From the NCBI GenBank assembly GCA_003987725.1, contig RXJH01000003.1, positions 248,001 to 312,000 on the forward strand: a stretch of 64,000 nt of DNA, given 5' to 3'. The number at the start of each line of letters is the position of its first letter. Position 1 is the first letter of the stretch. A program made the position numbers and the translations under genes. The stretch comes from Hyphomicrobium sp. GTDB lineage: Bacteria; Pseudomonadota; Alphaproteobacteria; Rhizobiales; Hyphomicrobiaceae. The notes beneath the pieces were generated by a model. That model was not told where the DNA came from. It saw only the letters and a list, made by a program, of their open reading frames with translations, and made no database searches. Below, in pieces: positions 1 to 64,000 of the stretch.

Positions 1-175
1 TGACGGCAAGGCATCGGTACGACGGATCAAGACCGGTGGAGAAAGTGGAAACGACGTCATAGTCGATGAGGGATTATCGGGGGGAGAGCAGGTGATTGCT
101 GAGGGCTTGCAGTCGGTTCGTCCCGGATCGCCGGTGATTGCAACACCTTTGCCTGGAAACGCCAATCGGAGTTGA
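1..175 (+). CDS. RND efflux periplasmic adaptor (membrane fusion protein), C-terminal fragment
   Basis: Only the last 57 or so codons are in the window; the gene begins upstream. The frame runs from base 2 to the TGA at 173-175. The peptide ends with the pattern G-x-Q-V-I-A-E-G-L-Q-S-V-R-P-G, the usual membrane-proximal ending of AcrA/MexA-type adaptors. It sits 3 bases before the ATG of an AcrB-like pump gene, so the two very likely form one operon and one pump, with the adaptor bridging the inner-membrane pump to an outer-membrane channel. Family membership rests on the C-terminal pattern plus context; substrate cannot be told. Confidence 0.8.
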   Translation, partial: DGKASVRRIKTGGESGNDVIVDEGLSGGEQVIAEGLQSVRPGSPVIATPLPGNANRS

Positions 176-178
176 CCG

Positions 179-3100
179 ATGCTTTCCGCGCTTTTCGTCG
201 ATCGTCCGCGCCTCGCAATCGTCATTGCGATCGTCACGACAATCGCCGGTGCGCTCGCTCTATATGCAATACCGGTCGCCCAGTATCCCGATATCGTTCC
301 TCCGCAGGTCCAGGTCACGACCACGTACCCGGGAGCGAATTCCTCGGTCGTCGACGCGACCGTCGCTCAGCCCATCGAGGCGCAGGTCGTCGGTGTCGAC
401 AAGATGATCTACATGAAGAGCGTGAGCGGCGATGATGGCAGCTACACGCTCATCTGCTCGTTCGAGCTCGGAACCAACCCCGATATCAATACGGTCAACG
501 TCAATAATAGGGTCCAGGTCGCACTTTCGAGCTTGCCGCCGGAGGTCCAGCGGCAGGGCATTTCGGTGAAGAAAAAGTCTTCGGCACTTCTCGGCGTTTT
601 AGCGGTCTATTCGCCAAAGCACACCCACGACCCGCTATTCCTCTCCAACTATGTCACGATCAACCTTCTCGACCAAGTCAAGAGTACGCCGGGCGTCGGC
701 GATGCCACGCTTTGGGGGCCGCAGGATTATGCGATGCGCGCTTGGGTTCGGACGGACCGGCTCACCGGCCTGAACCTAACGACAGGCGATATAATAAACG
801 CGATCCACGCGCAAAATCTGCAAGCCGCCGTCGGGCGTATTGGCGCGCGCCCGATCTCCAATGAGCAACAGCTTCAGCTCAACATCCAGACAAAGGGTCG
901 TCTCAACACCGTCGCGGACTTCGAGAAGATTGTGTTGCGGACCAACCCGGACGGATCGGTATTGCGGCTTGGTGACGTGGCTCGCCTCGAACTCGGCGCA
1001 GCCAACCTCGATCGCGAAACGCTCTTCAACGGTGGGCCCGCGGCGGTGATTGCGATCTACCAAGCGCCCGGTGCCAATGCGATTGCAACCCTAAGGCAAG
1101 TTCGGGCGAAGCTCGAAGACGCGGAAAAAAGATTCCCGACGGATCTCGCATGGAAAGTCACCTACGATCCGACCGAGTTCGTAACCGAGACGATCCACGA
1201 GGTACAAAAGACGCTCATCGAAGCTTTCATTCTGGTCGTCATCGTCGTCTATCTGTTCCTCGGCAGCATCCGCGCGACGTTGATACCGACTCTTGCCGTG
1301 CCGGTGAGCTTGATCGGCGCTTTCATCGTCCTGCTCGCAATTGGATATTCCGCGAACACTGTGTCGTTGCTCGCCGTTGTGCTCGCCATCGGCATCGTCG
1401 TCGACGACGCGATCGTCGTGGTTGAGAACGTCGAGCGCGTCATGGAGGAGCGTCCCGAGCTGACGAGCGCCGAGGCGACAAAGCTCGCCATGGCGGAAAT
1501 CACGGCGCCGATTATTGCGATCACGCTCGTGCTGCTTTCCGTGTTCGTGCCTGTGGCGTTCATTCCGGGAATTTCGGGCGAGCTATTTCGCCAATTCGCG
1601 GTGACGATCGCGGTATCGATGTTTTTGTCCGCAATCAACGCACTCACGCTTTCCCCCGCCCTGTGCGCAATCCTGCTGAAACCGCATCATGGACCTCGAA
1701 GGGGGCCCATCGGCGCGGTGATGAGGGGGATCGACTATATCAGGGACGCTTATGGCGCCGCCGTCGCGCGCCTGTTGCGGGTCTCGCTGATCGGCTTGGC
1801 TCTTGTCGCCGCTTCGCTCGCCGGCATTTACGGCCTGGCGAAGATCACGCCAACGGGCTTCCTTCCCGAGGATGACCAAGGCGCGCTGTTCGTGCTTGCC
1901 CAGCTTCCAGGCGGCGCCTCGGTCGTGCGCACCACAGACATCATGAGGCGCGCGGAAGCGATCCTGAAGGAGGAGCCGGCGGTCGAGGATGTTACCTCAG
2001 TCATCGGGCTGAATTTCATCGATAACTATTCGCAGGCAAATGCCGGCTTCATGGTCGTCACACTCAAGCCGTTTTCCGAACGCAAGGATCGTTCGGAGGG
2101 CGCGAACGCGCTTATCGCACGGCTCGGACCGAAATTCAGGGAATTGGTCGGCGGCACCGTCGTGCCTTTGGCACCTCCACCCATCATCGGCCTTGGGTCA
2201 GGAGGCGGCTTTGCGTACGTCCTGAAAGACCTGCGCGGAGGCGACCCGAAAGCTTTGGCGCAGGTTTTGCGCGGTCTTCTCGTAGCGGCCAACCAGGATC
2301 CGCAACTGTCTCGCGTGTTCAGTACGTATTCGGCGACCAATCCGTCGCTGTACCTCGATATCGACAGAGACAAAGCTCAGGTTCTCGGCGTGCCATTGAG
2401 CGACGTGTTCCAGGCGCTGCAAGCCTCGCTCGGCGGATATTTTGTCAACAATATGAATCTGTATGGACGGACGTGGCAAGTCCAAGTTCAAGCCGACGCC
2501 GCGGATCGCAGAAGCGTGGATGATATTTACAGGATCAACGTGCGGAATGCGAAAGGTGAGATGATCGCGTTGCGAAGCCTGGTCGAGGTTCGTCCTGTCA
2601 TCGGGCCGGCCGCAATCATTCGCTATAACAATCTTCGCGCGGTGACGGTTCAGGGGAGCCCCGCACAGGGCGTTTCGTCGGGACAGGCTCTCAACGCCAT
2701 GGAAGCGGTCGCTGCGCGCACGCTGCCTGACGGTTATGCAGGCGAATGGACGGACACGGCATTTCAGCAGAAGCGCGCCGAGGGCAAGACGCCGATCATC
2801 CTCGGGTTTGCGCTGCTATTCGCTTATCTATTTCTCGTCGCCCTCTACGAAAGCTGGATCATTCCGGTTCCAGTCCTCCTATCGGTCAGCGTCGGTGTTT
2901 TTGGAGCTTTTGCGGCAATCGTGATCGGTGGTTTAACTCTCGATCTCTATGGCCAAATAGGAATGGTGGTGCTGATCGGTCTCGCTGCCAAGAACGGCAT
3001 TTTGATTGTCGAGTTTGCCAAGGATCAACGCGAACGCGGCGTCGCGCTCAATGAAGCCGCCACCGAAGGCAGCCGGTTGCGATTCCGGCCGGTGATGATG

Positions 3101-3352
3101 ACCTCGTTAGCTTTCATACTGGGCTTGCTGCCGCTCGTCATCGCGACAGGTGCTTCGGAACTTGCGCGCCGGGACGTTGGCACGCCGGTATTTGGCGGAA
3201 TGATCTTCGCGTCCCTCATCGGCATTTTCGCGATACCCTCCCTCTACGTCACATTCCAAGCGCTACGCGAACGCCTCAGACCGGGCTCTCGTCCTCACGT
3301 TGAGGGCGAGCCAAGGGCGGCGCGCGAGAAAAGCATACCCACGCAAGGCTAG
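179..3352 (+). CDS. RND multidrug efflux pump permease, AcrB/MexB (HAE1) type
   Basis: The protein has 1057 residues, the normal length for an HAE1 permease. It starts with the typical short cytoplasmic piece and first membrane helix, followed by the periplasmic opening P-V-A-Q-Y-P. Transmembrane helix 4 carries the intact proton-relay pair ([13 protein letters not shown]) and helix 10 keeps the relay lysine ([13 protein letters not shown]), so it should be a working proton-driven pump. Two periplasmic porter domains are present in the expected order. The ATG lies 3 bases after the adaptor stop codon. No outer-membrane factor follows directly; a NodT-type one is encoded about 10 kb downstream with the second pump. 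Substrates are unknown. Confidence 0.95.
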
Positions 3353-3760
3353 GAATTTGGCTCAGTACGGTGGCCAGATCATCGACGCTACCGCTCTTCG
3401 CGGGAACTAAAAATGGAACATACCCATATCCACGCGTAGTAAAAGCGAATTGATAGCGTTGCCCCTTTTGTTGGCCCGACGACGGGGCCTGCCCTCCCGA
3501 CATTTCTCGATGCAATCCTACAAGCCACGCCGAGTTCGGGCCGTTGCTGAGCGGTGACTGACGTCGCAAGCACAGATTCACTTTCGACCGACGTAAATCG
3601 GCAACCTGCATCGATACGGAAAAATCGGAAACGTTGGCCATTTCCCGGCTCCGTAATCTTACGGAAGGTTTCACACTGAGGCTGCAGTTTGGCCAGTTGT
3701 CAAATAACGGCTGCAACAACGGAAAGGAGTTTGGCGAAATTTAGCAATAGGGGGTAACAA
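3353..3760. other. Intergenic stretch upstream of the porin gene
   Basis: About 400 bases between the RND permease stop and the porin start. A minus-strand frame runs through it into the pump gene but shows no family features, so I do not call it. The stretch presumably carries the porin promoter and a long leader, but I cannot point to convincing -35/-10 elements or a clear terminator for the pump. Confidence 0.5.
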
Positions 3761-5287
3761 GTGAGGCTTTCAGTCATTGTTAGTGCCATAGCGTTTGGTG
3801 GTTTAGCGGCTTCGGCAAATGCAGCAGACCTCGGCGGGGCCAATGCGTACGGCGCGTATAGTTCGCCCAGTTCTCCCGCGCCTCTCATTGCCAACTTCTT
3901 CGACGGGGCAGCGCCTGGCTCTATGACGGTCGCAGGCATAACCGTCTACGGCGCGGTCGACTACAGTGCCGTTTACAATTCTCACGGTGCGACTCCAACT
4001 GGCACCCTCTATCAGGGCTCGCTCTATCAAATCTCGAAGATTAGCGGGGGGCCGCAATTCAACGCTACCAATAACGCGATGAGCCAATCGTTCGTCGGGG
4101 TGAAGGCGAACGAAAAGCTTTCTGACCTTTTTGGTGTGGACTCGCTGACTGGCTGGTCGTTCATCTCTGATGCTCAAATCGGCTTCGATCCGGCCTGGGG
4201 GGATATTGCCGACGTCTGCAGAACGCTACGCATGAACAACGGCCTCGGCGCTTTTCCTCTTGAGCAGACCGCAAATCTCGATGGTAGCCGTTGCGGCCAG
4301 ATCTTCAACGGAGCGCTTTACGGCGGTATCAAAAACAACGACCTCGGCCAGTTGACCTACGGCCGTCACAACTCCCTCTTGAACGACGCGCTCGGTGCTT
4401 ATGACCCGGAAGCCGGTTCGTATGCATTCTCGCTGTTCGCTTTCTCGGGAACGGTCGGCGGCGGTGGCGGCGCCACCGAGGATGCGCGCTGGAACAACTC
4501 AATTCGCTACGCAAACACCATCGGAATGTTCCGGGTCGCCGGTATGTATCGGTTCGAAGGCATGGAACAGGGCGGCGACGCTTATTCGGGAAATATTGGC
4601 GTTGATCTCCCTGGTGGGCTCAAGGGCCTGTCGATCGACGGGGTCTATGCCCACTTCAATAATGCCATCGCAGCCAGCAACCTGTCGGCCGGCGACTGTG
4701 CAGCTCTTGCGACCAGTATTGCGGCCTGCCAGCGTCTCGATATCTTGAGCGCCACTGTGTCGGATAATGACGTCTGGTCGATCATGGCCAAGTATAATTT
4801 CGGCCATTTCGGCTTCGACAACGTCACCGCCATGGGTGGTTATGAGCACATCAATTTCTCCAATCCTGATGGCCAGCTCAACAACCTGACCACCATCGGC
4901 GGCTATCAGCTGTTTGCCGGCGATGTGAACTACAACAAGTATCTCTCGGACAAGCAGCTCGATCTCTTCTGGTTTGGCGGCAAGTGGGCGATCACGCCGA
5001 AGCTGACAGCGGCGGCTGCCTGGTATCATTACGACCAGAATACGTTCGTTACGAATTCCGGGACGAGCACCACGGCCTCACACTGCAACGGCAAGTCGGG
5101 GACGGCTGCAAGCGGGAACTGCGCCGGCTCGTTCGACTGGGTCAGCGCCTCGCTGGACTATCAATGGACAAAGCGTCTCGATGTCTATGCCGGCGTGTCG
5201 TATTCGCAGGCCGATGACGGCCTGGCCAGCGGCTTCACTTACACCAACACTTGGAACCCGGCCTTTGGCGCTCGCTTTCGGTTCTAA
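3761..5287 (+). CDS. Outer-membrane porin
   Basis: A 508-residue protein starting at GTG after a purine-rich stretch (gggggtaac). It has a clear signal peptide ending A-N-A-A-D-L-G-G and a C-terminal A-R-F-R-F, the aromatic last residue recognised by the BAM complex. The interior is rich in Gly, Asn, Tyr and alternating patterns expected of a 16-strand general porin, and includes segments such as G-V-K-A-N-E-K and Q-L-T-Y-G-R-H. These match alphaproteobacterial porins. It would allow passive diffusion of small solutes. It stands alone, followed by its own terminator. Specificity cannot be inferred from sequence. Confidence 0.85.
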   Translation: MRLSVIVSAIAFGGLAASANAADLGGANAYGAYSSPSSPAPLIANFFDGAAPGSMTVAGITVYGAVDYSAVYNSHGATPTGTLYQGSLYQISKISGGPQFNATNNAMSQSFVGVKANEKLSDLFGVDSLTGWSFISDAQIGFDPAWGDIADVCRTLRMNNGLGAFPLEQTANLDGSRCGQIFNGALYGGIKNNDLGQLTYGRHNSLLNDALGAYDPEAGSYAFSLFAFSGTVGGGGGATEDARWNNSIRYANTIGMFRVAGMYRFEGMEQGGDAYSGNIGVDLPGGLKGLSIDGVYAHFNNAIAASNLSAGDCAALATSIAACQRLDILSATVSDNDVWSIMAKYNFGHFGFDNVTAMGGYEHINFSNPDGQLNNLTTIGGYQLFAGDVNYNKYLSDKQLDLFWFGGKWAITPKLTAAAAWYHYDQNTFVTNSGTSTTASHCNGKSGTAASGNCAGSFDWVSASLDYQWTKRLDVYAGVSYSQADDGLASGFTYTNTWNPAFGARFRF

Positions 5288-5393
5288 CGACACGCGCTGA
5301 AACGGCAAAGGCGGCCCGCTTTTGCCGGACGTCTCGCCAAGACTGAATGCTACGCACCGCAAATATATCTCTCTCTTTCAAGTTCACAAACTC

Positions 5394-5426
5394 CAGGCGC
5401 GGCTCCGGCGGCGCCTGTTTTCTTTT
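5394..5426 (+). terminator. Rho-independent terminator of the porin gene
   Basis: A perfect 7-bp stem (CAGGCGC at 5394-5400 with GCGCCTG at 5411-5417) encloses a GC-rich loop and is followed directly by TTTTCTTTT. It lies about 107 bases after the porin stop codon on the same strand. Confidence 0.8.
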
Positions 5427-5680
5427 GTAAAGCCTGACGCGGCGAAGAAAAACGAATTGCATCGCGCCGGTGATTTCTCCATCGGGAAACTGCCACCGTA
5501 TTTCTGCGGATGTGTCGGCGCTTGCGTCATTGGGCGGACGGAACCGAGCGGAATAACGCCCTGCGATCGGACCAACTAGATTTGGCAGTGATGCAAATCC
5601 AATTGCGAGGACGCGATCTGTATCCGCGCTGTTGGATTCCCGGGCATCGAATCGATCAATCTCGGATAGGAACCATTGCG
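5427..5680. other. Gap upstream of the small secreted protein pair
   Basis: About 250 bases with no recognisable gene. Longer in-frame starts exist upstream of the next gene, but they would add an arginine-rich leader ahead of a perfectly good signal peptide, so this is treated as leader and promoter DNA. No specific site was identified. Confidence 0.5.
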
Positions 5681-5965
5681 ATGCTTAAGCTTACCGTCGC
5701 CGCCTCTATTTCACTTCTCGCGCTAGGTTTCGCAACTGCCGCAAGCGCTCAAGGTCGATGCGACGGCGACTTCCAGATGGTTAACGGAAGCTGGGTTGCC
5801 ACGAGACATTGCCAACGCATGGCGGCAGAACGCGTCGCGCATGCCGAGCACGCGCACATTACTCGCCATACGGTGCGTCAAGGTGACGAAACGCCGGAAG
5901 AGTTTTGCCGCTGGCACAACGGTGAAATCGAAACCGACACCTACTGCTCCAGCTACAACGACTGA
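5681..5965 (+). CDS. Small secreted four-cysteine protein, first of a tandem pair
   Basis: 94 residues from ATG 5681. A signal peptide ends A-S-A-Q; the mature part has about 70 residues with four cysteines in the frame C-D-G-D-F ... W-V-A-T-x-x-C-Q ... E-F-C-R ... Y-C-S-S-Y-N-D. The downstream gene encodes a paralogue with the same four cysteines and the same C-D-G-D-F, W-V-A-T, E-F-C-R and final aromatic-x-x-Y-x-D spacing. This suggests a small disulfide-bonded periplasmic or exported domain. I do not recognise the family and give no function. The ATG was chosen because the signal peptide begins there, although the frame is open further upstream. Confidence 0.7.
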   Translation: MLKLTVAASISLLALGFATAASAQGRCDGDFQMVNGSWVATRHCQRMAAERVAHAEHAHITRHTVRQGDETPEEFCRWHNGEIETDTYCSSYND

Positions 5966-5991
5966 TCCAAAAAAGCGACGTGGAGATCGAT

Positions 5992-6279
5992 ATGAATCGC
6001 GTGCTGAGAGCAGGCGTGTTCGTCTTCGTTCTTGCCGCTCCACCGGCATTGACTTCAGCGCAAGCAAGATCGCTCTGCGATGGAGATTTCGAGCGAACGG
6101 CGGGCGGCTGGGTTGCGACCCCCCGCTGCCAGGAATATGAGGCTGCCAAGGTGGCGCGAGAAATGCACCAACACCTCACGGATATAACTTCATCGCCCCG
6201 AGACGTGACCCCGGACGAATTTTGCCGTGGCAATAACGATATCAGGGTTTCAACCTTCTGCGCCGCTTACAAAGATTAA
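5992..6279 (+). CDS. Small secreted four-cysteine protein, second of a tandem pair
   Basis: 95 residues from ATG 5992, with GGAG six bases upstream; a GTG 12 bases earlier is the alternative start. The signal peptide ends around S-A-Q-A. The mature protein repeats the pattern of its neighbour (C-D-G-D-F, G-W-V-A-T, C-Q, T-P-D-E-F-C-R, F-C-A-A-Y-K-D), so the pair arose by duplication. It lies 26 bases after the first copy, probably co-transcribed. Its TAA overlaps the stop codon of the convergent response-regulator gene. Function unknown; a link to the neighbouring two-component system is possible from position only. Confidence 0.7.
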   Translation: MNRVLRAGVFVFVLAAPPALTSAQARSLCDGDFERTAGGWVATPRCQEYEAAKVAREMHQHLTDITSSPRDVTPDEFCRGNNDIRVSTFCAAYKD

Positions 6280-6959
6280 TACCCCCCGGTGCCGCCTTGA
6301 GGATAATTCCGGTTTGCTTTGAGTGAACCGACCATCTCCTCAAGGCGCACCGCAATCCTAACGAGATCGGCGATATTGCGAGCTCCCGTCCGCTCCATCA
6401 CCCAGGCCCGATACGTTTCGACGGTGCGCGGACTGATTTTGAGAGCAAGCGCAATTTCCTTGTTCGAGTGCCCTTTGACAGCCAAATTCATCACTTGCCG
6501 CTGTCGTTCCGAAAGCTCGTTGATGCGCGCCGCGAGACGCATCGTCTCCTGATCTTGATTGCGCTGATTTTCGGCTTCTCCGATTGCCGAAGAAATGCTC
6601 TCGATCAAACGATCGGGAGAGAAAGGTTTTTCGATGAAATCGTGCGCGCCGGCCTTGAGGGCGGAAACAGCCATGGCCACGTCGCCATGGCCCGTAATCA
6701 GGACAAGCGGGACCATCGGCCATTTCTTGGCGAGTTCTTTCTGCAGCTCCAGACCCGTCATCCCCGGCATACGAATGTCGCAAACGACGCATGACGGGAG
6801 CTCTTCGCCCTGTAATGCAGAAAGAAACTTCTCGGCAGAGGAAAATGCGTAGACGCCGAATCCGCGATTGCTGAGCATCAGGGACAAGGAATCACGAACC
6901 GGCTCGTCGTCATCTATGATTGCGATTGCAGAGGCTAACGTCACTGCACTGTCCCCCAT
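6276..6959 (-). CDS. FixJ/NarL-type response regulator
   Basis: 227 residues. The N-terminal receiver has the acidic pocket D16-D18, the phosphoacceptor D61 in C-D-I-R-M-P-G, the T-G-H-G-D switch segment and K111 (E-K-P-F). The C-terminal LuxR-type helix-turn-helix spans about residues 148-208 and contains L-S-E-R-Q-R-Q-V-M and S-N-K-E-I-A ... S-P-R-T-V-E-T-Y-R. This is the FixJ layout: phosphorylation should trigger dimerisation and DNA binding. The start overlaps the 3' end of the histidine-kinase gene by 19 bases, so the two are co-transcribed and surely cognate. The regulated genes are not known; candidates by position are the secreted pair and the RND operon. Confidence 0.93.
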   Translation of the reverse strand: MGDSAVTLASAIAIIDDDEPVRDSLSLMLSNRGFGVYAFSSAEKFLSALQGEELPSCVVCDIRMPGMTGLELQKELAKKWPMVPLVLITGHGDVAMAVSALKAGAHDFIEKPFSPDRLIESISSAIGEAENQRNQDQETMRLAARINELSERQRQVMNLAVKGHSNKEIALALKISPRTVETYRAWVMERTGARNIADLVRIAVRLEEMVGSLKANRNYPQGGTGGY

Positions 6960-8581
6960 GGAAATGAATTCAACCGAATGCGAACGAGGGCGCCTTTGCC
7001 GTCGTTTTCCAGAAAAAGCTCGCCCCCGTGCCCTTCGACGATTGTTCGGCTGAGCGAGAGCCCCACCCCCAAGCCGTCCTTTTTGCTCGAAGAGCGGATG
7101 CCGCCTTTGCGAAGATCAAAACCCGTTGGAAACCCAGGCCCGCTGTCCTTAATTCGAATTTCGATGCGGTTGCCGTCGATGTTGCTGGCGCTGACATTGA
7201 TCAATCTCTCTTTCGATGGATCGTTGTCGCTCATCGCATCGACCGCGTTGGATATGATGTTCATTAGGACCTGTTCGATCTGGAGGCGGTCGACTGCGGC
7301 ATTGCGTATGTCACGAGGAATTGCCACCTTCACCGAAGCACCCGTGCGTTGAAGATTGGGCTCCAAAAGATCAAGCGCTTCCCGTATGAGCAGATGCGGA
7401 TTTTGCTCGCCGATCTGCCTGCGGCCGAGCCTGATAAAATCGCGAAGATTTCGAACCACAGCCGCTGTGCGATCGACTTGGGTTGCCATCTTTGATGCCG
7501 CTTCGATCGCGACCGAGCGCTCGCCTTCGCCTTTAATCAAGTATTCCTGAACGAGACGTGTGTAGTTCGAAATAGCGGTCAACGGCTGATTGATCTCGTG
7601 GGCGATGGCAGTGGTGACTTCACTGGCGCTTCCCAGCCGGAAAATTTGGGAGACCGATTCCTGATTGAGCCGCAACTCCTGCTCAAAGCGGCGGCGGTCC
7701 GTCACGAGGCCACCGATGGCGAGACCTGTGAATGCAAGAACGAGCATCAAGGACTGATAGGTCGTCACGCCGGTAAGCTGCGGTCCTGAAATGAGCAGCG
7801 CGATGATGAGGCCCACCTCAGTCGCAAGGAGCCCGTAAGTCGCGCCCTTCAGGCCATGTCTGAGCGCGATCCAGATGATCGGAAAGAACATCACATTGAA
7901 AAGACGGAAGTGGGGAAGGCTGGAAAACCCGAAAGCCAAACCGAGAGCCGCCAAGATCGCGAGACCCTGTATGCCCGCTTCGAGGGTCGGCTTTGGAATG
8001 CCGCCCGTATTCGCGAGGATCAGAAGGAAGGGCGCAATGATTGAAATACCGATTAGGTCGCCAATTGCGTACCTGAAAATATTGTAAGGAATTTCGGCGG
8101 TGGTTAAAATGCTTGAGGCAGAAAGGAGCATTACGGAGGCGGATGCGACGAGGACCGCGCTCACGATGGCGATTGCCTCAAGCGCGAGAATGTCACGTAG
8201 CGACGCAAGCTTGATGTCGAATTGCCACCGCGACTGCTGGATCCAGTTGAGAGCCATGGCATATCCACCGCCGATGATGATGGGCGACAGCACCTGGACA
8301 AGAGGCGGCAGTTCGCTGTGCAGAATAAGATTCGACGCGGCGACCGCGAGCAGAAGATAAGGCCAGAATTGGCGTCCAAATACGAGAAAAACTGCGAAAG
8401 TCAGGCCTGTTTCGGGACTCCAAGGCACGATGCCGAACGACGGTGTGGAAGCGACGATGCTCAACCAGGCAAGCGCGACGTAGGCAACGATGTAGACGGG
8501 GCCGATCAGCCATATCGGTATTGCTTGCATACGGGCCATACGATTCGCATGCATTCTTTCTGTTACGACCACTTGCGACAT
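6941..8581 (-). CDS. Membrane sensor histidine kinase with MASE1 domain
   Basis: 546 residues from ATG 8581 (AGGAAA just upstream); the open frame extends 57 codons further but that part is arginine/cysteine rich and unlikely. Residues 20-290 form about eight membrane helices with the MASE1 signature W-S-P-E-T-G-L near residue 55. Then come a dimerisation domain with the phospho-accepting H328 in A-I-A-H-E-I-N-Q-P-L and a HATPase_c domain (N-box I-I-S-N-A-V-D-A-M, then D-S-G-P-G-F-P, then G-L-G-V-G-L-S-L-S-R). The kinase core is FixL/NtrB-like, but there is no PAS or haem domain, so sensing must be through the membrane region. The signal is unknown. The partner regulator overlaps downstream. 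Confidence 0.9.
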   Translation of the reverse strand: MSQVVVTERMHANRMARMQAIPIWLIGPVYIVAYVALAWLSIVASTPSFGIVPWSPETGLTFAVFLVFGRQFWPYLLLAVAASNLILHSELPPLVQVLSPIIIGGGYAMALNWIQQSRWQFDIKLASLRDILALEAIAIVSAVLVASASVMLLSASSILTTAEIPYNIFRYAIGDLIGISIIAPFLLILANTGGIPKPTLEAGIQGLAILAALGLAFGFSSLPHFRLFNVMFFPIIWIALRHGLKGATYGLLATEVGLIIALLISGPQLTGVTTYQSLMLVLAFTGLAIGGLVTDRRRFEQELRLNQESVSQIFRLGSASEVTTAIAHEINQPLTAISNYTRLVQEYLIKGEGERSVAIEAASKMATQVDRTAAVVRNLRDFIRLGRRQIGEQNPHLLIREALDLLEPNLQRTGASVKVAIPRDIRNAAVDRLQIEQVLMNIISNAVDAMSDNDPSKERLINVSASNIDGNRIEIRIKDSGPGFPTGFDLRKGGIRSSSKKDGLGVGLSLSRTIVEGHGGELFLENDGKGALVRIRLNSFPWGTVQ

Positions 8582-8908
8582 CGTACTTTTCCTACAGTGC
8601 CTAGCGGGCCGCCACTCCGTACGTGACCGGAGGCTTAGCCACGGACGGTGCGCCACGCAAGCGCACGGCCGGAATTTTCCTGAACGATGATGCCTTGAAT
8701 ATATGAGGATGTCGCCGCGCATAATGCGCTGCGCGAGGCAATACGGCTGCAATCAAAGGGTGAGACCGAAGAGAATCCGCGGACTGCACGATTACCGACC
8801 GGAATCTCCCAAAGTCTCAACAACTTCGGCGTCGCGCTGTTCAGCACGATGCCGGCGCGATTAATGCGCGTTAAGTGACTCTTGCGATTGCCGGAGAATA
8901 TTGAACGG
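8582..8908. other. Divergent intergenic region between histidine kinase and RND operon
   Basis: About 330 bases separating the divergently transcribed kinase/regulator and efflux operons. It must hold promoters for both. I see no tRNA, terminator or clear operator palindrome. An in-frame TTG at 8882 could extend the pump by nine residues. Confidence 0.5.
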
Positions 8909-11900
8909 ATGTCTCTGCCACGCTTCTCTCTCACGCATCCACATTCAGTGGCAGCAATCATTATCCTTGTGTGCCTGCTCGGCTTCGGCGCGGTGTCGCG
9001 CATGCCGACGGACATTTTTCCCGAAATCAACATCCCTGTGGTCAGTGTCGTTTGGACCTACAGCGGGATGAGCGCGGAAGAAATGCAGGATCGTATCCTC
9101 ATCAAGCACGAGCGGCAGATGGCATCGCTCGTCGATGATATCGAGCGCATCGAAGCGAACAGCTACACAGGTGTCGGCGTTATCAAAGTCTACCTTCACG
9201 AGGGCGCGGATGTAAGTCGGGCCATTACGCAGCTTTCGAGTTGCGCGCAGACGGTTCTGAAGAGCATGCCGCGCAACATCACGCCGCCACTTATCGTTCG
9301 TTACAGCGCAACTGATGTTTCCGTCATCCAGCTAAGCCTCGCGAGCCGGTTCTTGCCGGATTCGCGTCTGACAGACCTCGGTCAGCAGGTGCTACGGCCT
9401 AACCTGGCGGTCGTGCACGGTGCCCAGGTTCCTTATCCCTACGGCGGCAAGATCCGAGTCATTATGGTGGATCTCAATCCCAACGAATTGCAGGCGCGTG
9501 GGCTGACGCCTGCCGACGTCTCCGATGCGCTGGCGAAACAGAACATCATTGTTCCGTCGGGCGACGTCAAAGTCGGCGCCAAGGATTATCCGGTAACGAT
9601 GAACAATACGCCCGAGGTGATTTCGGCGATTTCAAATTTTCCCATCAAACAGATCGACGGCAAGACGATTTTCGTTCGCGATGTCGCCGACGTTCATGAT
9701 GGACACCAGATACAAACGAATTCGGTCAGCCAAAACGGTGCGCCGGGCGCACTCATGCTCGTACGAAAAACGGGCGGGGCATCGACGCTCGACGTTATCG
9801 ACGGGGTCAAGGCGGCGCTACCGGATCTGCGACGCATGATGCCGGACGGCGTGTCGATCAAGGCGATTTTCGATCAGTCGATCTTTGTGAAGGCCGCACT
9901 CAACAGCGTCGTGATGGGCGGCTTGATGGCCGCCGGATTGACGGCATTGATGATCCTTTTGTTCCTCGGCAACTGGCGGCTCACGATCATCATTCTGGCA
10001 TCTATCCCGCTGTCGATCATAGCGGCGTTGCTGATGCTCTACCTCGCGGGGCAGACACTTAACACGATGACACTTGGCGGGTTCGCGCTAGCCGTCGGCA
10101 TACTTGTCGATAACGCGACGGTCGTTATCGAGAATATCGAGCGGCACGTCGGATTGGGCGAGGAACTCGAGGAAGCCATTCTGAACGGAACATCGGAGGT
10201 CGGAATTCCGACGCTGCTTTCGACGTTATCAATCAGCGTCGTATTCGTGCCGGTCTTCCTTCTTACGGGCACAGCGAAATATCTGTTCTCGCCGCTATCG
10301 CTGTCGGTCATCCTTTCGCTTGTCGCCAGTCTTCTTCTGTCGTTCACGCTTGTTCCGGTGCTCTTCAAGTATCTCATGCGGTCACAGGTCGGAAAGCACA
10401 GCAACGGCCATGCCGATACGAGCAAGGGGTCGCGCTTCAATCCTTTCAGCATCATCCATCGTGGCTTCGAGAACGGCTTCAATGCGTTCCGTGAGCGATA
10501 TCGCAATGCCGTTTCGTGGTGTGTAACGAACCCATTGCCGACAACCATATTCTTTGCTGCCCTACTTGGCGTTGCCGTGCTTCCACTGCGAAGTCTTGGA
10601 ATGGACTTCTTCCCGCAAATCGACGCGGGGCAAATGCGCCTGCACGTTCGCGCGCCGCCGGGAACCCGTATCGAAGATACGCAAAAGTACTTCAGCGAAG
10701 TTGAGGACGCGATACGCAAGATTGTCGGCAACGATCAGATCGACGTCATTCTGGATAACATCGGATTGCCTTACAGCGGCATCAACATCGCGCTGAGCGA
10801 TACCGCGACGGTTGGGCCGATGGACGGCGAGATCCTCGTGTCATTGAATGAAAAGCACACATCGACGCCCGCTCACATTGCCGAGCTTCGCCGCAAACTG
10901 CCCCGTCTCTTTCCCGAGCTTCAGTTCTTTTTTCAACCGGCCGACATCGTCAATCAGGTATTGAATTTCGGTCAGCCCGCACCGATTGACGTTCGCGTTT
11001 CGGGACGCGATGCCGATATGACATTCGCGCTTGCCTCGAAAATTGCGCGCGATTTGAGATCAGTGCCCGGCATAGTAGATTCTCACGTCTTCCAGGTGCC
11101 GGACGCACCCGCCATTAAGGTCGATGTCGACCGGACGAAGGCACGAGATCTCAATCTCGAGCAACATGGGCTTGCAAATGATGTGCTTGTCACGCTCAAC
11201 TCGAGCGCGCAGGTCTCACCGAATTTCTGGCTAAACCCACACAATAACGTCAGTTATCCACTCGTCGTCCAAACGCCGACATATCGCGTCAAATCAACGA
11301 AAGACCTGTGGACGCTTCCAGTAACGGCTCCTGGAGGCAAAGAATCCCAACTGCTGATGAACGTCGCGAAGTTCGGACGAACGAAAGTGCCGATGGTCGT
11401 GTCGCAGCTCAACATCGCGCCCGTGTTCGATGTGGACGCGGATGTCCAAGGCCGCGATCTCGCTTCTGCGGCCGATGCCATCGATAAGCTTCTCGCGAAG
11501 GACCGCCCTGATCCTTCAAGCGGCATCAAGGTGACCCTCAGCGGCCAGATCGAGACGATGCGAGAGAGCTTCACGGGGCTTTTCGGAGGTATGGGGCTCG
11601 CGATTGTCCTCGTCTTCCTGCTTCTCGTGATCAACTTCCAAAGCTGGCTCGATCCGCTCATCGTTCTTATGGCCGTACCATTTGCGCTCGCAGGTATCGT
11701 ATGGATGCTCTTGATTACCGGCACACACGTCAGCGTTCCGGCCCTTATGGGCAGCCTGATGTGCATAGGACTGACCACGGCCAACGGCATCCTGGTCTTG
11801 ACCTTCGCAAACCAGCAAGCCGAGCTAGGCGTCGATCCGATGCACGCGGCCATAGAGGCCGGCTACACTCGCCTGAGGCCTGTCCTGATGACCGCCGGCG

Positions 11901-12103
11901 CCATGATCCTCGGCATGATTCCGATGGCACTGGGTGTCGGTGAAGGCGGCGAGCAGAACGCGCCCCTCGCCCGAGCGGTCATCGGCGGTCTTTTGCTGGC
12001 GACAGTCGCAACGTTGATCTTCGTTCCCACCCTATACCGGCTTCTGCGCCGCGACACTTCTCGGAAAACCGAACACCGGAGGCTGCCCCTTGCGCATGCT
12101 TAG
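8909..12103 (+). CDS. RND efflux permease of a divergent AcrB-like subfamily
   Basis: 1064 residues from ATG 8909. GGAG lies 12 bases upstream; a TTG at 8882 is the alternative. The family architecture is complete: two halves of membrane helices and large periplasmic loops, with R-M-P-T-D-I-F-P-E-I-N-I-P near the start. Two proton-relay positions differ from AcrB. The helix-4 pair reads V-D-N-A-T-V-V-I-E-N instead of D-D, and the helix-10 lysine is replaced in T-T-A-N-G-I-L-V-L-T-F-A. This matches a separate RND subfamily found with NodT-type channels rather than the multidrug group. It heads a three-gene operon with adaptor and outer-membrane factor. The substrate is unknown. Confidence 0.92.
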   Translation: MSLPRFSLTHPHSVAAIIILVCLLGFGAVSRMPTDIFPEINIPVVSVVWTYSGMSAEEMQDRILIKHERQMASLVDDIERIEANSYTGVGVIKVYLHEGADVSRAITQLSSCAQTVLKSMPRNITPPLIVRYSATDVSVIQLSLASRFLPDSRLTDLGQQVLRPNLAVVHGAQVPYPYGGKIRVIMVDLNPNELQARGLTPADVSDALAKQNIIVPSGDVKVGAKDYPVTMNNTPEVISAISNFPIKQIDGKTIFVRDVADVHDGHQIQTNSVSQNGAPGALMLVRKTGGASTLDVIDGVKAALPDLRRMMPDGVSIKAIFDQSIFVKAALNSVVMGGLMAAGLTALMILLFLGNWRLTIIILASIPLSIIAALLMLYLAGQTLNTMTLGGFALAVGILVDNATVVIENIERHVGLGEELEEAILNGTSEVGIPTLLSTLSISVVFVPVFLLTGTAKYLFSPLSLSVILSLVASLLLSFTLVPVLFKYLMRSQVGKHSNGHADTSKGSRFNPFSIIHRGFENGFNAFRERYRNAVSWCVTNPLPTTIFFAALLGVAVLPLRSLGMDFFPQIDAGQMRLHVRAPPGTRIEDTQKYFSEVEDAIRKIVGNDQIDVILDNIGLPYSGINIALSDTATVGPMDGEILVSLNEKHTSTPAHIAELRRKLPRLFPELQFFFQPADIVNQVLNFGQPAPIDVRVSGRDADMTFALASKIARDLRSVPGIVDSHVFQVPDAPAIKVDVDRTKARDLNLEQHGLANDVLVTLNSSAQVSPNFWLNPHNNVSYPLVVQTPTYRVKSTKDLWTLPVTAPGGKESQLLMNVAKFGRTKVPMVVSQLNIAPVFDVDADVQGRDLASAADAIDKLLAKDRPDPSSGIKVTLSGQIETMRESFTGLFGGMGLAIVLVFLLLVINFQSWLDPLIVLMAVPFALAGIVWMLLITGTHVSVPALMGSLMCIGLTTANGILVLTFANQQAELGVDPMHAAIEAGYTRLRPVLMTAGAMILGMIPMALGVGEGGEQNAPLARAVIGGLLLATVATLIFVPTLYRLLRRDTSRKTEHRRLPLAHA

Positions 12104-13412
12104 AAAAGGCGAGACGTCCGCCAACGCCGCTCAGCCGGAAGCTTCGGAAGCGGATCCACTCGCGCCCGCGGATTTCCCGCCGAAAGAGCCCCTCGCAAAG
12201 GTGGCGGCGCAGGAATATCCGAAATCGACCGGGCGCTGGATGCTGTTGACCGCACTCGTCATCGTGTTCGGTTTGACAACAGCATTCTTCGAAGTCAGCC
12301 GCATCAGAGCGCGTGAGACTGATACTCTCGAACAGGAAACGCGAAAAGCGGCATCGACGTTGCCGTTGGTTGATGTGGCGACTGCGAAAGCGGGCCCAAC
12401 ATTCAAATCGCTTGTACTTCCTGGTGACACCGCGGCTTGGTACCGAACGACGCTCTACTCACGGGTCAACGGCTATCTTTCCGATTGGAAGGTTGACATC
12501 GGAGACCGGGTGAAGAAGGGCCAATTGTTGGCAACGATCGAGACGCCCGATCTTGATGCCCAGTTGGCTGCTGCGCGCGCCGAATTGGAAGCCGCGAAAG
12601 CGGAGGCCAAGGTCCGGAACGCCGATGCCGACTTTGCAAGAAGCAGCTATGATCGCTGGCGTGATTCGCCAAAAGGCGTCGTTTCAGACCAAGAACGTGA
12701 AGAGAAGAAGGCCGCGAACGACAGCAGCATCGCCAAGCTCAATGCCGCGACGGCGCAAGTCGCCGTCGACCAGGCAAAGGTTGATGGTCTGATGACACTT
12801 ACGCAGTATAAGAACGTTACGGCGCCATTCGACGGCATCATCACAGAGCGCCGTGTTGATCCCGGGGACTTGGTGACCGCAGGAAGCTCGGCGAGCACGT
12901 CGCCCCTCTTCGTCATCCAGCAGACAGATCAGATTCGCATCTTTTCGCGAGTCCCGCAGGGCGTGGCCGAGCGACTTTCCGTCGGGTCAACCGTGAAGGT
13001 CATGACAGCAGATGGAGCGGACCGCGCTTACGAGGGCAAGATCGCGCGGACGACAGCATCGGTAGATCCGCACGCCCGGACCATGCTCATTGAAGTGGAC
13101 TTGCCGAACGCGAATTATGCTCTTTCGCCGGGCATGTATGTCCGCGCAGAATTCCAGGTGGGGCAGGCATCGGGCATCGAAATACCGGCCGCGGCACTTC
13201 TGTTTCGCGCGAAGGGACCGCAGGTCGCCGTCGTCGAAGACGGGAAGATCATTTTCAAGAACGTGACCATTGCAAGCGACGAGGGCGATAACGTCGAGCT
13301 TGCTTCAGGCACCATCAAAGTCGGAGATCGCGTGGCGCTCAATATCAATAGCCAAATATCGGACGGCGACAAAGTCGCCATCAATAACGACACTGCCAAG
13401 GCTCAAAGCTGA
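12090..13412 (+). CDS. RND efflux periplasmic adaptor subunit
   Basis: 440 residues. TTG 12090 sits 7 bases after GGAGG and overlaps the pump gene by 14 bases; ATG 12096 is possible but worse spaced. One membrane helix at about residues 50-68 anchors it. A lipoyl/barrel-sandwich half follows (S-R-V-N-G-Y-L ... D-I-G-D-R-V-K-K-G-Q-L-L), then an alpha-helical hairpin rich in Ala/Lys/Glu, the second lipoyl half (V-T-A-P-F-D-G-I-I-T-E-R-R-V-D-P-G-D) and a beta-barrel. This is the HlyD/AcrA order. It should connect the pump encoded just upstream to the NodT-like channel just downstream. Confidence 0.92.
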   Translation: MRMLRKGETSANAAQPEASEADPLAPADFPPKEPLAKVAAQEYPKSTGRWMLLTALVIVFGLTTAFFEVSRIRARETDTLEQETRKAASTLPLVDVATAKAGPTFKSLVLPGDTAAWYRTTLYSRVNGYLSDWKVDIGDRVKKGQLLATIETPDLDAQLAAARAELEAAKAEAKVRNADADFARSSYDRWRDSPKGVVSDQEREEKKAANDSSIAKLNAATAQVAVDQAKVDGLMTLTQYKNVTAPFDGIITERRVDPGDLVTAGSSASTSPLFVIQQTDQIRIFSRVPQGVAERLSVGSTVKVMTADGADRAYEGKIARTTASVDPHARTMLIEVDLPNANYALSPGMYVRAEFQVGQASGIEIPAAALLFRAKGPQVAVVEDGKIIFKNVTIASDEGDNVELASGTIKVGDRVALNINSQISDGDKVAINNDTAKAQS

Positions 13413-14944
13413 TGGCGGGTGGGGGGGGACTTAGATTTCTGGCGGCGATCCTGGCCGGAGGGCTATCGGGCTGCGCAGTTGGGCCGGATTACCTGCTTCC
13501 GCATATCGGAGCGCCGGGAATGTTCACGACCAGCAGCATCGCCGATCAAGGCGCGGTTCGATCAATCATCCAATCCTCCTCCCCGGAGATCGTCCGTTGG
13601 TGGACACTCCTCAAGGATCCTCAACTCGGATCGCTTATCGAACGCGCGATCGCCGCCAACCCGGACATCGAGATCGCCGCAAATCACATCCGCGCTGCTC
13701 GCGCGAATGAAGTCGCGGTCCGCGGTCTCGCCCTGCCCTTCGTAGAGGCCAATGCAGCGGCCGCTCGCGGCACGGGTACAAACTCGACAAAGGGGCGTGT
13801 CGCCGGCCCGCTCAACGCGGCGACGAATACCACCGGTCTCAAAGAAATCACGCACGTCGCTGGGTTTGACGCCGGCTGGGAGCTCGACTTTTTCGGCAAA
13901 GACAGGCGCGCGTACGAGGCGGCCCAATACTCGACGGACGTTGCGGTCGAGCAACGACACGCCGTTCTGGTCTCTGTCGTCGCGGAAGTCGCCAAAGCCT
14001 ATATCGAGACGCGAGGCATTCAGGCCAAGATCAAAGCCTCGAATGAGAACGTTGCGCGCGCGCAGAGAACTTACGATCTGATGAAGACGCGTTTCGACCG
14101 CGGCTTGACAAACGAGCTGGACTTCAAGCTTGCGTCGCGTCAGCTAGCCACGCTCAAGGCGCAACTCGCGCCGCTTTCTGCCGATGAATACGCCGGCTGT
14201 GCACGCATCGCCGTTCTCCTCGGCACTTATTCCGGCGGCGTTTGCCAGGAGCTCAAGAGTGTCAAGAAAATTCCGGACACTCCTGATCGCCTGAAGACAG
14301 GTTTGCCTGTCGACGTGATCCGCAGGCGGCCTGACGTGCGGGCGGCAGAGCGTCAGCTCGCCGTCGAGACGGCAAGGATCGGCGTCGCCGTTGCAGATCT
14401 ATTCCCGCGCTTGCAAATTACGGCTGGCGGCGGCCTTCAAGGGCAGGGCATCGGTGTCGTGCCGGTCGTGACGAAGAGCATCTATTCCGTCGGACCGTCG
14501 GTCTATTGGCCGCTCCTCGATTTTGGTACGCTCGACTCCCTCGTGCACATTCAACAGCTGCAGGCCGATGCGCAGTATTTGACCTATCAGCGCGTGATCA
14601 TCTCGAGCGTCGAAGAGGTTAACGTCGCGCTGTCACGATATCGGGCCGCGATGGCGACGCTCCAATCGCTCGCCAAGGCCGTCAAGGAAAGCAAGGGTGC
14701 GGTCGATCTTTCGACCGCGCGTTACGATCGGGGCGTCACAGATTCCTTATACGTGCTCGATGCCGAGCGGCAAGACGACGAGCTTGAGCTTCAGTATGTC
14801 CAGGCAAAGGCCGATGCGGCGATTGCCTTCGTTGCAGTTTACAAAGCTCTCGGAGGTGGCTGGGAAATGTTTGATCAGGACTTGCCGGCGCCTCGCGCTC
14901 TTCCAGCGGTTCTCGCGGCCTACGAACATTTGCACGACCGTTGA
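13412..14944 (+). CDS. Outer-membrane efflux lipoprotein, NodT/OprM family
   Basis: 510 residues. The ATG overlaps the TGA of the adaptor gene (TGATG). The signal peptide ends in a lipobox L-S-G-C with C21 as the lipidated residue, followed by A-V-G-P-D-Y, the standard start of NodT-type factors. Two OEP repeats follow: P-F-V-E-A-N-A-A ... G-W-E-L-D-F-F-G-K in the first, L-P-V-D-V-I-R-R-R-P-D-V-R-A-A-E-R-Q-L between them, and a second helical half. It should trimerise into the exit duct of the RND pump encoded upstream. The start codon is followed by a run of eight G (13421-13428), a possible slippage site. Confidence 0.92.
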   Translation: MAGGGGLRFLAAILAGGLSGCAVGPDYLLPHIGAPGMFTTSSIADQGAVRSIIQSSSPEIVRWWTLLKDPQLGSLIERAIAANPDIEIAANHIRAARANEVAVRGLALPFVEANAAAARGTGTNSTKGRVAGPLNAATNTTGLKEITHVAGFDAGWELDFFGKDRRAYEAAQYSTDVAVEQRHAVLVSVVAEVAKAYIETRGIQAKIKASNENVARAQRTYDLMKTRFDRGLTNELDFKLASRQLATLKAQLAPLSADEYAGCARIAVLLGTYSGGVCQELKSVKKIPDTPDRLKTGLPVDVIRRRPDVRAAERQLAVETARIGVAVADLFPRLQITAGGGLQGQGIGVVPVVTKSIYSVGPSVYWPLLDFGTLDSLVHIQQLQADAQYLTYQRVIISSVEEVNVALSRYRAAMATLQSLAKAVKESKGAVDLSTARYDRGVTDSLYVLDAERQDDELELQYVQAKADAAIAFVAVYKALGGGWEMFDQDLPAPRALPAVLAAYEHLHDR

Positions 14945-14986
14945 AGGACGAGCGCGTCTGCGCTGCTCCCCGCAATGGGCAATAAA

Positions 14987-15766
14987 TTATTTCGAGGTCG
15001 TTGCGATCGATGAGTTCGGCGAACGAAGCAGAGCGGCCCGTGCTCTCTCAAGAGCGAGTTTGTCTGCGATTGCCGCGTTGTTCATGGGATCGACTTCGAG
15101 AACATGATCGAAATCGCTTTCGGCGCTCTGCACGTCGCCGGCCGCCGCACGTGCATTTCCGCGTGCGATGTAAGCACTCAGAAACTTTCCATCGAGAGCG
15201 ATCGTCCGATTATAGTCACGGATCGCATCATTCCAGCGGCCGAGCGCCTTGAAAGCATTTCCCCGATTGAAATACAGCCGCGGCTCATTGGGCCAAATCT
15301 CAAGCGCGCGATTATAGTTGGCAATTGCTCCGTCGAAATCACCCTCGGCCTTGTAGATATTCGCTAGGTTATTGTAAGCGCGGGTGGCGAGCGGGTCGAT
15401 GTTGATCGCTTTGCGGTAGTCCGCTATCGCGCGGTCGTAATCTCGCTCCGAAGCAAATGCGATCGCGCGGGCTTCATAGGCATTAGCGTCTTGCGGTGAG
15501 AGCGCGATCGCCGTGTTGAAGTCGGAGATGGCCTTTCTAAGGTCATTCGTCGCGAAATAGGCGAGACCGCGATTGATATAGGCGATCTTGACCTTCGTGG
15601 AATCTGAAGGGCCGCTCTCGATCACCACTGTGCACGCAAAGACATGCTGTGCTGGTGTCGGCGCATCGGCACACGGGTCCGCATGTTGGGTAAACGCGGC
15701 AGCCGGAGACAAACAGGCTCCTGCAAGTATCGCGAAAACGCTCGCCGATGTGCGCAACAAACGCAT
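14987..15766 (-). CDS. Secreted tetratricopeptide-repeat protein
   Basis: 259 residues with a signal peptide ending near A-A-A-F-T. The mature part carries at least five consecutive TPR units from about residue 60 to 240, each with the A-Y-x-x-R-G / D-Y-x-x-A-I-x-x-Y-x-x-A-I-x-x-x-P pattern, giving a periplasmic protein-protein interaction scaffold. Two cysteines (D-P-C-A-D-A and F-A-C-T) near the N-terminus may form a disulfide, as in many alphaproteobacterial secreted TPR proteins. It is convergent with the efflux operon, only 42 bases away. No partner can be named. Confidence 0.85.
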   Translation of the reverse strand: MRLLRTSASVFAILAGACLSPAAAFTQHADPCADAPTPAQHVFACTVVIESGPSDSTKVKIAYINRGLAYFATNDLRKAISDFNTAIALSPQDANAYEARAIAFASERDYDRAIADYRKAINIDPLATRAYNNLANIYKAEGDFDGAIANYNRALEIWPNEPRLYFNRGNAFKALGRWNDAIRDYNRTIALDGKFLSAYIARGNARAAAGDVQSAESDFDHVLEVDPMNNAAIADKLALERARAALLRSPNSSIATTSK

Positions 15767-15986
15767 TTCGCATCGTCTCCGATAATATCGCGAGCGATGT
15801 CAGACGCCGGAATGGTTTCGTAAAGGTCCCGAAATCTTCCGCTCCCTTATGGTCCTGCACGGTGCTGTTGGATTTTCAAAGATCCGTATGAATACGGAGC
15901 AGCCTTTTCCGAGGGTGCGCTACCGATACGACGAGGACCGATCTCTCACGATATAGCGATATGGAAATAGATATCGGGGGATCGCT

Positions 15987-16931
15987 ATGGGAAAATTGAA
16001 AACTTTCGGCACGCCGCTCGCTTTGTGCGCACTTTGCGCGCCGCCGGCCGTAGCGGGCGATTTGACAGGTTCCGCACTACGGGATCTGAACATGCCGGCT
16101 CCAAGCTACCTTGGGGCCACCTCAGACGAGGATGCGACAGACGCCATACAAGATTTCTTCGCCCGCTGGCAGCAAATTGCGCGCGTCGCCAAAGCTTCGC
16201 AGCCGGATTGGATGACGCCGCTCGCCACCGTTACGCCGAGGCTCGAACAGGAGTTTCGTTCCGACCAATTTTTCGAGCAAATGGGGAACGGCGGCCATCT
16301 CAACGTCTACGACGGAGGCAAGGGCTTCGAATTCATACCGACGACGACGAATGAAGTCCTGATCAATCTTCCACCCTACGATCAACGCACGCACGTTAAG
16401 CAGGCCTCAGGTTGGGGCGATTGGCCGGCTTTCACCATCAAGCAACGTCTCATTAGCGCGAACAAGCAAGACGGCGATTATATCGTAACCGCTTTCTTCG
16501 GGGTCCAAGCGCCAACGGGAGACATTCCCTTTACCAATGACGCCTGGGTTGTGACGCCGACGCTCGCAGCAGGCAAGGGATGGGGCGATTTCGACATTCA
16601 GGCGACCGTCGGGGTTCCGATTCCCCTCGAACATGAAAACGAGATTGGGACCTCGATCGTGACGAACGTCGCCTTCCAGTACCACCTCGGCCAGTACTTC
16701 TGGCCGGAGTTCGAAGTCAACTATACCCATTGGGCCGACGGGGCACGCAGTGGCAAGGATCAGGTGTTCCTGACGCCGGGGCTCATCCTTGGCCGGTTCA
16801 AGGTTTGCGACGACAGCAATTTGATTATCGGCGCTGGTTATCAGTTCGCAGTCTCGCCGAAAACCACATCGCCGGTTCTCACGCCGACGTACGACAGCAA
16901 CTGGATCATCACGACAAGGCTTTCATTCTAA
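15987..16931 (+). CDS. Predicted outer-membrane beta-barrel protein of unknown function
   Basis: 314 residues with ATG 15987 after an atcggggg ribosome-binding stretch. A signal peptide ends A-V-A-G-D. Residues 45-90 look helical. The rest has alternating hydrophobic beta-strand patterns ending T-T-R-L-S-F, with a terminal phenylalanine typical of BAM substrates. Segments such as F-F-G-V-Q-A-P-T-G and L-T-P-G-L-I-L-G-R-F resemble transporter-like barrels, but I cannot assign a family. It is the last gene before the detached tRNA-Glu fragment at 16948, so it belongs to the flank rather than the island. Confidence 0.65.
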   Translation: MGKLKTFGTPLALCALCAPPAVAGDLTGSALRDLNMPAPSYLGATSDEDATDAIQDFFARWQQIARVAKASQPDWMTPLATVTPRLEQEFRSDQFFEQMGNGGHLNVYDGGKGFEFIPTTTNEVLINLPPYDQRTHVKQASGWGDWPAFTIKQRLISANKQDGDYIVTAFFGVQAPTGDIPFTNDAWVVTPTLAAGKGWGDFDIQATVGVPIPLEHENEIGTSIVTNVAFQYHLGQYFWPEFEVNYTHWADGARSGKDQVFLTPGLILGRFKVCDDSNLIIGAGYQFAVSPKTTSPVLTPTYDSNWIITTRLSF

Positions 16932-16947
16932 AGGCCCAGATCGTTCT

Positions 16948-16973
16948 GCAAAATTGTGGCGCCCCGTAGGGGA
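16948..16973. repeat. Left copy of 26-bp direct repeat: detached 3' end of tRNA-Glu (att-like site)
   Basis: These 26 bases are identical to 34432-34457 and in the same orientation. In the right copy, 17 of the bases form the 3' end of the intact tRNA-Glu(CTC) gene (part of the T arm, the acceptor strand, discriminator and CCA) and 9 lie beyond CCA. Here there is no tRNA body: the match stops at 16973. A detached tRNA 3' end as direct repeat to an intact tRNA is the usual mark of integration by a tyrosine recombinase. Confidence 0.8.
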
Positions 16974-17075
16974 GTTGGGCCGATCTTCAGAATCAATGTC
17001 TTGGCAAAAGGTTGGACACCAAAACTTCTCGGCTAATTCCATAGTATTTCGTCTGAAGTGTCCAACCGACGACGC
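16967..17075 (+). repeat. 109-bp repeat, copy A
   Basis: It aligns without gaps over 109 bases to 28672-28780, with 15 mismatches (86% identity). It contains a perfect 10-bp inverted repeat, GGTTGGACAC at 17010-17019 and GTGTCCAACC at 17058-17067. Its first seven bases overlap the end of the 26-bp tRNA-derived repeat. The ends recall terminal sequences of some insertion sequences, but no transposase is present, so the element type is unresolved. Confidence 0.8.
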
Positions 17076-17384
17076 CGTCGTTCGTCATCATACGGCGGTC
17101 GGGCCCGGCGACCGGCTGGTGAGCCTCGGGCTCGTGATCAGGAAGAACGGATCCAGCCGCCGGGCGTCGGATACAGGTTCACGTCACGAAAGAGGGCGGA
17201 GAAGCGTTGGCCGCGCTTTCCGTCGATCACCTTGAAGAATTGAAAGGCATACGTCCTGCTCTGCGCAAATCACTAAAGCAGTTTGAGCGCGGGTTCGGGC
17301 CGCAACGATACGGTTCCACCTAGCCGATGCACCTTTGCATAGTTGACCGGCCGAATAAATCATGTAGGCGGATTACTTTCGCAC
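17076..17384. other. Gap between repeat copy A and nasT
   Basis: Roughly 300 bases with no recognisable gene. Short frames here have no family features. An in-frame TTG at 17343 could extend NasT by 14 residues, but without a ribosome-binding site. The nasT promoter should lie here; I found no convincing motif. Confidence 0.5.
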
Positions 17385-18008
17385 ATGGATGAAGATATGG
17401 CGGCCGGGCAGAAGTCACTTTCCATTCTGGTCATCGACGAGAACCGTCTCCGCGCTTCCGTCATTGAAACGGGGTTGCGCGAAGCCGGCTACGACGACCT
17501 GACGATCGTCCACGATGTCATCGGTATCGCCCGGCGCATTGAGGAGATCCAGCCGGACGTCATCATGATCAATCTCGAAAACCCGAACCGCGACATGCTC
17601 GAGAACATGTTCCAGCTTTCGCGCGCCGTTAAGCGCCCGATCGCAATGTTCGTCGACCGTTCGGACAGCGCGTCGATCGAGGCGGCCGTGGAAGCGGGCG
17701 TCTCGGCCTATGTCGTCGACGGCCTCAAACGCGAGCGCGTCAAGCCAGTCCTCGACATGGCGATCAGCCGTTTCAATGCTTTCTCACGCATGTCGCGAGA
17801 ACTCGACGAGGCGCGCTCCGAACTCGAAAAGCGCAAGCTCGTCGAACGCGCCAAAGGCATTCTGATGTCGACGCGCGGCCTATCGGAGCAGCAGGCGTAC
17901 GCGCTGTTGCGGAAAACCGCCATGAGTCAGAACCGAAAGATTTCGGAAATCGCAGAAAGCCTGATCACAGCAGCGGGGCTCCTCGCACCACCCGGCGAGG
18001 AGGAGTGA
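17385..18008 (+). CDS. nasT: NasT-type ANTAR transcription antiterminator
   Basis: 207 residues from ATG 17385. A receiver-like domain (residues 12-125) is joined by a coiled coil (about 130-155) to a C-terminal ANTAR RNA-binding domain (about 140-196: L-V-E-R-A-K-G-I-L-M ... S-E-Q-Q-A-Y-A-L-L-R-K-T-A-M ... I-A-E-S-L-I). The family binds paired hairpins in nitrate/nitrite assimilation leaders and prevents termination. The usual phosphoacceptor position reads N63 (I-M-I-N-L-E-N-P), so control by phosphorylation is unlikely; the known alternative is sequestration by NasS, encoded immediately downstream. A likely target terminator lies before the transporter gene at 19437-19507. Confidence 0.88.
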   Translation: MDEDMAAGQKSLSILVIDENRLRASVIETGLREAGYDDLTIVHDVIGIARRIEEIQPDVIMINLENPNRDMLENMFQLSRAVKRPIAMFVDRSDSASIEAAVEAGVSAYVVDGLKRERVKPVLDMAISRFNAFSRMSRELDEARSELEKRKLVERAKGILMSTRGLSEQQAYALLRKTAMSQNRKISEIAESLITAAGLLAPPGEEE

Positions 18009-18010
18009 AA

Positions 18011-19234
18011 ATGGTCGAGACGCACCAGATCACCGCGGGCTTCATGCCGCTTCTCGATAGTGCAGTGCTCGTCACTGCAAAAGAAATGGGTTTCGCCGAG
18101 GCCGAGGGCATCGACCTGACGCTGGTACGCGAGATGTCTTGGGCCAATATCCGTGATCGCTTGGCCGTTGGTCATTTCCAGGTCGCACACATGCTGGCGC
18201 CGATGCCGATTGCCTGCAATCTCGGGCTGACGCCACTGGCCGTTCCAACAGTCGTTCCGATGGCGCTGGGCCAAGGCGGAAATGCGGTTACCGTCTCGAA
18301 TGCGGTTTGGGCCGCAATGTCGGCGCACGGAGCTGAGGAGAACTTCGACCCCGCGACGACGGGACACGCTTTGAGAAAGGTCGTTCTCGAACGCGTCTCG
18401 CAGCGGAAGCCGCCGCTGCGCTTCGCTGTCGTCCACCCGTTCTCGGGTCACAATTATGAACTTCGCTATTGGCTGGCGGCCTGCGGTATCGATCCCGCGC
18501 GCGATATCGAGATCGTCATCGTTCCGCCGCCGCTGATGGTCGACGCACTGGCAAGTGGAACCATTGATGGCTATTGCGTTGGTGAGCCTTGGAACACCGC
18601 CGCCGCTCTTCTTGGCCGCGGGCACATCGCGACCGTGAAAGCCGCGATATGGCGATCAAGCCCCGAGAAGGTTCTCGGTGCCGGTGCGCTCTGGGCAGAG
18701 GAAAATCCAGAAGCACTATCCGCATTGTTGCGAGCGCTGAGCAACGCCGCCAAATGGTGTGGAGATGCGATAAATCATGACGACCTCGCACGGATCCTTG
18801 CCGAAAAGCAGTATGTCGCGCAGCCGGTAGGATGGACGTTGCCAGCGCTTCGCGGCCAGTTGCCGATCGGCGGAGAGCGCACCGTGCCTGTTTCTGATTT
18901 CTTCGTGCCGTTCGCGAAAGGTGCGACCTTCCCGTGGAAAAGCCACGCACTCTGGTTCTATTCGCAAATGGTCCGTTGGGCGCAAGTGCAGCATTCGGCC
19001 GACAATGCGCGAATTGTGCACGAGACATATCGGCCTGACCTTTATCGTGCCGCCTTGAAGTCCCTCGGCATCGCGCTCCCCGTTGCGAATGCCAAGGTTG
19101 AGGGTGCCTTGACGGAAGCGACGCCGGTCGGCTCATCCGGCGCAAGCCTGGTGCTCGGACCCGACGGATTCTTCGATGGTGGCCTGTTCGATCCCGATAA
19201 GCTCGACGCCTACATCGCGAGCCAGAAACAGTAA
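18011..19234 (+). CDS. nasS: NasS-type nitrate/nitrite sensor (cytoplasmic NrtA-like protein)
   Basis: 407 residues from ATG 18011, six bases after GGAGGAG; the GTG at 18005 is too close to that site. The protein resembles the nitrate-binding proteins NrtA/CmpA (G-F-M-P-L-L-D-S-A near the start, V-H-P-F-S-G-H-N-Y-E-L-R-Y-W-L-A mid-protein, D-G-Y-C-V-G-E-P-W-N later). It lacks a signal or Tat peptide, and no ABC permease or ATPase genes follow. That is the NasS situation: in the family, NasS binds NasT and releases it when nitrate or nitrite is bound. It is two bases from the nasT stop codon, so the two are co-transcribed. Confidence 0.88.
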   Translation: MVETHQITAGFMPLLDSAVLVTAKEMGFAEAEGIDLTLVREMSWANIRDRLAVGHFQVAHMLAPMPIACNLGLTPLAVPTVVPMALGQGGNAVTVSNAVWAAMSAHGAEENFDPATTGHALRKVVLERVSQRKPPLRFAVVHPFSGHNYELRYWLAACGIDPARDIEIVIVPPPLMVDALASGTIDGYCVGEPWNTAAALLGRGHIATVKAAIWRSSPEKVLGAGALWAEENPEALSALLRALSNAAKWCGDAINHDDLARILAEKQYVAQPVGWTLPALRGQLPIGGERTVPVSDFFVPFAKGATFPWKSHALWFYSQMVRWAQVQHSADNARIVHETYRPDLYRAALKSLGIALPVANAKVEGALTEATPVGSSGASLVLGPDGFFDGGLFDPDKLDAYIASQKQ

Positions 19235-19261
19235 CGGGCACGAACTGCGTCAAACCGTGCG

Positions 19262-19277
19262 CTGCACAAAATTTGCA
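19262..19277 (+). promoter_or_regulatory. Candidate sigma-54 (-24/-12) promoter for the nitrate operon
   Basis: CTGCAC, five bases, TTGCA: one mismatch to the consensus TGGCAC-N5-TTGCA, with the proper 10-base distance between the -24 and -12 dinucleotides. It lies 27 bases after the nasS stop codon. Transcription would begin around 19288, giving a leader of about 245 bases that includes the hairpins and terminator. NtrC/sigma-54 control is common for nitrate assimilation; no NtrC box was identified. Confidence 0.45.
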
Positions 19278-19353
19278 CTGACGCTGCGCTAAAATGCTGA
19301 ATGTTTGGACTTGCGAAGCATCGCCAGACGCCACTATCCCTTGTTTCATGAAC

Positions 19354-19421
19354 CGAGTTGAACGTTTCAACTCGCCTAAGCAGCGGGATTTCCGCGTTTA
19401 GGAATTCATTGGCGTCCAATG
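19354..19421 (+). promoter_or_regulatory. Leader hairpins, putative NasT (ANTAR) RNA target
   Basis: Three consecutive stems precede the leader terminator. P1: CGAGTTGA 19354-19361 with TCAACTCG 19367-19374. P2: CCTAA 19375-19379 with TTAGG 19398-19402, plus inner GCGG/CCGC. P3: CATTGG 19407-19412 with CCAATG 19416-19421. ANTAR proteins recognise two adjacent hairpins with A at loop position 1 and G at position 4. The P1 loop begins AACG, which fits in part; I could not fit both loops exactly to the six-base consensus. Confidence 0.5.
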
Positions 19422-19436
19422 ACGGGCGCTCCAGGC

Positions 19437-19507
19437 AAAGCTGCCGATCAAGCATTCTTACCCGGTTTCGACGGGTGCGAGCGCTTGGCCGGCAGCTTTT
19501 TTGTTTT
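19437..19507 (+). terminator. Leader terminator (attenuator) ahead of the nitrate transporter gene
   Basis: A long stem, AAAGCTGCCGATCAAGC (19437-19453) against GCTTGGCCGGCAGCTTT (19483-19499), has two mismatches. An inner CCCG/CGGG stem lies at 19461-19475, and TTTTTTGTTTT follows. It ends 24 bases before the transporter ATG, inside the transcription unit rather than after a gene, so it should act as an attenuator. With nasS-nasT next door it is the expected site of NasT antitermination. Confidence 0.75.
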
Positions 19508-19531
19508 CCGCACTACGACCGGGAGCAATTC

Positions 19532-20845
19532 ATGCGCACACAGAAAGACTCGGTTTTGACGGTGTCCACGGCCGAAGGTCGTGCTCTTTGGGTTTCGACC
19601 ATCGCCTTCACAGTCTGCTTCGCGGTCTGGACGATCTTCGCGATCATCGGCATTCGCATCAAGGCTGAGCTGGGATTGAGCGAAACCGAGTTCGGTCTGC
19701 TTGCCGGAACGCCGATTTTAACAGGCTCTCTCGCCCGGGTTTTCCTCGGCATCTGGACGGATCGCTACGGCGGCCGGCTGATCTTCACGCTCAACATGCT
19801 GGCGGCAAGCGTTGCAACGGCGCTTCTCGTCTTTGCCCAGACCTACCCAGAAATGCTGTTGGCGGCACTCGGCATCGGTTTGGCGGGCGGTTCGTTCGCA
19901 GTCGGCATCGCCTATGTCTCGCGGTTCTATCAGAAAGGACAGCAAGGCACCGTGCTCGGCATCTTCGGAGCCGGAAACGTCGGTGCCGCCGTCACGAAAT
20001 TTCTCGCGCCGTTCGCTCTCGTCGCCTGGGGATGGCACGCCGTCGCACTGATCTGGGCCGCAGTGTTAGCCGTCATGGCGATCATTTTCTGGTTCACGAC
20101 GACCGATGATCCGATCACCGCCGAGCGGCGCCGCACAGGCGATACGCCCAAGGCCTATGCAATGGAACTCGCGCCGCTGAAGGACATTCGCGTCTGGCGC
20201 TTTTCTCTCTATTACTTTTTTACGTTCGGCGCCTTCGTTGCCCTCGCGCTGTGGCTGCCGCGATATCTGATCGGCGTCCACGGCTTCGACATCGAAACGG
20301 CCGGCATGATCGCTGCCGCATATTCAGTTCCAGCGAGCATCTTCCGCGCCTACGGTGGCGTGCTGTCGGATCGCATCGGCGCACGCACCGTCATGTACTG
20401 GTGCTTCGCCGTCTCGGCCGCCGCAACGCTGGCTTTGTCGGTGCCCCCAACCGACTACGTGATGCACGGTACGAACGGCTTGATCACCCGGCATTTCGAG
20501 ATCGGTCCGCTGGTGTTCGTCGGCATTGCGTTTGTGCTGGGCTTTTTCATGAGCATCGGCAAAGCCGCTGTCTATAAGCACATTGCGACGTATTACCCAG
20601 ACAACGTCGGCTCCGTCGGTGGTCTCGTCGGCATGATCGGGGGTCTCGGCGGCTTTGTTTTGCCGATCGCGTTTGGCTTCCTCAATCAGGTGACCGGGCT
20701 TTGGACGAGCTGCTTCATGCTGCTGTTCGCCATTGTCATGACGCTCTTCATCTGGATGCACGTTTCCATCCGGCGCATGGAAAAAAACGCTGCGAAATCG
20801 CCCGGCGCTCGTGAATCTCTCATCCCCGTGGGAGGTCAGGCATGA
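19532..20845 (+). CDS. MFS nitrate/nitrite transporter (NarK/NasA-transporter family)
   Basis: 437 residues from ATG 19532 (GGGAG six bases upstream); the open frame upstream runs through the leader terminator and is not coding. Twelve membrane helices are expected. Family features are the G-I-R-I-K-A-E-L-G-L-S-E-T-E-F entry, the nitrate-signature-like glycine-rich helix 5 (G-I-F-G-A-G-N-V-G-A-A-V-T-K) and its helix-11 counterpart (G-S-V-G-G-L-V-G-M-I-G-G-L-G-G-F). It imports nitrate, possibly exchanging nitrite, across the inner membrane. The 3' end overlaps nirB by 4 bases (ATGA), so it heads the structural operon for nirB, nirD and nasA. Confidence 0.9.
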   Translation: MRTQKDSVLTVSTAEGRALWVSTIAFTVCFAVWTIFAIIGIRIKAELGLSETEFGLLAGTPILTGSLARVFLGIWTDRYGGRLIFTLNMLAASVATALLVFAQTYPEMLLAALGIGLAGGSFAVGIAYVSRFYQKGQQGTVLGIFGAGNVGAAVTKFLAPFALVAWGWHAVALIWAAVLAVMAIIFWFTTTDDPITAERRRTGDTPKAYAMELAPLKDIRVWRFSLYYFFTFGAFVALALWLPRYLIGVHGFDIETAGMIAAAYSVPASIFRAYGGVLSDRIGARTVMYWCFAVSAAATLALSVPPTDYVMHGTNGLITRHFEIGPLVFVGIAFVLGFFMSIGKAAVYKHIATYYPDNVGSVGGLVGMIGGLGGFVLPIAFGFLNQVTGLWTSCFMLLFAIVMTLFIWMHVSIRRMEKNAAKSPGARESLIPVGGQA

Positions 20846-23289
20846 AACTCGTCATCATCGGCAATGGCATGGCGCCAGGCCGCATGCTCGAACATTTACT
20901 CGAGAGCGCGCCCGGCCGCTATAATGTCACGATCTTCAATGCCGAACCGCGCGTCAACTACGATCGCATCATGCTCTCTCCCGTTCTGTCGGGTGAGAAA
21001 AACTACGAACAGATCATCATTCACGGCGACGGCTGGTACATCAAAAATGGCATCACGCTCTACAAGGGCCATAGGATCGTAGCGATCGATCGCGAGGCGA
21101 AGACCGTGACGTCCGATCACGGCGTCGTCGAGCCCTACGACAAGCTCGTTATCGCCACAGGTTCGGTGCCTTTTATTCTGCCGGTGCCTGGCAACACGCT
21201 TGCCGGGGTCCTGAGCTACCGCGATCTGGATGACGTCAACGCGATGCTGCTTGCGGCGCAATCCCGTGCCAAAGCCGTTGTTATCGGTGGTGGCCTGCTC
21301 GGGCTCGAAGCCGCCGCCGGTCTCGAAGCCCAGGGCATGGACGTCACCGTTCTGCATTTGATGCCGACGCTGATGGAACGGCAACTCGATCCAGCGGCTG
21401 GATATTTGCTGCAACGGGCCATCGAAGATCGTGGCATCAAGGTCATCTGCAAGGCCAATACGAAAGCGATTGTCGGCGACAAGAAGGTCGAAGGTGTCGA
21501 GCTTGCCGATGGCCGCATCATTCCAGCGACCCTTGTCGTGATGGCGGCGGGCATAAAACCGAATGCAGGTCTGGCGAAAGATGCGGGTCTCGCGACGAAC
21601 CGGGGCATCGTCGTGGACGGGGGGATGCAGACCTCGGATCCGGATATTTACGCGCTTGGCGAGTGCGCGGAGGTCGGCGGGCATGTCTACGGTCTCGTCG
21701 CGCCGCTTTATGAAATGGCACGCGTCGCGGCAGCGCATCTTGCCGATGAGGCAAGCGCAGCAGCTTTCGTGCACAGCGATACGCCGACCAAGCTTAAAGT
21801 CACGGGCATCGAGCTCTTCTCGCTCGGCGACTTTGCCGATGGCGAGGATCGCCACGAGATCGTTCTGCGCGACGCTTCGGCGGGAATCTACAAGCGCGTT
21901 GTTCTGAAAGATAACCGCATTATCGGTACCGTGCTCTACGGCGAGACGGCCGATGGAGCGTGGTTCAATGACCTGAAGAAAAAGCAGGTCGATATTACCG
22001 ACATGCGCGACACCTTGATCTTCGGCCAAGCCTACCAGGGAGGTGCCCCCCTGGACCCTATGGCGGCCGTTGCAGCCTTGCCCGATGACGCAGAGATCTG
22101 CGGCTGCAACGGCGTTTGCAAAGGGAAGATCGTAGGCGCGATCCAAGCGAAAAGCCTGACGTCACTTGACGATGTCCGCGCCCATACCAAAGCTTCTGCC
22201 TCATGTGGATCGTGCACGGGCCTCGTCGAGCAGCTGATGTCTGTGACGCTAGGAGATGCCTACAACCCGGCGGCCGTGCAGCCGATGTGTGGATGCACGA
22301 CGCTCGGCCATGATGACGTACGTCGCTTGATCAAAGCCAAAGGCCTCAAGAATATCTACGCCGTCATGCAGGAGCTGGAATGGACCACCTCGTGCGGGTG
22401 CGCGAAGTGCCGTCCGGCGCTCAACTATTATCTCGTCTGTGATTGGCCCGGCGAATACGCCGACGATTATCAATCGCGCTTCATCAACGAGCGCGTTCAC
22501 GCCAACATTCAGAAGAACGGCACCTATTCGGTCGTACCGCGCATGTGGGGCGGCGTGACGAGCGCGAAGGAATTGCGTGCGATTGCCGACGTCGTCGACA
22601 AATTCAATATCCCGACCGTGAAGGTGACCGGCGGTCAGCGCATCGACATGCTCGGCATCAGGAAGGAAGACTTGCCGGCAGTCTGGGCCGATCTCGGAAA
22701 AGCCGGCTTCGTTTCCGGTCATGCTTACGCCAAGGGCCTGCGCACCGTGAAAACGTGCGTCGGGACAGACTGGTGCCGCTTCGGAACGCAGGACTCGACG
22801 GGCCTCGGAATTCGCATCGAGAAATTCATGTGGGGCTCATGGACGCCCGCCAAGGTCAAGATGGCAGTATCAGGATGTCCAAGAAACTGTGCCGAAGCCA
22901 CATGCAAGGACGTCGGCGTCATCTGCGTCGATTCCGGCTACGAGATTCACTTTGCCGGCGCCGCAGGCCTCGACATCAAAGGCACCGAGGTGCTCGGCCT
23001 CGTCAAGACAGAGGATGAAGCGCTGGAAGTCATCGTCGCGCTCGTCCAGATGTATCGGGAGCAAGCGCGCTATCTCGAACGCATCTACAAATGGGCGAAG
23101 CGCGTGACGATCGATGAAGTTCGCCACCAGATTCTCGACGATTTGGAAAAGCGCAACGGTTACTACGAGCGCTTCGTCTATTCGCAGAAATTCGCGCAGG
23201 TCGATCCCTGGTCCGAGCGCGTTTCCGGCCTTCACAAGCATGAATTCAAGCCGATGGCGACGATCGGTATGGCTGACGCAGCGGAGTGA
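20842..23289 (+). CDS. nirB: Assimilatory nitrite reductase [NAD(P)H], large subunit
   Basis: 815 residues. N-terminal FAD domain (V-I-I-G-N-G-M-A-P-G), NAD(P)H-binding domain (V-I-G-G-G-L-L-G-L-E-A-A near residue 145), two BFD-like [2Fe-2S] segments (E-I-C-G-C-N-G-V-C-K-G and A-S-C-G-S-C-T-G), then the nitrite/sulfite reductase ferredoxin-like and catalytic halves. The four ligands of the [4Fe-4S]-sirohaem centre are C639, C645, C679 and C683 (T-C-V-G-T-D-W-C ... S-G-C-P-R-N-C-A). It reduces nitrite to ammonium in the cytoplasm with six electrons from NAD(P)H. It overlaps the transporter gene by four bases and is followed directly by nirD. Length and motifs are complete. Confidence 0.96.
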   Translation: MKLVIIGNGMAPGRMLEHLLESAPGRYNVTIFNAEPRVNYDRIMLSPVLSGEKNYEQIIIHGDGWYIKNGITLYKGHRIVAIDREAKTVTSDHGVVEPYDKLVIATGSVPFILPVPGNTLAGVLSYRDLDDVNAMLLAAQSRAKAVVIGGGLLGLEAAAGLEAQGMDVTVLHLMPTLMERQLDPAAGYLLQRAIEDRGIKVICKANTKAIVGDKKVEGVELADGRIIPATLVVMAAGIKPNAGLAKDAGLATNRGIVVDGGMQTSDPDIYALGECAEVGGHVYGLVAPLYEMARVAAAHLADEASAAAFVHSDTPTKLKVTGIELFSLGDFADGEDRHEIVLRDASAGIYKRVVLKDNRIIGTVLYGETADGAWFNDLKKKQVDITDMRDTLIFGQAYQGGAPLDPMAAVAALPDDAEICGCNGVCKGKIVGAIQAKSLTSLDDVRAHTKASASCGSCTGLVEQLMSVTLGDAYNPAAVQPMCGCTTLGHDDVRRLIKAKGLKNIYAVMQELEWTTSCGCAKCRPALNYYLVCDWPGEYADDYQSRFINERVHANIQKNGTYSVVPRMWGGVTSAKELRAIADVVDKFNIPTVKVTGGQRIDMLGIRKEDLPAVWADLGKAGFVSGHAYAKGLRTVKTCVGTDWCRFGTQDSTGLGIRIEKFMWGSWTPAKVKMAVSGCPRNCAEATCKDVGVICVDSGYEIHFAGAAGLDIKGTEVLGLVKTEDEALEVIVALVQMYREQARYLERIYKWAKRVTIDEVRHQILDDLEKRNGYYERFVYSQKFAQVDPWSERVSGLHKHEFKPMATIGMADAAE

Positions 23290-23293
23290 CGAC

Positions 23294-23623
23294 ATGAGCT
23301 GGGTATCGATCGGCAGCATTACCGATATTCCGCGGCGTGGCGCGCGCTGTGTTGAAACACCGATAGGCAAAATCGCGGTGTTCCGCACGGCGGAGGATCG
23401 CGTCTTCGCGATCGAGGATCACTGTCCGCACAAAGGAGGCCCGCTGAGCCAGGGAATTGTCCACGGCACTGCCGTCACGTGCCCACTGCACAATTGGGTC
23501 ATCTCGCTCGAAACCGGAAAGGCGCTCGGCGCCGATGAAGGCAGCGTGCGAACGATCCCAATCAAAGTCGAGGCAGGAATGCTCTTCATCGGTTTGGTCG
23601 TCACGGCCGACCGGGCAGCCTGA
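23294..23623 (+). CDS. nirD: Nitrite reductase small subunit, Rieske-type
   Basis: 109 residues from ATG 23294, four bases after the nirB stop codon. A Rieske-like fold with C44-P-H46 and C63-P-L-H66 (H-C-P-H-K-G-G ... T-C-P-L-H-N-W) gives the two Cys and two His ligands of a [2Fe-2S] cluster; some NirD proteins have lost these, but here all four are present. NirD pairs with NirB in the cytoplasmic NAD(P)H nitrite reductase. The start was chosen at the ATG with the classic M-S-W opening rather than the much longer upstream frame that overlaps nirB. Confidence 0.94.
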   Translation: MSWVSIGSITDIPRRGARCVETPIGKIAVFRTAEDRVFAIEDHCPHKGGPLSQGIVHGTAVTCPLHNWVISLETGKALGADEGSVRTIPIKVEAGMLFIGLVVTADRAA

Positions 23624-23636
23624 GGCAGAAACAGAC

Positions 23637-26297
23637 ATGACGGCGCAGCAGCCCACCAAAACCACCTGCCCATACTGCGGCGTCGGTTGTGGCGTTGTCG
23701 CGGAGGTCGCTGCCGGTGGTCAGGTTACTGTGCGTGGGGACGCCGATCATCCGGCGAACTTCGGCCGGCTCTGCTCAAAAGGGTCGGCGCTCGGCGAAAC
23801 GGTCGACCTCGACGGCCGGTTGCTCTACCCCGAGGTCGGCGGACGACGCACATCTTGGGACGCAGCGCTCGATCTCGTCGCGTCGCGCTTCTCGAAGACG
23901 ATCGCCGAATATGGCCCCGATGCGGTCGCTTTCTATGTTTCGGGCCAGTTGCTAACGGAAGACTATTACGTCGCCAACAAACTGATGAAAGGGTTCATCG
24001 GCTCCGCGAATATCGACACCAATTCGCGGCTCTGCATGGCGTCGTCGGTTGCGGGCCACAAACGTGCGTTCGGTTCCGATACGGTGCCGGGGTGCTACGA
24101 GGATCTGGAAATCGCCGACCTGATCGTGCTTGTCGGCTCCAACCTTGCGTGGTGCCACCCGGTCCTTTATCAGCGCATCGTCGCCGCGAAAGAGAAGCGG
24201 CCGCACATGAAGATCGTGCTGATCGATCCGCGCCGCACCGTGACAGCCGACATCGCGGACCTGCACCTGCCGATCAAACCTGATGGCGATGTCGCGCTTT
24301 TCGTCGGGCTCCTCAAGCATCTGTGCGAGACAGGTTCCTTTGATGGCGACTTTGTTGAGTCTCACACTTCTGGATTCGCAGAGGCCCTAAGCGCCGCGCA
24401 CGCGCTTGATGCCCTGACGATTATCGAACGAACAGGTCTCAGCCATGGGCTGATTCAAAGATTTTTCGATCTCTTTGCTGAGACCGAGAAGACGGTCACG
24501 GTCTTCAGCCAAGGCGTCAACCAGTCATCCTGCGGAAGCGACAAGGTCAACGCCATCATCAATTGCCATCTCGCAACAGGGCGCATCGGCAAGCCTGGAG
24601 CTTCGCCGTTTTCCGTCACCGGGCAGCCAAATGCGATGGGCGGCCGGGAAGTCGGCGGCCTCGCAAACATGCTTGCTGCGCACATGGAAATCGGAAATCC
24701 TACGGATCGCGAGCGTGTCCAACGCTTCTGGCAATCGCATACGGTGGCCGCGAGGCCCGGTCTCAAGGCAGTCGATATGTTTCGCGCCGTCGCCGACGGC
24801 CGCATCAAGGCGCTTTGGATCGTCGCGACAAATCCGGTGGTCTCGATGCCCGACGCGGGGAACGTCGAAGCGGCTCTTCGCAATTGCCCGTTCGTCGTCG
24901 TCTCTGACGTAACAGCGAACACCGACACCATACGCCACGCGCATGTTCGATTGCCGGCGGCAGCATGGGGCGAGAAGAGCGGTACGGTGACCAATTCGGA
25001 ACGGAGGATATCCAGGCAGCGGAGTTTCCTGCCTCTTCCTGGTGAAGCACGGCCAGACTGGTGGGTGTTTTGCGACGTCGCGAAGCGCATGGGCTTCGGT
25101 GCAGCTTTCAATTTTCAGTCCCCTGCTGAGATCTTTGCGGAGCACGCAGCACTTTCCGCTTTCGAGAACAATGGAACGCGTGATTTCGATATCGGCGAAT
25201 TCGAAAACATCTCGGAAGAAAATTTCGATCGGCTTGAGCCGTTTCAATGGCCACGTCGGGCGGGCTCGGCTTCATTTCCCCGGATGTTCAGCGATGGCGG
25301 GTTTTTCACGTCTGATAAAAAGGCCCGCTTTCTCCCAATCTCGGCGCAGGACGCTTCGCGGACGGCCCATGCCTTTCCAATGACGCTCAACACCGGGCGC
25401 ATTCGCGATCACTGGCATACGTTGACGCGGACCGGCAAAAGCCAGCGGCTCTCTCAGCATTACGGGGAACCGTTTGCGGAAATCCACCCGGCGGATGCTG
25501 CGCATCACAATATCAGGGACGCCGATCTCGTTCGGATTTCAACCGGGTCAGCTTTCATTCTCGTGCGCGCCCTCGTCTCGACGCGCCAGCAGATTGGCTC
25601 GATTTTTGTTCCGATGCATTGGACGGATCAGTTCGCGTCGAAGGCTCGCGTTGATACTCTTGTGCCCCCGGTGGTGGACCCTGTTTCCGGTCAACCAGCT
25701 TCCAAAAATATCGCCGTCCGCATCGAACGCTTCGTCGCGGAGGCGTACGGCTTTGCGGTTCTTGCTCAAAAGCCCAAACACATCGACGCTGAGTATTGGG
25801 CGATTGCGAAGTGTAACGGAGGCTGGCGCGTCGAGCTCGGCTTCGCCACGTCCCGCGAGAATTGGGCAACTCTAGCCGCTGAACTTTTCGGCGAGCCAAA
25901 GGATGCCGAAACCATCGCGTTCCACGATCGCCAGGGCGCTCGCTATCGCTTCGCCTGTTATCGCGATGAAGCATTGTTGGGCGCGCTCTTTCTCGCGTCG
26001 GAGCCGGTAGCGGTTTCACGCGATTGGGCTGTCGGGCAACTCGCGGCACCGCATCCTCGCGCGGCTGCTCGCTTCAGGCTCATTGCCGGACGTCCCGGCG
26101 CAGGCGCCGTCGACAAGGGCGCGACCGTTTGTTCGTGCTTCGGTGTTGGCGCCAACGAAATCGCGGCCGCCGCGCACCGTGGGTGCCGCACCGTCGCGGC
26201 GATCGGCGAGACATTGCAGGCCGGCACGAACTGCGGCTCTTGCCGCGCCGAAATCCGAACCATCATCGAAGCGCAGAACCTCGAAGCAGCGGAGTGA
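23637..26297 (+). CDS. nasA: Assimilatory nitrate reductase, catalytic subunit
   Basis: 886 residues from ATG 23637. The [4Fe-4S] ligands are C11, C14, C18 and C46 (T-C-P-Y-C-G-V-G-C-G ... L-C-S-K-G). Then come the molybdopterin oxidoreductase domains (S-S-V-A-G-H-K-R-A-F-G, S-Q-G-V-N-Q-S-S, G-R-I-G-K-P-G-A, C-terminal Mo-cofactor-binding domain with N-T-G-R-I-R-D-H-W-H). At the C-terminus there is a BFD-like [2Fe-2S] domain (V-C-S-C-F-G-V-G ... G-T-N-C-G-S-C-R-A-E). It reduces nitrate to nitrite in the cytoplasm. No separate NasB/NasC reductase is encoded nearby; the fused cluster probably receives electrons from a ferredoxin or an unlinked flavoprotein. The moaD/moaE genes 14 kb away serve its cofactor. 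Confidence 0.95.
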   Translation: MTAQQPTKTTCPYCGVGCGVVAEVAAGGQVTVRGDADHPANFGRLCSKGSALGETVDLDGRLLYPEVGGRRTSWDAALDLVASRFSKTIAEYGPDAVAFYVSGQLLTEDYYVANKLMKGFIGSANIDTNSRLCMASSVAGHKRAFGSDTVPGCYEDLEIADLIVLVGSNLAWCHPVLYQRIVAAKEKRPHMKIVLIDPRRTVTADIADLHLPIKPDGDVALFVGLLKHLCETGSFDGDFVESHTSGFAEALSAAHALDALTIIERTGLSHGLIQRFFDLFAETEKTVTVFSQGVNQSSCGSDKVNAIINCHLATGRIGKPGASPFSVTGQPNAMGGREVGGLANMLAAHMEIGNPTDRERVQRFWQSHTVAARPGLKAVDMFRAVADGRIKALWIVATNPVVSMPDAGNVEAALRNCPFVVVSDVTANTDTIRHAHVRLPAAAWGEKSGTVTNSERRISRQRSFLPLPGEARPDWWVFCDVAKRMGFGAAFNFQSPAEIFAEHAALSAFENNGTRDFDIGEFENISEENFDRLEPFQWPRRAGSASFPRMFSDGGFFTSDKKARFLPISAQDASRTAHAFPMTLNTGRIRDHWHTLTRTGKSQRLSQHYGEPFAEIHPADAAHHNIRDADLVRISTGSAFILVRALVSTRQQIGSIFVPMHWTDQFASKARVDTLVPPVVDPVSGQPASKNIAVRIERFVAEAYGFAVLAQKPKHIDAEYWAIAKCNGGWRVELGFATSRENWATLAAELFGEPKDAETIAFHDRQGARYRFACYRDEALLGALFLASEPVAVSRDWAVGQLAAPHPRAAARFRLIAGRPGAGAVDKGATVCSCFGVGANEIAAAAHRGCRTVAAIGETLQAGTNCGSCRAEIRTIIEAQNLEAAE

Positions 26298-26300
26298 GCA

Positions 26301-27605
26301 TTGAAACAAGTTAGCGGCTATTTGCCTGTAACGCTGGTGCTTGGCGCGTTTCTAGGCTTATCCAGCATGTCACTCGCTGCCGATCTAGGCGGTGATTGCT
26401 GCAGCGATCTCGAAGAGCGCGTTGCCGAACTCGAAGCGACGACCGCACGCAAAGACAATCGCAAGGTCTCGCTGACGATATCGGGTTACGTCGCCCAGGA
26501 GCTGACGTGGTGGGATGATGGCGCGGAGAGTAACGCGTATGTCCACGGATTGGGGCCGACGCAGGCGACGCATGTCAAGTTCACTGGCGAAGCGCAGTTC
26601 ATGCCAGGCTGGAAGGCGGGATACACGCTCAGGATTCAGAATCTTTCCGACAACCCGTTTGGGCGCAACGCCGCGACGGGCGCGGCGATCAATCAATCTT
26701 CACCCGACTTCAATCAAGGCCTCAATGTTCAGATGTCGTATTGGTACTTGCAGAGCAAGGACCTCGGCAAAGTGAGCATCGGCCGGCAAGCGGATGCTTC
26801 CAAGAGCGTTGCGATGTTCACCGATCAGTCGGGCACGCAGATCATCGACAACTATACGTTCCTCGCTGGATTTCCCCAGTTTGGCATCCGGAGAAACGGT
26901 GCCCTCGTGCCGGGGTTTACATGGGGCCAGCTAGCGTACTGCTATTCCCAGAACGTTCCGCTCGGTGGCGACTGCGACGGCCTCGTGATGAATTCCGTGC
27001 GATACGACTCTCCCGTCTTCGGCGGCTTTTCGGTATCGGCAAGCTGGGGCGAAGATGACGATTGGGAAATCGCAGCGCGTTACGCCGGACAATGGAATGC
27101 GTTCAAGGTTCAGCTTGGTGCCGGCTATTCCGAAAACACTGACGAGCGCATCAGCGGAACGGCCGTCATGACCTCGAAGGATTCACAATTCTTCCAGGCC
27201 GGCGGCTATGTCGAACACCAACCAACAGGTCTCTTCGTGCATGCGGCCTACGGTCGTGAAGACAATAACAATGCGCTTCTGACGAATGGACATACGGCAC
27301 CCGCCAGTCATCAGTGGTACGTCAAGTCCGGTATCCGGCGGCGATGGATGCCGCTTGGCGCCACGATCGTCTACGGCGACTATGTCGAGTACGACGATCA
27401 ACTCGGTCCGACGGCGCTTGCTTTAGGCGCGACGGGAAGCAAATTCTCCCGATACGGCGGAGGCATTGCGCAGGAAATCGATGCCGCAGCAATGACCCTC
27501 TATCTCAAATACCAGCATTATGATGGCGACGTATCGGGAGCTCAGGCTTTAACCGATCTCGAGGGGCTCGACCTTGTGAGCGTCGGTGGGCTGATCAACT
27601 TCTAG
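26301..27605 (+). CDS. Alphaproteobacterial porin in the nitrate operon
   Basis: 434 residues starting at TTG 26301, six bases after GGAG and only three bases after the nasA stop codon. A signal peptide ends S-L-A-A-D-L-G-G. Then comes the typical alphaproteobacterial porin opening D-C-C-S-D-L-E-E-R-V-A-E-L-E (a short coiled coil) followed by K-V-S-L-T-I-S-G-Y-V, and a beta-barrel ending G-G-L-I-N-F. Its place between nasA and cobA suggests it is induced with the pathway and lets nitrate or nitrite through the outer membrane; that specificity is inference from context only. Confidence 0.85.
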   Translation: MKQVSGYLPVTLVLGAFLGLSSMSLAADLGGDCCSDLEERVAELEATTARKDNRKVSLTISGYVAQELTWWDDGAESNAYVHGLGPTQATHVKFTGEAQFMPGWKAGYTLRIQNLSDNPFGRNAATGAAINQSSPDFNQGLNVQMSYWYLQSKDLGKVSIGRQADASKSVAMFTDQSGTQIIDNYTFLAGFPQFGIRRNGALVPGFTWGQLAYCYSQNVPLGGDCDGLVMNSVRYDSPVFGGFSVSASWGEDDDWEIAARYAGQWNAFKVQLGAGYSENTDERISGTAVMTSKDSQFFQAGGYVEHQPTGLFVHAAYGREDNNNALLTNGHTAPASHQWYVKSGIRRRWMPLGATIVYGDYVEYDDQLGPTALALGATGSKFSRYGGGIAQEIDAAAMTLYLKYQHYDGDVSGAQALTDLEGLDLVSVGGLINF

Positions 27606-27642
27606 CGTGCGTATTTGGGTCGAGACGGCGGAGGTACTTCAA

Positions 27643-28575
27643 ATGCATGCTGACGCGACATCACTGCCGCAACGCGTTTTGGGTACGCGGCATCTCTTGC
27701 TCGGTGTCATCCAATACGCTCTGAGAGCGGCGTCAATGACGTTCGCCCATCTAAACCGAAGCATCTCGAAATCGACCGACTTCAGAAGCGAACGAGATCG
27801 CGTCCGGACACACGGCTGCGTGACGCTGGTCGGCGCCGGGCCGGGCGATCCGGAGCTTTTGACTGTCAAGGCGGTGCGCGCCATCGAGTGCGCTGACGTC
27901 ATTTTGTTCGATGCTCTCGTTTCTGAGGCCGTTCTCGAATTGGCGCGGCGACACGCACAACTCATTTGCGTGGGCAAGAGAAGTGGCCACCCAAGTTGCC
28001 GCCAAGACGACATCAATAGACTGATGGTCGAACACGCCAGTGCCGGCAAGCGTGTCGTTCGTCTGAAGTCTGGAGATCCCGCGATCTTCGGAAGGGCTGG
28101 CGAAGAGATGTCGTATCTCGCATCCGCTGGTCTCGAGGCACAAATCGTGCCCGGTATTACTGCGGGATCCGCAATGGCCGCTGCTTTCGGGATCTCACTC
28201 ACGCATCGCGATCATGCAAAGTCCGTGCGCTTCGTCACAGGGCATTCCAAAAACGGCGGCCTGCCAGAGGATATCGACTGGCAAGCCATCGCTGATCCAT
28301 CGACGACGACCATTTTCTATATGGGCGCGCCCTTTGCCGGAGAGATCGCAACGCGGCTTATGGCAATCGGAATGTGGGGCGATACGCCAGTCGGAATCGC
28401 ATCGGCGCTCAGCCGGAGCAATGAAAGGATCGTCCGGTGTTCACTCGCAGAACTCAGCAACGCAATTAGCGGCTTCGATCGCCGCGAGCCGTTGATACTT
28501 GGGATCGGGGAGGTGTATTCGAGCACATTCGAGGCGGCTCCATTCCGCAACGATGCCCACGCGACCGTTAGTTGA
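27643..28575 (+). CDS. cobA: Uroporphyrinogen-III C-methyltransferase (SUMT)
   Basis: 310 residues from ATG 27643, with GGAGGT seven bases upstream; a GTG at 27607 is the alternative. SUMT signatures: V-T-L-V-G-A-G-P-G-D-P-E-L-L-T near residue 65, R-L-K-S-G-D-P-A-I-F-G-R-A-G-E-E, and P-G-I-T-A-G-S-A. It uses S-adenosylmethionine to make precorrin-2, the precursor of the sirohaem required by NirB. It lacks the CysG oxidase/ferrochelatase half, so the last sirohaem steps need an unlinked enzyme. It is the last gene of the nitrate operon. An extended N-terminus of about 60 residues before the catalytic domain is slightly unusual. Confidence 0.9.
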   Translation: MHADATSLPQRVLGTRHLLLGVIQYALRAASMTFAHLNRSISKSTDFRSERDRVRTHGCVTLVGAGPGDPELLTVKAVRAIECADVILFDALVSEAVLELARRHAQLICVGKRSGHPSCRQDDINRLMVEHASAGKRVVRLKSGDPAIFGRAGEEMSYLASAGLEAQIVPGITAGSAMAAAFGISLTHRDHAKSVRFVTGHSKNGGLPEDIDWQAIADPSTTTIFYMGAPFAGEIATRLMAIGMWGDTPVGIASALSRSNERIVRCSLAELSNAISGFDRREPLILGIGEVYSSTFEAAPFRNDAHATVS

Positions 28576-28998
28576 AGTGCCGGCCATATGCGCGGCTCAC
28601 GCTAACGGATCGGCGAAGGCGACGAGATCTTCGTTGGATCCAACCCGGGTGAAAGTTTCAAACGAAATTCTTAGGGGAGTTGGTGCGATCTTCAAGATCA
28701 ATGTGTTAGCGAAAGGTTGGACACCAAAACCTCTCAGCCATTTCCATAGCATTTCGCCGGAAGTATCCAACCGACGACGCTTTTGATGTTCGAGATTCGA
28801 GTGCCAGCAGGGATAGCTCGACGCGGGTGGACCCCAGCGTCCGCATTGCCGAGAAAGCGGACATTGCCTCTATTTGGGTTTGCGCGAAGCACGCATAGTC
28901 GAAGCAGGTCCGCAGTTGCACGCTATGCAGACATAACTGCCACGACCGCTATGGCCAAGAGCGGAATAGAAACCAGGCCTGAAGCCTGTCTACTGTCA
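28576..28998. other. Gene-free joint between the nitrate block and the DUF1501/DUF1800 block
   Basis: About 420 bases. It contains repeat copy B (28672-28780). The rest, about 28800-28990, shows only short frames on both strands. The minus-strand frame contains a phrase, M-S-A-F-S-A-M-R-T, that resembles degenerate repeat-derived frames I have seen across alphaproteobacterial genomes; this is recollection, not a search. No terminator with a T-run was found after cobA. Confidence 0.5.
28672..28780 (+). repeat. 109-bp repeat, copy B
   Basis: Gapless partner of 16967-17075 (94 of 109 identical). The internal inverted repeat is preserved at 9 of 10 positions (GGTTGGACAC with GTATCCAACC). It begins TAGGGGAGTTGG like copy A, but the preceding bases do not match the tRNA-Glu 3' end beyond this. 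It lies exactly between the nitrate genes and the second gene block of the island. Confidence 0.8.
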
Positions 28999-30192
28999 TC
29001 AGAGTAATTTGAGGTCTCGAGGTTCTACGGAAGCGAAGACGCGCTGAAGTCCGCTCTGATCGAGTCCATACATGCGTTGAAAGAGGCCACTCAGAAGGCG
29101 GCGATAGTCCGTAAGCACAGGATAATCGCGGTTCTGAAAGAGGTGAGCTTGGTCGACCGCCACTTGTTCGCCCGCTATCCGGCCGCCCTTAATGCTGCCG
29201 CCCATCACCCAATAGACGCTACCATGGCCGTGATCCGTGCCACGATTGCCGTTTTCACGAAACGTACGGCCGAACTCGGATATGACGACGACAACCGTGT
29301 CCTTCCAATTTGAGCCGACTTCCTCGGCGAACCCTGCGAGGCCACGGCCGAGTTCGGCAAGACGATCGGCAAGATAGCCGGTGGCGGCCCCCTGGTTGAC
29401 GTGCGTGTCCCAGCCGCCGACATCGACGAAGCCGAGATTGAATTGATCGCGCATCAGCCGGCCGATGCGGCGGGCGGATAGCTCGAAGCCCTTTGGCGAC
29501 ACCGCGCCCCGGCTTGCTTCCATCATGTGGTCCGTAATCGCGTGGTACACATCATCTCGCACGCGAAAGCCCTCTCGCACGGTCGCGGACAAGGGCTGAC
29601 CCTCATACATGGACGCGATCAGATTCGCTTGCCGATCGTCGATGCCTGCCTTTCCGACATTGTTGATGGCGATGTTTGGTATGGGTTCGCCACCTTGAAA
29701 TGTCAGCGGCATCTGGTCGGTGAAGGAGATCGGACGCACGCGGGTCAGCGTGGAGGCGAGGCGAGCCATGAACCCCGAGCGGAAATCGCGCTCGCCTTCG
29801 ATGTTCTGTCCGAGTTCAATCGTATCTTGCGTCTCGAAATGACTGCGCGAGAGGTCATCGGTTCCGGCGAAAGGCACGAAAGCAACTTGCCCCTTGGAGA
29901 ACAGTGGAAGAATTGTTTCTCGCAGCGCAGGATGAAGGCCCCAATTACTATCAAGCGTCGAAGCCGCTTCGGGTACTGCCGAATTCGGTTTGGCAATGGC
30001 AAGTGTCGGTCGGGAGGCATAGTAGAAATCGCTGCTGACCGGGATCACCACGTTGGCTGCATCATAGGCGCCCCGCAAGAACACGACGAGAAAACGCGCG
30101 TCGGTCTTCGGAGCTGCCCATAGACGGCCTGCCACGGTCATCGAACCAAGTGTGGCGAGGCCCTGGATCATCTGACGGCGATGGAAGAGCAT
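28999..30192 (-). CDS. DUF1501 family protein
   Basis: 397 residues. The start M-L-F-H-R-R-Q-M-I-Q-G-L ... G-R-L-W-A-A looks like a twin-arginine signal peptide, as in most DUF1501 members. The body has the family's V-V-F-L-R-G-A-Y-D-A-A-N opening, L-H-P-A-L-R-E, G-G-W-D-T-H-V-N-Q and V-V-V-I-S-E-F-G-R-T-F-R-E-N-G-N-R-G-T-D-H-G-H-G. The last three resemble metal-binding stretches of the alkaline-phosphatase/sulfatase superfamily. It probably works in the periplasm. It follows the DUF1800 gene by 26 bases; the two families nearly always occur together. Their biochemical role is not established. Confidence 0.88.
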   Translation of the reverse strand: MLFHRRQMIQGLATLGSMTVAGRLWAAPKTDARFLVVFLRGAYDAANVVIPVSSDFYYASRPTLAIAKPNSAVPEAASTLDSNWGLHPALRETILPLFSKGQVAFVPFAGTDDLSRSHFETQDTIELGQNIEGERDFRSGFMARLASTLTRVRPISFTDQMPLTFQGGEPIPNIAINNVGKAGIDDRQANLIASMYEGQPLSATVREGFRVRDDVYHAITDHMMEASRGAVSPKGFELSARRIGRLMRDQFNLGFVDVGGWDTHVNQGAATGYLADRLAELGRGLAGFAEEVGSNWKDTVVVVISEFGRTFRENGNRGTDHGHGSVYWVMGGSIKGGRIAGEQVAVDQAHLFQNRDYPVLTDYRRLLSGLFQRMYGLDQSGLQRVFASVEPRDLKLL

Positions 30193-30218
30193 GGTGCCTA
30201 TCCTACGGTGCGATCCTG

Positions 30219-31745
30219 TTAATTCATGAACTCAGGGGACGACAGGAACAGCGTGTTCCAGTCTTGCGGCGAAACCGCTTCGTCAAGAGCAGCTCGAGTC
30301 GGCGAACCGAGCATTCGATTCAGACTGCCGAAATACAGTGCATTCTCGAGAAGGGGAAAAGCCGGTTTGTCCACCGCGTCCGACTCCGCCGACTTGAACA
30401 GGCCAGCTGAATTCGAGCCAATCTGCCGAGCGATTTCAAAGCGCGTCATCATCTGCCCGGAGCCGTTCCAGGCGGATGACGTCATCGGATAACCGTCCGG
30501 CGTCTGGTGATTGTAGAGACCTTCAGCAAGCCGGTTCAGCCAGTTCTGAATGGGAGCGCTGTTGAGAATGACCTTGTCGTCATAGGCCAAACGCACCGCG
30601 GACAAGACGTACCGCGTCGGGTCCTTGAAACGTTTCCCGAGAGATGCGGTGAACTCGGGCGCGCGAAACAGTGTCTCCAATACACTCGCGATGTCACCGT
30701 CCGTATTGGTGAATGTCTGGGCCATCCGGTCGATCAACGTTGAGGGTGGATCATCGGATGTGAAGTAGGTTGCGATCTCGCGAGAGATATGGCGCGCGGT
30801 CGCTGGCTCGCGACTGAGGATATCGAGCACCTCCTCGACCTCGACGAAACCCCGGCCTTTGATCACGTGGCCAAGGAACACTTTGTCGCCGAAGTCGTGG
30901 CGGGCGGGATTGAATTCGAAGAGGCCTACACGGATGAACTTGCCCTGTAGTTCCGGCTTAAGTTTCGGATTCTCCGGTTTGATATCGACGCCGACGCCCG
31001 TGAGTATGCGGGCAAGCTCCTCGACGTCCTTTTGGGTGTAGCCCGAACCTACTCCCATGGTGTGGAGTTCCATGATCTCACGGGCATAGTTCTCATTGAT
31101 GTGTCCGGCTGCGTTGTCGGCGTTGTCGAGATAGCGAAGCATCGCCGGATGCCGGACCGTGGCTTCGAGTAAATCGCGAAACCGCCCAAGCGCATGGGCG
31201 CGGATTGCCCGATCCTCGTAGTCGCCCACCAGAACGCGGACATTGGCCTTATATTGATGGACGTTGAAGTGGTTGAACCAGAACCACGTCATGCGTTCGC
31301 GCAATTGGTCAGGTGCGTAGAGCGCCCGCAATATCGTGCGGGTTGCGGCTTGATGCGCGATATCGGTCATCGCCTGTTGAAATGTGTGCTGAGCCGCCGC
31401 CTTCTGATCAGGATCCTTGATTTGGTTCGCCGCGTGCCCTTGCGCGTCGAACTCTGCGGCCAGATCCAGCGCAGATTTTTGTGCAGATGGCAGTGCATTG
31501 ATCTGCTTCTGCGCGGCCTCGGGGAGGCGTGCATCCGCCGGGGGGCGCAACTGGGCTTGCAGCCAGGTTTCAGCTCCCATTGCCTGGAAAGCCTGGACGG
31601 TCGAACCGGTAACACCCCAGGTGACCGCGTCAATCAGGGCAATATCCCGCGCGGTTAGAGCCGGGTTCATCTGCGCGGCGGTGCCGGCTGACGCCGCAAC
31701 AGCAAGCACGACAACGAGGGCGAAGGCAGCCTTTGAGAGGCGCAT
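30219..31745 (-). CDS. DUF1800 family protein
   Basis: 508 residues from ATG 31745, six bases after GAGG; a TTG 24 bases upstream is less likely. A signal peptide ends around T-A-A-Q. DUF1800 features: T-W-F-W-F-N-H-F-N-V mid-protein, N-E-N-Y-A-R-E-I-M-E-L-H-T-M-G-V (a highly conserved segment) and T-Q-K-D-V-E-E-L-A-R-I-L-T-G. It is secreted and co-transcribed with the DUF1501 gene downstream. Function is not known; the pair is widespread in Proteobacteria and Planctomycetes. Here it sits in the distal part of the putative island. Confidence 0.88.
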   Translation of the reverse strand: MRLSKAAFALVVVLAVAASAGTAAQMNPALTARDIALIDAVTWGVTGSTVQAFQAMGAETWLQAQLRPPADARLPEAAQKQINALPSAQKSALDLAAEFDAQGHAANQIKDPDQKAAAQHTFQQAMTDIAHQAATRTILRALYAPDQLRERMTWFWFNHFNVHQYKANVRVLVGDYEDRAIRAHALGRFRDLLEATVRHPAMLRYLDNADNAAGHINENYAREIMELHTMGVGSGYTQKDVEELARILTGVGVDIKPENPKLKPELQGKFIRVGLFEFNPARHDFGDKVFLGHVIKGRGFVEVEEVLDILSREPATARHISREIATYFTSDDPPSTLIDRMAQTFTNTDGDIASVLETLFRAPEFTASLGKRFKDPTRYVLSAVRLAYDDKVILNSAPIQNWLNRLAEGLYNHQTPDGYPMTSSAWNGSGQMMTRFEIARQIGSNSAGLFKSAESDAVDKPAFPLLENALYFGSLNRMLGSPTRAALDEAVSPQDWNTLFLSSPEFMN

Positions 31746-32111
31746 GGGAAACCTCGCGAACCACCGCAAATCATCGCTTTGCGAACTTGAAAAGATGACG
31801 CCCAGTTATTGAACGCATTGCCGTTGCCGCTAGGGTGTCAAGATGGACCTTCCTGCATCATCGCAAGCCCACAGCGTTGAAAGAAGACTGCAACAAAAAA
31901 CGCGAGCCCACTCAATATCGATCTAGGACTCATTGCCATTCTCCCAACTTGGTCCACGCGGACTTAGGTGTAGGAACTTGGCTAAAACGCGTCCCGCTTA
32001 TTACCGATTCTCAAAGTTAGCCGGCGATCAATCCGCTCTCCATGAGCGTTCGGAGGGTGGCTAACGAACGGTGTTCTTGACGAACACTGTTCGTCGTGTA
32101 AGGTTTGTGTC
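31746..32111. other. Divergent intergenic region between DUF1800 gene and TetR gene
   Basis: About 365 bases. The right end holds the twin palindromes described at 32063-32095. The left part should contain the promoter of the DUF1800/DUF1501 pair; no specific element identified. No gene is visible. Confidence 0.5.
32063..32095. promoter_or_regulatory. Twin TetR-type operator palindromes
   Basis: Two adjacent 17-bp sites. The first, 32063-32079, is a weaker palindrome around GAAC-GGT-GTTC. The second, 32079-32095, is a perfect 7-bp inverted repeat, GACGAAC-ACT-GTTCGTC. Their centres are 16 bp apart and they end 16 bases before the TetR start codon. This is the expected place for autoregulation of the tetR-monooxygenase operon. 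Confidence 0.7.
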
Positions 32112-32795
32112 ATGGGAACCAGAGCTCGACACACCGTCAGTCGACGAAGCCGGCCTGCGAAGGCTCCCCTAAGTAGGGACGTCATCGTTGCCTCTGCGCT
32201 TTCTCTTTTGGAGAGCGATGGGCTGGAGGGATTGAGCCTGCGTCGTGTCGCTGCGGCTTTGGATACGGGGGCAGCTTCGCTTTATGTGTACCTCGCCAAT
32301 CTCGAAGAACTCTACGCGTTGATGCTTGACCAGGCTTTGGCGGAGATGCCGCCGACTTCAGGCAGGAAACGTGGCTGGCGTGATCGTCTGAAAGACTATC
32401 TCGCTTCCTATCTCAGCATACTGAACAAACGGCCGGGTTTAGCTCATGTCGCCATGAGCACGATCTCAGCGGGGCCTAACACGTTGCGCATGTGGGAGGT
32501 GCTGCTCGGCCTGTTGGAAGAGGGAGGCATCGACGCTGAGGAGCGTGTAGCGGGTGTCGACATGCTCCTGCTCCACGTGACGGCAATGGCGGCTGAAGAA
32601 GATAATCGACGGTCGGTAGGTCACGATTTCAAGCGGGTACGGAACGCCCTGGCCGTTGTGCCGCGAAAGGATTTTCCGCGCTTGAGCACGCTCTTTGAGC
32701 AGGGGCTGTTTTCCGGCAGCGGTGACGACGTCGCGATTGGTTGGGCGGTCGACGTCATTGTCGGCGGGATCTTGGCCAACAAGCATCGAGGCTGA
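32112..32795 (+). CDS. TetR family transcriptional regulator
   Basis: 227 residues from ATG 32112. The N-terminal helix-turn-helix (residues 20-65: R-D-V-I-V-A-S-A-L-S-L-L ... L-S-L-R-R-V-A-A-A-L-D-T-G-A-A-S-L-Y-V-Y) is a good TetR match. The C-terminal ligand domain (G-L-A-H-V-A-M ... W-E-V-L-L-G-L-L-E-E-G-G) resembles the TetR_C group of tetracycline-type repressors. Palindromes directly upstream are its probable operators. It is 19 bases from the downstream flavin monooxygenase, so the usual reading is a repressor released by a substrate of that enzyme. The ligand is unknown. Confidence 0.9.
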   Translation: MGTRARHTVSRRSRPAKAPLSRDVIVASALSLLESDGLEGLSLRRVAAALDTGAASLYVYLANLEELYALMLDQALAEMPPTSGRKRGWRDRLKDYLASYLSILNKRPGLAHVAMSTISAGPNTLRMWEVLLGLLEEGGIDAEERVAGVDMLLLHVTAMAAEEDNRRSVGHDFKRVRNALAVVPRKDFPRLSTLFEQGLFSGSGDDVAIGWAVDVIVGGILANKHRG

Positions 32796-32814
32796 AATCT
32801 GAAGGGATATTGAG

Positions 32815-33957
32815 GTGGTAAAACCGATCACGATAATCGGTGCGGGTCTCGCTGGGCTCACGCTCGCGCGCGTCCTGCACGTTCACGGGATAGCGTCGAC
32901 CATTTACGAGGGGGAGATCTCGCCGAGCGCACGCACCCAGGGCGGGCAGCTTGATATTCACGATTTCAACGGCCAGCTCGCCCTCAAAGAATGCCGGCTT
33001 TTTGACGAATTTCGCGCGATCATCAACCTGGGCGGCGAAGCGATGCGGTTCGTAAGCCCCACCGGCTCGGTGCTCGGAGAGGTCGCTGACGACGGCAAGC
33101 TCGAAAATCCCGAGGTCTTGCGTGGCGATCTGCGACGCATCTTGATCGAGTCACTTCCGCCAAGTTCGATTAGATGGGGCCACAGGGTCGAGAGCGTTAA
33201 GTCTCTGCAAAACGGCAAGCACCTCGTGCTGTTTGACGATGGGGCGGAGATAGAGACGGATGTTCTGATTGGGGCAGACGGAGCGTGGTCGAAGGTCAGG
33301 GGGCTGCTGTCGGAGGCTAAACCGGAGTATACGGGCACCGTATGGATTGAGACTTTCCTGCATGACGTCAAAAAGCGCCACGCGAGCTGCGCCGCGTTGG
33401 TTGGGAAAGGCGCGATGCTGGCGATGATGCCTGGAAAAGGAATCTTCGGTCATCGGGAAGCCAACGACGTCATCCATACTTATGTCGTGCTGAAAAAACC
33501 AAATGGATGGACTCCCACTGCAGATTTCGGGGACAGGAACGCTGCTCTGTCCTACGTCGCCGATCAACTAGGAGAGGGTTGGGCGCCCGAGCTGCTGTCG
33601 CTAATCACGCGCGGTGAAACCTTTCCCGTCACGCGGCCGATATGGGGGCTACCAGTCGGCCATAAATGGGATCACTCTCCAGGAGTAACGTTGGTCGGCG
33701 ATGCCGCGCATTTGACGCCGCCTGATGGCGATGGGGCGAATTGGGCGTTATACGACGGGGCGGATCTTGGGAAGCGTATCGCAGCCAATCCGGAACATGT
33801 TGAAGCCGCCTTGATCGAGTTCGAACAGGAAATGCTGCCACGAAGTGCGGCTTCTTCCGTTGAGGGCCACCAGTCCTTTGAACGGATGTTCGGCTATAAC
33901 GCTCCGGAAAATCTCCGGACGATGATGAAAGAACAAGGCTGGGAGCGAAGTTCGTAA
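32815..33957 (+). CDS. FAD-dependent monooxygenase, TetX-like
   Basis: 380 residues from GTG 32815 (GAAGGG eight bases upstream). N-terminal Rossmann motif I-I-G-A-G-L-A-G-L-T-L-A, the family's R-T-Q-G-G-Q-L-D-I-H region, a mid-protein substrate-domain segment F-G-H-R-E-A-N, and the FAD-ribityl motif G-D-A-A-H-L-T-P-P-D-G-D-G-A-N. The order and spacing follow the TetX/para-hydroxybenzoate-hydroxylase class, with TetX-specific traits such as the N-P-E-V-L-R-G-D-L-R-R-I-L segment. Such enzymes hydroxylate aromatic or tetracycline-like compounds. Co-transcription with a TetR repressor suggests detoxification of an inducer. Activity on tetracyclines is not implied by sequence alone. Confidence 0.8.
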   Translation: MVKPITIIGAGLAGLTLARVLHVHGIASTIYEGEISPSARTQGGQLDIHDFNGQLALKECRLFDEFRAIINLGGEAMRFVSPTGSVLGEVADDGKLENPEVLRGDLRRILIESLPPSSIRWGHRVESVKSLQNGKHLVLFDDGAEIETDVLIGADGAWSKVRGLLSEAKPEYTGTVWIETFLHDVKKRHASCAALVGKGAMLAMMPGKGIFGHREANDVIHTYVVLKKPNGWTPTADFGDRNAALSYVADQLGEGWAPELLSLITRGETFPVTRPIWGLPVGHKWDHSPGVTLVGDAAHLTPPDGDGANWALYDGADLGKRIAANPEHVEAALIEFEQEMLPRSAASSVEGHQSFERMFGYNAPENLRTMMKEQGWERSS

Positions 33958-34431
33958 CCTCGTGATAGGGCGCCTGTCTCTGGGAATAAGGCTGCCTGCC
34001 GGCATTTGAGATGCCGCCCGCGCCGAGGGAACCTCGGAGGGTGTCCCACCCACTCGCAATGGTTGGTACCCGCTGGATGATGAGTGCGGTCGCCGGAAAT
34101 CCTGGTGTGATCATCGCCCCCTTCACAGTGCCTATGTTGCTGGGGCGCAGCAGAGGTGGCCAGAGTTTCGAGAGGCCAGGAACCGGATCTCATGCCCGCT
34201 TCACCTCATGAACGGACGTGGTCGGTGATTGCCTCGAAACACGACCACGGACTGGTCGACTTCTGCTAATGGGATCGAGCGACCGCGTGCTGAGGCCGAC
34301 GGAGGGCCGAAAGCGGTCGGGATCGCGGTCAGCTCTTTCTGCCGCCGCTCAATACAGGCCAAAAAAGGGCGTCGAACTCGACATTTGAATGGCCATAACG
34401 AGTTGATATTAGACGTTTTTATTAGGCTATG
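33958..34431. other. Gene-free right end of the island
   Basis: About 470 bases between the monooxygenase gene and the tRNA-Glu-linked repeat. Both strands have only short frames without family features. A small stem (CGGCAT/ATGCCG near 33999) has no T-run. This is where an integrase gene would normally sit next to the tRNA; none is present, not even a recognisable fragment. Confidence 0.55.
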
Positions 34432-34457
34432 GCAAAATTGTGGCGCCCCGTAGGGGA
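34432..34457. repeat. Right copy of the 26-bp direct repeat (att-like, overlapping tRNA-Glu 3' end)
   Basis: Identical to 16948-16973. Bases 34441-34457 are the 3' end of the intact tRNA-Glu gene and 34432-34440 lie beyond its CCA. See the left copy and the island entry. Confidence 0.8.
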
Positions 34458-34516
34458 CTCGAACCCCTGTTGCCCACGTGAGAGGCGGGTGTCCTGGGCC
34501 ACTAGACGAACGGGGC
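34441..34516 (-). tRNA. tRNA-Glu (anticodon CTC)
   Basis: A 76-base gene on the minus strand with CCA encoded. Acceptor stem GCCCCGT/ACGGGGC with discriminator G; anticodon stem CCCGC/GTGGG (one G-T pair) around the loop CTCTCAC, giving anticodon CTC; T arm AGGGGTTCGAGTCCCCT. The sequence closely follows bacterial tRNA-Glu throughout. Its 3' end borders the nitrate island and is duplicated at 16948-16973. Confidence 0.96.
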
Positions 34517-34636
34517 AGGCGCCAAGGACGTGTAATCGAGTGTTCCCGCGCGATCAAGCCCCGAACCGCGTGGCAATTACAACCCGGATGAGCCAAGTGG
34601 GGCCCAGCCGGACGGGCGGCAGGCGGACAGTTGCCG

Positions 34637-35014
34637 CTAATTGTGCGGCAACGCCTCCATAAGCTTCACGTCGGCGACGCGCTTGCCCGTGTCGATATCG
34701 ACAATTGCGATTCCGGCGCCGCTCGGCCCCTCATGATGGACGGCGAGGCGGCTGCCCGACAGCGAGACCGACACGATCCGCGCACCCCTCGGAATTTCCA
34801 GCGAAAGCGTCGAGCCGGGAGCAACACTGACCGTCCGCGACGATGACGCGCTCGGAGCGCCACCCGACGCGAGGCCGACAACCTTGACCGCGACGGCACC
34901 GAGCCCGAGCAGAATAAGGGCCGCCAGGCCACCGACGACGAACTTGAGATTGCGCTGAAGGCGCTGTTCGCGCATCAAGTCGGCCGTAGGTGACTGCGGC
35001 TGATCGTTGGTCAT
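34637..35014 (-). CDS. Small single-span membrane protein (DUF6476-like)
   Basis: 125 residues from ATG 35014. A short cytoplasmic N-terminus is followed by one membrane helix (about residues 25-47, V-V-G-G-L-A-A-L-I-L-L-G-L-G-A-V) and a periplasmic beta-rich domain with G-S-R-L-A-V-H-H-E-G and D-I-D-T-G-K-R. It is divergently placed to rluD with a 32-base gap between start codons, an arrangement common in Alphaproteobacteria, where this position holds a DUF6476 gene. I assign the family on size, topology and position; the function is unknown. Confidence 0.65.
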   Translation of the reverse strand: MTNDQPQSPTADLMREQRLQRNLKFVVGGLAALILLGLGAVAVKVVGLASGGAPSASSSRTVSVAPGSTLSLEIPRGARIVSVSLSGSRLAVHHEGPSGAGIAIVDIDTGKRVADVKLMEALPHN

Positions 35015-35046
35015 CACGAGAATTTCTTTCTGATAGTTCGAGCACC

Positions 35047-36099
35047 GTGCCCATCGACGAAAAAATAACAAGCCGCATCGAGGTTGTCGCAGGTCCCGAA
35101 GATGCGGGCCAGCGCGTCGATCGTTGGCTTGCCACGAAGATCGATGGCATGAGCCGCGCCCGCGTCCAATCTCTCATTCGCGACGGCCACGTTCGCGCCG
35201 GCGCGACGATAGGGGAGCCGCGGACACCGGTCAAACCCGGCGTGACCTACACGGTCAGTCTGCCTGAAGCCGAAGCAACCGGTGTCGAGGGCGAAGATCT
35301 TCCGCTCGAGATCGTCTATGAAGACGACGATCTGATCGTGATCGACAAGCCGGCGGGTCTCGTCGTTCACCCTTCTGCGGGACACGCATCAGGCACCCTC
35401 GTAAACGCTCTGATCGCCCACTGCGGCGATAGCCTCTCAGGCATCGGCGGCGTCAAGCGGCCGGGAATTGTCCATCGCTTGGACAAGGACACGTCCGGCC
35501 TGCTCGTGGTCGCCAAATCCGACGCGGCGCACCAGGGACTGACGGAGCAGTTCCAGAGCCACGGTCTCGACGGCCGTCTCCACCGCAGCTATCTCGCATT
35601 CGTTTGGGGAAGGCTGCCGCTGCCCGCCGGCGCCATCGATGCGCGGCTCGGACGCAGCCGAACAAACCGCATGAAAATTGCCGTCACGCGCGGCGAGGCC
35701 GGTCGCAGCGCCAAGACCCACTATGAAGTGATCGACGTGTTCCCTGGAGAAAAGACCGGCGGAGATGTCTCGCTTGTCCGCCTCATCCTCGAAACCGGCC
35801 GTACGCACCAAATTCGTGTGCATTTGGCGCATATCGGCCATCCAGTTCTGGGAGACCCCGCGTATGGCGCGGGATTCAAGACGCGGTTCGCCTCTCTTCG
35901 AGAGGAGGCGAAGGAAGTGGCTACGAGCCTGACGCGCCAGGCGCTGCACGCCGCCGAACTCGGATTCGAACACCCGATTTCCGGCAAAAAGCTGAAGTTT
36001 AGCAGCAAATTGCCTGCCGACCTTGAACAGCTTGGAGAGGCTTTGAAGCCTACTCAACGGAAGCCGACGGATAAGCAGCGCGGCCGCCGTTTGAAATAG
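35047..36099 (+). CDS. rluD: RluA-family rRNA pseudouridine synthase (RluD-like)
   Basis: 350 residues from GTG 35047; an upstream GTG at 34990 would overlap the divergent gene. An N-terminal S4 RNA-binding domain (R-V-D-R-W-L-A ... S-R-A-R-V-Q-S-L-I-R-D-G-H-V) is followed by the catalytic domain with the G-I-V-H-R-L-D-K-D-T-S-G-L motif, whose aspartate is the nucleophile, and R-L-I-L-E-T-G-R-T-H-Q-I-R-V-H. The best-known relative, RluD, makes pseudouridines in helix 69 of 23S rRNA. It lies upstream of rpoH, the usual alphaproteobacterial order. Confidence 0.92.
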   Translation: MPIDEKITSRIEVVAGPEDAGQRVDRWLATKIDGMSRARVQSLIRDGHVRAGATIGEPRTPVKPGVTYTVSLPEAEATGVEGEDLPLEIVYEDDDLIVIDKPAGLVVHPSAGHASGTLVNALIAHCGDSLSGIGGVKRPGIVHRLDKDTSGLLVVAKSDAAHQGLTEQFQSHGLDGRLHRSYLAFVWGRLPLPAGAIDARLGRSRTNRMKIAVTRGEAGRSAKTHYEVIDVFPGEKTGGDVSLVRLILETGRTHQIRVHLAHIGHPVLGDPAYGAGFKTRFASLREEAKEVATSLTRQALHAAELGFEHPISGKKLKFSSKLPADLEQLGEALKPTQRKPTDKQRGRRLK

Positions 36100-36238
36100 C
36101 AAGCAACGACATGTGGGATTTCGTCACGTCCGATCAAGACGAAGTGACCGGAACCCCTAGTGAATTTCTAGATTTCACTACTATGTAACACCGAGCGTTG
36201 GGGGAGCGTACAGTGACTCCCGCAATCTGAAGGGAGCA

Positions 36239-36268
36239 CGGGCCGAACCGGAAACGGGTGAAGGCCCG
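36239..36268 (+). promoter_or_regulatory. Hairpin in the rpoH leader just before the ribosome-binding site
   Basis: CGGGCC at 36239-36244 pairs with GGCCCG at 36263-36268, with an inner CCG-GAAA-CGG stem. The stem ends two bases before the AGAGGG ribosome-binding site of rpoH (36271-36276). RpoH leaders are often structured and temperature-responsive; here the ribosome-binding site itself is not in the stem, so a thermometer role is only a possibility. Confidence 0.35.
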
Positions 36269-36278
36269 GTAGAGGGCA

Positions 36279-37184
36279 ATGGCATCAAAAGGTCTTCCGA
36301 CGTTGGCCGGCGGTTCGCTTGGCCTTACGCGATACCTCGAAGAAATCCGCAAATTCCCGATGCTTGCGCCGGACGAGGAATTCATGCTCGCCAAGCGCTG
36401 GCAGGAACACCAGGATTCAGACGCCGCCGAGAAGCTGGTGACGTCGCATTTGCGACTCGTCGCCCGCATCGCGATGGGCTATCGCGGCTATGGCTTGCCG
36501 ATCGGAGAGGTCATATCCGAAGGTAACGTCGGCCTGATGCAAGCCGTCAAACGCTTCGATCCCGATAAAGGCTTTCGCCTCGCCACATACGCGATGTGGT
36601 GGATACGCGCGTCGATTCAAGAGTACATCTTGCGGTCGTGGAGCCTTGTGAAGATGGGCACCACCGCGGCGCAAAAGAAGCTCTTCTTCAATCTGCGGCG
36701 CGCGAAAAGCCAGCTTCAGGCACTCGACGACGGCGATCTGAAGCCGGAACACGTGAAGACGATCGCGACGAAGCTCGGCGTGCCCGAGGAAGACGTGGTG
36801 AATATGAATCGCCGCCTCGGCGGCGACGCGTCCCTCAACGCGCCGATCCGGGCTGAATCGGAATCCGGCGAATGGCAAGATTGGCTGGTCGACGATACGC
36901 CGACGCAGGAAGATCGCCTCGTCGAGGACGAAGAGCTGTCGCGGCGTAAGTCGTATCTGTCGTCGGCGATGTCGGTCTTGAACGATCGTGAGCGCCGGGT
37001 GTTCGAAGCGCGTCGGCTGTCCGAGGACCCTGCAACGCTCGAGCAACTGTCTGAAGAGTTCGGCGTCAGCCGCGAACGCATCCGCCAGATCGAGGTCAGG
37101 GCGTTCGAAAAGGTTCAGAAGGCGGTTACCTCGACGGCACGGCAGGCCGAAGCCCCCGCCGTTCTGGAGGGAGCCCGGCACTGA
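36279..37184 (+). CDS. rpoH: RNA polymerase heat-shock sigma factor sigma-32
   Basis: 301 residues from ATG 36279. Sigma-70 regions are in order: 1.2 (Y-L-E-E-I-R-K-F-P-M-L), 2 (L-V-T-S-H-L-R-L-V-A-R-I-A ... F-D-P-D-K-G-F-R-L-A-T-Y-A-M-W-W-I-R-A-S-I-Q-E-Y), then the RpoH box A-A-Q-K-K-L-F-F-N-L-R that separates RpoH from RpoD/RpoS, and region 4 (L-S-E-E-F-G-V-S-R-E-R-I-R-Q-I-E). It directs RNA polymerase to chaperone and protease promoters on heat or membrane stress. A 180-base leader with hairpins precedes it. Confidence 0.97.
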   Translation: MASKGLPTLAGGSLGLTRYLEEIRKFPMLAPDEEFMLAKRWQEHQDSDAAEKLVTSHLRLVARIAMGYRGYGLPIGEVISEGNVGLMQAVKRFDPDKGFRLATYAMWWIRASIQEYILRSWSLVKMGTTAAQKKLFFNLRRAKSQLQALDDGDLKPEHVKTIATKLGVPEEDVVNMNRRLGGDASLNAPIRAESESGEWQDWLVDDTPTQEDRLVEDEELSRRKSYLSSAMSVLNDRERRVFEARRLSEDPATLEQLSEEFGVSRERIRQIEVRAFEKVQKAVTSTARQAEAPAVLEGARH

Positions 37185-37306
37185 TCCGGCCCGCGGCCGA
37201 ACCGCGAGCTTGACGGGATCGTCCAAGGCGCATACCCGCTTCTACTCATGAGCTTTCGATGGCGGCACCGGATGGTGTCGCCATTGTCTTATGGGTACCG
37301 CTTAAG

Positions 37307-38245
37307 ATGCGCCGCCGGTTTGCACTCGTTTATAATTCGACGGCAGGCGTCGCTCTTCCGCGCCTTCTCGACGGCGTGATCGCGCGGCTGCGCCAAAGCG
37401 GAGCGGACGTCTACCAGGTTCCGGCGCGTAACGCCGCCGAAGCCGCTGAACGTGTTGCCGATTTGGCTAGCCGGAGCGCCTGCGACGCTGTCATTGCAGC
37501 GGGCGGGGACGGCACGTTCCGGGCTGTCGCGACGGGTGCGGCTGGTACCGCGCTGCCGGTTGGCCTCATTCCGCTTGGTACCGGCAACGTGCTGGCGAAC
37601 GAGATCGGCCTTGCGAAGAACGTGAGCGCTGTCACCGATGTGCTGCTGAATGGCGAGCCCATCGACGCGCGAGGCGGCCTCGTCAACGGCGAGCCCTTCT
37701 TCCTCATGTTGGGCGCTGGGTTCGACGCGCGCGTCATCTCGAAGCTGAATTACCGCACGAAACGTGCCTTCGGTCGCGGCGCGTTCGTCTATCCGGTCAT
37801 CCGCGCGCTCGCTGAAACGCCAGCGATTTTCGACGTCGAGCTGGACGGGCGAAGGTTCGACGCGAGCTGGGTCATCCTTTCCTTCGCGCGACGCTACGGC
37901 AGCTTGTTCACATTGACGGCCGATGCAGGCTTCGGGCGCGATACGCTCATGGCGGTGGTAATGGAAGGTGGCTCGCGCCGCGCCGTCGCAGCCAATCTCG
38001 TCTCGCTGGCGCTTGGCTGGATGGCTCACCCGGAAACGAGGCCGAAGGGGGTACACGTCCTGCCGGTGAAAACCGCCACGATCGGCCGGCGGAGTGCCGT
38101 GCCGTTCGAGATCGACGGCGACCATGGCGGGATATCGACGATCGAGGTGCGCGCCGACGGCCCGCGCGTCCGCCTGATCGTCCCGCCGCGGTATGTTGCT
38201 GATCTCACGAATTGTCATGCGAATCGCTTAGCCTACGAAGCGTGA
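37307..38245 (+). CDS. Diacylglycerol/sphingosine kinase-like lipid kinase (YegS/DagK_cat family)
   Basis: 312 residues from ATG 37307 (M-R-R-R-F-A-L-V-Y-N); the frame opens at ATG 37259 but family members start where chosen. The nucleotide-binding motif G-G-D-G-T-F near residue 70 and P-L-G-T-G-N-V-L-A-N-E define the DagK catalytic domain. The C-terminal half (F-E-I-D-G-D) matches the YegS-type beta domain. It should phosphorylate a membrane lipid with ATP. It stands alone after rpoH. The exact lipid substrate cannot be predicted. Confidence 0.88.
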   Translation: MRRRFALVYNSTAGVALPRLLDGVIARLRQSGADVYQVPARNAAEAAERVADLASRSACDAVIAAGGDGTFRAVATGAAGTALPVGLIPLGTGNVLANEIGLAKNVSAVTDVLLNGEPIDARGGLVNGEPFFLMLGAGFDARVISKLNYRTKRAFGRGAFVYPVIRALAETPAIFDVELDGRRFDASWVILSFARRYGSLFTLTADAGFGRDTLMAVVMEGGSRRAVAANLVSLALGWMAHPETRPKGVHVLPVKTATIGRRSAVPFEIDGDHGGISTIEVRADGPRVRLIVPPRYVADLTNCHANRLAYEA

Positions 38246-38690
38246 AGCGTTGTAGGGCATGTCCTTACAACTTTGTGCGAGCGTCAGAGCGAGAACCAAG
38301 GGTCGATGCCCTTCTTCTCTCTGAACCGGATCCGGATGGACCGGCAGATGACTTCGAACGGCGCGTGGCAGCAATGGATAGGGCTGCCCGAGGGAGCGTC
38401 GTTCTGGTTCAGGTTCGGCAACTTCACGTCCCTGTCCAACCCTTTCCGCTTTTCCAATTTCGACACTGAGACGTTAGCGCGCCGCCCAGCGAGCCCGTGT
38501 GCTGGGAGACTGCGTGCGTTGCCTCGGCATTGGATGACCCGCTCTACTGAGCGAGGTGGCGGATACCTGGAAGATGGAGTGCCTCATGCAGAAGCGCTGT
38601 CACCGGCCACGTTTTCTCCGATCAAGCGAGGCTTGTTCCTCGTACGATTTGTCGAGGAGACGCTGGCTGTTTCTGCTCTGGCGACAACAC
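38246..38690. other. Gene-poor gap after the lipid kinase gene
   Basis: About 445 bases. A 145-residue plus-strand frame (38273-38710) and a 60-residue minus frame show no family features, have no clear ribosome-binding sites and contradict each other. I see no tRNA, RNase P, tmRNA or SRP RNA signature. Confidence 0.5.
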
Positions 38691-38698
38691 AACAAGTA

Positions 38699-38797
38699 TC
38701 CTCCATGTAGGAGGTGACTGATGCATGCAGGAGTCGGTGCGACGAACTCCTGCCACGCAGAAATTGAGGCCGGCTCGATTGAGCCGGCCTTTTTTTA
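38699..38797 (+). ncRNA. Candidate small RNA or leader of three hairpins ending in a terminator
   Basis: Three stems in about 100 bases. CCTCC/GGAGG (38700-38714, five-base loop). GCAGGAGT/ACTCCTGC (38727-38753). A perfect 10-bp terminator stem AGGCCGGCTC/GAGCCGGCCT (38767-38790) with GATT loop, followed by seven T. The first stem hides a strong ribosome-binding site (AGGAGG) that is correctly spaced from ATG 38721, but the reading frame runs straight through the terminator. A trans-acting sRNA or a leader-type regulator fits better than a protein gene. The terminator itself is secure. Confidence 0.5.
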
Positions 38798-38832
38798 TCG
38801 CTTACGAGTGTTTCGGAAACCGTCGCCGCCGG

Positions 38833-40122
38833 TTACATCGGCAGGCGCGCGATGTCGTGAGAGAAATAGTTGTCGATCGCGGTCGCGATCGATTGGGCCA
38901 CCTTCTCGCGCCAGCCGCCGGACTTGAGATTGCTGGCATCTTCCTTGTTCGTCACATAAGCAAGCTCGATCAGAACCGACGGAAACTGCGCCGTCTTCAG
39001 GACGCGGAACGCGGCCTGCTGTTCGGGCTCCTCGCGAAGCGGAGTGCTCTCGCCCATGTTTTCGATGACCGTCTTCGCGAACATGCCGGTGCGCTCGCGC
39101 GTCATTTCCAAGTCGCGGTTGGCGAGATCGGCAAGAATGTCCTTGATCATGTCGACATCGCCGTTGGCGCTCTTGACGGTATCGATCTCGTCCTTCGTCA
39201 GAACCTTCTGCGCCAGGCCGCCCTTGGCGGAGCGCTCGAGCGATTTCGCGACGCCGTCACGCAGCGAATAGATCGTTGCGCCGCGGGCACGCGAGCCGTT
39301 GTCCGAGTAATCGGCATGAATCGCGATGAAGAGGTTTGCTTTGTTGCGCTCGGCGTAGGCCGTCCGCTCATCAAGCGGAATGAACGTATCATCGCTACGC
39401 GTCATCAGCACGCGGTAGCGCCCGGTCTTCTCCAGGATGTCGCGTAATACGAGACCGAAGGCGAGAACAACGTCCTTCTCGACCGTACCGAATTTTTCCG
39501 CGCCGGAGTCGTGGCCGCCGTGGCCGGGATCGAGAACGATGATCGGCTTGAACGCCTTTGCTGCGCGTTCCCTCGGATTTTCGGCGAGACGCGGCACGGG
39601 CGGCTGCAAAGCGGCGGTCGCGCCAAGACCGGAAGGCTGCGCGAAGTTTTTCGGAGGCGAGGTGAACGCCGCGTCCGCCGGAACGATTGCGAGCGAGAGC
39701 CGGAACTGGCCGTCCTTGTCCTTGCTGATATCCGAGCTTTCGACGACCACGGGCTGCGTGACGTCGATCACGATGCGGGTCTTGCCGCGCGCCGCAAGAC
39801 CGGCGCGAAAGCTTTTGACGAGACCCATTGGACCTTTGCCTTCGAGCATCGGCAGCCGCACATTGATGTCGGGCAGCTCGACGACGACCCTGTTCGGGTT
39901 CGAAAGCGAAAAGACTTCGTAGTCGACCTTGCTTCCGAGGCCGATGACGAAGCGAGTCCCCGTGGCGCGGTTTGCTGCCGGAGCTGGACTTGGCGATGCC
40001 GCAGCCACCTTCACGTCAGTTGGCTGACTGATGGCAGCGCCGTTGGCATAGGCCGGGCACACTGCCCCGGCGGCGAAAGCCGCGGCGAGGACGCTGCATG
40101 ATGCGCGTCGAGCCAAGCTCAT
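38833..40122 (-). CDS. N-acetylmuramoyl-L-alanine amidase, AmiC type
   Basis: 429 residues from ATG 40122 (AGGGGGA upstream); longer starts add an unlikely leader. A signal peptide ends P-A-Y-A-N-G. Residues 50-170 form an AMIN domain (Y-E-V-F-S-L-S-N-P-N-R-V-V-V-E-L-P), then a linker, then the Amidase_3 zinc domain with V-L-D-P-G-H-G-G-H-D-S-G-A, the E in the N-terminal part of the core, F-I-A-I-H-A-D and V-L-I-E-L-A-Y-V-T-N-K-E-D. It cleaves peptide stems from peptidoglycan during daughter-cell separation. The stretch before the AMIN domain is Ala/Pro rich. It lies downstream of moaE on the same strand, separated by 179 bases. Confidence 0.92.
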   Translation of the reverse strand: MSLARRASCSVLAAAFAAGAVCPAYANGAAISQPTDVKVAAASPSPAPAANRATGTRFVIGLGSKVDYEVFSLSNPNRVVVELPDINVRLPMLEGKGPMGLVKSFRAGLAARGKTRIVIDVTQPVVVESSDISKDKDGQFRLSLAIVPADAAFTSPPKNFAQPSGLGATAALQPPVPRLAENPRERAAKAFKPIIVLDPGHGGHDSGAEKFGTVEKDVVLAFGLVLRDILEKTGRYRVLMTRSDDTFIPLDERTAYAERNKANLFIAIHADYSDNGSRARGATIYSLRDGVAKSLERSAKGGLAQKVLTKDEIDTVKSANGDVDMIKDILADLANRDLEMTRERTGMFAKTVIENMGESTPLREEPEQQAAFRVLKTAQFPSVLIELAYVTNKEDASNLKSGGWREKVAQSIATAIDNYFSHDIARLPM

Positions 40123-40301
40123 AAGTGCATTCCCCCTAGGCGCGCTCATCCAGCCCAGTGCGCCGTAGACGCACTTATGTGCCGAGGGATGATGGCGTTT
40201 TAGCGGTCGGAGTAATCGTTCGGTAAGGTTATCGGGCAACAGCGGTAAATCTCTCGTTAAGGGCTTTTGGGCGAATTTTCGAGAGACAGCGTGAGCGGCG
40301 T

Positions 40302-40766
40302 TTATTCGCTGTATGCAGCCCAGGCAGCGGCCGCCTCATCATCGCTTTCGCGTGCATCCACCCATCGAGTAGCGCCGCTGGCGAACGTCTCCTTTTTCCA
40401 GAATGGCGCATACATCTTGAGATAGTCCATTAGGAACTCTGCCGCAGCAAAGGCGTGCTTGCGATGCGGCGCACACGTAATAACGAGCACGATATTGTCG
40501 CCGGGCTTCAACTCGCCGACGCGGTGAATGATTAACGAGGTCGAGAGCTCGAAACGCCGTTGCGCTTCGCCTTCGATTCGTTCGAGTTCGGCCTCCGTCA
40601 TGCCGGGATAATGTTCGAGCGTCATCGAAGTGAGCGCTTCGCCGTTAACGTCGCCGCGTACTTTGCCGGCGAAAAGTGCGACGCCGCCGATTTCGGTGTT
40701 GCCGGCCGTCAGCCGGTTCATTTCTTCCGAGACGTCGAAATCGGCTGTCGAAACGCGAACGGACAT
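40302..40766 (-). CDS. moaE: Molybdopterin synthase catalytic subunit
   Basis: 154 residues from ATG 40766, with GGAGG five bases upstream (inside the moaD 3' end). MoaE features: G-A/G-V-A-L-F-A-G-K-V-R-G near residue 33, L-E-H-Y-P-G-M-T-E, H-R-V-G-E-L-K-P-G-D, and the catalytic-lysine region A-P-F-W-K-K-E. With MoaD it inserts two sulfurs into precursor Z to give molybdopterin, which NasA in this window needs. The moaD stop and moaE start are one base apart. Confidence 0.94.
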   Translation of the reverse strand: MSVRVSTADFDVSEEMNRLTAGNTEIGGVALFAGKVRGDVNGEALTSMTLEHYPGMTEAELERIEGEAQRRFELSTSLIIHRVGELKPGDNIVLVITCAPHRKHAFAAAEFLMDYLKMYAPFWKKETFASGATRWVDARESDDEAAAAWAAYSE

Positions 40767-40767
40767 C

Positions 40768-41061
40768 TCAGCCTCCGGTGACGGGAGGAAAGAACGCGAT
40801 TTCGCGCGCGGAGGCGATCGATGCAGCGGGCTTCGCATGCGTATGGTTGATCGCGACGCGAATGGCCTCGGGCTTCGCGAACGCCTGGTCGAAAGGATGC
40901 CCGCGCTGCGATTGCCAGAGCAGCAGATCGCCGACCGTCAGAATGCCGGGCGGCAATGTTAACCGTTCTTCGCTGACGCCGGTGCGCTCGCGTAGCCAAG
41001 CGAAATAACGCAGAACGATCTCGCCGGCACCCGGCTTTTCGGTATTGGGTTTTTCGGTCAT
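40768..41061 (-). CDS. moaD: Molybdopterin synthase sulfur-carrier subunit
   Basis: 97 residues, a ubiquitin-like beta-grasp protein ending in the required F-F-P-P-V-T-G-G; the C-terminal glycine is thiocarboxylated and donates sulfur to molybdopterin in complex with MoaE. R-Y-F-A-W-L-R-E-R-T-G is the usual opening. It lies 7 bases after pgsA and directly before moaE, so uvrC-pgsA-moaD-moaE read in one direction. Confidence 0.94.
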   Translation of the reverse strand: MTEKPNTEKPGAGEIVLRYFAWLRERTGVSEERLTLPPGILTVGDLLLWQSQRGHPFDQAFAKPEAIRVAINHTHAKPAASIASAREIAFFPPVTGG

Positions 41062-41068
41062 GGCGCCC

Positions 41069-41656
41069 TCAGCGATCGATCGCGTGGCGGATACCAGCTT
41101 TCAGATAGTCGTAGCCCGTAACGAGCGTAAGAAGGGCTGCAATCCATAAGAGCAGGACGCCGGCCTTAGTCGTTCCGGGTAAGATGCCTTCTGCTGCCGG
41201 CCCCGCCAGAAGCATGGCCAGCGCAACGAACTGGACCGCCGTTTTCCATTTCGCGAGCTGCGTAACGTGAATTTTGACGTTGAGCTCGGCAAGAAACTCC
41301 CGAAGCCCCGAAACCAGAATTTCGCGCGATAGAATGATGAGCGCCGCCCAGATTGCCCATCCGCCGATCGTGTCCGTGTAGACGAGCATGAGCAACGTGG
41401 CGCCGACGAGAAGCTTGTCGGCGATTGGATCGAGCATGCGGCCGAGGTTCGACTGCTGCTCCCAGATCCGTGCCAGATAGCCGTCGAGCCAATCGGTCAC
41501 GCATGCGGCGACGAAGATCGCGAACGCCAGCCAGCGCGCAAATTCCCCGCTTCCGAAAAACAAGACGCCCGCGAGCACGGGGACTGCCACCATCCGGCCG
41601 TAAGTCAGGATATTTGGCAGGCTCGTCGAAAGCGAGCGGTGCGCGACGTGATCCAT
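41069..41656 (-). CDS. pgsA: CDP-diacylglycerol-glycerol-3-phosphate 3-phosphatidyltransferase
   Basis: 195 residues with several membrane helices and the CDP-alcohol phosphotransferase motif D-W-L-D-G-Y-L-A-R-x8-G-R-M-L-D-P-I-A-D, whose aspartates bind metal and catalyse. N-I-L-T-Y-G-R-M near the N-terminus is the usual PgsA opening. It makes phosphatidylglycerophosphate, the committed step to phosphatidylglycerol and cardiolipin at the inner membrane. The same-strand neighbours are mscS upstream and moaD seven bases downstream. Confidence 0.95.
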   Translation of the reverse strand: MDHVAHRSLSTSLPNILTYGRMVAVPVLAGVLFFGSGEFARWLAFAIFVAACVTDWLDGYLARIWEQQSNLGRMLDPIADKLLVGATLLMLVYTDTIGGWAIWAALIILSREILVSGLREFLAELNVKIHVTQLAKWKTAVQFVALAMLLAGPAAEGILPGTTKAGVLLLWIAALLTLVTGYDYLKAGIRHAIDR

Positions 41657-41754
41657 GATTTTGGGTTAGCCGCAGGGGTGAGGGGCCGTCAATCCCCCGG
41701 CGCCAAACGCCGGCCCCTAATGGTGAATCTCCGGGCAGAAAGCCGCATGGGCCG

Positions 41755-44433
41755 TCAGGAGGCCGCCTCCGGCAACGCAGCAGCGAAGGCAATGCCTGAA
41801 CGACGCAACGCTTCGTAGACGGCAACCCTGAGATCCGACTGTACCCTGAGGCCATGTGTAATGTCGGGCAGCAGAACCCGAAGCGTGTAGTCGGTCGTCG
41901 TCGCCGTATAGCCCTCGAAGACCGCAATCGGCGCGGGTTCGCGCAGGATAGTCGGATGCCGATTGGCGCACTCCGTCAGGATCGCGAGGACCCGCCGGGG
42001 ATCGACGTCCGGACCGGCGGAGAACTTCAGGACCACGCGGCCAAGCGCGCTACGGTGCGTCCAGTTCAGAACACGGCCCGTGATCAACTCGGAATTAGGC
42101 ACAATCAGGCTGGCCCGGTCGAATGTCTCAATCTCGGTCGATCGGACGGAAATGCTGCGAACCGTGCCTTGCTCGTTGCCGACGACGACCCAGTCGCCGA
42201 CCTTGATCGGCCTCTCGATGAGCAGAATGAGACCGGAAACGAAATTGTTGACGATCGACTGCAGGCCAAAACCAATACCGACCGAAAGCGCACCGGCGAC
42301 GATGGCGAGATTGGTGATGTTGAAGCCGGCATACGAGATCGCGATCACGGCGGCGAGACCCGTGCCGGCGTAGCCGACGGCGGTATCGATCGAATTCGCG
42401 ATACCGGCGTCCATCTTCGGAGCGATCAGAATGTTTTCGCGGAGCCGGCGCTGGATCAAGCGCGTGACGAACACGAGAGCGACGAAGATCGCGATGCCGA
42501 GAAGAATTTTGACGATAGAGATGCGGATCTGCCCGACCTCGAAACCGAACAGCAGCCGTTGCAGCCAGTCCCGGATGTCCGGCGCGGCGAAGCCCCATTG
42601 CAGCAGCAGGATCGGGATGGTGACGAAGGCGACGCCGAACGTCAGCACGACTTCGGTCAGCCATCCGAGCTGCTTGCGCCGAAGCTCATCGAAGCCCATC
42701 CGCTCTTCAAGGATGACGCTGATATGCCCGCGCGACGTTGTGCTCCCGCGCGTGAACGCGCGAATGGCGAGGAACAGAAGCACCGCGATAAGACCGACGA
42801 CGCCGGTCATGACCAGCTGCTGCGCCAGGAAGCGGCCCATGGCGATGTAGCCCGTGAGGCAGCAGGCGATAATCGACGCGGCGGCGATCCAAAGAGGAAA
42901 CTTGAGCCAGATAGGCTCGCTACGCCCGACGGGTCTCGCGAGCGTCGTCTCGTTCGACTCGAACGGCGTCAGCAGCAACCCGATCAGAACGAACGCGAAT
43001 GCGAGGCTGGTAAACAGCGATTGCGCCACGCTCATAGACAGCGGGAAGTAAAGGATCTGTCCGAACTTCGACAGGAAGAGATCGATCGAATTGATCAGCG
43101 CCAAGAGGATGAGGAGCACCGTGATGCGCCGGGCACTGCGATCTGACAGCGCCATGAGGCGCCGTTCGGGCCGGTTGGGCGCGAACACGGAAATGATCAG
43201 CGCGGAGACGGCGGTAAAGACGAGCGCGTAGCGGAAAAAAGCGGCTCCCGCGGGTGCCGCGGTCGGATAGTAGAGCAACCCGAGGTATTCGAGCCCGCCA
43301 TAGAGCAGCAAGACTGCTGCAACACCCGGAATGGCTCGGACCGGAGCAATCCATGAAGCCGATGCCGCACGTTCGAAAAAGCTCGGAGGCGTCGCGTTGG
43401 GTCCCGGCCGGTATCGCGTTACGGCCAGTGCGACCGCCTTCAGCAGCAGGTAGAGGCCGATCGCCGCGGCCAAGAGGACAAGGACGCTGCCCTTTTGCCG
43501 GTTGATCGAACCCCACCAATCCTCTGCATTGTACTTGAGGCGCCATTGAACGCTCGACTTCTGCCGCCCGATTTCGCTCCAGAACTCCGGCATCAGCGGG
43601 CTCGACATCTGCTCCGTCAAGCTGCGCACGAACATCTGCAGCCTGAGATCGGTGATTTTGTCGATGGCCTGACGCGCGCGCCACCACGTCACTTCAAGCG
43701 TCTTGATCGCGCCCGAAACCTCGGCGGCCTGCACATCGAGCCGCGCGCGCTCCGCCGCAACGGCTGCTGTCTCCGGTGGCGCATCCTTGGCGGGCGGCTC
43801 GCCGAGACGCCTGATTTGAACCTGCAGATCTGAAAGACGCGGACGGAGCCCGTCCGCAGTCTGCGTCGACTTCGAGATCACGGAATCGATATTGTCGCGC
43901 AACCGGCCGAGATCGTTGGTGACCCCTGAAATCGTCGATAGCGTCTTTTCCGCGCCGTCCATATCGCCGACAATGCTGCTGATCGTCGAGCTGACTTCCG
44001 GGGAAAGCGCTGGCGGAGGTGGCGGTGCGGGTGGCGCGGCGGCGGCCGGGGCTTCTGGTGCGGGAGCCGGTGCAGCGGCATCGGGAGCCGCTGCGGGTTC
44101 TTGAGCAGGAGCAGGAGCAGGAGCAGGTGCCGGTGCGGGAGCAGCGGCTGCAGGCGCATTCGCCGCGGCGGGCTGTGCTGGCGCAGGCTGTGCTGGAGCG
44201 GTCTGCGCAGGTGCCGGGTGTGCGGCGGGAGCGTTTGCTGGGGCTGCAGGCGCCGTGGCTGCCGGTGCCGGAGCGGCAGCAGCCGGTGCGGCATGCGGCG
44301 CTGGCACTGGGTTTGCCGGTTTCGCGTCCGCGACGGGCTTGACGGCTGGAGCCCACGATTCCTGCGCCGAGACGGCGCCCGGAACGGAAAAAAGAACGGC
44401 TATCGCCAGGGTCGCAAGTGCGCGTCTCAGCAT
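41755..44433 (-). CDS. Large MscS-family mechanosensitive channel with Pro-Ala-rich N-terminus
   Basis: 892 residues from ATG 44433; TTG 44460 would add nine, and neither start has a strong ribosome-binding site. A signal peptide ends V-S-A-Q. Then about 100 residues are almost only Ala, Pro and Gln, followed by a helical DUF3772-like periplasmic domain (about 150-290), a dozen membrane helices, and the MscS core with the pore helix (G-A-L-S-V-G-I-G-F-G-L-Q-S-I-V-N-N-F-V-S-G) and beta domain (I-K-V-G-D-W-V-V-V). It should open under membrane tension to release solutes. The order resembles the large MscK/YbiO/DUF3772 channels. It is inserted between uvrC and pgsA. Confidence 0.9.
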   Translation of the reverse strand: MLRRALATLAIAVLFSVPGAVSAQESWAPAVKPVADAKPANPVPAPHAAPAAAAPAPAATAPAAPANAPAAHPAPAQTAPAQPAPAQPAAANAPAAAAPAPAPAPAPAPAQEPAAAPDAAAPAPAPEAPAAAAPPAPPPPPALSPEVSSTISSIVGDMDGAEKTLSTISGVTNDLGRLRDNIDSVISKSTQTADGLRPRLSDLQVQIRRLGEPPAKDAPPETAAVAAERARLDVQAAEVSGAIKTLEVTWWRARQAIDKITDLRLQMFVRSLTEQMSSPLMPEFWSEIGRQKSSVQWRLKYNAEDWWGSINRQKGSVLVLLAAAIGLYLLLKAVALAVTRYRPGPNATPPSFFERAASASWIAPVRAIPGVAAVLLLYGGLEYLGLLYYPTAAPAGAAFFRYALVFTAVSALIISVFAPNRPERRLMALSDRSARRITVLLILLALINSIDLFLSKFGQILYFPLSMSVAQSLFTSLAFAFVLIGLLLTPFESNETTLARPVGRSEPIWLKFPLWIAAASIIACCLTGYIAMGRFLAQQLVMTGVVGLIAVLLFLAIRAFTRGSTTSRGHISVILEERMGFDELRRKQLGWLTEVVLTFGVAFVTIPILLLQWGFAAPDIRDWLQRLLFGFEVGQIRISIVKILLGIAIFVALVFVTRLIQRRLRENILIAPKMDAGIANSIDTAVGYAGTGLAAVIAISYAGFNITNLAIVAGALSVGIGFGLQSIVNNFVSGLILLIERPIKVGDWVVVGNEQGTVRSISVRSTEIETFDRASLIVPNSELITGRVLNWTHRSALGRVVLKFSAGPDVDPRRVLAILTECANRHPTILREPAPIAVFEGYTATTTDYTLRVLLPDITHGLRVQSDLRVAVYEALRRSGIAFAAALPEAAS

Positions 44434-44560
44434 CGGCAGAACAGAGCCTTTGAATGACAACAGGGGAATGACAATCGGGAAGAAGGCCCTTCGCCTCCAA
44501 GTGCCGCAAAAATAGGGCAGGGGGCAGGCTTCTGGCTAGCCTCTAATGCTTTCCCCGCGA

Positions 44561-46552
44561 CTATCCCGCGCGCTCGTGGAAGAAGTCATAGATTTTCTTG
44601 GCCATATCGGCCGAAATACCTTCCACAGCCTTCAAGTCTTCGATACCCGCCCGTGAGACGGCCTTTGCCGAGCCGAAGTGCGTGAGCAGCGCCCGCTTGC
44701 GGGTCGGCCCGATGCCCTCGATCTCGTCGAGCGGATTGGCGCCGAGCGATTTCGCGCGCTTCGCCCGGTGCGTGCCGATCGCGAAGCGATGCGCCTCGTC
44801 GCGCAGGCGTTGGACGAAATAGAGAACCGGATCTTTCGCTTCGAGCATGATCGGCCGCTCGCGACCAGGCAGGTGGAAATGCTCGCGCCCGGCGTCGCGA
44901 TCCGGCCCCTTGGCGACGCCGATCAGCGCGATGTCGTGAAGGCCGAAGCCTGCGAGAACCTCGCGCGCGACGGAAAGCTGCCCGAGGCCGCCATCGATCA
45001 GCACGAGATCGGGCCGGTCCGGAAATTCGCGTTCTTCGACGGCATCGTCTTCGGCAACGACGACTGGAGATAATGGGCCTCCGGTTGCGTCCGCGGCGAT
45101 CTCGGCGGCTTCCGATTGGATTTCGTCGATGATCTCGGCGTCTGCGATCCGTTTGAAGCGCCGGGTCAGCACTTCGCGCATCATCGCATAATCGTCTCCA
45201 GGCGTCGTATCCGGAGACTTGATGTTGAATTTTCGGTACTGCCCTTTGACGAAGCCATCCGGTCCCGCGACGATCATCGCGCCGACGGCGTTGGTCCCGG
45301 CGGTGTGACTGTTGTCGAACACTTCGATCCGGCGCGGCACCGAAGAGAGCCCGAACCGCTCCGCCACGCCTTCGAGCAGCCGCGCTTGCGATGAGCTTTC
45401 CGCGAGCTTCCGGCCGAGGGCTTCACGCGCATTCGCCAGCGCATGCTCGACGATCGTCGATTTGGTGCCGCGCGACGGCACCCGGATTTCGACTTTTCGC
45501 GCCGCCTTCGTCGATAAGGCTTCGGCCAGCAGGTCCCGCTCCGGAATGTCGTGCGATAACAGGATTAGCCGCGGCACGGGCTTATCGTCGTAGAACTGCG
45601 CGATGAAGCTATCGAGAACGTCCTCGACATTGAGCGAGCGATCGGCCTTCGGATAATAGGCGCGATTGCCCCAGTTCTGGCCCGTCCGGAAGAAGAAGAC
45701 CTGAATGCACGTCTGTCCGCCGTCCTGATAGGCCGCGAACACATCCGCTTCTTCGACGCCTTCCGGATTGATCGACTGATCCGCCGTGACATGCGCGAGC
45801 GCCCAGAGCCGGTTCCGGTATCCGGCTGCGGTCTCGAACTCGAGTTTGTCGGCCGCCTCCTGCATCAGGTCCTGGTACATCCGGCGCACCGACTGGCTGC
45901 CGCCGCTCAGGAAGCGCTGGGCCTCATCGACGAGCACGTTGTAGTCATCGAGTCCGATCTCGCCCGTGCAAGGCGCCGAGCAGCGTTTGATCTGATAGAG
46001 CAGGCATGGCCGCGTGCGGCTCTCGTAGACGCTGTCGGAGCACGAGCGCAGAAGAAACGCCCGCTGCAACATGTTGACCGTGCGCCCCACCGCGCCCGCG
46101 GAAGCGAAGGGACCGAAGTAGTCGCCTTTGCGATTTCTTGCACCCCGATGCTTCATCACGGCCGGCGCCGGATGGTCGCGGCAAATGAGAATGTACGGAA
46201 ACGACTTGTCGTCCCGCATCAGCACGTTGAAGCGCGGACGAAAACGCTTGATGAGGTTGGCTTCGAGCAGAAGCGCTTCGGCTTCGGTCCGGACCGTGAC
46301 GAACTCCATCGTCGCTGTCGCCAGGATCATGCGCGCTATGCGGTTCGTATGCCCCTGGAGGCGCGCATAGTTCGAGACACGCGCGCGCAGCGAGCGCGCC
46401 TTGCCGACGTAAATGACTTCGCCTGCGACATCGAGCATCCGGTAGACGCCCGGGCTCTGCGGCAGGTGCTTCAAATACGCGGCAATCACTTCCGGGCCCG
46501 TCTTGGCGGGCGTTTCCGGCTGCGATGTGGATGTGGTCGGCTCTTCGGTCAT
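44561..46552 (-). CDS. uvrC: UvrABC excinuclease subunit C
   Basis: 663 residues. N-terminal GIY-YIG nuclease (S-P-G-V-Y-R-M ... [17 protein letters not shown]), which makes the 3' cut. A cysteine-containing loop ([15 protein letters not shown]) and a UVR domain for UvrB contact follow. The RNase-H-like nuclease (E-V-F-D-N-S-H ... [12 protein letters not shown]) makes the 5' cut, and a double helix-hairpin-helix ([13 protein letters not shown]) ends the protein. An acidic insertion of about 40 residues precedes D-L-V-L-I-D-G-G, as in other alphaproteobacterial UvrC. It acts in nucleotide excision repair. Confidence 0.96.
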
Positions 46553-46684
46553 GGCGCAACTAAAGTTGGGCTGCCGCCGAGGTCAAGCAAGGCATCGATC
46601 TTGCGCCACAAAATCAACACGCCAGGGGCGTCGTGTGCAAGCTCTTTAGGACAATGGGGAATAAGGCAGCGCCGAGGGGGTGTA

Positions 46685-47656
46685 ATGCGTCGTGTCATCG
46701 CCGTTCTCGGCCTGGTGTTGATGGTTGTTTTGCCGGCTTTGGCGCTCGCGAAGCCGATGAAGGAAAAGCCGCCGAAGCCATTTCAGAATACCCAAGAGCT
46801 TCTCAAATGGATCAACGATTACCGCAAAAATCCTGAGCCTCGTCGCGCGCCGGAAGCCGTGAAGGCGATGTCGGCGCTGGGCGCGATCAGGGAAATCGAT
46901 CAGGCGGGCGTCTATATCGGCTTTACCGCCGGTGTGCTTGGCGCCAATCCCGACATTGCCGACGATCTCATTGCAAAGATGTTTCCGCTGCCGCCGGAGG
47001 ATCAGGTGCTCGTCGTCAAGGCGATCGCCTATTCGGGACTTCCGCGCTGGCGCGACACCATGGCAAAATTCGTCGAACGCATGCCTGCGCGAAAGGTGCT
47101 GATCGACAAGTACATGTTCGGCAACAAGCCAACCTTGACCGCGCTTTCGATCAAGGACGATGCGGGCGTCATCGATTTGAACTGGGGCTACTACTTCGCA
47201 ACCGGCTGGGAAGCACCCGTCCGCCGCATCGTCGCAGCGCTCGAGCTCTCGCTCGATAAGGACAAGGTCGACTTGCTGACGACGGGCGCAATGGCGAAAT
47301 GGACGCTCGCGCAGAATGCCTCGCGTAACGAAGATCTGCTGCTGCTTCTGAAGAAGATTTCGAGCGACAGTGATCCAAAGCTCAGAAAGCCGTTGGGCGA
47401 GGTCATCGACGCCGCCGAAACGCTGGAGCTCTCGAAACTGCGCAAGGACGCGCTCGCATCGATCGACGAACTGAAGGCCAAAGGGCCGGAAAGCCTGCGT
47501 AACTACAACTGGTGGGGACAGGCCGGACAGACCGTGTTCGCACTCGGCTGCGTCGCGGCGGGTGTGATGGGCCAGGTCGAAGCCGGTATTCCCTGCGTGC
47601 TCGGCGGTGCGGCGTCGACGGCCGCTCTCAAATATCTCGCACCGTCTTCTGAATGA
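46685..47656 (+). CDS. Secreted protein of unknown function
   Basis: 323 residues from ATG 46685, after GAGGGGG; the frame is open far upstream but that part is antisense to uvrC. A signal peptide ends L-A-L-A-K. The mature protein is rich in short helices (W-I-N-D-Y-R-K-N-P, M-F-P-L-P-P-E-D-Q, W-R-D-T-M-A-K-F-V-E-R) with a hydrophobic glycine-rich C-terminus (V-A-A-G-V-M-G-Q-V-E-A-G-I-P-C-V-L-G-G). I do not recognise the family. It lies divergent to uvrC and convergent to the glucosaminidase pair. Confidence 0.7.
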   Translation: MRRVIAVLGLVLMVVLPALALAKPMKEKPPKPFQNTQELLKWINDYRKNPEPRRAPEAVKAMSALGAIREIDQAGVYIGFTAGVLGANPDIADDLIAKMFPLPPEDQVLVVKAIAYSGLPRWRDTMAKFVERMPARKVLIDKYMFGNKPTLTALSIKDDAGVIDLNWGYYFATGWEAPVRRIVAALELSLDKDKVDLLTTGAMAKWTLAQNASRNEDLLLLLKKISSDSDPKLRKPLGEVIDAAETLELSKLRKDALASIDELKAKGPESLRNYNWWGQAGQTVFALGCVAAGVMGQVEAGIPCVLGGAASTAALKYLAPSSE

Positions 47657-47700
47657 GGCTCAACGAAAATCGATGACGCCGGAATATCGTCGTCAGTGCG

Positions 47701-49158
47701 TCAGTTGTTCGGGCAATTGACGTTGGCGTCCGACAAAGCCGCGTCTTGCGTCGGATATTCGCCGATGACCTCCGCGCCCACGGCTTCGGTGCGCGCATAG
47801 GCATCGAACATCGATTTTTCAAAGCCGTCGACAATCGTCAGCGCCGTGTACTGCGTTTCGGCGCCCAAATGCGAGCGGATGAGCAACGTCTTGGTGCCGC
47901 CGTAGCTTGCGGTAAGCACTTTGCACGGGCCAGCAGGCGCCGACTGAGCAGCCCTGGCCGCAGCGCCGAGTTCAGCGGGCAGCGGACCGCCAAGTCGCGA
48001 GGGCTCTTCGCGGCTTGGAGCTATTTTGAACGTTGGAAGCCACGGCAGCGAAAAAAAGCCGGACGATGCCGCTGCCGTTTGTTGAACCGCAGGCTCGACC
48101 GCTGGCGTCTCGCCCGAGCCGCTGCTTTCGGCAGGCAACTGCCGTTCCACAATGGTCGTGCTTGTCCATGAAGCATCGGCAAGCTTGGGTTCGGCGCGAC
48201 CGGCCGCGCTCTTCTTGCTCGCCTCGTGCTTCGCCCGAGCGGTTTTCGCGTTCGGAGATTTGGCAGCGACCGACGGCTTCGGTTTCGGTTTTGCTTTCAA
48301 CGCCGGCTTGCCGCCTTTCGCAGCGGCTTTGCCGGGAGCGCCGGTTGTTGGGCGTTCCCCAGTGGCCGGAGCCGTAGGCGCCGCCGGATTATTGAGACCT
48401 GCTTCCGGCAAATCTTCCGGTTTCGGACCGCCAAGGCCTGAGGGCGGCCGGAACGGTGCACGCCATTCGCTGCGCATTGGCAGCGGGGCGGGAACGGCCG
48501 CGTCTTGGGCGGAAGGGGCTCCTGGGTCGCAATAGCGCTTCTGATAAAGGCCCGCGACGAAATCGATCGATTTGCCGTAAGCGCGATCGGCGGCCCAGCG
48601 TCGCGCGAGGTCGCCGAACGTCACGGGGCGCCCGAGACGCCGCGACTGCGCAGCAATGTCGTCCTGGTTTTCGCGCGTGCGCTTCGCGACCGGAACCGCG
48701 AGACGCTCACCCGAATAGGCGACAAGGTGCTGGATCTGCGCGTGCACGCCGGTCTTTATGTCGGGGAAGAACTCGCCGCGGACACCGCCGCCCGTCGCGC
48801 CGATGCCGGCGAAGTTGTTTTGTGTTTCCCAAACGTCGCCGCGCTTGCCGTCTTCGCGGCGGAACTTCAGGTAGTTCGTTTCGATCGCCATTTGGAAGAA
48901 CGCGTAATCCCAACGCACGCGCCAGCCGTCGCCGTAGTACTTGTACCAGTGGGCGATTTCGCGGTAGCGCGGATCGACGTTCGGATTTCGTTCGCTGAGA
49001 AACGCCATGAGTCGTTCAGGCGTAACGCAGGCGGGAACTTGGTTAGTTTCGCTCGTTCGAATAGGCGGAGCGGCGTGAGCGCCATCGATTGCAAAAGCAA
49101 ACGATGCAGACGCTAAAGTGCAGGCAAAAATACGCGACACAAGCGACTTAGTCGCCAT
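47701..49158 (-). CDS. Secreted glucosaminidase-domain protein, copy 1
   Basis: 485 residues. The signal peptide ends G-A-H-A-A. Residues 40-210 form a glucosaminidase-like lysozyme-superfamily domain: A-F-F-Q-M-A-I-E-T-N-Y-L (candidate catalytic Glu) and Q-N-N-F-A-G-I-G-A-T-G. A long disordered linker rich in Pro, Ala and Lys (220-400) follows, then a small C-terminal domain (C-K-V-L-T-A-S-Y-G-G ... V-I-G-E-Y) of about 80 residues with two cysteines. It probably trims peptidoglycan. It lies 30 bases after its paralogue on the same strand. Confidence 0.85.
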   Translation of the reverse strand: MATKSLVSRIFACTLASASFAFAIDGAHAAPPIRTSETNQVPACVTPERLMAFLSERNPNVDPRYREIAHWYKYYGDGWRVRWDYAFFQMAIETNYLKFRREDGKRGDVWETQNNFAGIGATGGGVRGEFFPDIKTGVHAQIQHLVAYSGERLAVPVAKRTRENQDDIAAQSRRLGRPVTFGDLARRWAADRAYGKSIDFVAGLYQKRYCDPGAPSAQDAAVPAPLPMRSEWRAPFRPPSGLGGPKPEDLPEAGLNNPAAPTAPATGERPTTGAPGKAAAKGGKPALKAKPKPKPSVAAKSPNAKTARAKHEASKKSAAGRAEPKLADASWTSTTIVERQLPAESSGSGETPAVEPAVQQTAAASSGFFSLPWLPTFKIAPSREEPSRLGGPLPAELGAAARAAQSAPAGPCKVLTASYGGTKTLLIRSHLGAETQYTALTIVDGFEKSMFDAYARTEAVGAEVIGEYPTQDAALSDANVNCPNN

Positions 49159-49188
49159 TCAATGGTCCTTTAAAATTACGTGTTGGGA

Positions 49189-50586
49189 TCAGCCGTCGGG
49201 GCAGAGCTCGAAAGCTTTGTCCAGGGCCTGCGAGGGATTGGAGAATTCGCCGACAGTCTCGCCGCCTTTTGCGTAGGCTGCGATGTAGGCGTCGGCTTCC
49301 CGCTTTTCCGATCCTTCATTGACGTCGAGGACGGTGTAATTGTCTTGGTGATCGGCGCGCGCGCGGATGATCACCGAATGACCGCCGCCGTAGCTTGCCG
49401 TCCAGACTTTGCAGTTCGGTTTGACACCGGCAGGCGGCACCATGATTGCTGCCTTCGTCGCGGCACCGGCCGTGACGGAAGCTTTCGTTCCGGCGCCCAA
49501 TGCGGCGGTCTGGATCTTCTTGGTCGAAGTCTTCTTCGCGGGTGCCTCAGAGGGAGCCTGATCGGCGGGGCCGCGCGTATCTGCCGTTGCTGCGGCTGCG
49601 CCCGAATTCGCGCTCGCTGCAGTCGGCGCATCATCCGTCGGCGCGACCGCGTTGATGATCTTGAAGGACGTCGGCGCCTGGTCCGCGACCGCGGGCTCAC
49701 CGACGGCCGGGGCCGTATCCGCTGCAGGGATCAGCGATTCAGCGCCAAGACCCGAACGGACGAAGGATCCCGATTTGCGAGCTTCTTCGACGGCGCGTCT
49801 GGCAAGATCGGCGCCGGAAAGCTTGGCGTCCGGCTTGGCCGGATCTTCGGCCATAGCCGTTTCGACCGGTGCACCCTGATCGTCGGCGTTTGCCTTCGCA
49901 GGTGTGTTGCCAGCTTTGGCTGATGCCATGAGTTCAGGCTTCGGATCGGCACCCTTGCACGGGCTGCCATAAAACGCTTCCGCGAGACCGGCGATATCCC
50001 GGGCGTAATGACGGGAGGTCGGCGCCCACTGCTTGGCGAGCTGCGTATAGTCGATCGGACCGGTGAGCGATTTCTGCCAGTCCGTCAGTACGCCCCATTC
50101 CTGGACCTTGCGCGTGCGCTCGGCGACCGGATTGTCGAGATGTTCGCCGGAATAGAGCAGGAGGTGCTGGAGATGCGCTTTGACGCCGGTGCTGACGTCA
50201 GGGAAGCTTTCGCCTGGAACATGCTTGCCCGTGGCCCCCATGCCGGCAAAGTTGTTCTGCTTGGCGGAGACATCGCCTTTGAAGGTCAGATTGCCCGTCT
50301 CGAGCATCATCTGAAAGAAGGCAATGTCCCAGCGAATCTGGAGTTCGTTGCCGACGCGCATATAATCGGCGGCAATTTTTTCGAATTTTGGATCGATGCC
50401 AGGGTTGCGGCTTTGCAAAAAGCCCATGAGCCGTCCCGGCGTGGCACACGCAGGAACCTTGTTTTTGGCGCTGAGTTTAACCTGAGGAAGATCCGCTGCC
50501 TGAGCCGGCAGAGACATAGCAACGCCAGCCAAAGGCGCGGTTGCTGCGATGACGAACGCCAACGGCGCTCGAACACGGCCAATCAT
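49189..50586 (-). CDS. Secreted glucosaminidase-domain protein, copy 2
   Basis: 465 residues from ATG 50586, with AAGGGTG just upstream. The signal peptide ends P-A-Q-A-A-D. The N-terminal domain repeats copy 1 closely (C-A-T-P-G-R-L-M-G-F-L, A-F-F-Q-M-M-L-E-T-G-N-L, Q-N-N-F-A-G-M-G-A-T-G, Y-S-G-E-H-L-D-N-P-V-A). It also shares the C-terminal domain (C-K-V-W-T-A-S-Y-G-G-G ... T-V-G-E-F). Only the Ala-rich linker differs. The pair is a tandem duplication of a putative peptidoglycan hydrolase. The two linkers have different charge: lysine-rich in copy 1, acidic/neutral here. Confidence 0.85.
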   Translation of the reverse strand: MIGRVRAPLAFVIAATAPLAGVAMSLPAQAADLPQVKLSAKNKVPACATPGRLMGFLQSRNPGIDPKFEKIAADYMRVGNELQIRWDIAFFQMMLETGNLTFKGDVSAKQNNFAGMGATGKHVPGESFPDVSTGVKAHLQHLLLYSGEHLDNPVAERTRKVQEWGVLTDWQKSLTGPIDYTQLAKQWAPTSRHYARDIAGLAEAFYGSPCKGADPKPELMASAKAGNTPAKANADDQGAPVETAMAEDPAKPDAKLSGADLARRAVEEARKSGSFVRSGLGAESLIPAADTAPAVGEPAVADQAPTSFKIINAVAPTDDAPTAASANSGAAAATADTRGPADQAPSEAPAKKTSTKKIQTAALGAGTKASVTAGAATKAAIMVPPAGVKPNCKVWTASYGGGHSVIIRARADHQDNYTVLDVNEGSEKREADAYIAAYAKGGETVGEFSNPSQALDKAFELCPDG

Positions 50587-50778
50587 GGATACACCCTTGA
50601 ACACGCGGCACCCCCGTAAAGGCGCCCAACAAACCATTAAGGTTCGTAAGCGCTTAACGTTAATAAAAAGTTTATAAACCCCCATCGGGTCGCGAATCGA
50701 GAGTCGCGGACCAATTAGGCCGTAATGAGAACGATGCGCGGTCAGATTGCGGCAGAGGCGAGCGGTCGCGCCAGTTGG

Positions 50779-51519
50779 TTACGTCAAATGCTGCCCTCCA
50801 TCGAGGGCGATCATCTGTCCGGTAAGTGACGGCGTGGCGAGAATAAACCGCACCGTCGCCGCGATTTCTTGGGGCGATGCGCCCCGTTCGAGCAGCGTCG
50901 ACTGGCTCTCACGAATAAAGTCGTCGTCGGTTTGATGGATGCTCCGCATCACGGGGCCAGGTCCGATGGCGTTGACGCGGATGCGGGGCGCGAGTGCCTG
51001 CGCGAGCGTCCGTGTCGCCGTCCAAAGACCGGCCTTTGAAATCGTATAGGAGAAGAACTCGGGCGTCAGATTCCAGACGCGCTGATCGATGATGTTGATG
51101 ATGTTGCCTTCGCAACCTGACGGCAGACTCGCGGCCATCGCCTGAGCCAGAAACATCGGCGCCTTGAGATTGATGCCGAGATGAAGATCCCAGGTGTCGT
51201 CCTCGAGGCTCTGGATTGTGTCGGGCAGGAATTCCGAAGCGTTGTTGATGAGTACCGTCGGCGGGGCAAGGTCACGGACGACGTCCGCCAGCAGCTGGCG
51301 CGGAGCATTGGATTGGGCGAGATCGGCGCGAAAGGATTTGGCGCGTCCGCCACTGTTCTCGATTTCGCGGACGAGGCTCTCGGCTTCGTCGTCCGATTTC
51401 CGGTAGTGGATGGCGACGGTCCAGCCGTCGCTTGCAAGGTCCAGCGCGAGCGCCCGGCCGATTCGTCGTGCGGCCCCGGTAATGAGAGCTGTCGGTGTTT
51501 CGTTCTTAGGTTGGTTCAT
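50779..51519 (-). CDS. Short-chain dehydrogenase, FolM/pteridine reductase-like
   Basis: 246 residues from ATG 51519. The cofactor motif is T-G-A-A-R-R-I-G rather than the common T-G-x-x-x-G-I-G; the arginine there is the mark of pteridine reductases and FolM. N-N-A-S, the catalytic Y-T-I-S-K and the ending D-G-G-Q-H-L also match FolM. It probably uses NADPH to reduce dihydropteridines (dihydrofolate or dihydromonapterin). It follows the glucosaminidase pair on the same strand order but 190 bases away, so it may be its own unit. Confidence 0.8.
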   Translation of the reverse strand: MNQPKNETPTALITGAARRIGRALALDLASDGWTVAIHYRKSDDEAESLVREIENSGGRAKSFRADLAQSNAPRQLLADVVRDLAPPTVLINNASEFLPDTIQSLEDDTWDLHLGINLKAPMFLAQAMAASLPSGCEGNIINIIDQRVWNLTPEFFSYTISKAGLWTATRTLAQALAPRIRVNAIGPGPVMRSIHQTDDDFIRESQSTLLERGASPQEIAATVRFILATPSLTGQMIALDGGQHLT

Positions 51520-51905
51520 GATCACTGTTTTCGCGAATGGGGAGACAGACTTTGTGTTCTATTGAGCATACTTGGCTCCCGAGTGCGACAGGTGCGCCGC
51601 AGCTCCGTCACGGGCTGAAAATACGATGGGCTGACTGGCGTTCTTTTCAGCATTTTGGTGAAGCTGTGCGGACGCCGACACCTCTTATCTGCTCAAATTC
51701 AAGGCATAAATTCGATGTGTCGGCATCGAATCGCAGCACCGTTGCCAGTAGGTGACATCGTCAGCGTAAGTCACAAAGTACGACGCATAATGACTTGTGT
51801 GGTTTGCGTGAAAAAGATTTCCTAGTTCCAGAGCGGCAGAGAGAGTCGCGGTGCCCGCATAGAGCGGGTGCTGCGAGCCGTAAATCTGGGACGGGGGTTT
51901 GTCTT
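51520..51905. other. Divergent intergenic region before the TorF-like gene
   Basis: About 385 bases between the FolM-like gene and the outer-membrane protein gene. No gene, terminator or clear operator was recognised. The open frame extends upstream of the TorF-like start, but without a signal peptide at the earlier start. Confidence 0.5.
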
Positions 51906-52727
51906 ATGGCGAATATAAGAGGTTTTTTGGGGGCTGCTGGCTTCGCAGCGGTTGCCGCAATCGGCATGTCTTCTGCCGCACTTGCTGATGATGATGGAGA
52001 GCGGAAGTTCGGCTACTCGATCACGATCACCGGCACGAGCGACTATATCTTCCGTGGTATTTCGCTCAATAACAACGATCCGGCCTTCCAGCCGTTCATC
52101 GAGTTTACCTACGGAACTCCGAAACTCACGTGGTACCTCGATTTCTGGGGATCGAACGTCAACGATGCCCTAGGCGATCCCTGGGAATTGGACATTTACG
52201 CTGGCGTCAGGCCTGTAACTGGGCCAGTCAGCTGGGATCTAGGCGTGTTGTACTACTCGAACCCAAGCCACCATGCGACGCAGATCAATCCGGATAACGC
52301 AGGCACGGACTACGTCGAATTCAAAATTGCGGCGACGATCACGCCCATTACCAACCTGAGCCTGACCGCTGTTGGTTACGCCACACCTGATGTCGGCTTC
52401 GCCTCGCCGGTAACGGAAACGGGAGAATTCGACGCGGCTTACACGCTTCCTGCGTGGGGGATATTTACGCCGACGATCAGCGGCGCGGTCGGTTACACCC
52501 ATGCTGAAAGAGCTAACACCTTCGATGCGCTTTGCACGCAAGATTTTGGCGGCATATGCAATGTCGGCACAGACTCCTACGTCTACTGGAACGCCGGCGT
52601 GAAACTGACGGTTGACAAGTACTTCATGGACTTCCGGTATTGGGATACGAACATCAGCAAGCAGGATGACGAAGCCGGTTTCGCCGATGCCCGGTTCGTG
52701 TTCCAGGCTGGCGTGAACCTCCCGTAA
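51906..52727 (+). CDS. TorF-family putative outer-membrane porin
   Basis: 273 residues from ATG 51906. The signal peptide ends A-A-L-A-D-D. The sequence then has the family start Y-S-I-T-I-T-G-T-S-D-Y-I-F-R-G-I-S (compare S-x-D-Y-V-x-R-G-x-S of the Gcw_chp/TorF group) and alternating strands such as Y-A-G-V-R-P and D-L-G-V-L-Y-Y-S. The role of the family is not established beyond outer-membrane location. It is monocistronic, with its own terminator. Confidence 0.85.
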   Translation: MANIRGFLGAAGFAAVAAIGMSSAALADDDGERKFGYSITITGTSDYIFRGISLNNNDPAFQPFIEFTYGTPKLTWYLDFWGSNVNDALGDPWELDIYAGVRPVTGPVSWDLGVLYYSNPSHHATQINPDNAGTDYVEFKIAATITPITNLSLTAVGYATPDVGFASPVTETGEFDAAYTLPAWGIFTPTISGAVGYTHAERANTFDALCTQDFGGICNVGTDSYVYWNAGVKLTVDKYFMDFRYWDTNISKQDDEAGFADARFVFQAGVNLP

Positions 52728-52755
52728 TCGAGACGACCGATCCCGTCGCAGTTTT

Positions 52756-52785
52756 AAACCGGGGCCAGGCAAGGCCCCGGTTTTT
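52756..52785 (+). terminator. Rho-independent terminator of the TorF-like gene
   Basis: Perfect 11-bp stem AAACCGGGGCC (52756-52766) with GGCCCCGGTTT (52773-52783), six-base loop, T-run to 52785, 28 bases after the stop codon. Strong by any criterion. Confidence 0.9.
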
Positions 52786-52973
52786 CGCGCTGTGTGCGTT
52801 TGCAATTCGAAGACCCGTGGCGTGCCCGGCGGCCGAGCTGGCGGAACGGTGATTCGCCGGTGCGGGCAACGCTCCAGAGTTTTCACCAGCGGCCTTAACA
52901 CCGTTACTTGAGAAATCGCGCAACTCAGGCCAGAGATTGAAGCAATAGGTTCTGGTCACCTGCGGCTCACTCC

Positions 52974-53729
52974 GTGCTCATATTGGTCTTCGCGCTCGTA
53001 ATCCTGACCACGGTGATCGCCGGCAAGGTCTTGGTGCCGCGGTTTCTGACGCACCACGTCCGGCTGGCGAACGCGCCCGACCAGCCACGCGCGTTTGGCC
53101 GGGACATGGCTTGGCTCGCCATTCAAACCGAAGACAGCGACGCCGTCGCGGCCGCGCTCGGATTGACGGGCTTGCGTCCCGCGAACTGGGATTCGGGCAT
53201 TGGCGCGATCTACGATCTCGAAGTCTCGGACGGATTGGTTTTCATTTCGCCACCCGTTCGAGGCTGGACGATCGTCGCCGGGGAATCGCTGCCGCTGCCG
53301 GCAGGTTCCCCGTTCATCGACAAGACGACGCCGCTGCTCAGGCATCTGGGTAAGCAGTTTCGAAGCGTGCAGTACTTTGCGTCCTTCCCGATCATCGACT
53401 TCTACGCTTGGGCGCGCGTCGATAAGGGGCGCTCCAAGAGAGCGTTCGCGATAGGCGAGGGAGGCGTTGTTTGGGATTCCGGCAAGCCGACGTCAGAGGA
53501 GCGGCGGCTGGGACTGTCCTATGTCGAGATCAGGGGCATCGCAGAGCGGCACGGAGATCTCGGCGGCCAGCTGTTGCTGCATCCGACCGAAGAGAACGTC
53601 TTCGCTGTCGCCGCCGGTTGGAGCCTCAATCCGATGGCGCTCGAGGGCTTTACGCAGCGCCGTAGCGCTGGCTGGATTGCCGACGCGCCGCGTTCATGGC
53701 GACCAGAACGAGCCCGCCGGGTAGCCTAG
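52974..53729 (+). CDS. Membrane-anchored conserved protein of unknown function
   Basis: 251 residues from GTG 52974. One N-terminal hydrophobic helix (L-I-L-V-F-A-L-V-I-L-T-T-V-I-A) is followed by a soluble domain with A-W-L-A-I-Q-T, N-W-D-S-G-I, V-F-I-S-P-P-V-R-G-W-T-I-V, Y-A-W-A-R and a W-x-x-G-x-P-T-x-E-E-R-x-L-G segment. The last motifs recall a family of uncharacterised proteins found in many bacterial phyla; I cannot give a function. It is convergent to the RNase T2 gene. Confidence 0.65.
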   Translation: MLILVFALVILTTVIAGKVLVPRFLTHHVRLANAPDQPRAFGRDMAWLAIQTEDSDAVAAALGLTGLRPANWDSGIGAIYDLEVSDGLVFISPPVRGWTIVAGESLPLPAGSPFIDKTTPLLRHLGKQFRSVQYFASFPIIDFYAWARVDKGRSKRAFAIGEGGVVWDSGKPTSEERRLGLSYVEIRGIAERHGDLGGQLLLHPTEENVFAVAAGWSLNPMALEGFTQRRSAGWIADAPRSWRPERARRVA

Positions 53730-53791
53730 CAGCCAGCGTCCACGGCAGCGTTCGCGACGCGCCCCTCACGGCATAATACCCCCCCCCCGGA

Positions 53792-54724
53792 TCACTGGGC
53801 GCGGCGGCCGTAATCGTAATCCATGCGTGGGCCGGGAAGCGGCGACGATCGATCGATGGCTGCCGGGTCGCGGTTTGCTGAACCCGATTGTCCGCTCTGC
53901 CAGTTGTTGTCCTTCGTCGAACGCGCCGGCGGAATGAAAACCTGGTTGGCCGTGCAGAGCTTGCGCCGGGTTTCGTTCTGACCGCATGAGCGTGGCTTGC
54001 CGTCTTTCGACAAGCAAAGCCGGACTTCCCTCAGGCTTCCGCCCGCCCCACCGCAAACGACTGCGATCATGTCCGGCCGGAACTGCGGATTGGCGCGCAG
54101 GAATTCCTGCTCGACGTCGGCGGCCGACACGATCTGCGACTCGAACGGATTACGAAACCGGTCGGGTATGGAGATGCTGTCGAACAGCCGGTGGGCCGTC
54201 GCGAAGTATTGGACCGGGTCCATGCCCGAGCATGTTCCGTGCGTCTTGTACTCGTGAATCACAAGTCCCCGGCTCGGCATGATGTCGAGCATGCTGGAGA
54301 TGACGGGCTCGGGCACGAACGGGCGTCGGGGCAGCCGGCAATTCGAAGGATAACCGTTTTCGTACTGCGGCCATAACCCGTGCAGAACGAAGGAGTACCG
54401 GCGTCCGTCGCGGCGATTGCATTGCGTGTCGTCGTCACGGCCCTGATCGGAGCAGTAAGTCGGGCTCCATGAGAGGACGAGCGCGTAATAATCGAACTTG
54501 CCGGGCTCGTCGCCGCTGTAGCCGTCGCGGTCCCACCGCGAACCGTAGTCGCCGTTATCTGCGCGTCTGTTCGAACCGCCCGAGCCGGAACTCGCGCCGG
54601 TCCCGCTGCCGCTCGGGAAAGTGCCGGGCGAAAGCGCCGTCCGCTGCTCGGCAACGAAATGCGCGATGTAGAATCCGAGCAGCGCAAAGACCAGGATCGT
54701 GAGCAGGAGGTGCGGTCGCAGCAT
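53792..54724 (-). CDS. Secreted or membrane-anchored ribonuclease T2
   Basis: 310 residues. An N-terminal hydrophobic helix (residues 5-24) serves as signal or anchor, followed by a Ser/Gly linker. The T2 catalytic segments are S-F-V-L-H115-G-L-W-P-Q (CAS I) and H157-E-Y-K-T-H162-G-T-C (CAS II), so both catalytic histidines, E158 and K160 are present, along with six or more cysteines for disulfides. It should cleave RNA in the periplasm or outside, perhaps for phosphate or nucleotide scavenging. Ten C (53779-53788) lie immediately beyond the stop codon. Confidence 0.92.
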   Translation of the reverse strand: MLRPHLLLTILVFALLGFYIAHFVAEQRTALSPGTFPSGSGTGASSGSGGSNRRADNGDYGSRWDRDGYSGDEPGKFDYYALVLSWSPTYCSDQGRDDDTQCNRRDGRRYSFVLHGLWPQYENGYPSNCRLPRRPFVPEPVISSMLDIMPSRGLVIHEYKTHGTCSGMDPVQYFATAHRLFDSISIPDRFRNPFESQIVSAADVEQEFLRANPQFRPDMIAVVCGGAGGSLREVRLCLSKDGKPRSCGQNETRRKLCTANQVFIPPARSTKDNNWQSGQSGSANRDPAAIDRSSPLPGPRMDYDYGRRAQ

Positions 54725-54782
54725 TTCATTGTCTCGGTGCTTTGAGTTTCAGACACAGCGTCGGGCCGAATGACGCTGCAGC

Positions 54783-56186
54783 CTATGCCGATTGCTTCGC
54801 GAGCGCCGCAAGAATGCGCACCCAGCTGCGCGCGCCCTTCTCGAAACTTCGGACGTTGTACTTTTCGTTCGGTGAATGAATGCGATCGTCGTCGAGGCCG
54901 AAACCGATCAGCAGGCTGTCCATGTCGAGCGCATCGCGGAACGACGAGACGATGGGAATGGACGCGCCGCTTCCCATCAGGACGGCGGGCTTGCCCCATT
55001 CCTCTTCCAGTGCCTTCGCGGCCGCGCGCATCGACGGATCGCTCGTGTCGAACATGATCGCACCCGATCCGTGATGGCCGAGCCAGCTCGCCTTGCAATC
55101 CGCGGGAATGAGCGTCGCGACGTAATCACGGATGGACTTCATAACGTGTTCGGGAACCTGTCCCGAAACCAAGCGGCACGTAATCTTCACGGAAGCTTTC
55201 GCCGGGATCACCGTCTTCGATCCGACGCCCTGATAGCCGCCCGTCACACCGTTGAATTCGAGCGTCGGCCGCGACCAGAGCTGCTCGATGACCGAGCGCC
55301 CCTTCTCGCCCGCTGGCGCCGATAGGCCGACGGACCCGAGAAACGAGGTTGCTCTGACGCCGAGGGATTGCCATTGCGCCAGCTGATCCGCAGTCGGCTC
55401 TTGAACGCCGTCATAAAAGCCCGGAACAGCCACCTTGCCGGTGTCGTCATGAAGCGCGGCCATCACCTTTGCGAGAACGCGAATGGGGTTCGAGACCGGG
55501 CCTCCATAGATACCCGAATGAAGATCACGCGACGGCCCCGTGATGATGAGTTCGTCGCCCACGAGGCCGCGCAGCATCGTCGTGATGGCGGGCGTATCCT
55601 TGTCCCATTGCCCCGTATCGCAAACGAGCACGATATCGGCCTTGAGCTCATCTCCGTGCGAGGCAAGGAAAGCCGGAAGCGACGGCGACCCGCACTCTTC
55701 TTCGCCCTCGATCAGCACCGAAACGGCAATCGGTAGTTCGCCCGCAACTTTCTTCCAGGCCCTTGCCGCTTCGAAAAAGGTCATGAGTTGACCCTTGTTG
55801 TCCTCAGCCCCGCGAGCGACGATCACGTCGCCGTTCCCGTCCTCTTTGGCAATGCGAGGCTCGAACGGTGGCGTCTTCCACAAATCCAGCGGATCCGGCG
55901 GCTGCACATCGTAATGCCCGTAGAACAGCACGTGCGGCATTTTCGGATCGCGATTGAGCCGGTCATGAGCGACCACCATCGGATGACCGCTTGTTGGCAC
56001 AACCTTGGCCTCGGCGAAGCCAATGTCCTTGAGTGTCGCCGCGCACCATTCGGCCGCTTTGACGCAGCTCGCCTTATGGGCCGGGTCCGTCGAAACGCTG
56101 TCGATCCGTAAAAGCTCGAATAAACGATCGAGACCGGCCGATTTCGATTGGCCGAGGGTATCGAGAACGGTTTCAAGCGTGCTCAT
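54783..56186 (-). CDS. M20 family metallopeptidase (dipeptidase)
   Basis: 467 residues with the M20 features F-Y-G-H91-Y-D-V-Q-P (metal ligand, catalytic Asp), R-G-A-E-D129-N-K-G, the catalytic glutamates in I-E-G-E-E-E-C-G-S and an inserted dimerisation domain ([11 protein letters not shown]). The full-length [10 protein letters not shown] and H-S-P-N-E ends match the cytosolic dipeptidase/CNDP-like subgroup rather than ArgE or DapE. It hydrolyses short peptides with two zinc or manganese ions. No operon partner is evident; it is divergent from ppdK. Confidence 0.9.
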
Positions 56187-56337
56187 CGTGCTAGGCTTTC
56201 TGGCTTGTTGGGCGGCTGGCAGGGGAACTGGATACGAAAGCTAGGAATACACAGTCTCATTTGCTATGGCACCTCTCCCTGCGCCGATCACTCCTGACGA
56301 GAATGGTAGGCAGCATGAAGACCGCATTGGAGGTCTG

Positions 56338-59049
56338 ATGGCACAGCCAAACGCCGGCGGCAAAAAGAAATGGGTTTACGCGTTCGTGCCCGGCAATGCC
56401 GAGGGCAGCGCCCGCATGGCCGAACTCCTGGGCGGAAAGGGGGCCAATCTTGCCGAGATGGCGTCGCTCGCCCTTCCGATACCGCCGGGCTTCACGATCA
56501 CGACCGAGGTCTGCAAAGCCTTCTTTGCCGCAGGGTCCAAGCTGCCCGAGGCGCTGAAGGGCGAGGTGATGCAAGCGCTCGAAGCCATCGGCAATACGGT
56601 TTCGGCGAAATTCGGCGACGAAAAATGCCCGCTTCTCGTTTCCGTTCGATCCGGCTCGCGCGCGTCGATGCCCGGCATGATGGATACGATCCTGAACCTC
56701 GGTCTCAACGACAAGACGGTCGAGGGTCTGGCGGAGTTGACGCATGATGCGCGCTTCGCGTTCGACAGTTATCGCCGCTTCATACAGATGTACGGCGATG
56801 TCGTGCTCGGCGTCGATCATGGAGCATTCGAGGACATCCTCGAGAATTTCAAAAACCTTAACGGCTTCGCTGCCGATACCGACCTCGACGCCGACGCGTG
56901 GCGCGAAATCATCGCCGATTACAAGGCTGCCATCGAACGCGAGCATGGCGCGCCGTTCCCGCAGGACACGAGCGAGCAACTGTGGGGAGCGATCGCGGCC
57001 GTTTTCGACTCCTGGCACAATCCGCGCGCCGAGACCTATCGACGGCTGCACGATATTCCTGATGACTGGGGAACCGCCGTAACCGTTCAGGCCATGGTCT
57101 TCGGCAACCTCGGCGACAACTCCGCAACCGGCGTCGCGTTCACCCGCAATCCGTCGAACGGCGAGAAGGAAATCTTCGGCGAATATCTTCCGAACGCACA
57201 GGGCGAGGATGTCGTGGCCGGTATCCGAACGCCGCATCCGCTGACGAAGAAAAGCACGATTGGCACGCCGGAGACGTCGCTCGAAATCGCGATGCCTGAA
57301 GTCTTTGCCGAGCTGCGGAGGATTTTCGATCGCCTCGAGCAGCATTATCGCGACATGCAGGACGTCGAGTTCACCGTTCAGCTCGGAAAGCTGTGGATCC
57401 TGCAAACGCGTGCGGGCAAGCGAACCACCGAAGCAGCGCTCCGGATCGCAGTCGATCTCGCAGCCGAGGGTCTCATCACTCAGGACGAAGCAATCCTGCG
57501 AATAGAGCCTTCGCAGCTCGACCAGCTCCTGCATCCGGCGATAGACCCCGTTGCCGAGCACGACCTCATCGCCAAAGGCCTTCCGGCGTCCCCCGGAGCC
57601 GCGTCGGGCGAGATCGTGTTCCACTCCGAAATGGCGGAAGCACTGAAAGCCAAGGGGCGCGATGTCATTCTCGTCCGTTCGGAAACGAGCCCCGAGGACG
57701 TTCACGGCATGCACGCGGCGGTCGGGATTCTGACGGCGCGCGGCGGCATGACCAGCCACGCCGCCGTCGTCGCGCGCGGCATGGGCCGCCCGTGCGTATC
57801 GGGCGCCGGAACGCTCAGGATCGACGCCAATGCCGGCATCATGCGGGCCGGCGCCCGCACATTCAAATCCGGCGACATCATCTCGATCGATGGCAGCTCG
57901 GGGCGCGTTTATGCCGGCAAGGCCAAGATGCTGCCGCCTCAGCTTTCCGGCACGTTCGGCACGATCATGGAATGGGCTGACGGCACGCGCCGCATGAAGG
58001 TGCGCACGAATGCCGATACGCCGCGCGATGCCCGCCAGGCGCGCTCGTTCGGCGCGGAAGGCATTGGCCTTTGCCGCACCGAGCACATGTTCTTCGAGGA
58101 AAAGCGCATTCTAGCGGTTCGCGAAATGATTTGCGCGGAAGACGAGGAGGGCCGCCAGCAGGCGCTCGATAAACTTCTCCCCGTCCAGCGCGCCGATTTC
58201 GAAGAGCTGTTCGAGATCATGTCCGGGCTGCCCGTAACGATCCGGCTGCTCGATCCGCCGCTCCACGAATTCCTGCCTCACGAGGATCGCGAGGCGGCAC
58301 AGGTCGCGGCCGCCCTTGGCATGGACCTGATGCGCCTCAAGGCGCGCGTCGCCGAACTTGAGGAATTCAATCCGATGCTCGGCTTTCGCGGCTGCCGCCT
58401 CGGCATCAAATTCCCTGAGATCACGCGCATGCAGACGCGCGCGATTTTTGAGGCAGCCGTCAACGCTCAGAAGAAAACGGGCGAGGCCGTCCGGCCGGAG
58501 ATCATGATTCCGTTCATCGCCTATCGGCGCGAGTTCGACATCTTGCGTGAGGTGATCGCGGAAACGGCGAAAGCCGTCGAGACGGAAACGGGCATCGCAA
58601 TCCCCTATGACATCGGCACGATGATCGAGTTGCCGCGTGCGGCGCTGCGCGCGGCCGACATCGCAGCGGAGCCGTCAGGTGCGGACTTCTTCTCGTTCGG
58701 CACGAATGATTTGACGCAAACAGTGCTCGGCCTGTCGCGCGACGATGCCGCGCCGATCCTGTCGAACTATCTCGAGCACGAGGTGATTGCGACCGATCCG
58801 TTCGTGTCGATTGATCAGGCGGGCGTCGGCGAACTCGTCAAGATCGGCGTAGAGCGGGGCCGCTCTGCCAAGCCTGATCTGAAGACAGGCATCTGCGGCG
58901 AGCATGGCGGCGATCCGAAATCCATTGGCTTCTTCGAGACCGCCGATCTCGACTACATTTCCTGCTCGCCATATCGCGTGCCGATCGCGCGTCTCTCCGC
59001 CGCGCAAGCCGCGATCCGCCGGAGGCGTCGCGAGCAAAAGGCTTCCTAG
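56338..59049 (+). CDS. ppdK: Pyruvate, phosphate dikinase
   Basis: 903 residues from ATG 56338, four bases after GGAGG; the upstream ATG at 56266 has no such site. N-terminal ATP-grasp nucleotide domain (L-G-G-K-G-A-N-L-A-E-M), central phosphohistidine domain with H474 in G-G-M-T-S-H-A-A-V-V, and C-terminal PEP/pyruvate barrel with C853 in T-G-I-C-G-E-H-G-G-D-P. It interconverts pyruvate + ATP + Pi with PEP + AMP + PPi, here probably giving PEP for gluconeogenesis or C1 assimilation. Length and motifs are complete. The gene is monocistronic. Confidence 0.96.
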   Translation: MAQPNAGGKKKWVYAFVPGNAEGSARMAELLGGKGANLAEMASLALPIPPGFTITTEVCKAFFAAGSKLPEALKGEVMQALEAIGNTVSAKFGDEKCPLLVSVRSGSRASMPGMMDTILNLGLNDKTVEGLAELTHDARFAFDSYRRFIQMYGDVVLGVDHGAFEDILENFKNLNGFAADTDLDADAWREIIADYKAAIEREHGAPFPQDTSEQLWGAIAAVFDSWHNPRAETYRRLHDIPDDWGTAVTVQAMVFGNLGDNSATGVAFTRNPSNGEKEIFGEYLPNAQGEDVVAGIRTPHPLTKKSTIGTPETSLEIAMPEVFAELRRIFDRLEQHYRDMQDVEFTVQLGKLWILQTRAGKRTTEAALRIAVDLAAEGLITQDEAILRIEPSQLDQLLHPAIDPVAEHDLIAKGLPASPGAASGEIVFHSEMAEALKAKGRDVILVRSETSPEDVHGMHAAVGILTARGGMTSHAAVVARGMGRPCVSGAGTLRIDANAGIMRAGARTFKSGDIISIDGSSGRVYAGKAKMLPPQLSGTFGTIMEWADGTRRMKVRTNADTPRDARQARSFGAEGIGLCRTEHMFFEEKRILAVREMICAEDEEGRQQALDKLLPVQRADFEELFEIMSGLPVTIRLLDPPLHEFLPHEDREAAQVAAALGMDLMRLKARVAELEEFNPMLGFRGCRLGIKFPEITRMQTRAIFEAAVNAQKKTGEAVRPEIMIPFIAYRREFDILREVIAETAKAVETETGIAIPYDIGTMIELPRAALRAADIAAEPSGADFFSFGTNDLTQTVLGLSRDDAAPILSNYLEHEVIATDPFVSIDQAGVGELVKIGVERGRSAKPDLKTGICGEHGGDPKSIGFFETADLDYISCSPYRVPIARLSAAQAAIRRRRREQKAS

Positions 59050-59147
59050 AGCATTTCCAGCAAAAGTGTGCAGCGGTTTTGCGTCCGGAATTGCGTCAAA
59101 ACCAAACGTAGAGCATCGATCCTGATTCTATCAGGACCGGAACCGCT
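59050..59147. repeat. Intergenic repeat-like element after ppdK
   Basis: The stretch opens AGAGCATTTCCAGCAAAAGTG and closes with a CCTGAT/ATCAGG stem and ACCGCTCT. I recognise this composition as a short dispersed intergenic repeat common in Hyphomicrobiales genomes, rich in AGAGCAT and GGTTTTGCG words. Only one copy is in this window, so the repeat nature rests on memory of the type, not on a second copy. Confidence 0.4.
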
Positions 59148-59375
59148 CTACAGGGGCCCGTTCTCGCGCCGGTCGATGTCGTCGAGGCGAGGCTGGCGCG
59201 GGCGCGGGCCTTTGTATTTCGGAAGGAACAGCAACCAAATCACGGCCGGCGGCACGAGGAAGCTCCACCCGATCCAGTAGGAAAGATCGCGGTTTTTGAT
59301 GCCGGCCAGAATGCCCGCGAGAATTGAAGCCGCAATCGCGGTTCCGCCCCACAGCACGATCCACTGCAGCGCCAT
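59148..59375 (-). CDS. Small membrane protein of unknown function
   Basis: 75 residues from ATG 59375, eight bases after GGAGGG. Two hydrophobic helices (about residues 5-23 and 31-50: W-I-V-L-W-G-G-T-A-I-A-A and G-W-S-F-L-V-P-P-A-V-I-W-L-L-F) are followed by a basic, proline-rich tail. No family recognised. It is too short to assign a role, but a clear start site and good membrane pattern support it as real. Confidence 0.65.
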   Translation of the reverse strand: MALQWIVLWGGTAIAASILAGILAGIKNRDLSYWIGWSFLVPPAVIWLLFLPKYKGPRPRQPRLDDIDRRENGPL

Positions 59376-59462
59376 GGAATTTCCCTCCATGTCCAAACCG
59401 GAAGCTCCTATTTTAGTCCCTGCCGGACACAAACTGCCAGATGCGCAGTCACTGTGGCAAAT

Positions 59463-60356
59463 TCAAGCTCCGGCGCCGGACGTGTTCCCAGGCGGGATAA
59501 AGTCCAGCCCGAGATCGAGAACCGGGGCCGAATGCGTCAGGGCCCCGACTGAGATCATGTTGACGCCGGTCTCTGCAATTTCTCTGACGGTGTCGAGGTT
59601 AACGCCACCCGACGCTTCCGTAAGGCATCGCCCGGCGACGATGCCGACGGCCTTCCGCAGATCGGTGGGCCCCATGTTGTCCAGCAGCACGCAATCGGCG
59701 CCTTCGCGGACGACAATCTCGAGCTGCTCGAGCGTATCGACCTCGACCTCGATTTTCGTCATGTGCCCGGCAGTGGCCTTCGCGGCCCTGATCGCGGCTT
59801 CGATGCCACCCGCCGCGACGATATGATTGTCCTTGATGAGAACAGCATCGAACAGGCCGAACCGGTGATTATGGCCGCCGCCGCATCGGACGGCATATTT
59901 CTCGAACGCTCTGAGCCCAGGCGTCGTCTTACGCGTATCGACGATCTGAGCGCCGGTGCCTTGAACCGCATCGACGTAACGGCGCGTCAGGGTCGCGATA
60001 CCGCACATTCGGCCCATGAAGTTCAAGGCGACGCGCTCTGCAGAAAGGATGGCGCGGGATTTTCCGGAAATGCGGGCGATCGTGTCGCCGGCGAATACCG
60101 GGCATCCGTCGGCGATCTGGATCGTGAAATCGCACGCGGGGTCGAGTTCCCGGAATGCCGTTTCCGCCAACGCGAGACCGGATACGATTCCGGGCTTCCG
60201 CGCCGCAAGCAAAGCGACGGAGCGTGCGCTCGGCGCGACCGTCGCGTCGGTGGTGATGTCGCCCGAGAGCCCAAGATCTTCGTCGAGCGCGCGACGAACC
60301 GCGGCCAGAACGAGATTGTGCGGAAGCGTGGCGAAAGAGGAGGGAGCCGCCGTCAT
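59463..60356 (-). CDS. nadC: Nicotinate-nucleotide pyrophosphorylase (quinolinate phosphoribosyltransferase)
   Basis: 297 residues from ATG 60356, which overlaps the nadB stop (ATGA); ATG 60365 is the alternative. E-D-L-G-L-S-G-D-I-T-T-D near the start, D-T-R-K-T-T-P-G-L-R mid-protein, C-G-G-G-H-N-H-R and L-I-K-D-N-H-I complete the QPRTase signature. It converts quinolinate + PRPP to nicotinate mononucleotide. Last gene of the nadA-nadB-nadC operon. Confidence 0.96.
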   Translation of the reverse strand: MTAAPSSFATLPHNLVLAAVRRALDEDLGLSGDITTDATVAPSARSVALLAARKPGIVSGLALAETAFRELDPACDFTIQIADGCPVFAGDTIARISGKSRAILSAERVALNFMGRMCGIATLTRRYVDAVQGTGAQIVDTRKTTPGLRAFEKYAVRCGGGHNHRFGLFDAVLIKDNHIVAAGGIEAAIRAAKATAGHMTKIEVEVDTLEQLEIVVREGADCVLLDNMGPTDLRKAVGIVAGRCLTEASGGVNLDTVREIAETGVNMISVGALTHSAPVLDLGLDFIPPGNTSGAGA

Positions 60357-62014
60357 GTCCCGCATGGTGCCAGCGTCGGCGGTTCGCAGTGACTTTTTTT
60401 TGGCTTCTCGTTAATCGCCTCGAGATCGGCGAGCGTGATGAAAGTGCGCTTCTGCAGCGCCGGATTCGCGTTCGGATAATCCGTGCGGTAATGGCCGCCC
60501 CGGCTTTCCTTGCGAAGCAGCGCCGCAGCCGTGATCAACTGGGCGGCAAGGAGCATGTTTGAGAGAACCCGGTCATTCACGACGGCTGCGCTCAACACTT
60601 TGAGTTCCGAAAGGGCCGTCTTCAGCCCCTTTCCGGAACGTTGAACACCGGCATACCTGGTCATGATCGCCCGCAACCGGTCTATCGCCTCTCGCCGCGA
60701 AGCGGTATCGGCCGCGCGGCCGCTGCCGGGAATGCGATGCGGCACGACGAAGTGGCCAACGCGGTCATGTGGAAGAAGGCCGCGAACGTCGTTTGCGACG
60801 CGCGCACCGAAGACGACGGCCTCGAGCAGCGAATTCGACGCCAACCGGTTGGCGCCGTGAAGGCCGGTCGAGGCAACTTCGCCCACAGCCCAAAGGCCCG
60901 TAAGACTCGTCCGCCCATTCGCATCGGCCGCGATGCCGCCCATGTGATAATGCTCAGCCGGCGCAACGGGGATCAGATCCTTCGATGGGTCGATGCCGGC
61001 GCGCTGGCAATGCCCCCAGACGGTCGGGTATTCCTTTTCGAAGTCGGCGATCGCCGTGCGGCAATCGAGAAATACGCCGCGTCCCGCATTGAGCTCATTG
61101 TAAACGGCACGCGCAACGACATCGCGTGGCGCAAGTTCGCCGCGTGGATCGATCGCCAGCATGAAGCGTTCGCCGTTCGAGTTGACGAGCGTCGCGCCTT
61201 CGCCACGCAGCGCTTCCGTCGCGAGCGGGGCGGGATCAATGCCGGCATCGATGGCGGTCGGATGAAATTGCACGAACTCCGGGTCCGCGATCACCGCGCC
61301 AGCGCGCGCCGCCATGGCGAGAGCTTCGCCCTTCGCATAGGAGGGGTTGGTCGTCAGCGCGAACAACGCTCCGACGCCGCCCGTCGCCACCACGACTGCG
61401 GCCGCTGGAACGAACGCGTAGCGGCCATTGCCGAGAGCCGTCGGCCGGATCAGCCGGACGCCTTCGACCCGATCGTTGGCAACGATGAGATCGTCGGCTT
61501 CATATCCTTCGAGCACCCGTATCGACGGCGTCGCGCGCACGGCGGCTATAAGCGCCTGCATGATCGCCGCGCCGGCTGCGTCTCCCGACACGCGAACGAC
61601 GCGCTTTTCGGAATGAGCGGCTTCCTTTGAAAGAATATAGTGCCCTTCGAGGTCCCGATCGAACGGCACGCCATAGGCGAGAAGATCGCGGATACGGTCC
61701 GGGCCTTCCTCGGCGACGAGCTGCGCGATATCGGGATCGACGATGCCCGCACCCGCTTCGATGGTGTCGGCGGCATGTTTTGCCGTGCTGTCGCCTTCGC
61801 CGACCGCAGCGGCGATACCACCCTGAGCCCACATGCTCGACGCGCCTTCGCCGAGCGGTGCGGCCGCGATGACGGTCACCGGCAGCGGCGCAAGCTTCAG
61901 CGCCGTGAAAAGTCCCGCGAGTCCGGCGCCGATGATCACCACGTCGCCGGGGCCGGGCTCGCCTGTAAAGCCGCTGAACTTGGTAGCGGCGCGACGCTTC
62001 GTCGATGCAGCCAT
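60353..62014 (-). CDS. nadB: L-aspartate oxidase
   Basis: 553 residues from ATG 62014, eight bases after GGAGGG. FAD-binding V-I-I-G-A-G-L-A-G-L near residue 30, S-S-M-W-A-Q-G-G-I-A-A-A, the active-site R in T-L-V-N-S-N-G-E-R-F, H-Y-H-M-G-G-I and S-N-S-L-L-E-A-V-V-F-G. It oxidises aspartate to iminoaspartate for quinolinate synthesis. It follows nadA by 39 bases and overlaps nadC by four. Confidence 0.96.
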   Translation of the reverse strand: MAASTKRRAATKFSGFTGEPGPGDVVIIGAGLAGLFTALKLAPLPVTVIAAAPLGEGASSMWAQGGIAAAVGEGDSTAKHAADTIEAGAGIVDPDIAQLVAEEGPDRIRDLLAYGVPFDRDLEGHYILSKEAAHSEKRVVRVSGDAAGAAIMQALIAAVRATPSIRVLEGYEADDLIVANDRVEGVRLIRPTALGNGRYAFVPAAAVVVATGGVGALFALTTNPSYAKGEALAMAARAGAVIADPEFVQFHPTAIDAGIDPAPLATEALRGEGATLVNSNGERFMLAIDPRGELAPRDVVARAVYNELNAGRGVFLDCRTAIADFEKEYPTVWGHCQRAGIDPSKDLIPVAPAEHYHMGGIAADANGRTSLTGLWAVGEVASTGLHGANRLASNSLLEAVVFGARVANDVRGLLPHDRVGHFVVPHRIPGSGRAADTASRREAIDRLRAIMTRYAGVQRSGKGLKTALSELKVLSAAVVNDRVLSNMLLAAQLITAAALLRKESRGGHYRTDYPNANPALQKRTFITLADLEAINEKPKKSHCEPPTLAPCGT

Positions 62015-62053
62015 AAGTTTGCCCTCCCAGGGGCTGGTGGTCCCCAAGAGTTC

Positions 62054-63112
62054 TTAGTTGGTCAGGTTGACCATGCGTTCGACTGCCCGGCGGGCGCGTT
62101 CGGCGACATCCGGATCGATGGTAACCTCATGCTGCATGTGCACAAGGCTCTCGTAGATATTCTCGAGGCTGATGCGCTTCATGTGCGGGCAAAGATTGCA
62201 CGGCCGGATGAACTCGACGTCCGGAACCTCGACCGCGACGTTCGACGCCATCGAGCATTCGGTGACGAGCATGACCTTGGCCGGGCGCTTCTCTTTCACC
62301 CAGTGAATCATGGCGCCCGTCGAGCCCGTGAAGTCTGCGGCCTCGATAACGTCAGGCGGGCATTCGGGATGCGCAATGATCTTGAGACCGGGTTCATCCT
62401 CCCGCATGGCGCGAAGCTCTTCGCCGGTGAAACGCTCGTGCACCTCGCACGCGCCCTTCCACGCGATGACTTGGACCTTCGTCTGCGATTGCACCCATCT
62501 CGCCAGATACTGATCGGGTATGCAGAGAACCCTCGGCACGCCGAGGCTCTCAACGACCTGGACGGCGTTGGAGGATGTGCAGGTGATATCGCATTCGGCT
62601 TTCACCGCCGCCGAGGTATTCACGTAGGTGACGACCGGCACGCCGGGATAGGCCTCGCGCAGCATGCGAACGTCCTCAGGCGTGATCGACGACGCGAGCG
62701 AACAGCCCGCCCGCACGTCCGGGATGAGAACGGTTTTTTCCGGCGAGAGCAGCTTCGACGTCTCAGCCATGAAGTGGACGCCAGCCTGCACGATGACCTT
62801 GGCGTTGGTCCGGGCGGCTTCCTTCGCGAGCTGCAGTGAATCGCCGCGGAAATCCGCCACGCAATGGAAGATCTCCGGCGTCATGTAGTTGTGCGCGAGG
62901 ATGACCGCATCGCGCTGCACCTTGAGTGCGTTTATCGACTTGATAAGCGGCGCATAATGCGGCCACTCCATCGGCGTGATGATATGCTTCACGCGGGCAT
63001 AAAGGGGGGCCATCTCCGCCTCGAGAGCGGGTGACCACGCGAAGGCTTCAGGTGTTTTGGCGCTTGGCCGGGGTTTAGCCGGTTTCGCCAGACTTGAAAC
63101 CAAAGCAGACAT
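62054..63112 (-). CDS. nadA: Quinolinate synthase A
   Basis: 352 residues from ATG 63112; the open frame begins further upstream, but the extended leader would cross the operator and lacks homology. I-L-A-H-N-Y-M near residue 75, the [4Fe-4S] cysteines in [15 protein letters not shown] and R-P-C-N-L-C-P-H-M, and P-E-C-P-P all match NadA. It condenses iminoaspartate with dihydroxyacetone phosphate to quinolinate. First gene of the NAD operon, with two palindromic operators upstream. Confidence 0.95.
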
Positions 63113-63128
63113 TCTCTTCGCCCTCCAT

Positions 63129-63149
63129 ATATGCTCGAAACGAGCATAT
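63129..63149. promoter_or_regulatory. Palindromic operator 1 upstream of nadA (probable NadQ site)
   Basis: Perfect 21-bp palindrome: ATATGCTCG, AAA, CGAGCATAT. It lies 17 bases before the nadA ATG, covering the promoter or leader. The same TGCTCG-N3-CGAGCA core recurs at 63201-63215. Confidence 0.75.
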
Positions 63150-63198
63150 TCGGGGTGTGAAACCCAACGGCAAACGTGCCGTTCACACCACGCCCTCA

Positions 63199-63217
63199 AA
63201 TGCTCGACACGAGCATT
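63199..63217. promoter_or_regulatory. Palindromic operator 2 upstream of nadA
   Basis: Perfect 19-bp palindrome AATGCTCG-ACA-CGAGCATT. Its centre is 69 bp from that of operator 1, compatible with cooperative binding or looping by the regulator encoded next door. Confidence 0.75.
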
Positions 63218-63254
63218 CCTGATGACATTTAAAATAATAGATGTGCGAACAAAT

Positions 63255-63282
63255 TTCCAGGGCGGTGGTTCCCGCCCTGGAA
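63255..63282 (-). terminator. Terminator-like hairpin after the NadQ-type gene
   Basis: Perfect 11-bp stem TTCCAGGGCGG (63255-63265) with CCGCCCTGGAA (63272-63282), six-base loop. Read on the minus strand, it is followed by AATTTGTT, a weak T-run. It lies 15 bases after the regulator's stop codon. Confidence 0.6.
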
Positions 63283-63297
63283 TTTAGTCGATGCCGA

Positions 63298-64000
63298 TTA
63301 GCTTCGGCTCGGAGGCGCTGACACCCTGACGCCAGGTGCCGGGCGCTCGAGGAGGACTTCGCGGCGGAAACGGAAAAGTTTCGCCGGACGTCCACCCGTT
63401 CGCGTTTTGACTTCTCCGGTCGGCTCGACAAGGCCCGCACCTTCGACGAGACGACGGAAGTTTTGCTTGTGCAGATGCGGACCAAGAATGGCTTCGACGG
63501 TCTTCTGAAGCTCGTAGAGTGTGAACTCGTCGGGCATCAATTCGAAGACCACGGGCCGGTACTTGATCTTGGCGCGCGTACGGCTGATGGCCGTCGCCAG
63601 TATCCGCCGGTGATCGGACTGCATCGGCAAACCGAGTTTGGGCCTGTCGGTCCACTCTGCGGCGCCGGGCCTTCCGTCCCGGACGGCTTCGTCGGCAAGA
63701 CCCGCTTCGTAGAGAAGCTCGAACCGTTCGAGAACCTTCTCTTCGTCCCAGGCGGTGCCATCGAGGCCAAAGCAGATACGTGCGCGATCGCCACGAGCGA
63801 TCGATGGTTGAGTGCTCGTCGCGAGCGCAGGCTTCTCGGCCCACGCTTTGAGGCGAGGTTCAATGTCCCGGGCGATTATTTCGGGGCGCCCGCGACGCCA
63901 GTCTTCCCAAGGAAAATATTGGTACCAACTCCGCCAGAGACCATTGGTTAATCCATGGTGTCCGACAGCCTGCGTCAATGCGAGGTAACCGATGGAAACA
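63298..64000 (-). CDS. NadQ-type transcriptional regulator of NAD synthesis, 5' end beyond the window
   Basis: The frame stays open to the window edge, so the N-terminus is missing; a TTG at 63978 is an in-frame possibility but the sequence continues coherently upstream of it (S-I-G-Y-L-A-L-T-Q-A-V-G-H-H). About 233 residues are visible. L-T-Q-A-V-G-H-H-G-L-T-N-G-L-W-R-S-W-Y is the opening I associate with alphaproteobacterial NadQ / COG4111-type proteins, a NUDIX-like regulator with a winged-helix C-terminus (F-T-L-Y-E-L-Q-K-T-V-E-A-I-L-G ... G-R-P-A-K-L-F-R-F). Position beside nadABC and the shared palindromes support it as their repressor. Confidence 0.75.
   Translation of the reverse strand, partial: VSIGYLALTQAVGHHGLTNGLWRSWYQYFPWEDWRRGRPEIIARDIEPRLKAWAEKPALATSTQPSIARGDRARICFGLDGTAWDEEKVLERFELLYEAGLADEAVRDGRPGAAEWTDRPKLGLPMQSDHRRILATAISRTRAKIKYRPVVFELMPDEFTLYELQKTVEAILGPHLHKQNFRRLVEGAGLVEPTGEVKTRTGGRPAKLFRFRREVLLERPAPGVRVSAPPSRS

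Follow-up and report, generated by a model that had tools for sequence, protein, structure and literature searches.

A nitrate-assimilation cluster between tRNA-Glu-derived direct repeats in Hyphomicrobium sp.

Genes and direct repeats of the segment

The window, by which we mean the whole 64,000-nucleotide stretch analysed, covers C11:248,001-312,000 of a 755-kb contig. Within it, the segment 16948-34457 opens with a plus-strand series headed by the 3' fragment of a truncated marR-type gene (17078..17312), which carries a 1-nt insertion relative to the six other copies aligned. There follow nasT, for an ANTAR response regulator (17343..18008; PF03861, PF00072), nasS, for an NMT1-like nitrate sensor (18005..19234; PF13379), and a gene for a NarK-like nitrate/nitrite transporter of the MFS class (19358..20845; PF07690), which scores 207 bits with TIGR00886, under the cut-off of 312. 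The nitrite reductase large and small subunits are encoded by nirB (20842..23289; TIGR02374, 899 bits, above cut-off) and nirD (23114..23623; TIGR02378 above cut-off, PF13806, with the domain at residues 62-157), and a molybdopterin nitrate reductase with a C-terminal BFD domain by nasA (23457..26297; PF00384, PF01568, PF04879, PF04324); the start codons of nirD and nasA are uncertain. A porin gene (26301..27605; PF13609) and a cobA/cysG-type uroporphyrinogen-III C-methyltransferase gene for siroheme (27607..28575; TIGR01469 above cut-off) complete the series. To its right lie minus-strand genes for a DUF1501 protein (28999..30192; PF07394) and a DUF1800 protein (30219..31769; PF08811), and plus-strand genes for a TetR-family regulator (32112..32795; PF02909) and an FAD-dependent monooxygenase, FMO (32815..33957; PF01494).

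The domain families bear out the gene list of the first-pass annotation, and nasA, nirBD, a transporter, NasST and a siroheme methylase together make up an assimilatory nas cluster. NasA, NasT and NasS were assigned through Pfam domains and context; none of them matches an NCBIfam model above its cut-off, the nasA product included. The predicted function is ordinary nitrate assimilation, with control by NasST, uptake by the MFS transporter, reduction by NasA and NirBD, and a supply of siroheme, judging by family membership. The RNA leader before the transporter gene folds no better than shuffled sequences (z 0.60). Compared with other NasST-type clusters of Alphaproteobacteria, judged by the family likeness of NasS, only the location is unusual.

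Identical 26-mers lie on the same strand at the two ends of the segment (16948-16973 and 34432-34457, plus strand), 17,484 bp apart. Because ARAGORN places an intact tRNA-Glu(CTC) gene at 34441-34516 on the minus strand (Rfam RF00005), the right 26-mer covers the final 17 nt of the tRNA (with CCA) and 9 nt past it; in the left copy the detached 17-nt tRNA 3' end is 16957-16973, again with 9 nt. The 4.25-Mb, 15-contig genome holds these two copies and no others, and the probability of a random second 26-mer in the window is about 3e-11 (some 128,000 positions on both strands, divided by 4^26). The direct repeat described in the first-pass annotation is thus exact, and a repeat of a tRNA 3' end bounds the segment, as in tRNA islands. 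A search of C11:1-452,000 on both strands, allowing up to three mismatches, returned only two further matches, both with three mismatches, at about 431 kb (plus) and 51.6 kb (minus), which we dismissed as chance.

The tRNA-Glu site in related genomes

We then examined the tRNA side of the locus in other genomes. Stretches were fetched from 17 relatives, and 11 were kept, giving 12 genomes with this one for a count of the 17-nt att core. Those left out were G011, G002 and G021 (three of 17; tRNA-Glu not found beside RluA), G012, whose contig ends about 30 bp past the tRNA, and G006 and G028, where about 17-18 kb were read and held the tRNA itself only. The stretches counted were of unequal length, 36-93 kb in the relatives and 282 kb in this genome. 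With up to two mismatches, eight of the 12 genomes, including this one, carry extra copies of the core, 11 in all and every one in the orientation of the tRNA; with up to one mismatch, there are 10 copies in seven genomes. No second copy was found within about 37 kb in the remaining four. None of 11 other tRNAs, used as a control, had such a repeat at up to one mismatch (six on C11 of this genome, including a doubtful call of tRNA-SeC, and five from the stretches around nas read in G018 and G020).

Integrases occur near the site in five of the eight genomes with extra core copies. Counting all those at tRNA-Glu or its copies, they are present in six relatives: the integrase adjoins the tRNA in G020 (33 bp away), G015 (68 bp), G010 (91 bp) and G018 (0.9 kb); in G003 and G001 it is the far att copy that has an integrase next to it. 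The nearest copy is 14.2 kb from the tRNA in G003 and 19.1 kb in G015. Island ends are common to several genomes in varying combinations, with the matches starting at the core, and one five-gene block has a different tandem position in each of G018, G003 and G001. Elements of the relatives therefore use the same site. These comparisons support the view that tRNA-Glu is an integration hotspot common to the relatives and that the repeat is an att-type scar derived from the tRNA. The tRNA-Glu island proposed in the first-pass annotation is thus supported in part. Among the literature matches listed, none reports this hotspot.

No integrase was found in or near the segment, as had been noted at the outset. 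PF00589 has 11 matches in the genome, none of them between C11:5,697 and C11:692,922, a span that contains the window. Integrase queries were sought at ten sites in the relatives, and the nine proteins obtained gave no match to the segment below an E-value of 0.022 and no remnant; the best match, in the DUF1501 stretch, was dismissed at that value. The segment hence lacks the integrase of a tRNA island and the tyrosine recombinase of a tycheposon, and would be at most a decayed island rather than an active element; with no integrase, its excision as a circle is not to be expected.

D1 sequences and nas in the genus

Right behind the left att core lies a 109-bp left-end sequence, D1a (16967..17075, plus strand), which is 86% identical to a second copy, D1b (28672..28780, plus strand), and 83-85% identical to C4:843039-843153 of G001. 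In G001, too, an att core immediately precedes the sequence, at 36.6 kb from tRNA-Glu. At D1b, only the final 7 of the 17 core bases (TAGGGGA) are preserved, and on its side the match to the G001 island end extends to about 28865. D1 was found in two of 41 genomes, with two copies here and one in G001. Outside this genome, it is thus known from a single relative. A comparison of att plus D1 with 72,556 plasmid records gave no match, and a plasmid origin was set aside; relatives of nasA do occur on plasmids, the best at 67.7%.

Since the tRNA 3' end recurs downstream of tRNA-Glu in relatives, and D1 stands behind the att core in G001, the left 26-mer is very likely to be a genuine att remnant. 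A second D1, with a partial core, begins at 28672, and the segment is therefore likely to comprise two tandem units, one with nas (16948-28671) and one with DUF1501, DUF1800, TetR and FMO (28672-34457). The part with DUF1501 and DUF1800 is 92.3% identical to G015, close to the 92.0% of the right-hand core, and nas is about 89-90% identical to that genome, so the two parts may have had different histories. The DUF1800 gene also has a copy, 94% identical in amino acids, on another contig of G015.

NasS has a single match in this genome at E <= 0.001. It is present in 11 of 21 relatives of the same genus, and its relatives include proteins of Aminobacter (74%), Hyphomicrobium (72%) and Mesorhizobium (65-71%). 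Gene order in nas is common to the relatives, and colinearity with G015 stops at 28576. A 2.5-kb segment bearing marR precedes nasT in G015, G018, G020, G001 and G016 (five of the 13 nas loci of relatives read). This genome has an orphan copy of that segment, without nas, 90 kb away at C11:173.1-175.6 kb; the 3' half of its intact MarR gene (C11:175152-175628) is 84.5% identical to the marR fragment, which is itself 82-90% identical to G001, G015, G018 and G020 and 69% to G016.

Across five species, the DNA identity of nasT, nasS, the MFS gene and nirB is flat at 89.5-91.7%, against a span of 84.2-94.6% for the core. An AU test did not reject trees in which nas tracks the species pairs (P = 0.321 for G000 with G015; P = 0.236 for G020 with G001), which leaves horizontal acquisition of this nas copy unproven. 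As nas is widespread in the genus with a shared gene order, the event would be relocation, or re-acquisition from a close relative, and the cluster is not foreign. A modular metabolic gain is not supported in the form suggested, in that nitrate assimilation is not new to the genus. G018 and G001 have in common a 20.7-kb nas block (92.9% identical) in which a search of one strand gave no att core and whose edges share no exact repeat of 13 bp or longer. No att core, at up to three mismatches, was found near nas in 55-65 kb of one strand in G001, G015, G018 and G020, the G015 stretch being taken without the 40 kb next to its tRNA-Glu. In G020, nasT is about 2.7 kb from tRNA-Tyr; no tRNA-Tyr repeats were found around nas in G018 or G020.

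History of the segment

The explanation we favour, with a probability of about 0.6, is that the segment is what remains of two tandem att-bounded units at a tRNA-Glu hotspot, with nas native to the genus. In the genus, tRNA-Glu(CTC) would be the attachment site of tyrosine-recombinase elements that insert at its 3' end, restore the tRNA on doing so and accumulate in tandem. It is well supported that the left 26-mer (16948) stems from an integration of this kind and is a true att copy. The nas unit would consist of att, D1a, the truncated marR and nasT to cobA (16948-28671), and the second unit, with the same left end, of a degenerate att, D1b and the genes for DUF1501, DUF1800, TetR and FMO (28672-34457). 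The integrase, absent today, would have been lost, and both units would now be fixed as a result; three relatives keep theirs 33-91 bp from tRNA-Glu. We picture nas as a genus module that stands behind marR elsewhere in several relatives; here it is missing behind that marR and present at tRNA-Glu, and would either have arrived on an element of a close relative or have changed place within the lineage.

The left flank complicates this history. The gene at 15987-16931 was sought in 60 genomes including its own, and eight matched: its own, five relatives with full-length copies, and G008 and G032, whose short, weak matches were set aside. An empty site, with this gene joined to tRNA-Glu, had been expected of an island; none was found, as all five relatives with a full-length copy lack tRNA-Glu in the 9-10 kb or so downstream. 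Homology with these five ends no more than 2 bp from the stop codon of the gene, which leaves 16-18 bp before the repeat; the outer left flank has therefore itself been rearranged. The last 1.5 kb outside the left copy matched neither tRNA-Glu nor att flanks in 13 other genomes. In G008, homologues of 179-3352 of the window and of genes at C11:242.9-246.9 kb are 3-17 kb from tRNA-Glu without other att copies, a hint that the left side may be a natural neighbour of the tRNA. In 2-kb windows, GC content is 0.56-0.60 on the left of the repeat, 0.57-0.60 inside the segment and 0.57-0.65 beyond the tRNA on the right, where most values exceed 0.60; a GC step is thus seen at the tRNA and none at the left copy. 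A larger island extending leftwards was discarded, as ten ORFs scanned among the 57 in C11:196-265 kb (hydrogenase genes, metE, isocitrate lyase, ribonucleotide reductase, etc.) included no mobile genes.

The att fragment might instead be the scar of an older, vanished island, with the nas, DUF1501 and left-flank modules arriving by homologous or illegitimate recombination, not by an integrase. The breakpoint 16-18 bp from the left att copy fits this, as does the nas block of G018 and G001, which lacks an att core and edge repeats. In the sister genome G015 (core 92% identical), moreover, the left flank block and DUF1501/DUF1800 are on other contigs, and further modules near the site have other positions too, so that plain rearrangement explains part of the picture. 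Rearrangement alone, however, does not predict nas bracketed by two D1 left ends, and D1 follows the att core in G001 too; we consider this explanation improbable. A little less probable still is the single 17.5-kb island first proposed, integrated at once with everything from attL at 16948 to attR at 34457 and later deprived of its integrase. The exact terminal att pair without an integrase would suit it, and its size is within the tRNA-to-copy distances of relatives such as G003 and G015; a second left end with a partial core at 28672 and the unequal identities of the two parts to G015 speak against one element. That the left repeat is an assembly artefact is very unlikely: the assembly does comprise 15 contigs, and relatives have the left flank away from tRNA-Glu, but the junction is internal to a 755-kb contig, D1 behind an att core is independently present in G001, and normal assembly is not misled by a repeat as short as 26 bp.

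Tyrosine recombinases target tRNAs, forming islands that include tandem arrays. Two tandem units at tRNA-Glu would resemble these and the 'additive' flexible islands of Methylophilaceae, in front of which the final 20 nt of tRNA-Lys are repeated (PMC10872708), in their tRNA-tail direct repeats, variable tandem content and integrases by the tRNA in relatives; they differ in the lack of an integrase here, the site, tRNA-Glu(CTC), and a cargo with a full nas cluster. Prochlorococcus tycheposons, described in the same text as tRNA-bordered cargo islands with a tyrosine recombinase and said to act in nitrate assimilation, with seven tRNA sites described for them, share the tRNA border and the nitrate role, but belong to a different phylum and have the recombinase that is missing here. 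In 'Ferrovum' JA12 a nitrate assimilation cluster by a tRNA, with an integrase and three transposases, was read as horizontal transfer (PMC4886054); it too is a nas cluster in a rearranged region near a tRNA, whereas here att repeats are present and no integrase is left, and the available text of that report mentions no att repeat for the JA12 cluster. Going by these texts, nitrate genes in tRNA-linked islands have already been reported (PMC10872708; PMC4886054), and we regard the locus as a good example of known gene mobility, not something new.

An att pair can be real when its cargo is native to the genus, which is a caution for island calls made from single genomes. Here the att-bounded unit would be a basic nutrient pathway, placed in a hotspot of tandem islands and with its old marR neighbour still visible, so that loss and re-gain of nitrate use could be tested within one genus. 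More speculatively, nas might be a travelling genus module that moves between species via tRNA-linked hotspots (tRNA-Glu here, tRNA-Tyr in G020) and repeatedly displaces the resident copy. If so, nitrate use in these bacteria would be determined by island turnover, not by descent.

The tRNA-Glu gene as a site of integration

The two 26-mers (16948–16973 and 34432–34457) are exactly identical and in one orientation, as the first-pass annotation had noted, and a tRNA-Glu(CTC) gene on the minus strand ends in the right copy. The genome has no further copy of this sequence. The gene content claimed for the segment between them matches the domain-family assignments, and the segment is indeed integrase-free, with no PF00589 match between 5.7 and 692.9 kb of its contig, C11, on which the window occupies positions 248001–312000. 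Two integrase matches lie at the contig start (C11:190–5696), in a 5-kb stretch whose GC content of 48.5% is well under that of the remainder. The FAD monooxygenase at 32815–33957 is a distant match to a Tet(X) model, scoring 130 bits where the cut-off is 750, and the Tet(X) name is therefore unsuitable for it.

We used RluA, the gene adjoining tRNA-Glu, as a marker for this site and placed it in 60 genomes. The tRNA side was taken for 17 relatives and lengthened in 11; these 11 and the genome under study, G000, were counted, over spans from the tRNA 3' end of 36–93 kb downstream in the relatives and 282 kb in G000. The last 17 nt of the tRNA (the att core) recur with up to two mismatches in 8 of the 12 genomes: 17.5 kb from tRNA-Glu in G000, 19.1 kb in G015, 17.4, 30.3 and 37.0 kb in G018, 14.2 kb in G003, 45.5 kb in G020, 13.8 and 36.6 kb in G001, 23.8 kb in G007 (two mismatches) and 35.2 kb in G016 (one mismatch). 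All 11 extra copies share the orientation of tRNA-Glu; none was found at this tolerance within the spans counted in G017, G008, G019 and G010. In a control allowing up to one mismatch, 0 of 11 other tRNAs, six on C11 of G000 and five in the nitrate-assimilation stretches of G018 and G020, had a repeat of their 3' end, compared with 7 of 12 genomes for tRNA-Glu.

Among the matches listed, an integrase adjoins tRNA-Glu in G015, G020, G010 and G018; in G003 and G001 one lies beside the more distant att copy. Besides an integrase, the nine proteins scanned from the G015 island include a primase-like protein as well as glycosyl- and methyltransferases. The island at tRNA-Glu in G003 (C1:3008988–3023139) carries a type II restriction-modification pair close to the tRNA and, at its opposite end, an integrase. 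Island ends recur across genomes in varying combinations, with matches starting at the att core, and a five-gene block differs in tandem position among G018, G003 and G001. Because of this evidence for a hotspot, from core repeats, control, integrases, shared island ends and the five-gene block, the best reading of the left 26-mer is that of an att copy.

Two probable tandem units and the left flank

The earlier proposal of a single island of ∼17.5 kb keeps its left att copy but probably not its unity. Immediately to the right of that copy lies a 109-bp sequence, D1a (16967–17075), with a second copy, D1b, of 86% identity at 28672–28780. Outside G000, a search of 41 genomes found D1 in G001 only, directly behind the att core 36.6 kb from tRNA-Glu. 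The match of left att plus D1a to G001 begins at core base 1; that of D1b begins within the core and extends ∼200 bp further. TAGGGGA of the core is retained at D1b, and the preceding ten bases (ACGAAATTCT) have no match to the core. As AAATT, upstream of TAGGGGA here, is also present ahead of the core in the 26-mer, one possible reading of this middle att is an att copy with an internal deletion of 9–10 bp. From the second D1 and the partial core at 28672 we infer that the segment comprises two tandem units sharing one kind of left end, with a decayed or partly deleted middle att. If the unit carrying the nitrate-assimilation (nas) cluster lost its right end, an integrase sited as in G015, G020 and G010 would have gone with it. 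The DUF1501/DUF1800 pair (28991–32036) has 92.3% identity in G015, where it lies on another contig, C2; this module has therefore moved too.

The gene at 15987–16931 and the block preceding it occur, whole or in part, in G015, G007, G012, G016 and G020, and in all five the homology stops no more than 2 bp away from the stop codon of this gene. The anticipated empty site, joining this gene to tRNA-Glu, was not found, the tRNA being absent from the 9–10 kb beyond the gene in these relatives; in G020 the homologue is inverted and shares a contig with tRNA-Glu, at a distance of ∼83 kb. Because homology stops at the stop codon and tRNA-Glu does not follow within this span, the outer left flank may itself be rearranged, or another unit may have its right end there. 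The 9 nt by which the 26-mer reaches past the tRNA would fit the latter, since relatives show shared right ends; the G000 left flank matches none of these.

Origin and possible exchange of the nas cluster

The first-pass annotation took the cluster to have been acquired as an island. A nas copy does sit in the hotspot, but nas is native to the genus: NasS at ≥ 68% identity is found in 11 of 21 same-genus genomes (a twelfth, G021, has weak matches only, 26–31%), and the order nasT-nasS-(MFS)-nirB-nirD-nasA is common to the 13 relatives' loci read, with no MFS transporter seen at ≥ 45% in one of them, G028. The nasA match in G001 (L094:7201–10022) is in two pieces joined at residue 378/379, possibly through a frameshift or sequencing error. 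RluA served to place nas in all of the 11 NasS genomes but G014. The two lie on different contigs in five genomes (G001, G006, G012, G016 and G020), 0.5–1.2 Mb apart in four (G007, G008, G017 and G018) and within 60 kb of each other in G015, where nas is 48–59 kb from tRNA-Glu and outside the recognised att pair.

In 5 of the 13 loci (G015, G018, G020, G001 and G016), nasT comes after a 2.5-kb segment that has a MarR gene at its end. Its G000 counterpart stands alone at C11:173.1–175.6 kb, with an intact marR 88–90% identical to those of G001, G015, G018 and G020, and a 3' marR fragment of ∼234 bp, 84.5% identical to that intact copy, lies upstream of nasT in the window. The resident nas is therefore missing from beside the segment where it usually stands, and the nas copy present in the hotspot has a broken marR.

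In nine genomes, the tree of core genes right of the tRNA is fully resolved (6/6 inner branches starred); in the nas tree 2/6 are starred and a five-species clade forms an open star. Identity over nasT, nasS, MFS and nirB, with nasA left out, is 89.5–91.7% for each of the ten species pairs within this clade, compared with 84.2–94.6% for the core. G018 (C3:2582680–2603343) and G001 (C2:120121–140682) share a 20.7-kb nas block at 92.9% (90.3% over its four nas genes), against 81.8% for the right-hand core; its edges share no exact repeats of ≥ 13 bp. The flat identity, the star and this block suggest that nas has been exchanged between species inside the genus. Counting against exchange, an AU test did not reject the species pairs for nas, and conservation of the nas genes compresses differences. 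In G020 (C6:84592–84884), ∼0.2 kb separates the start of the segment leading into nas from a tRNA-Tyr(GTA) 3' end; in G018 this tRNA is ∼8 kb from the nas block.

Parallels exist in the literature. A 'Ferrovum' nas cluster is described close to a tRNA, an integrase and transposases (PMC4886054), and PMC10872708 describes both Prochlorococcus tycheposons, which are bordered by tRNAs and act in nitrate assimilation, and Methylophilaceae islands marked by tRNA-tail repeats; for Prochlorococcus as a whole, the argument has instead been for vertical inheritance, gene loss and homologous recombination. A nas cluster in a tRNA-linked island is thus of a kind already known, of which the G000 case is a further example.
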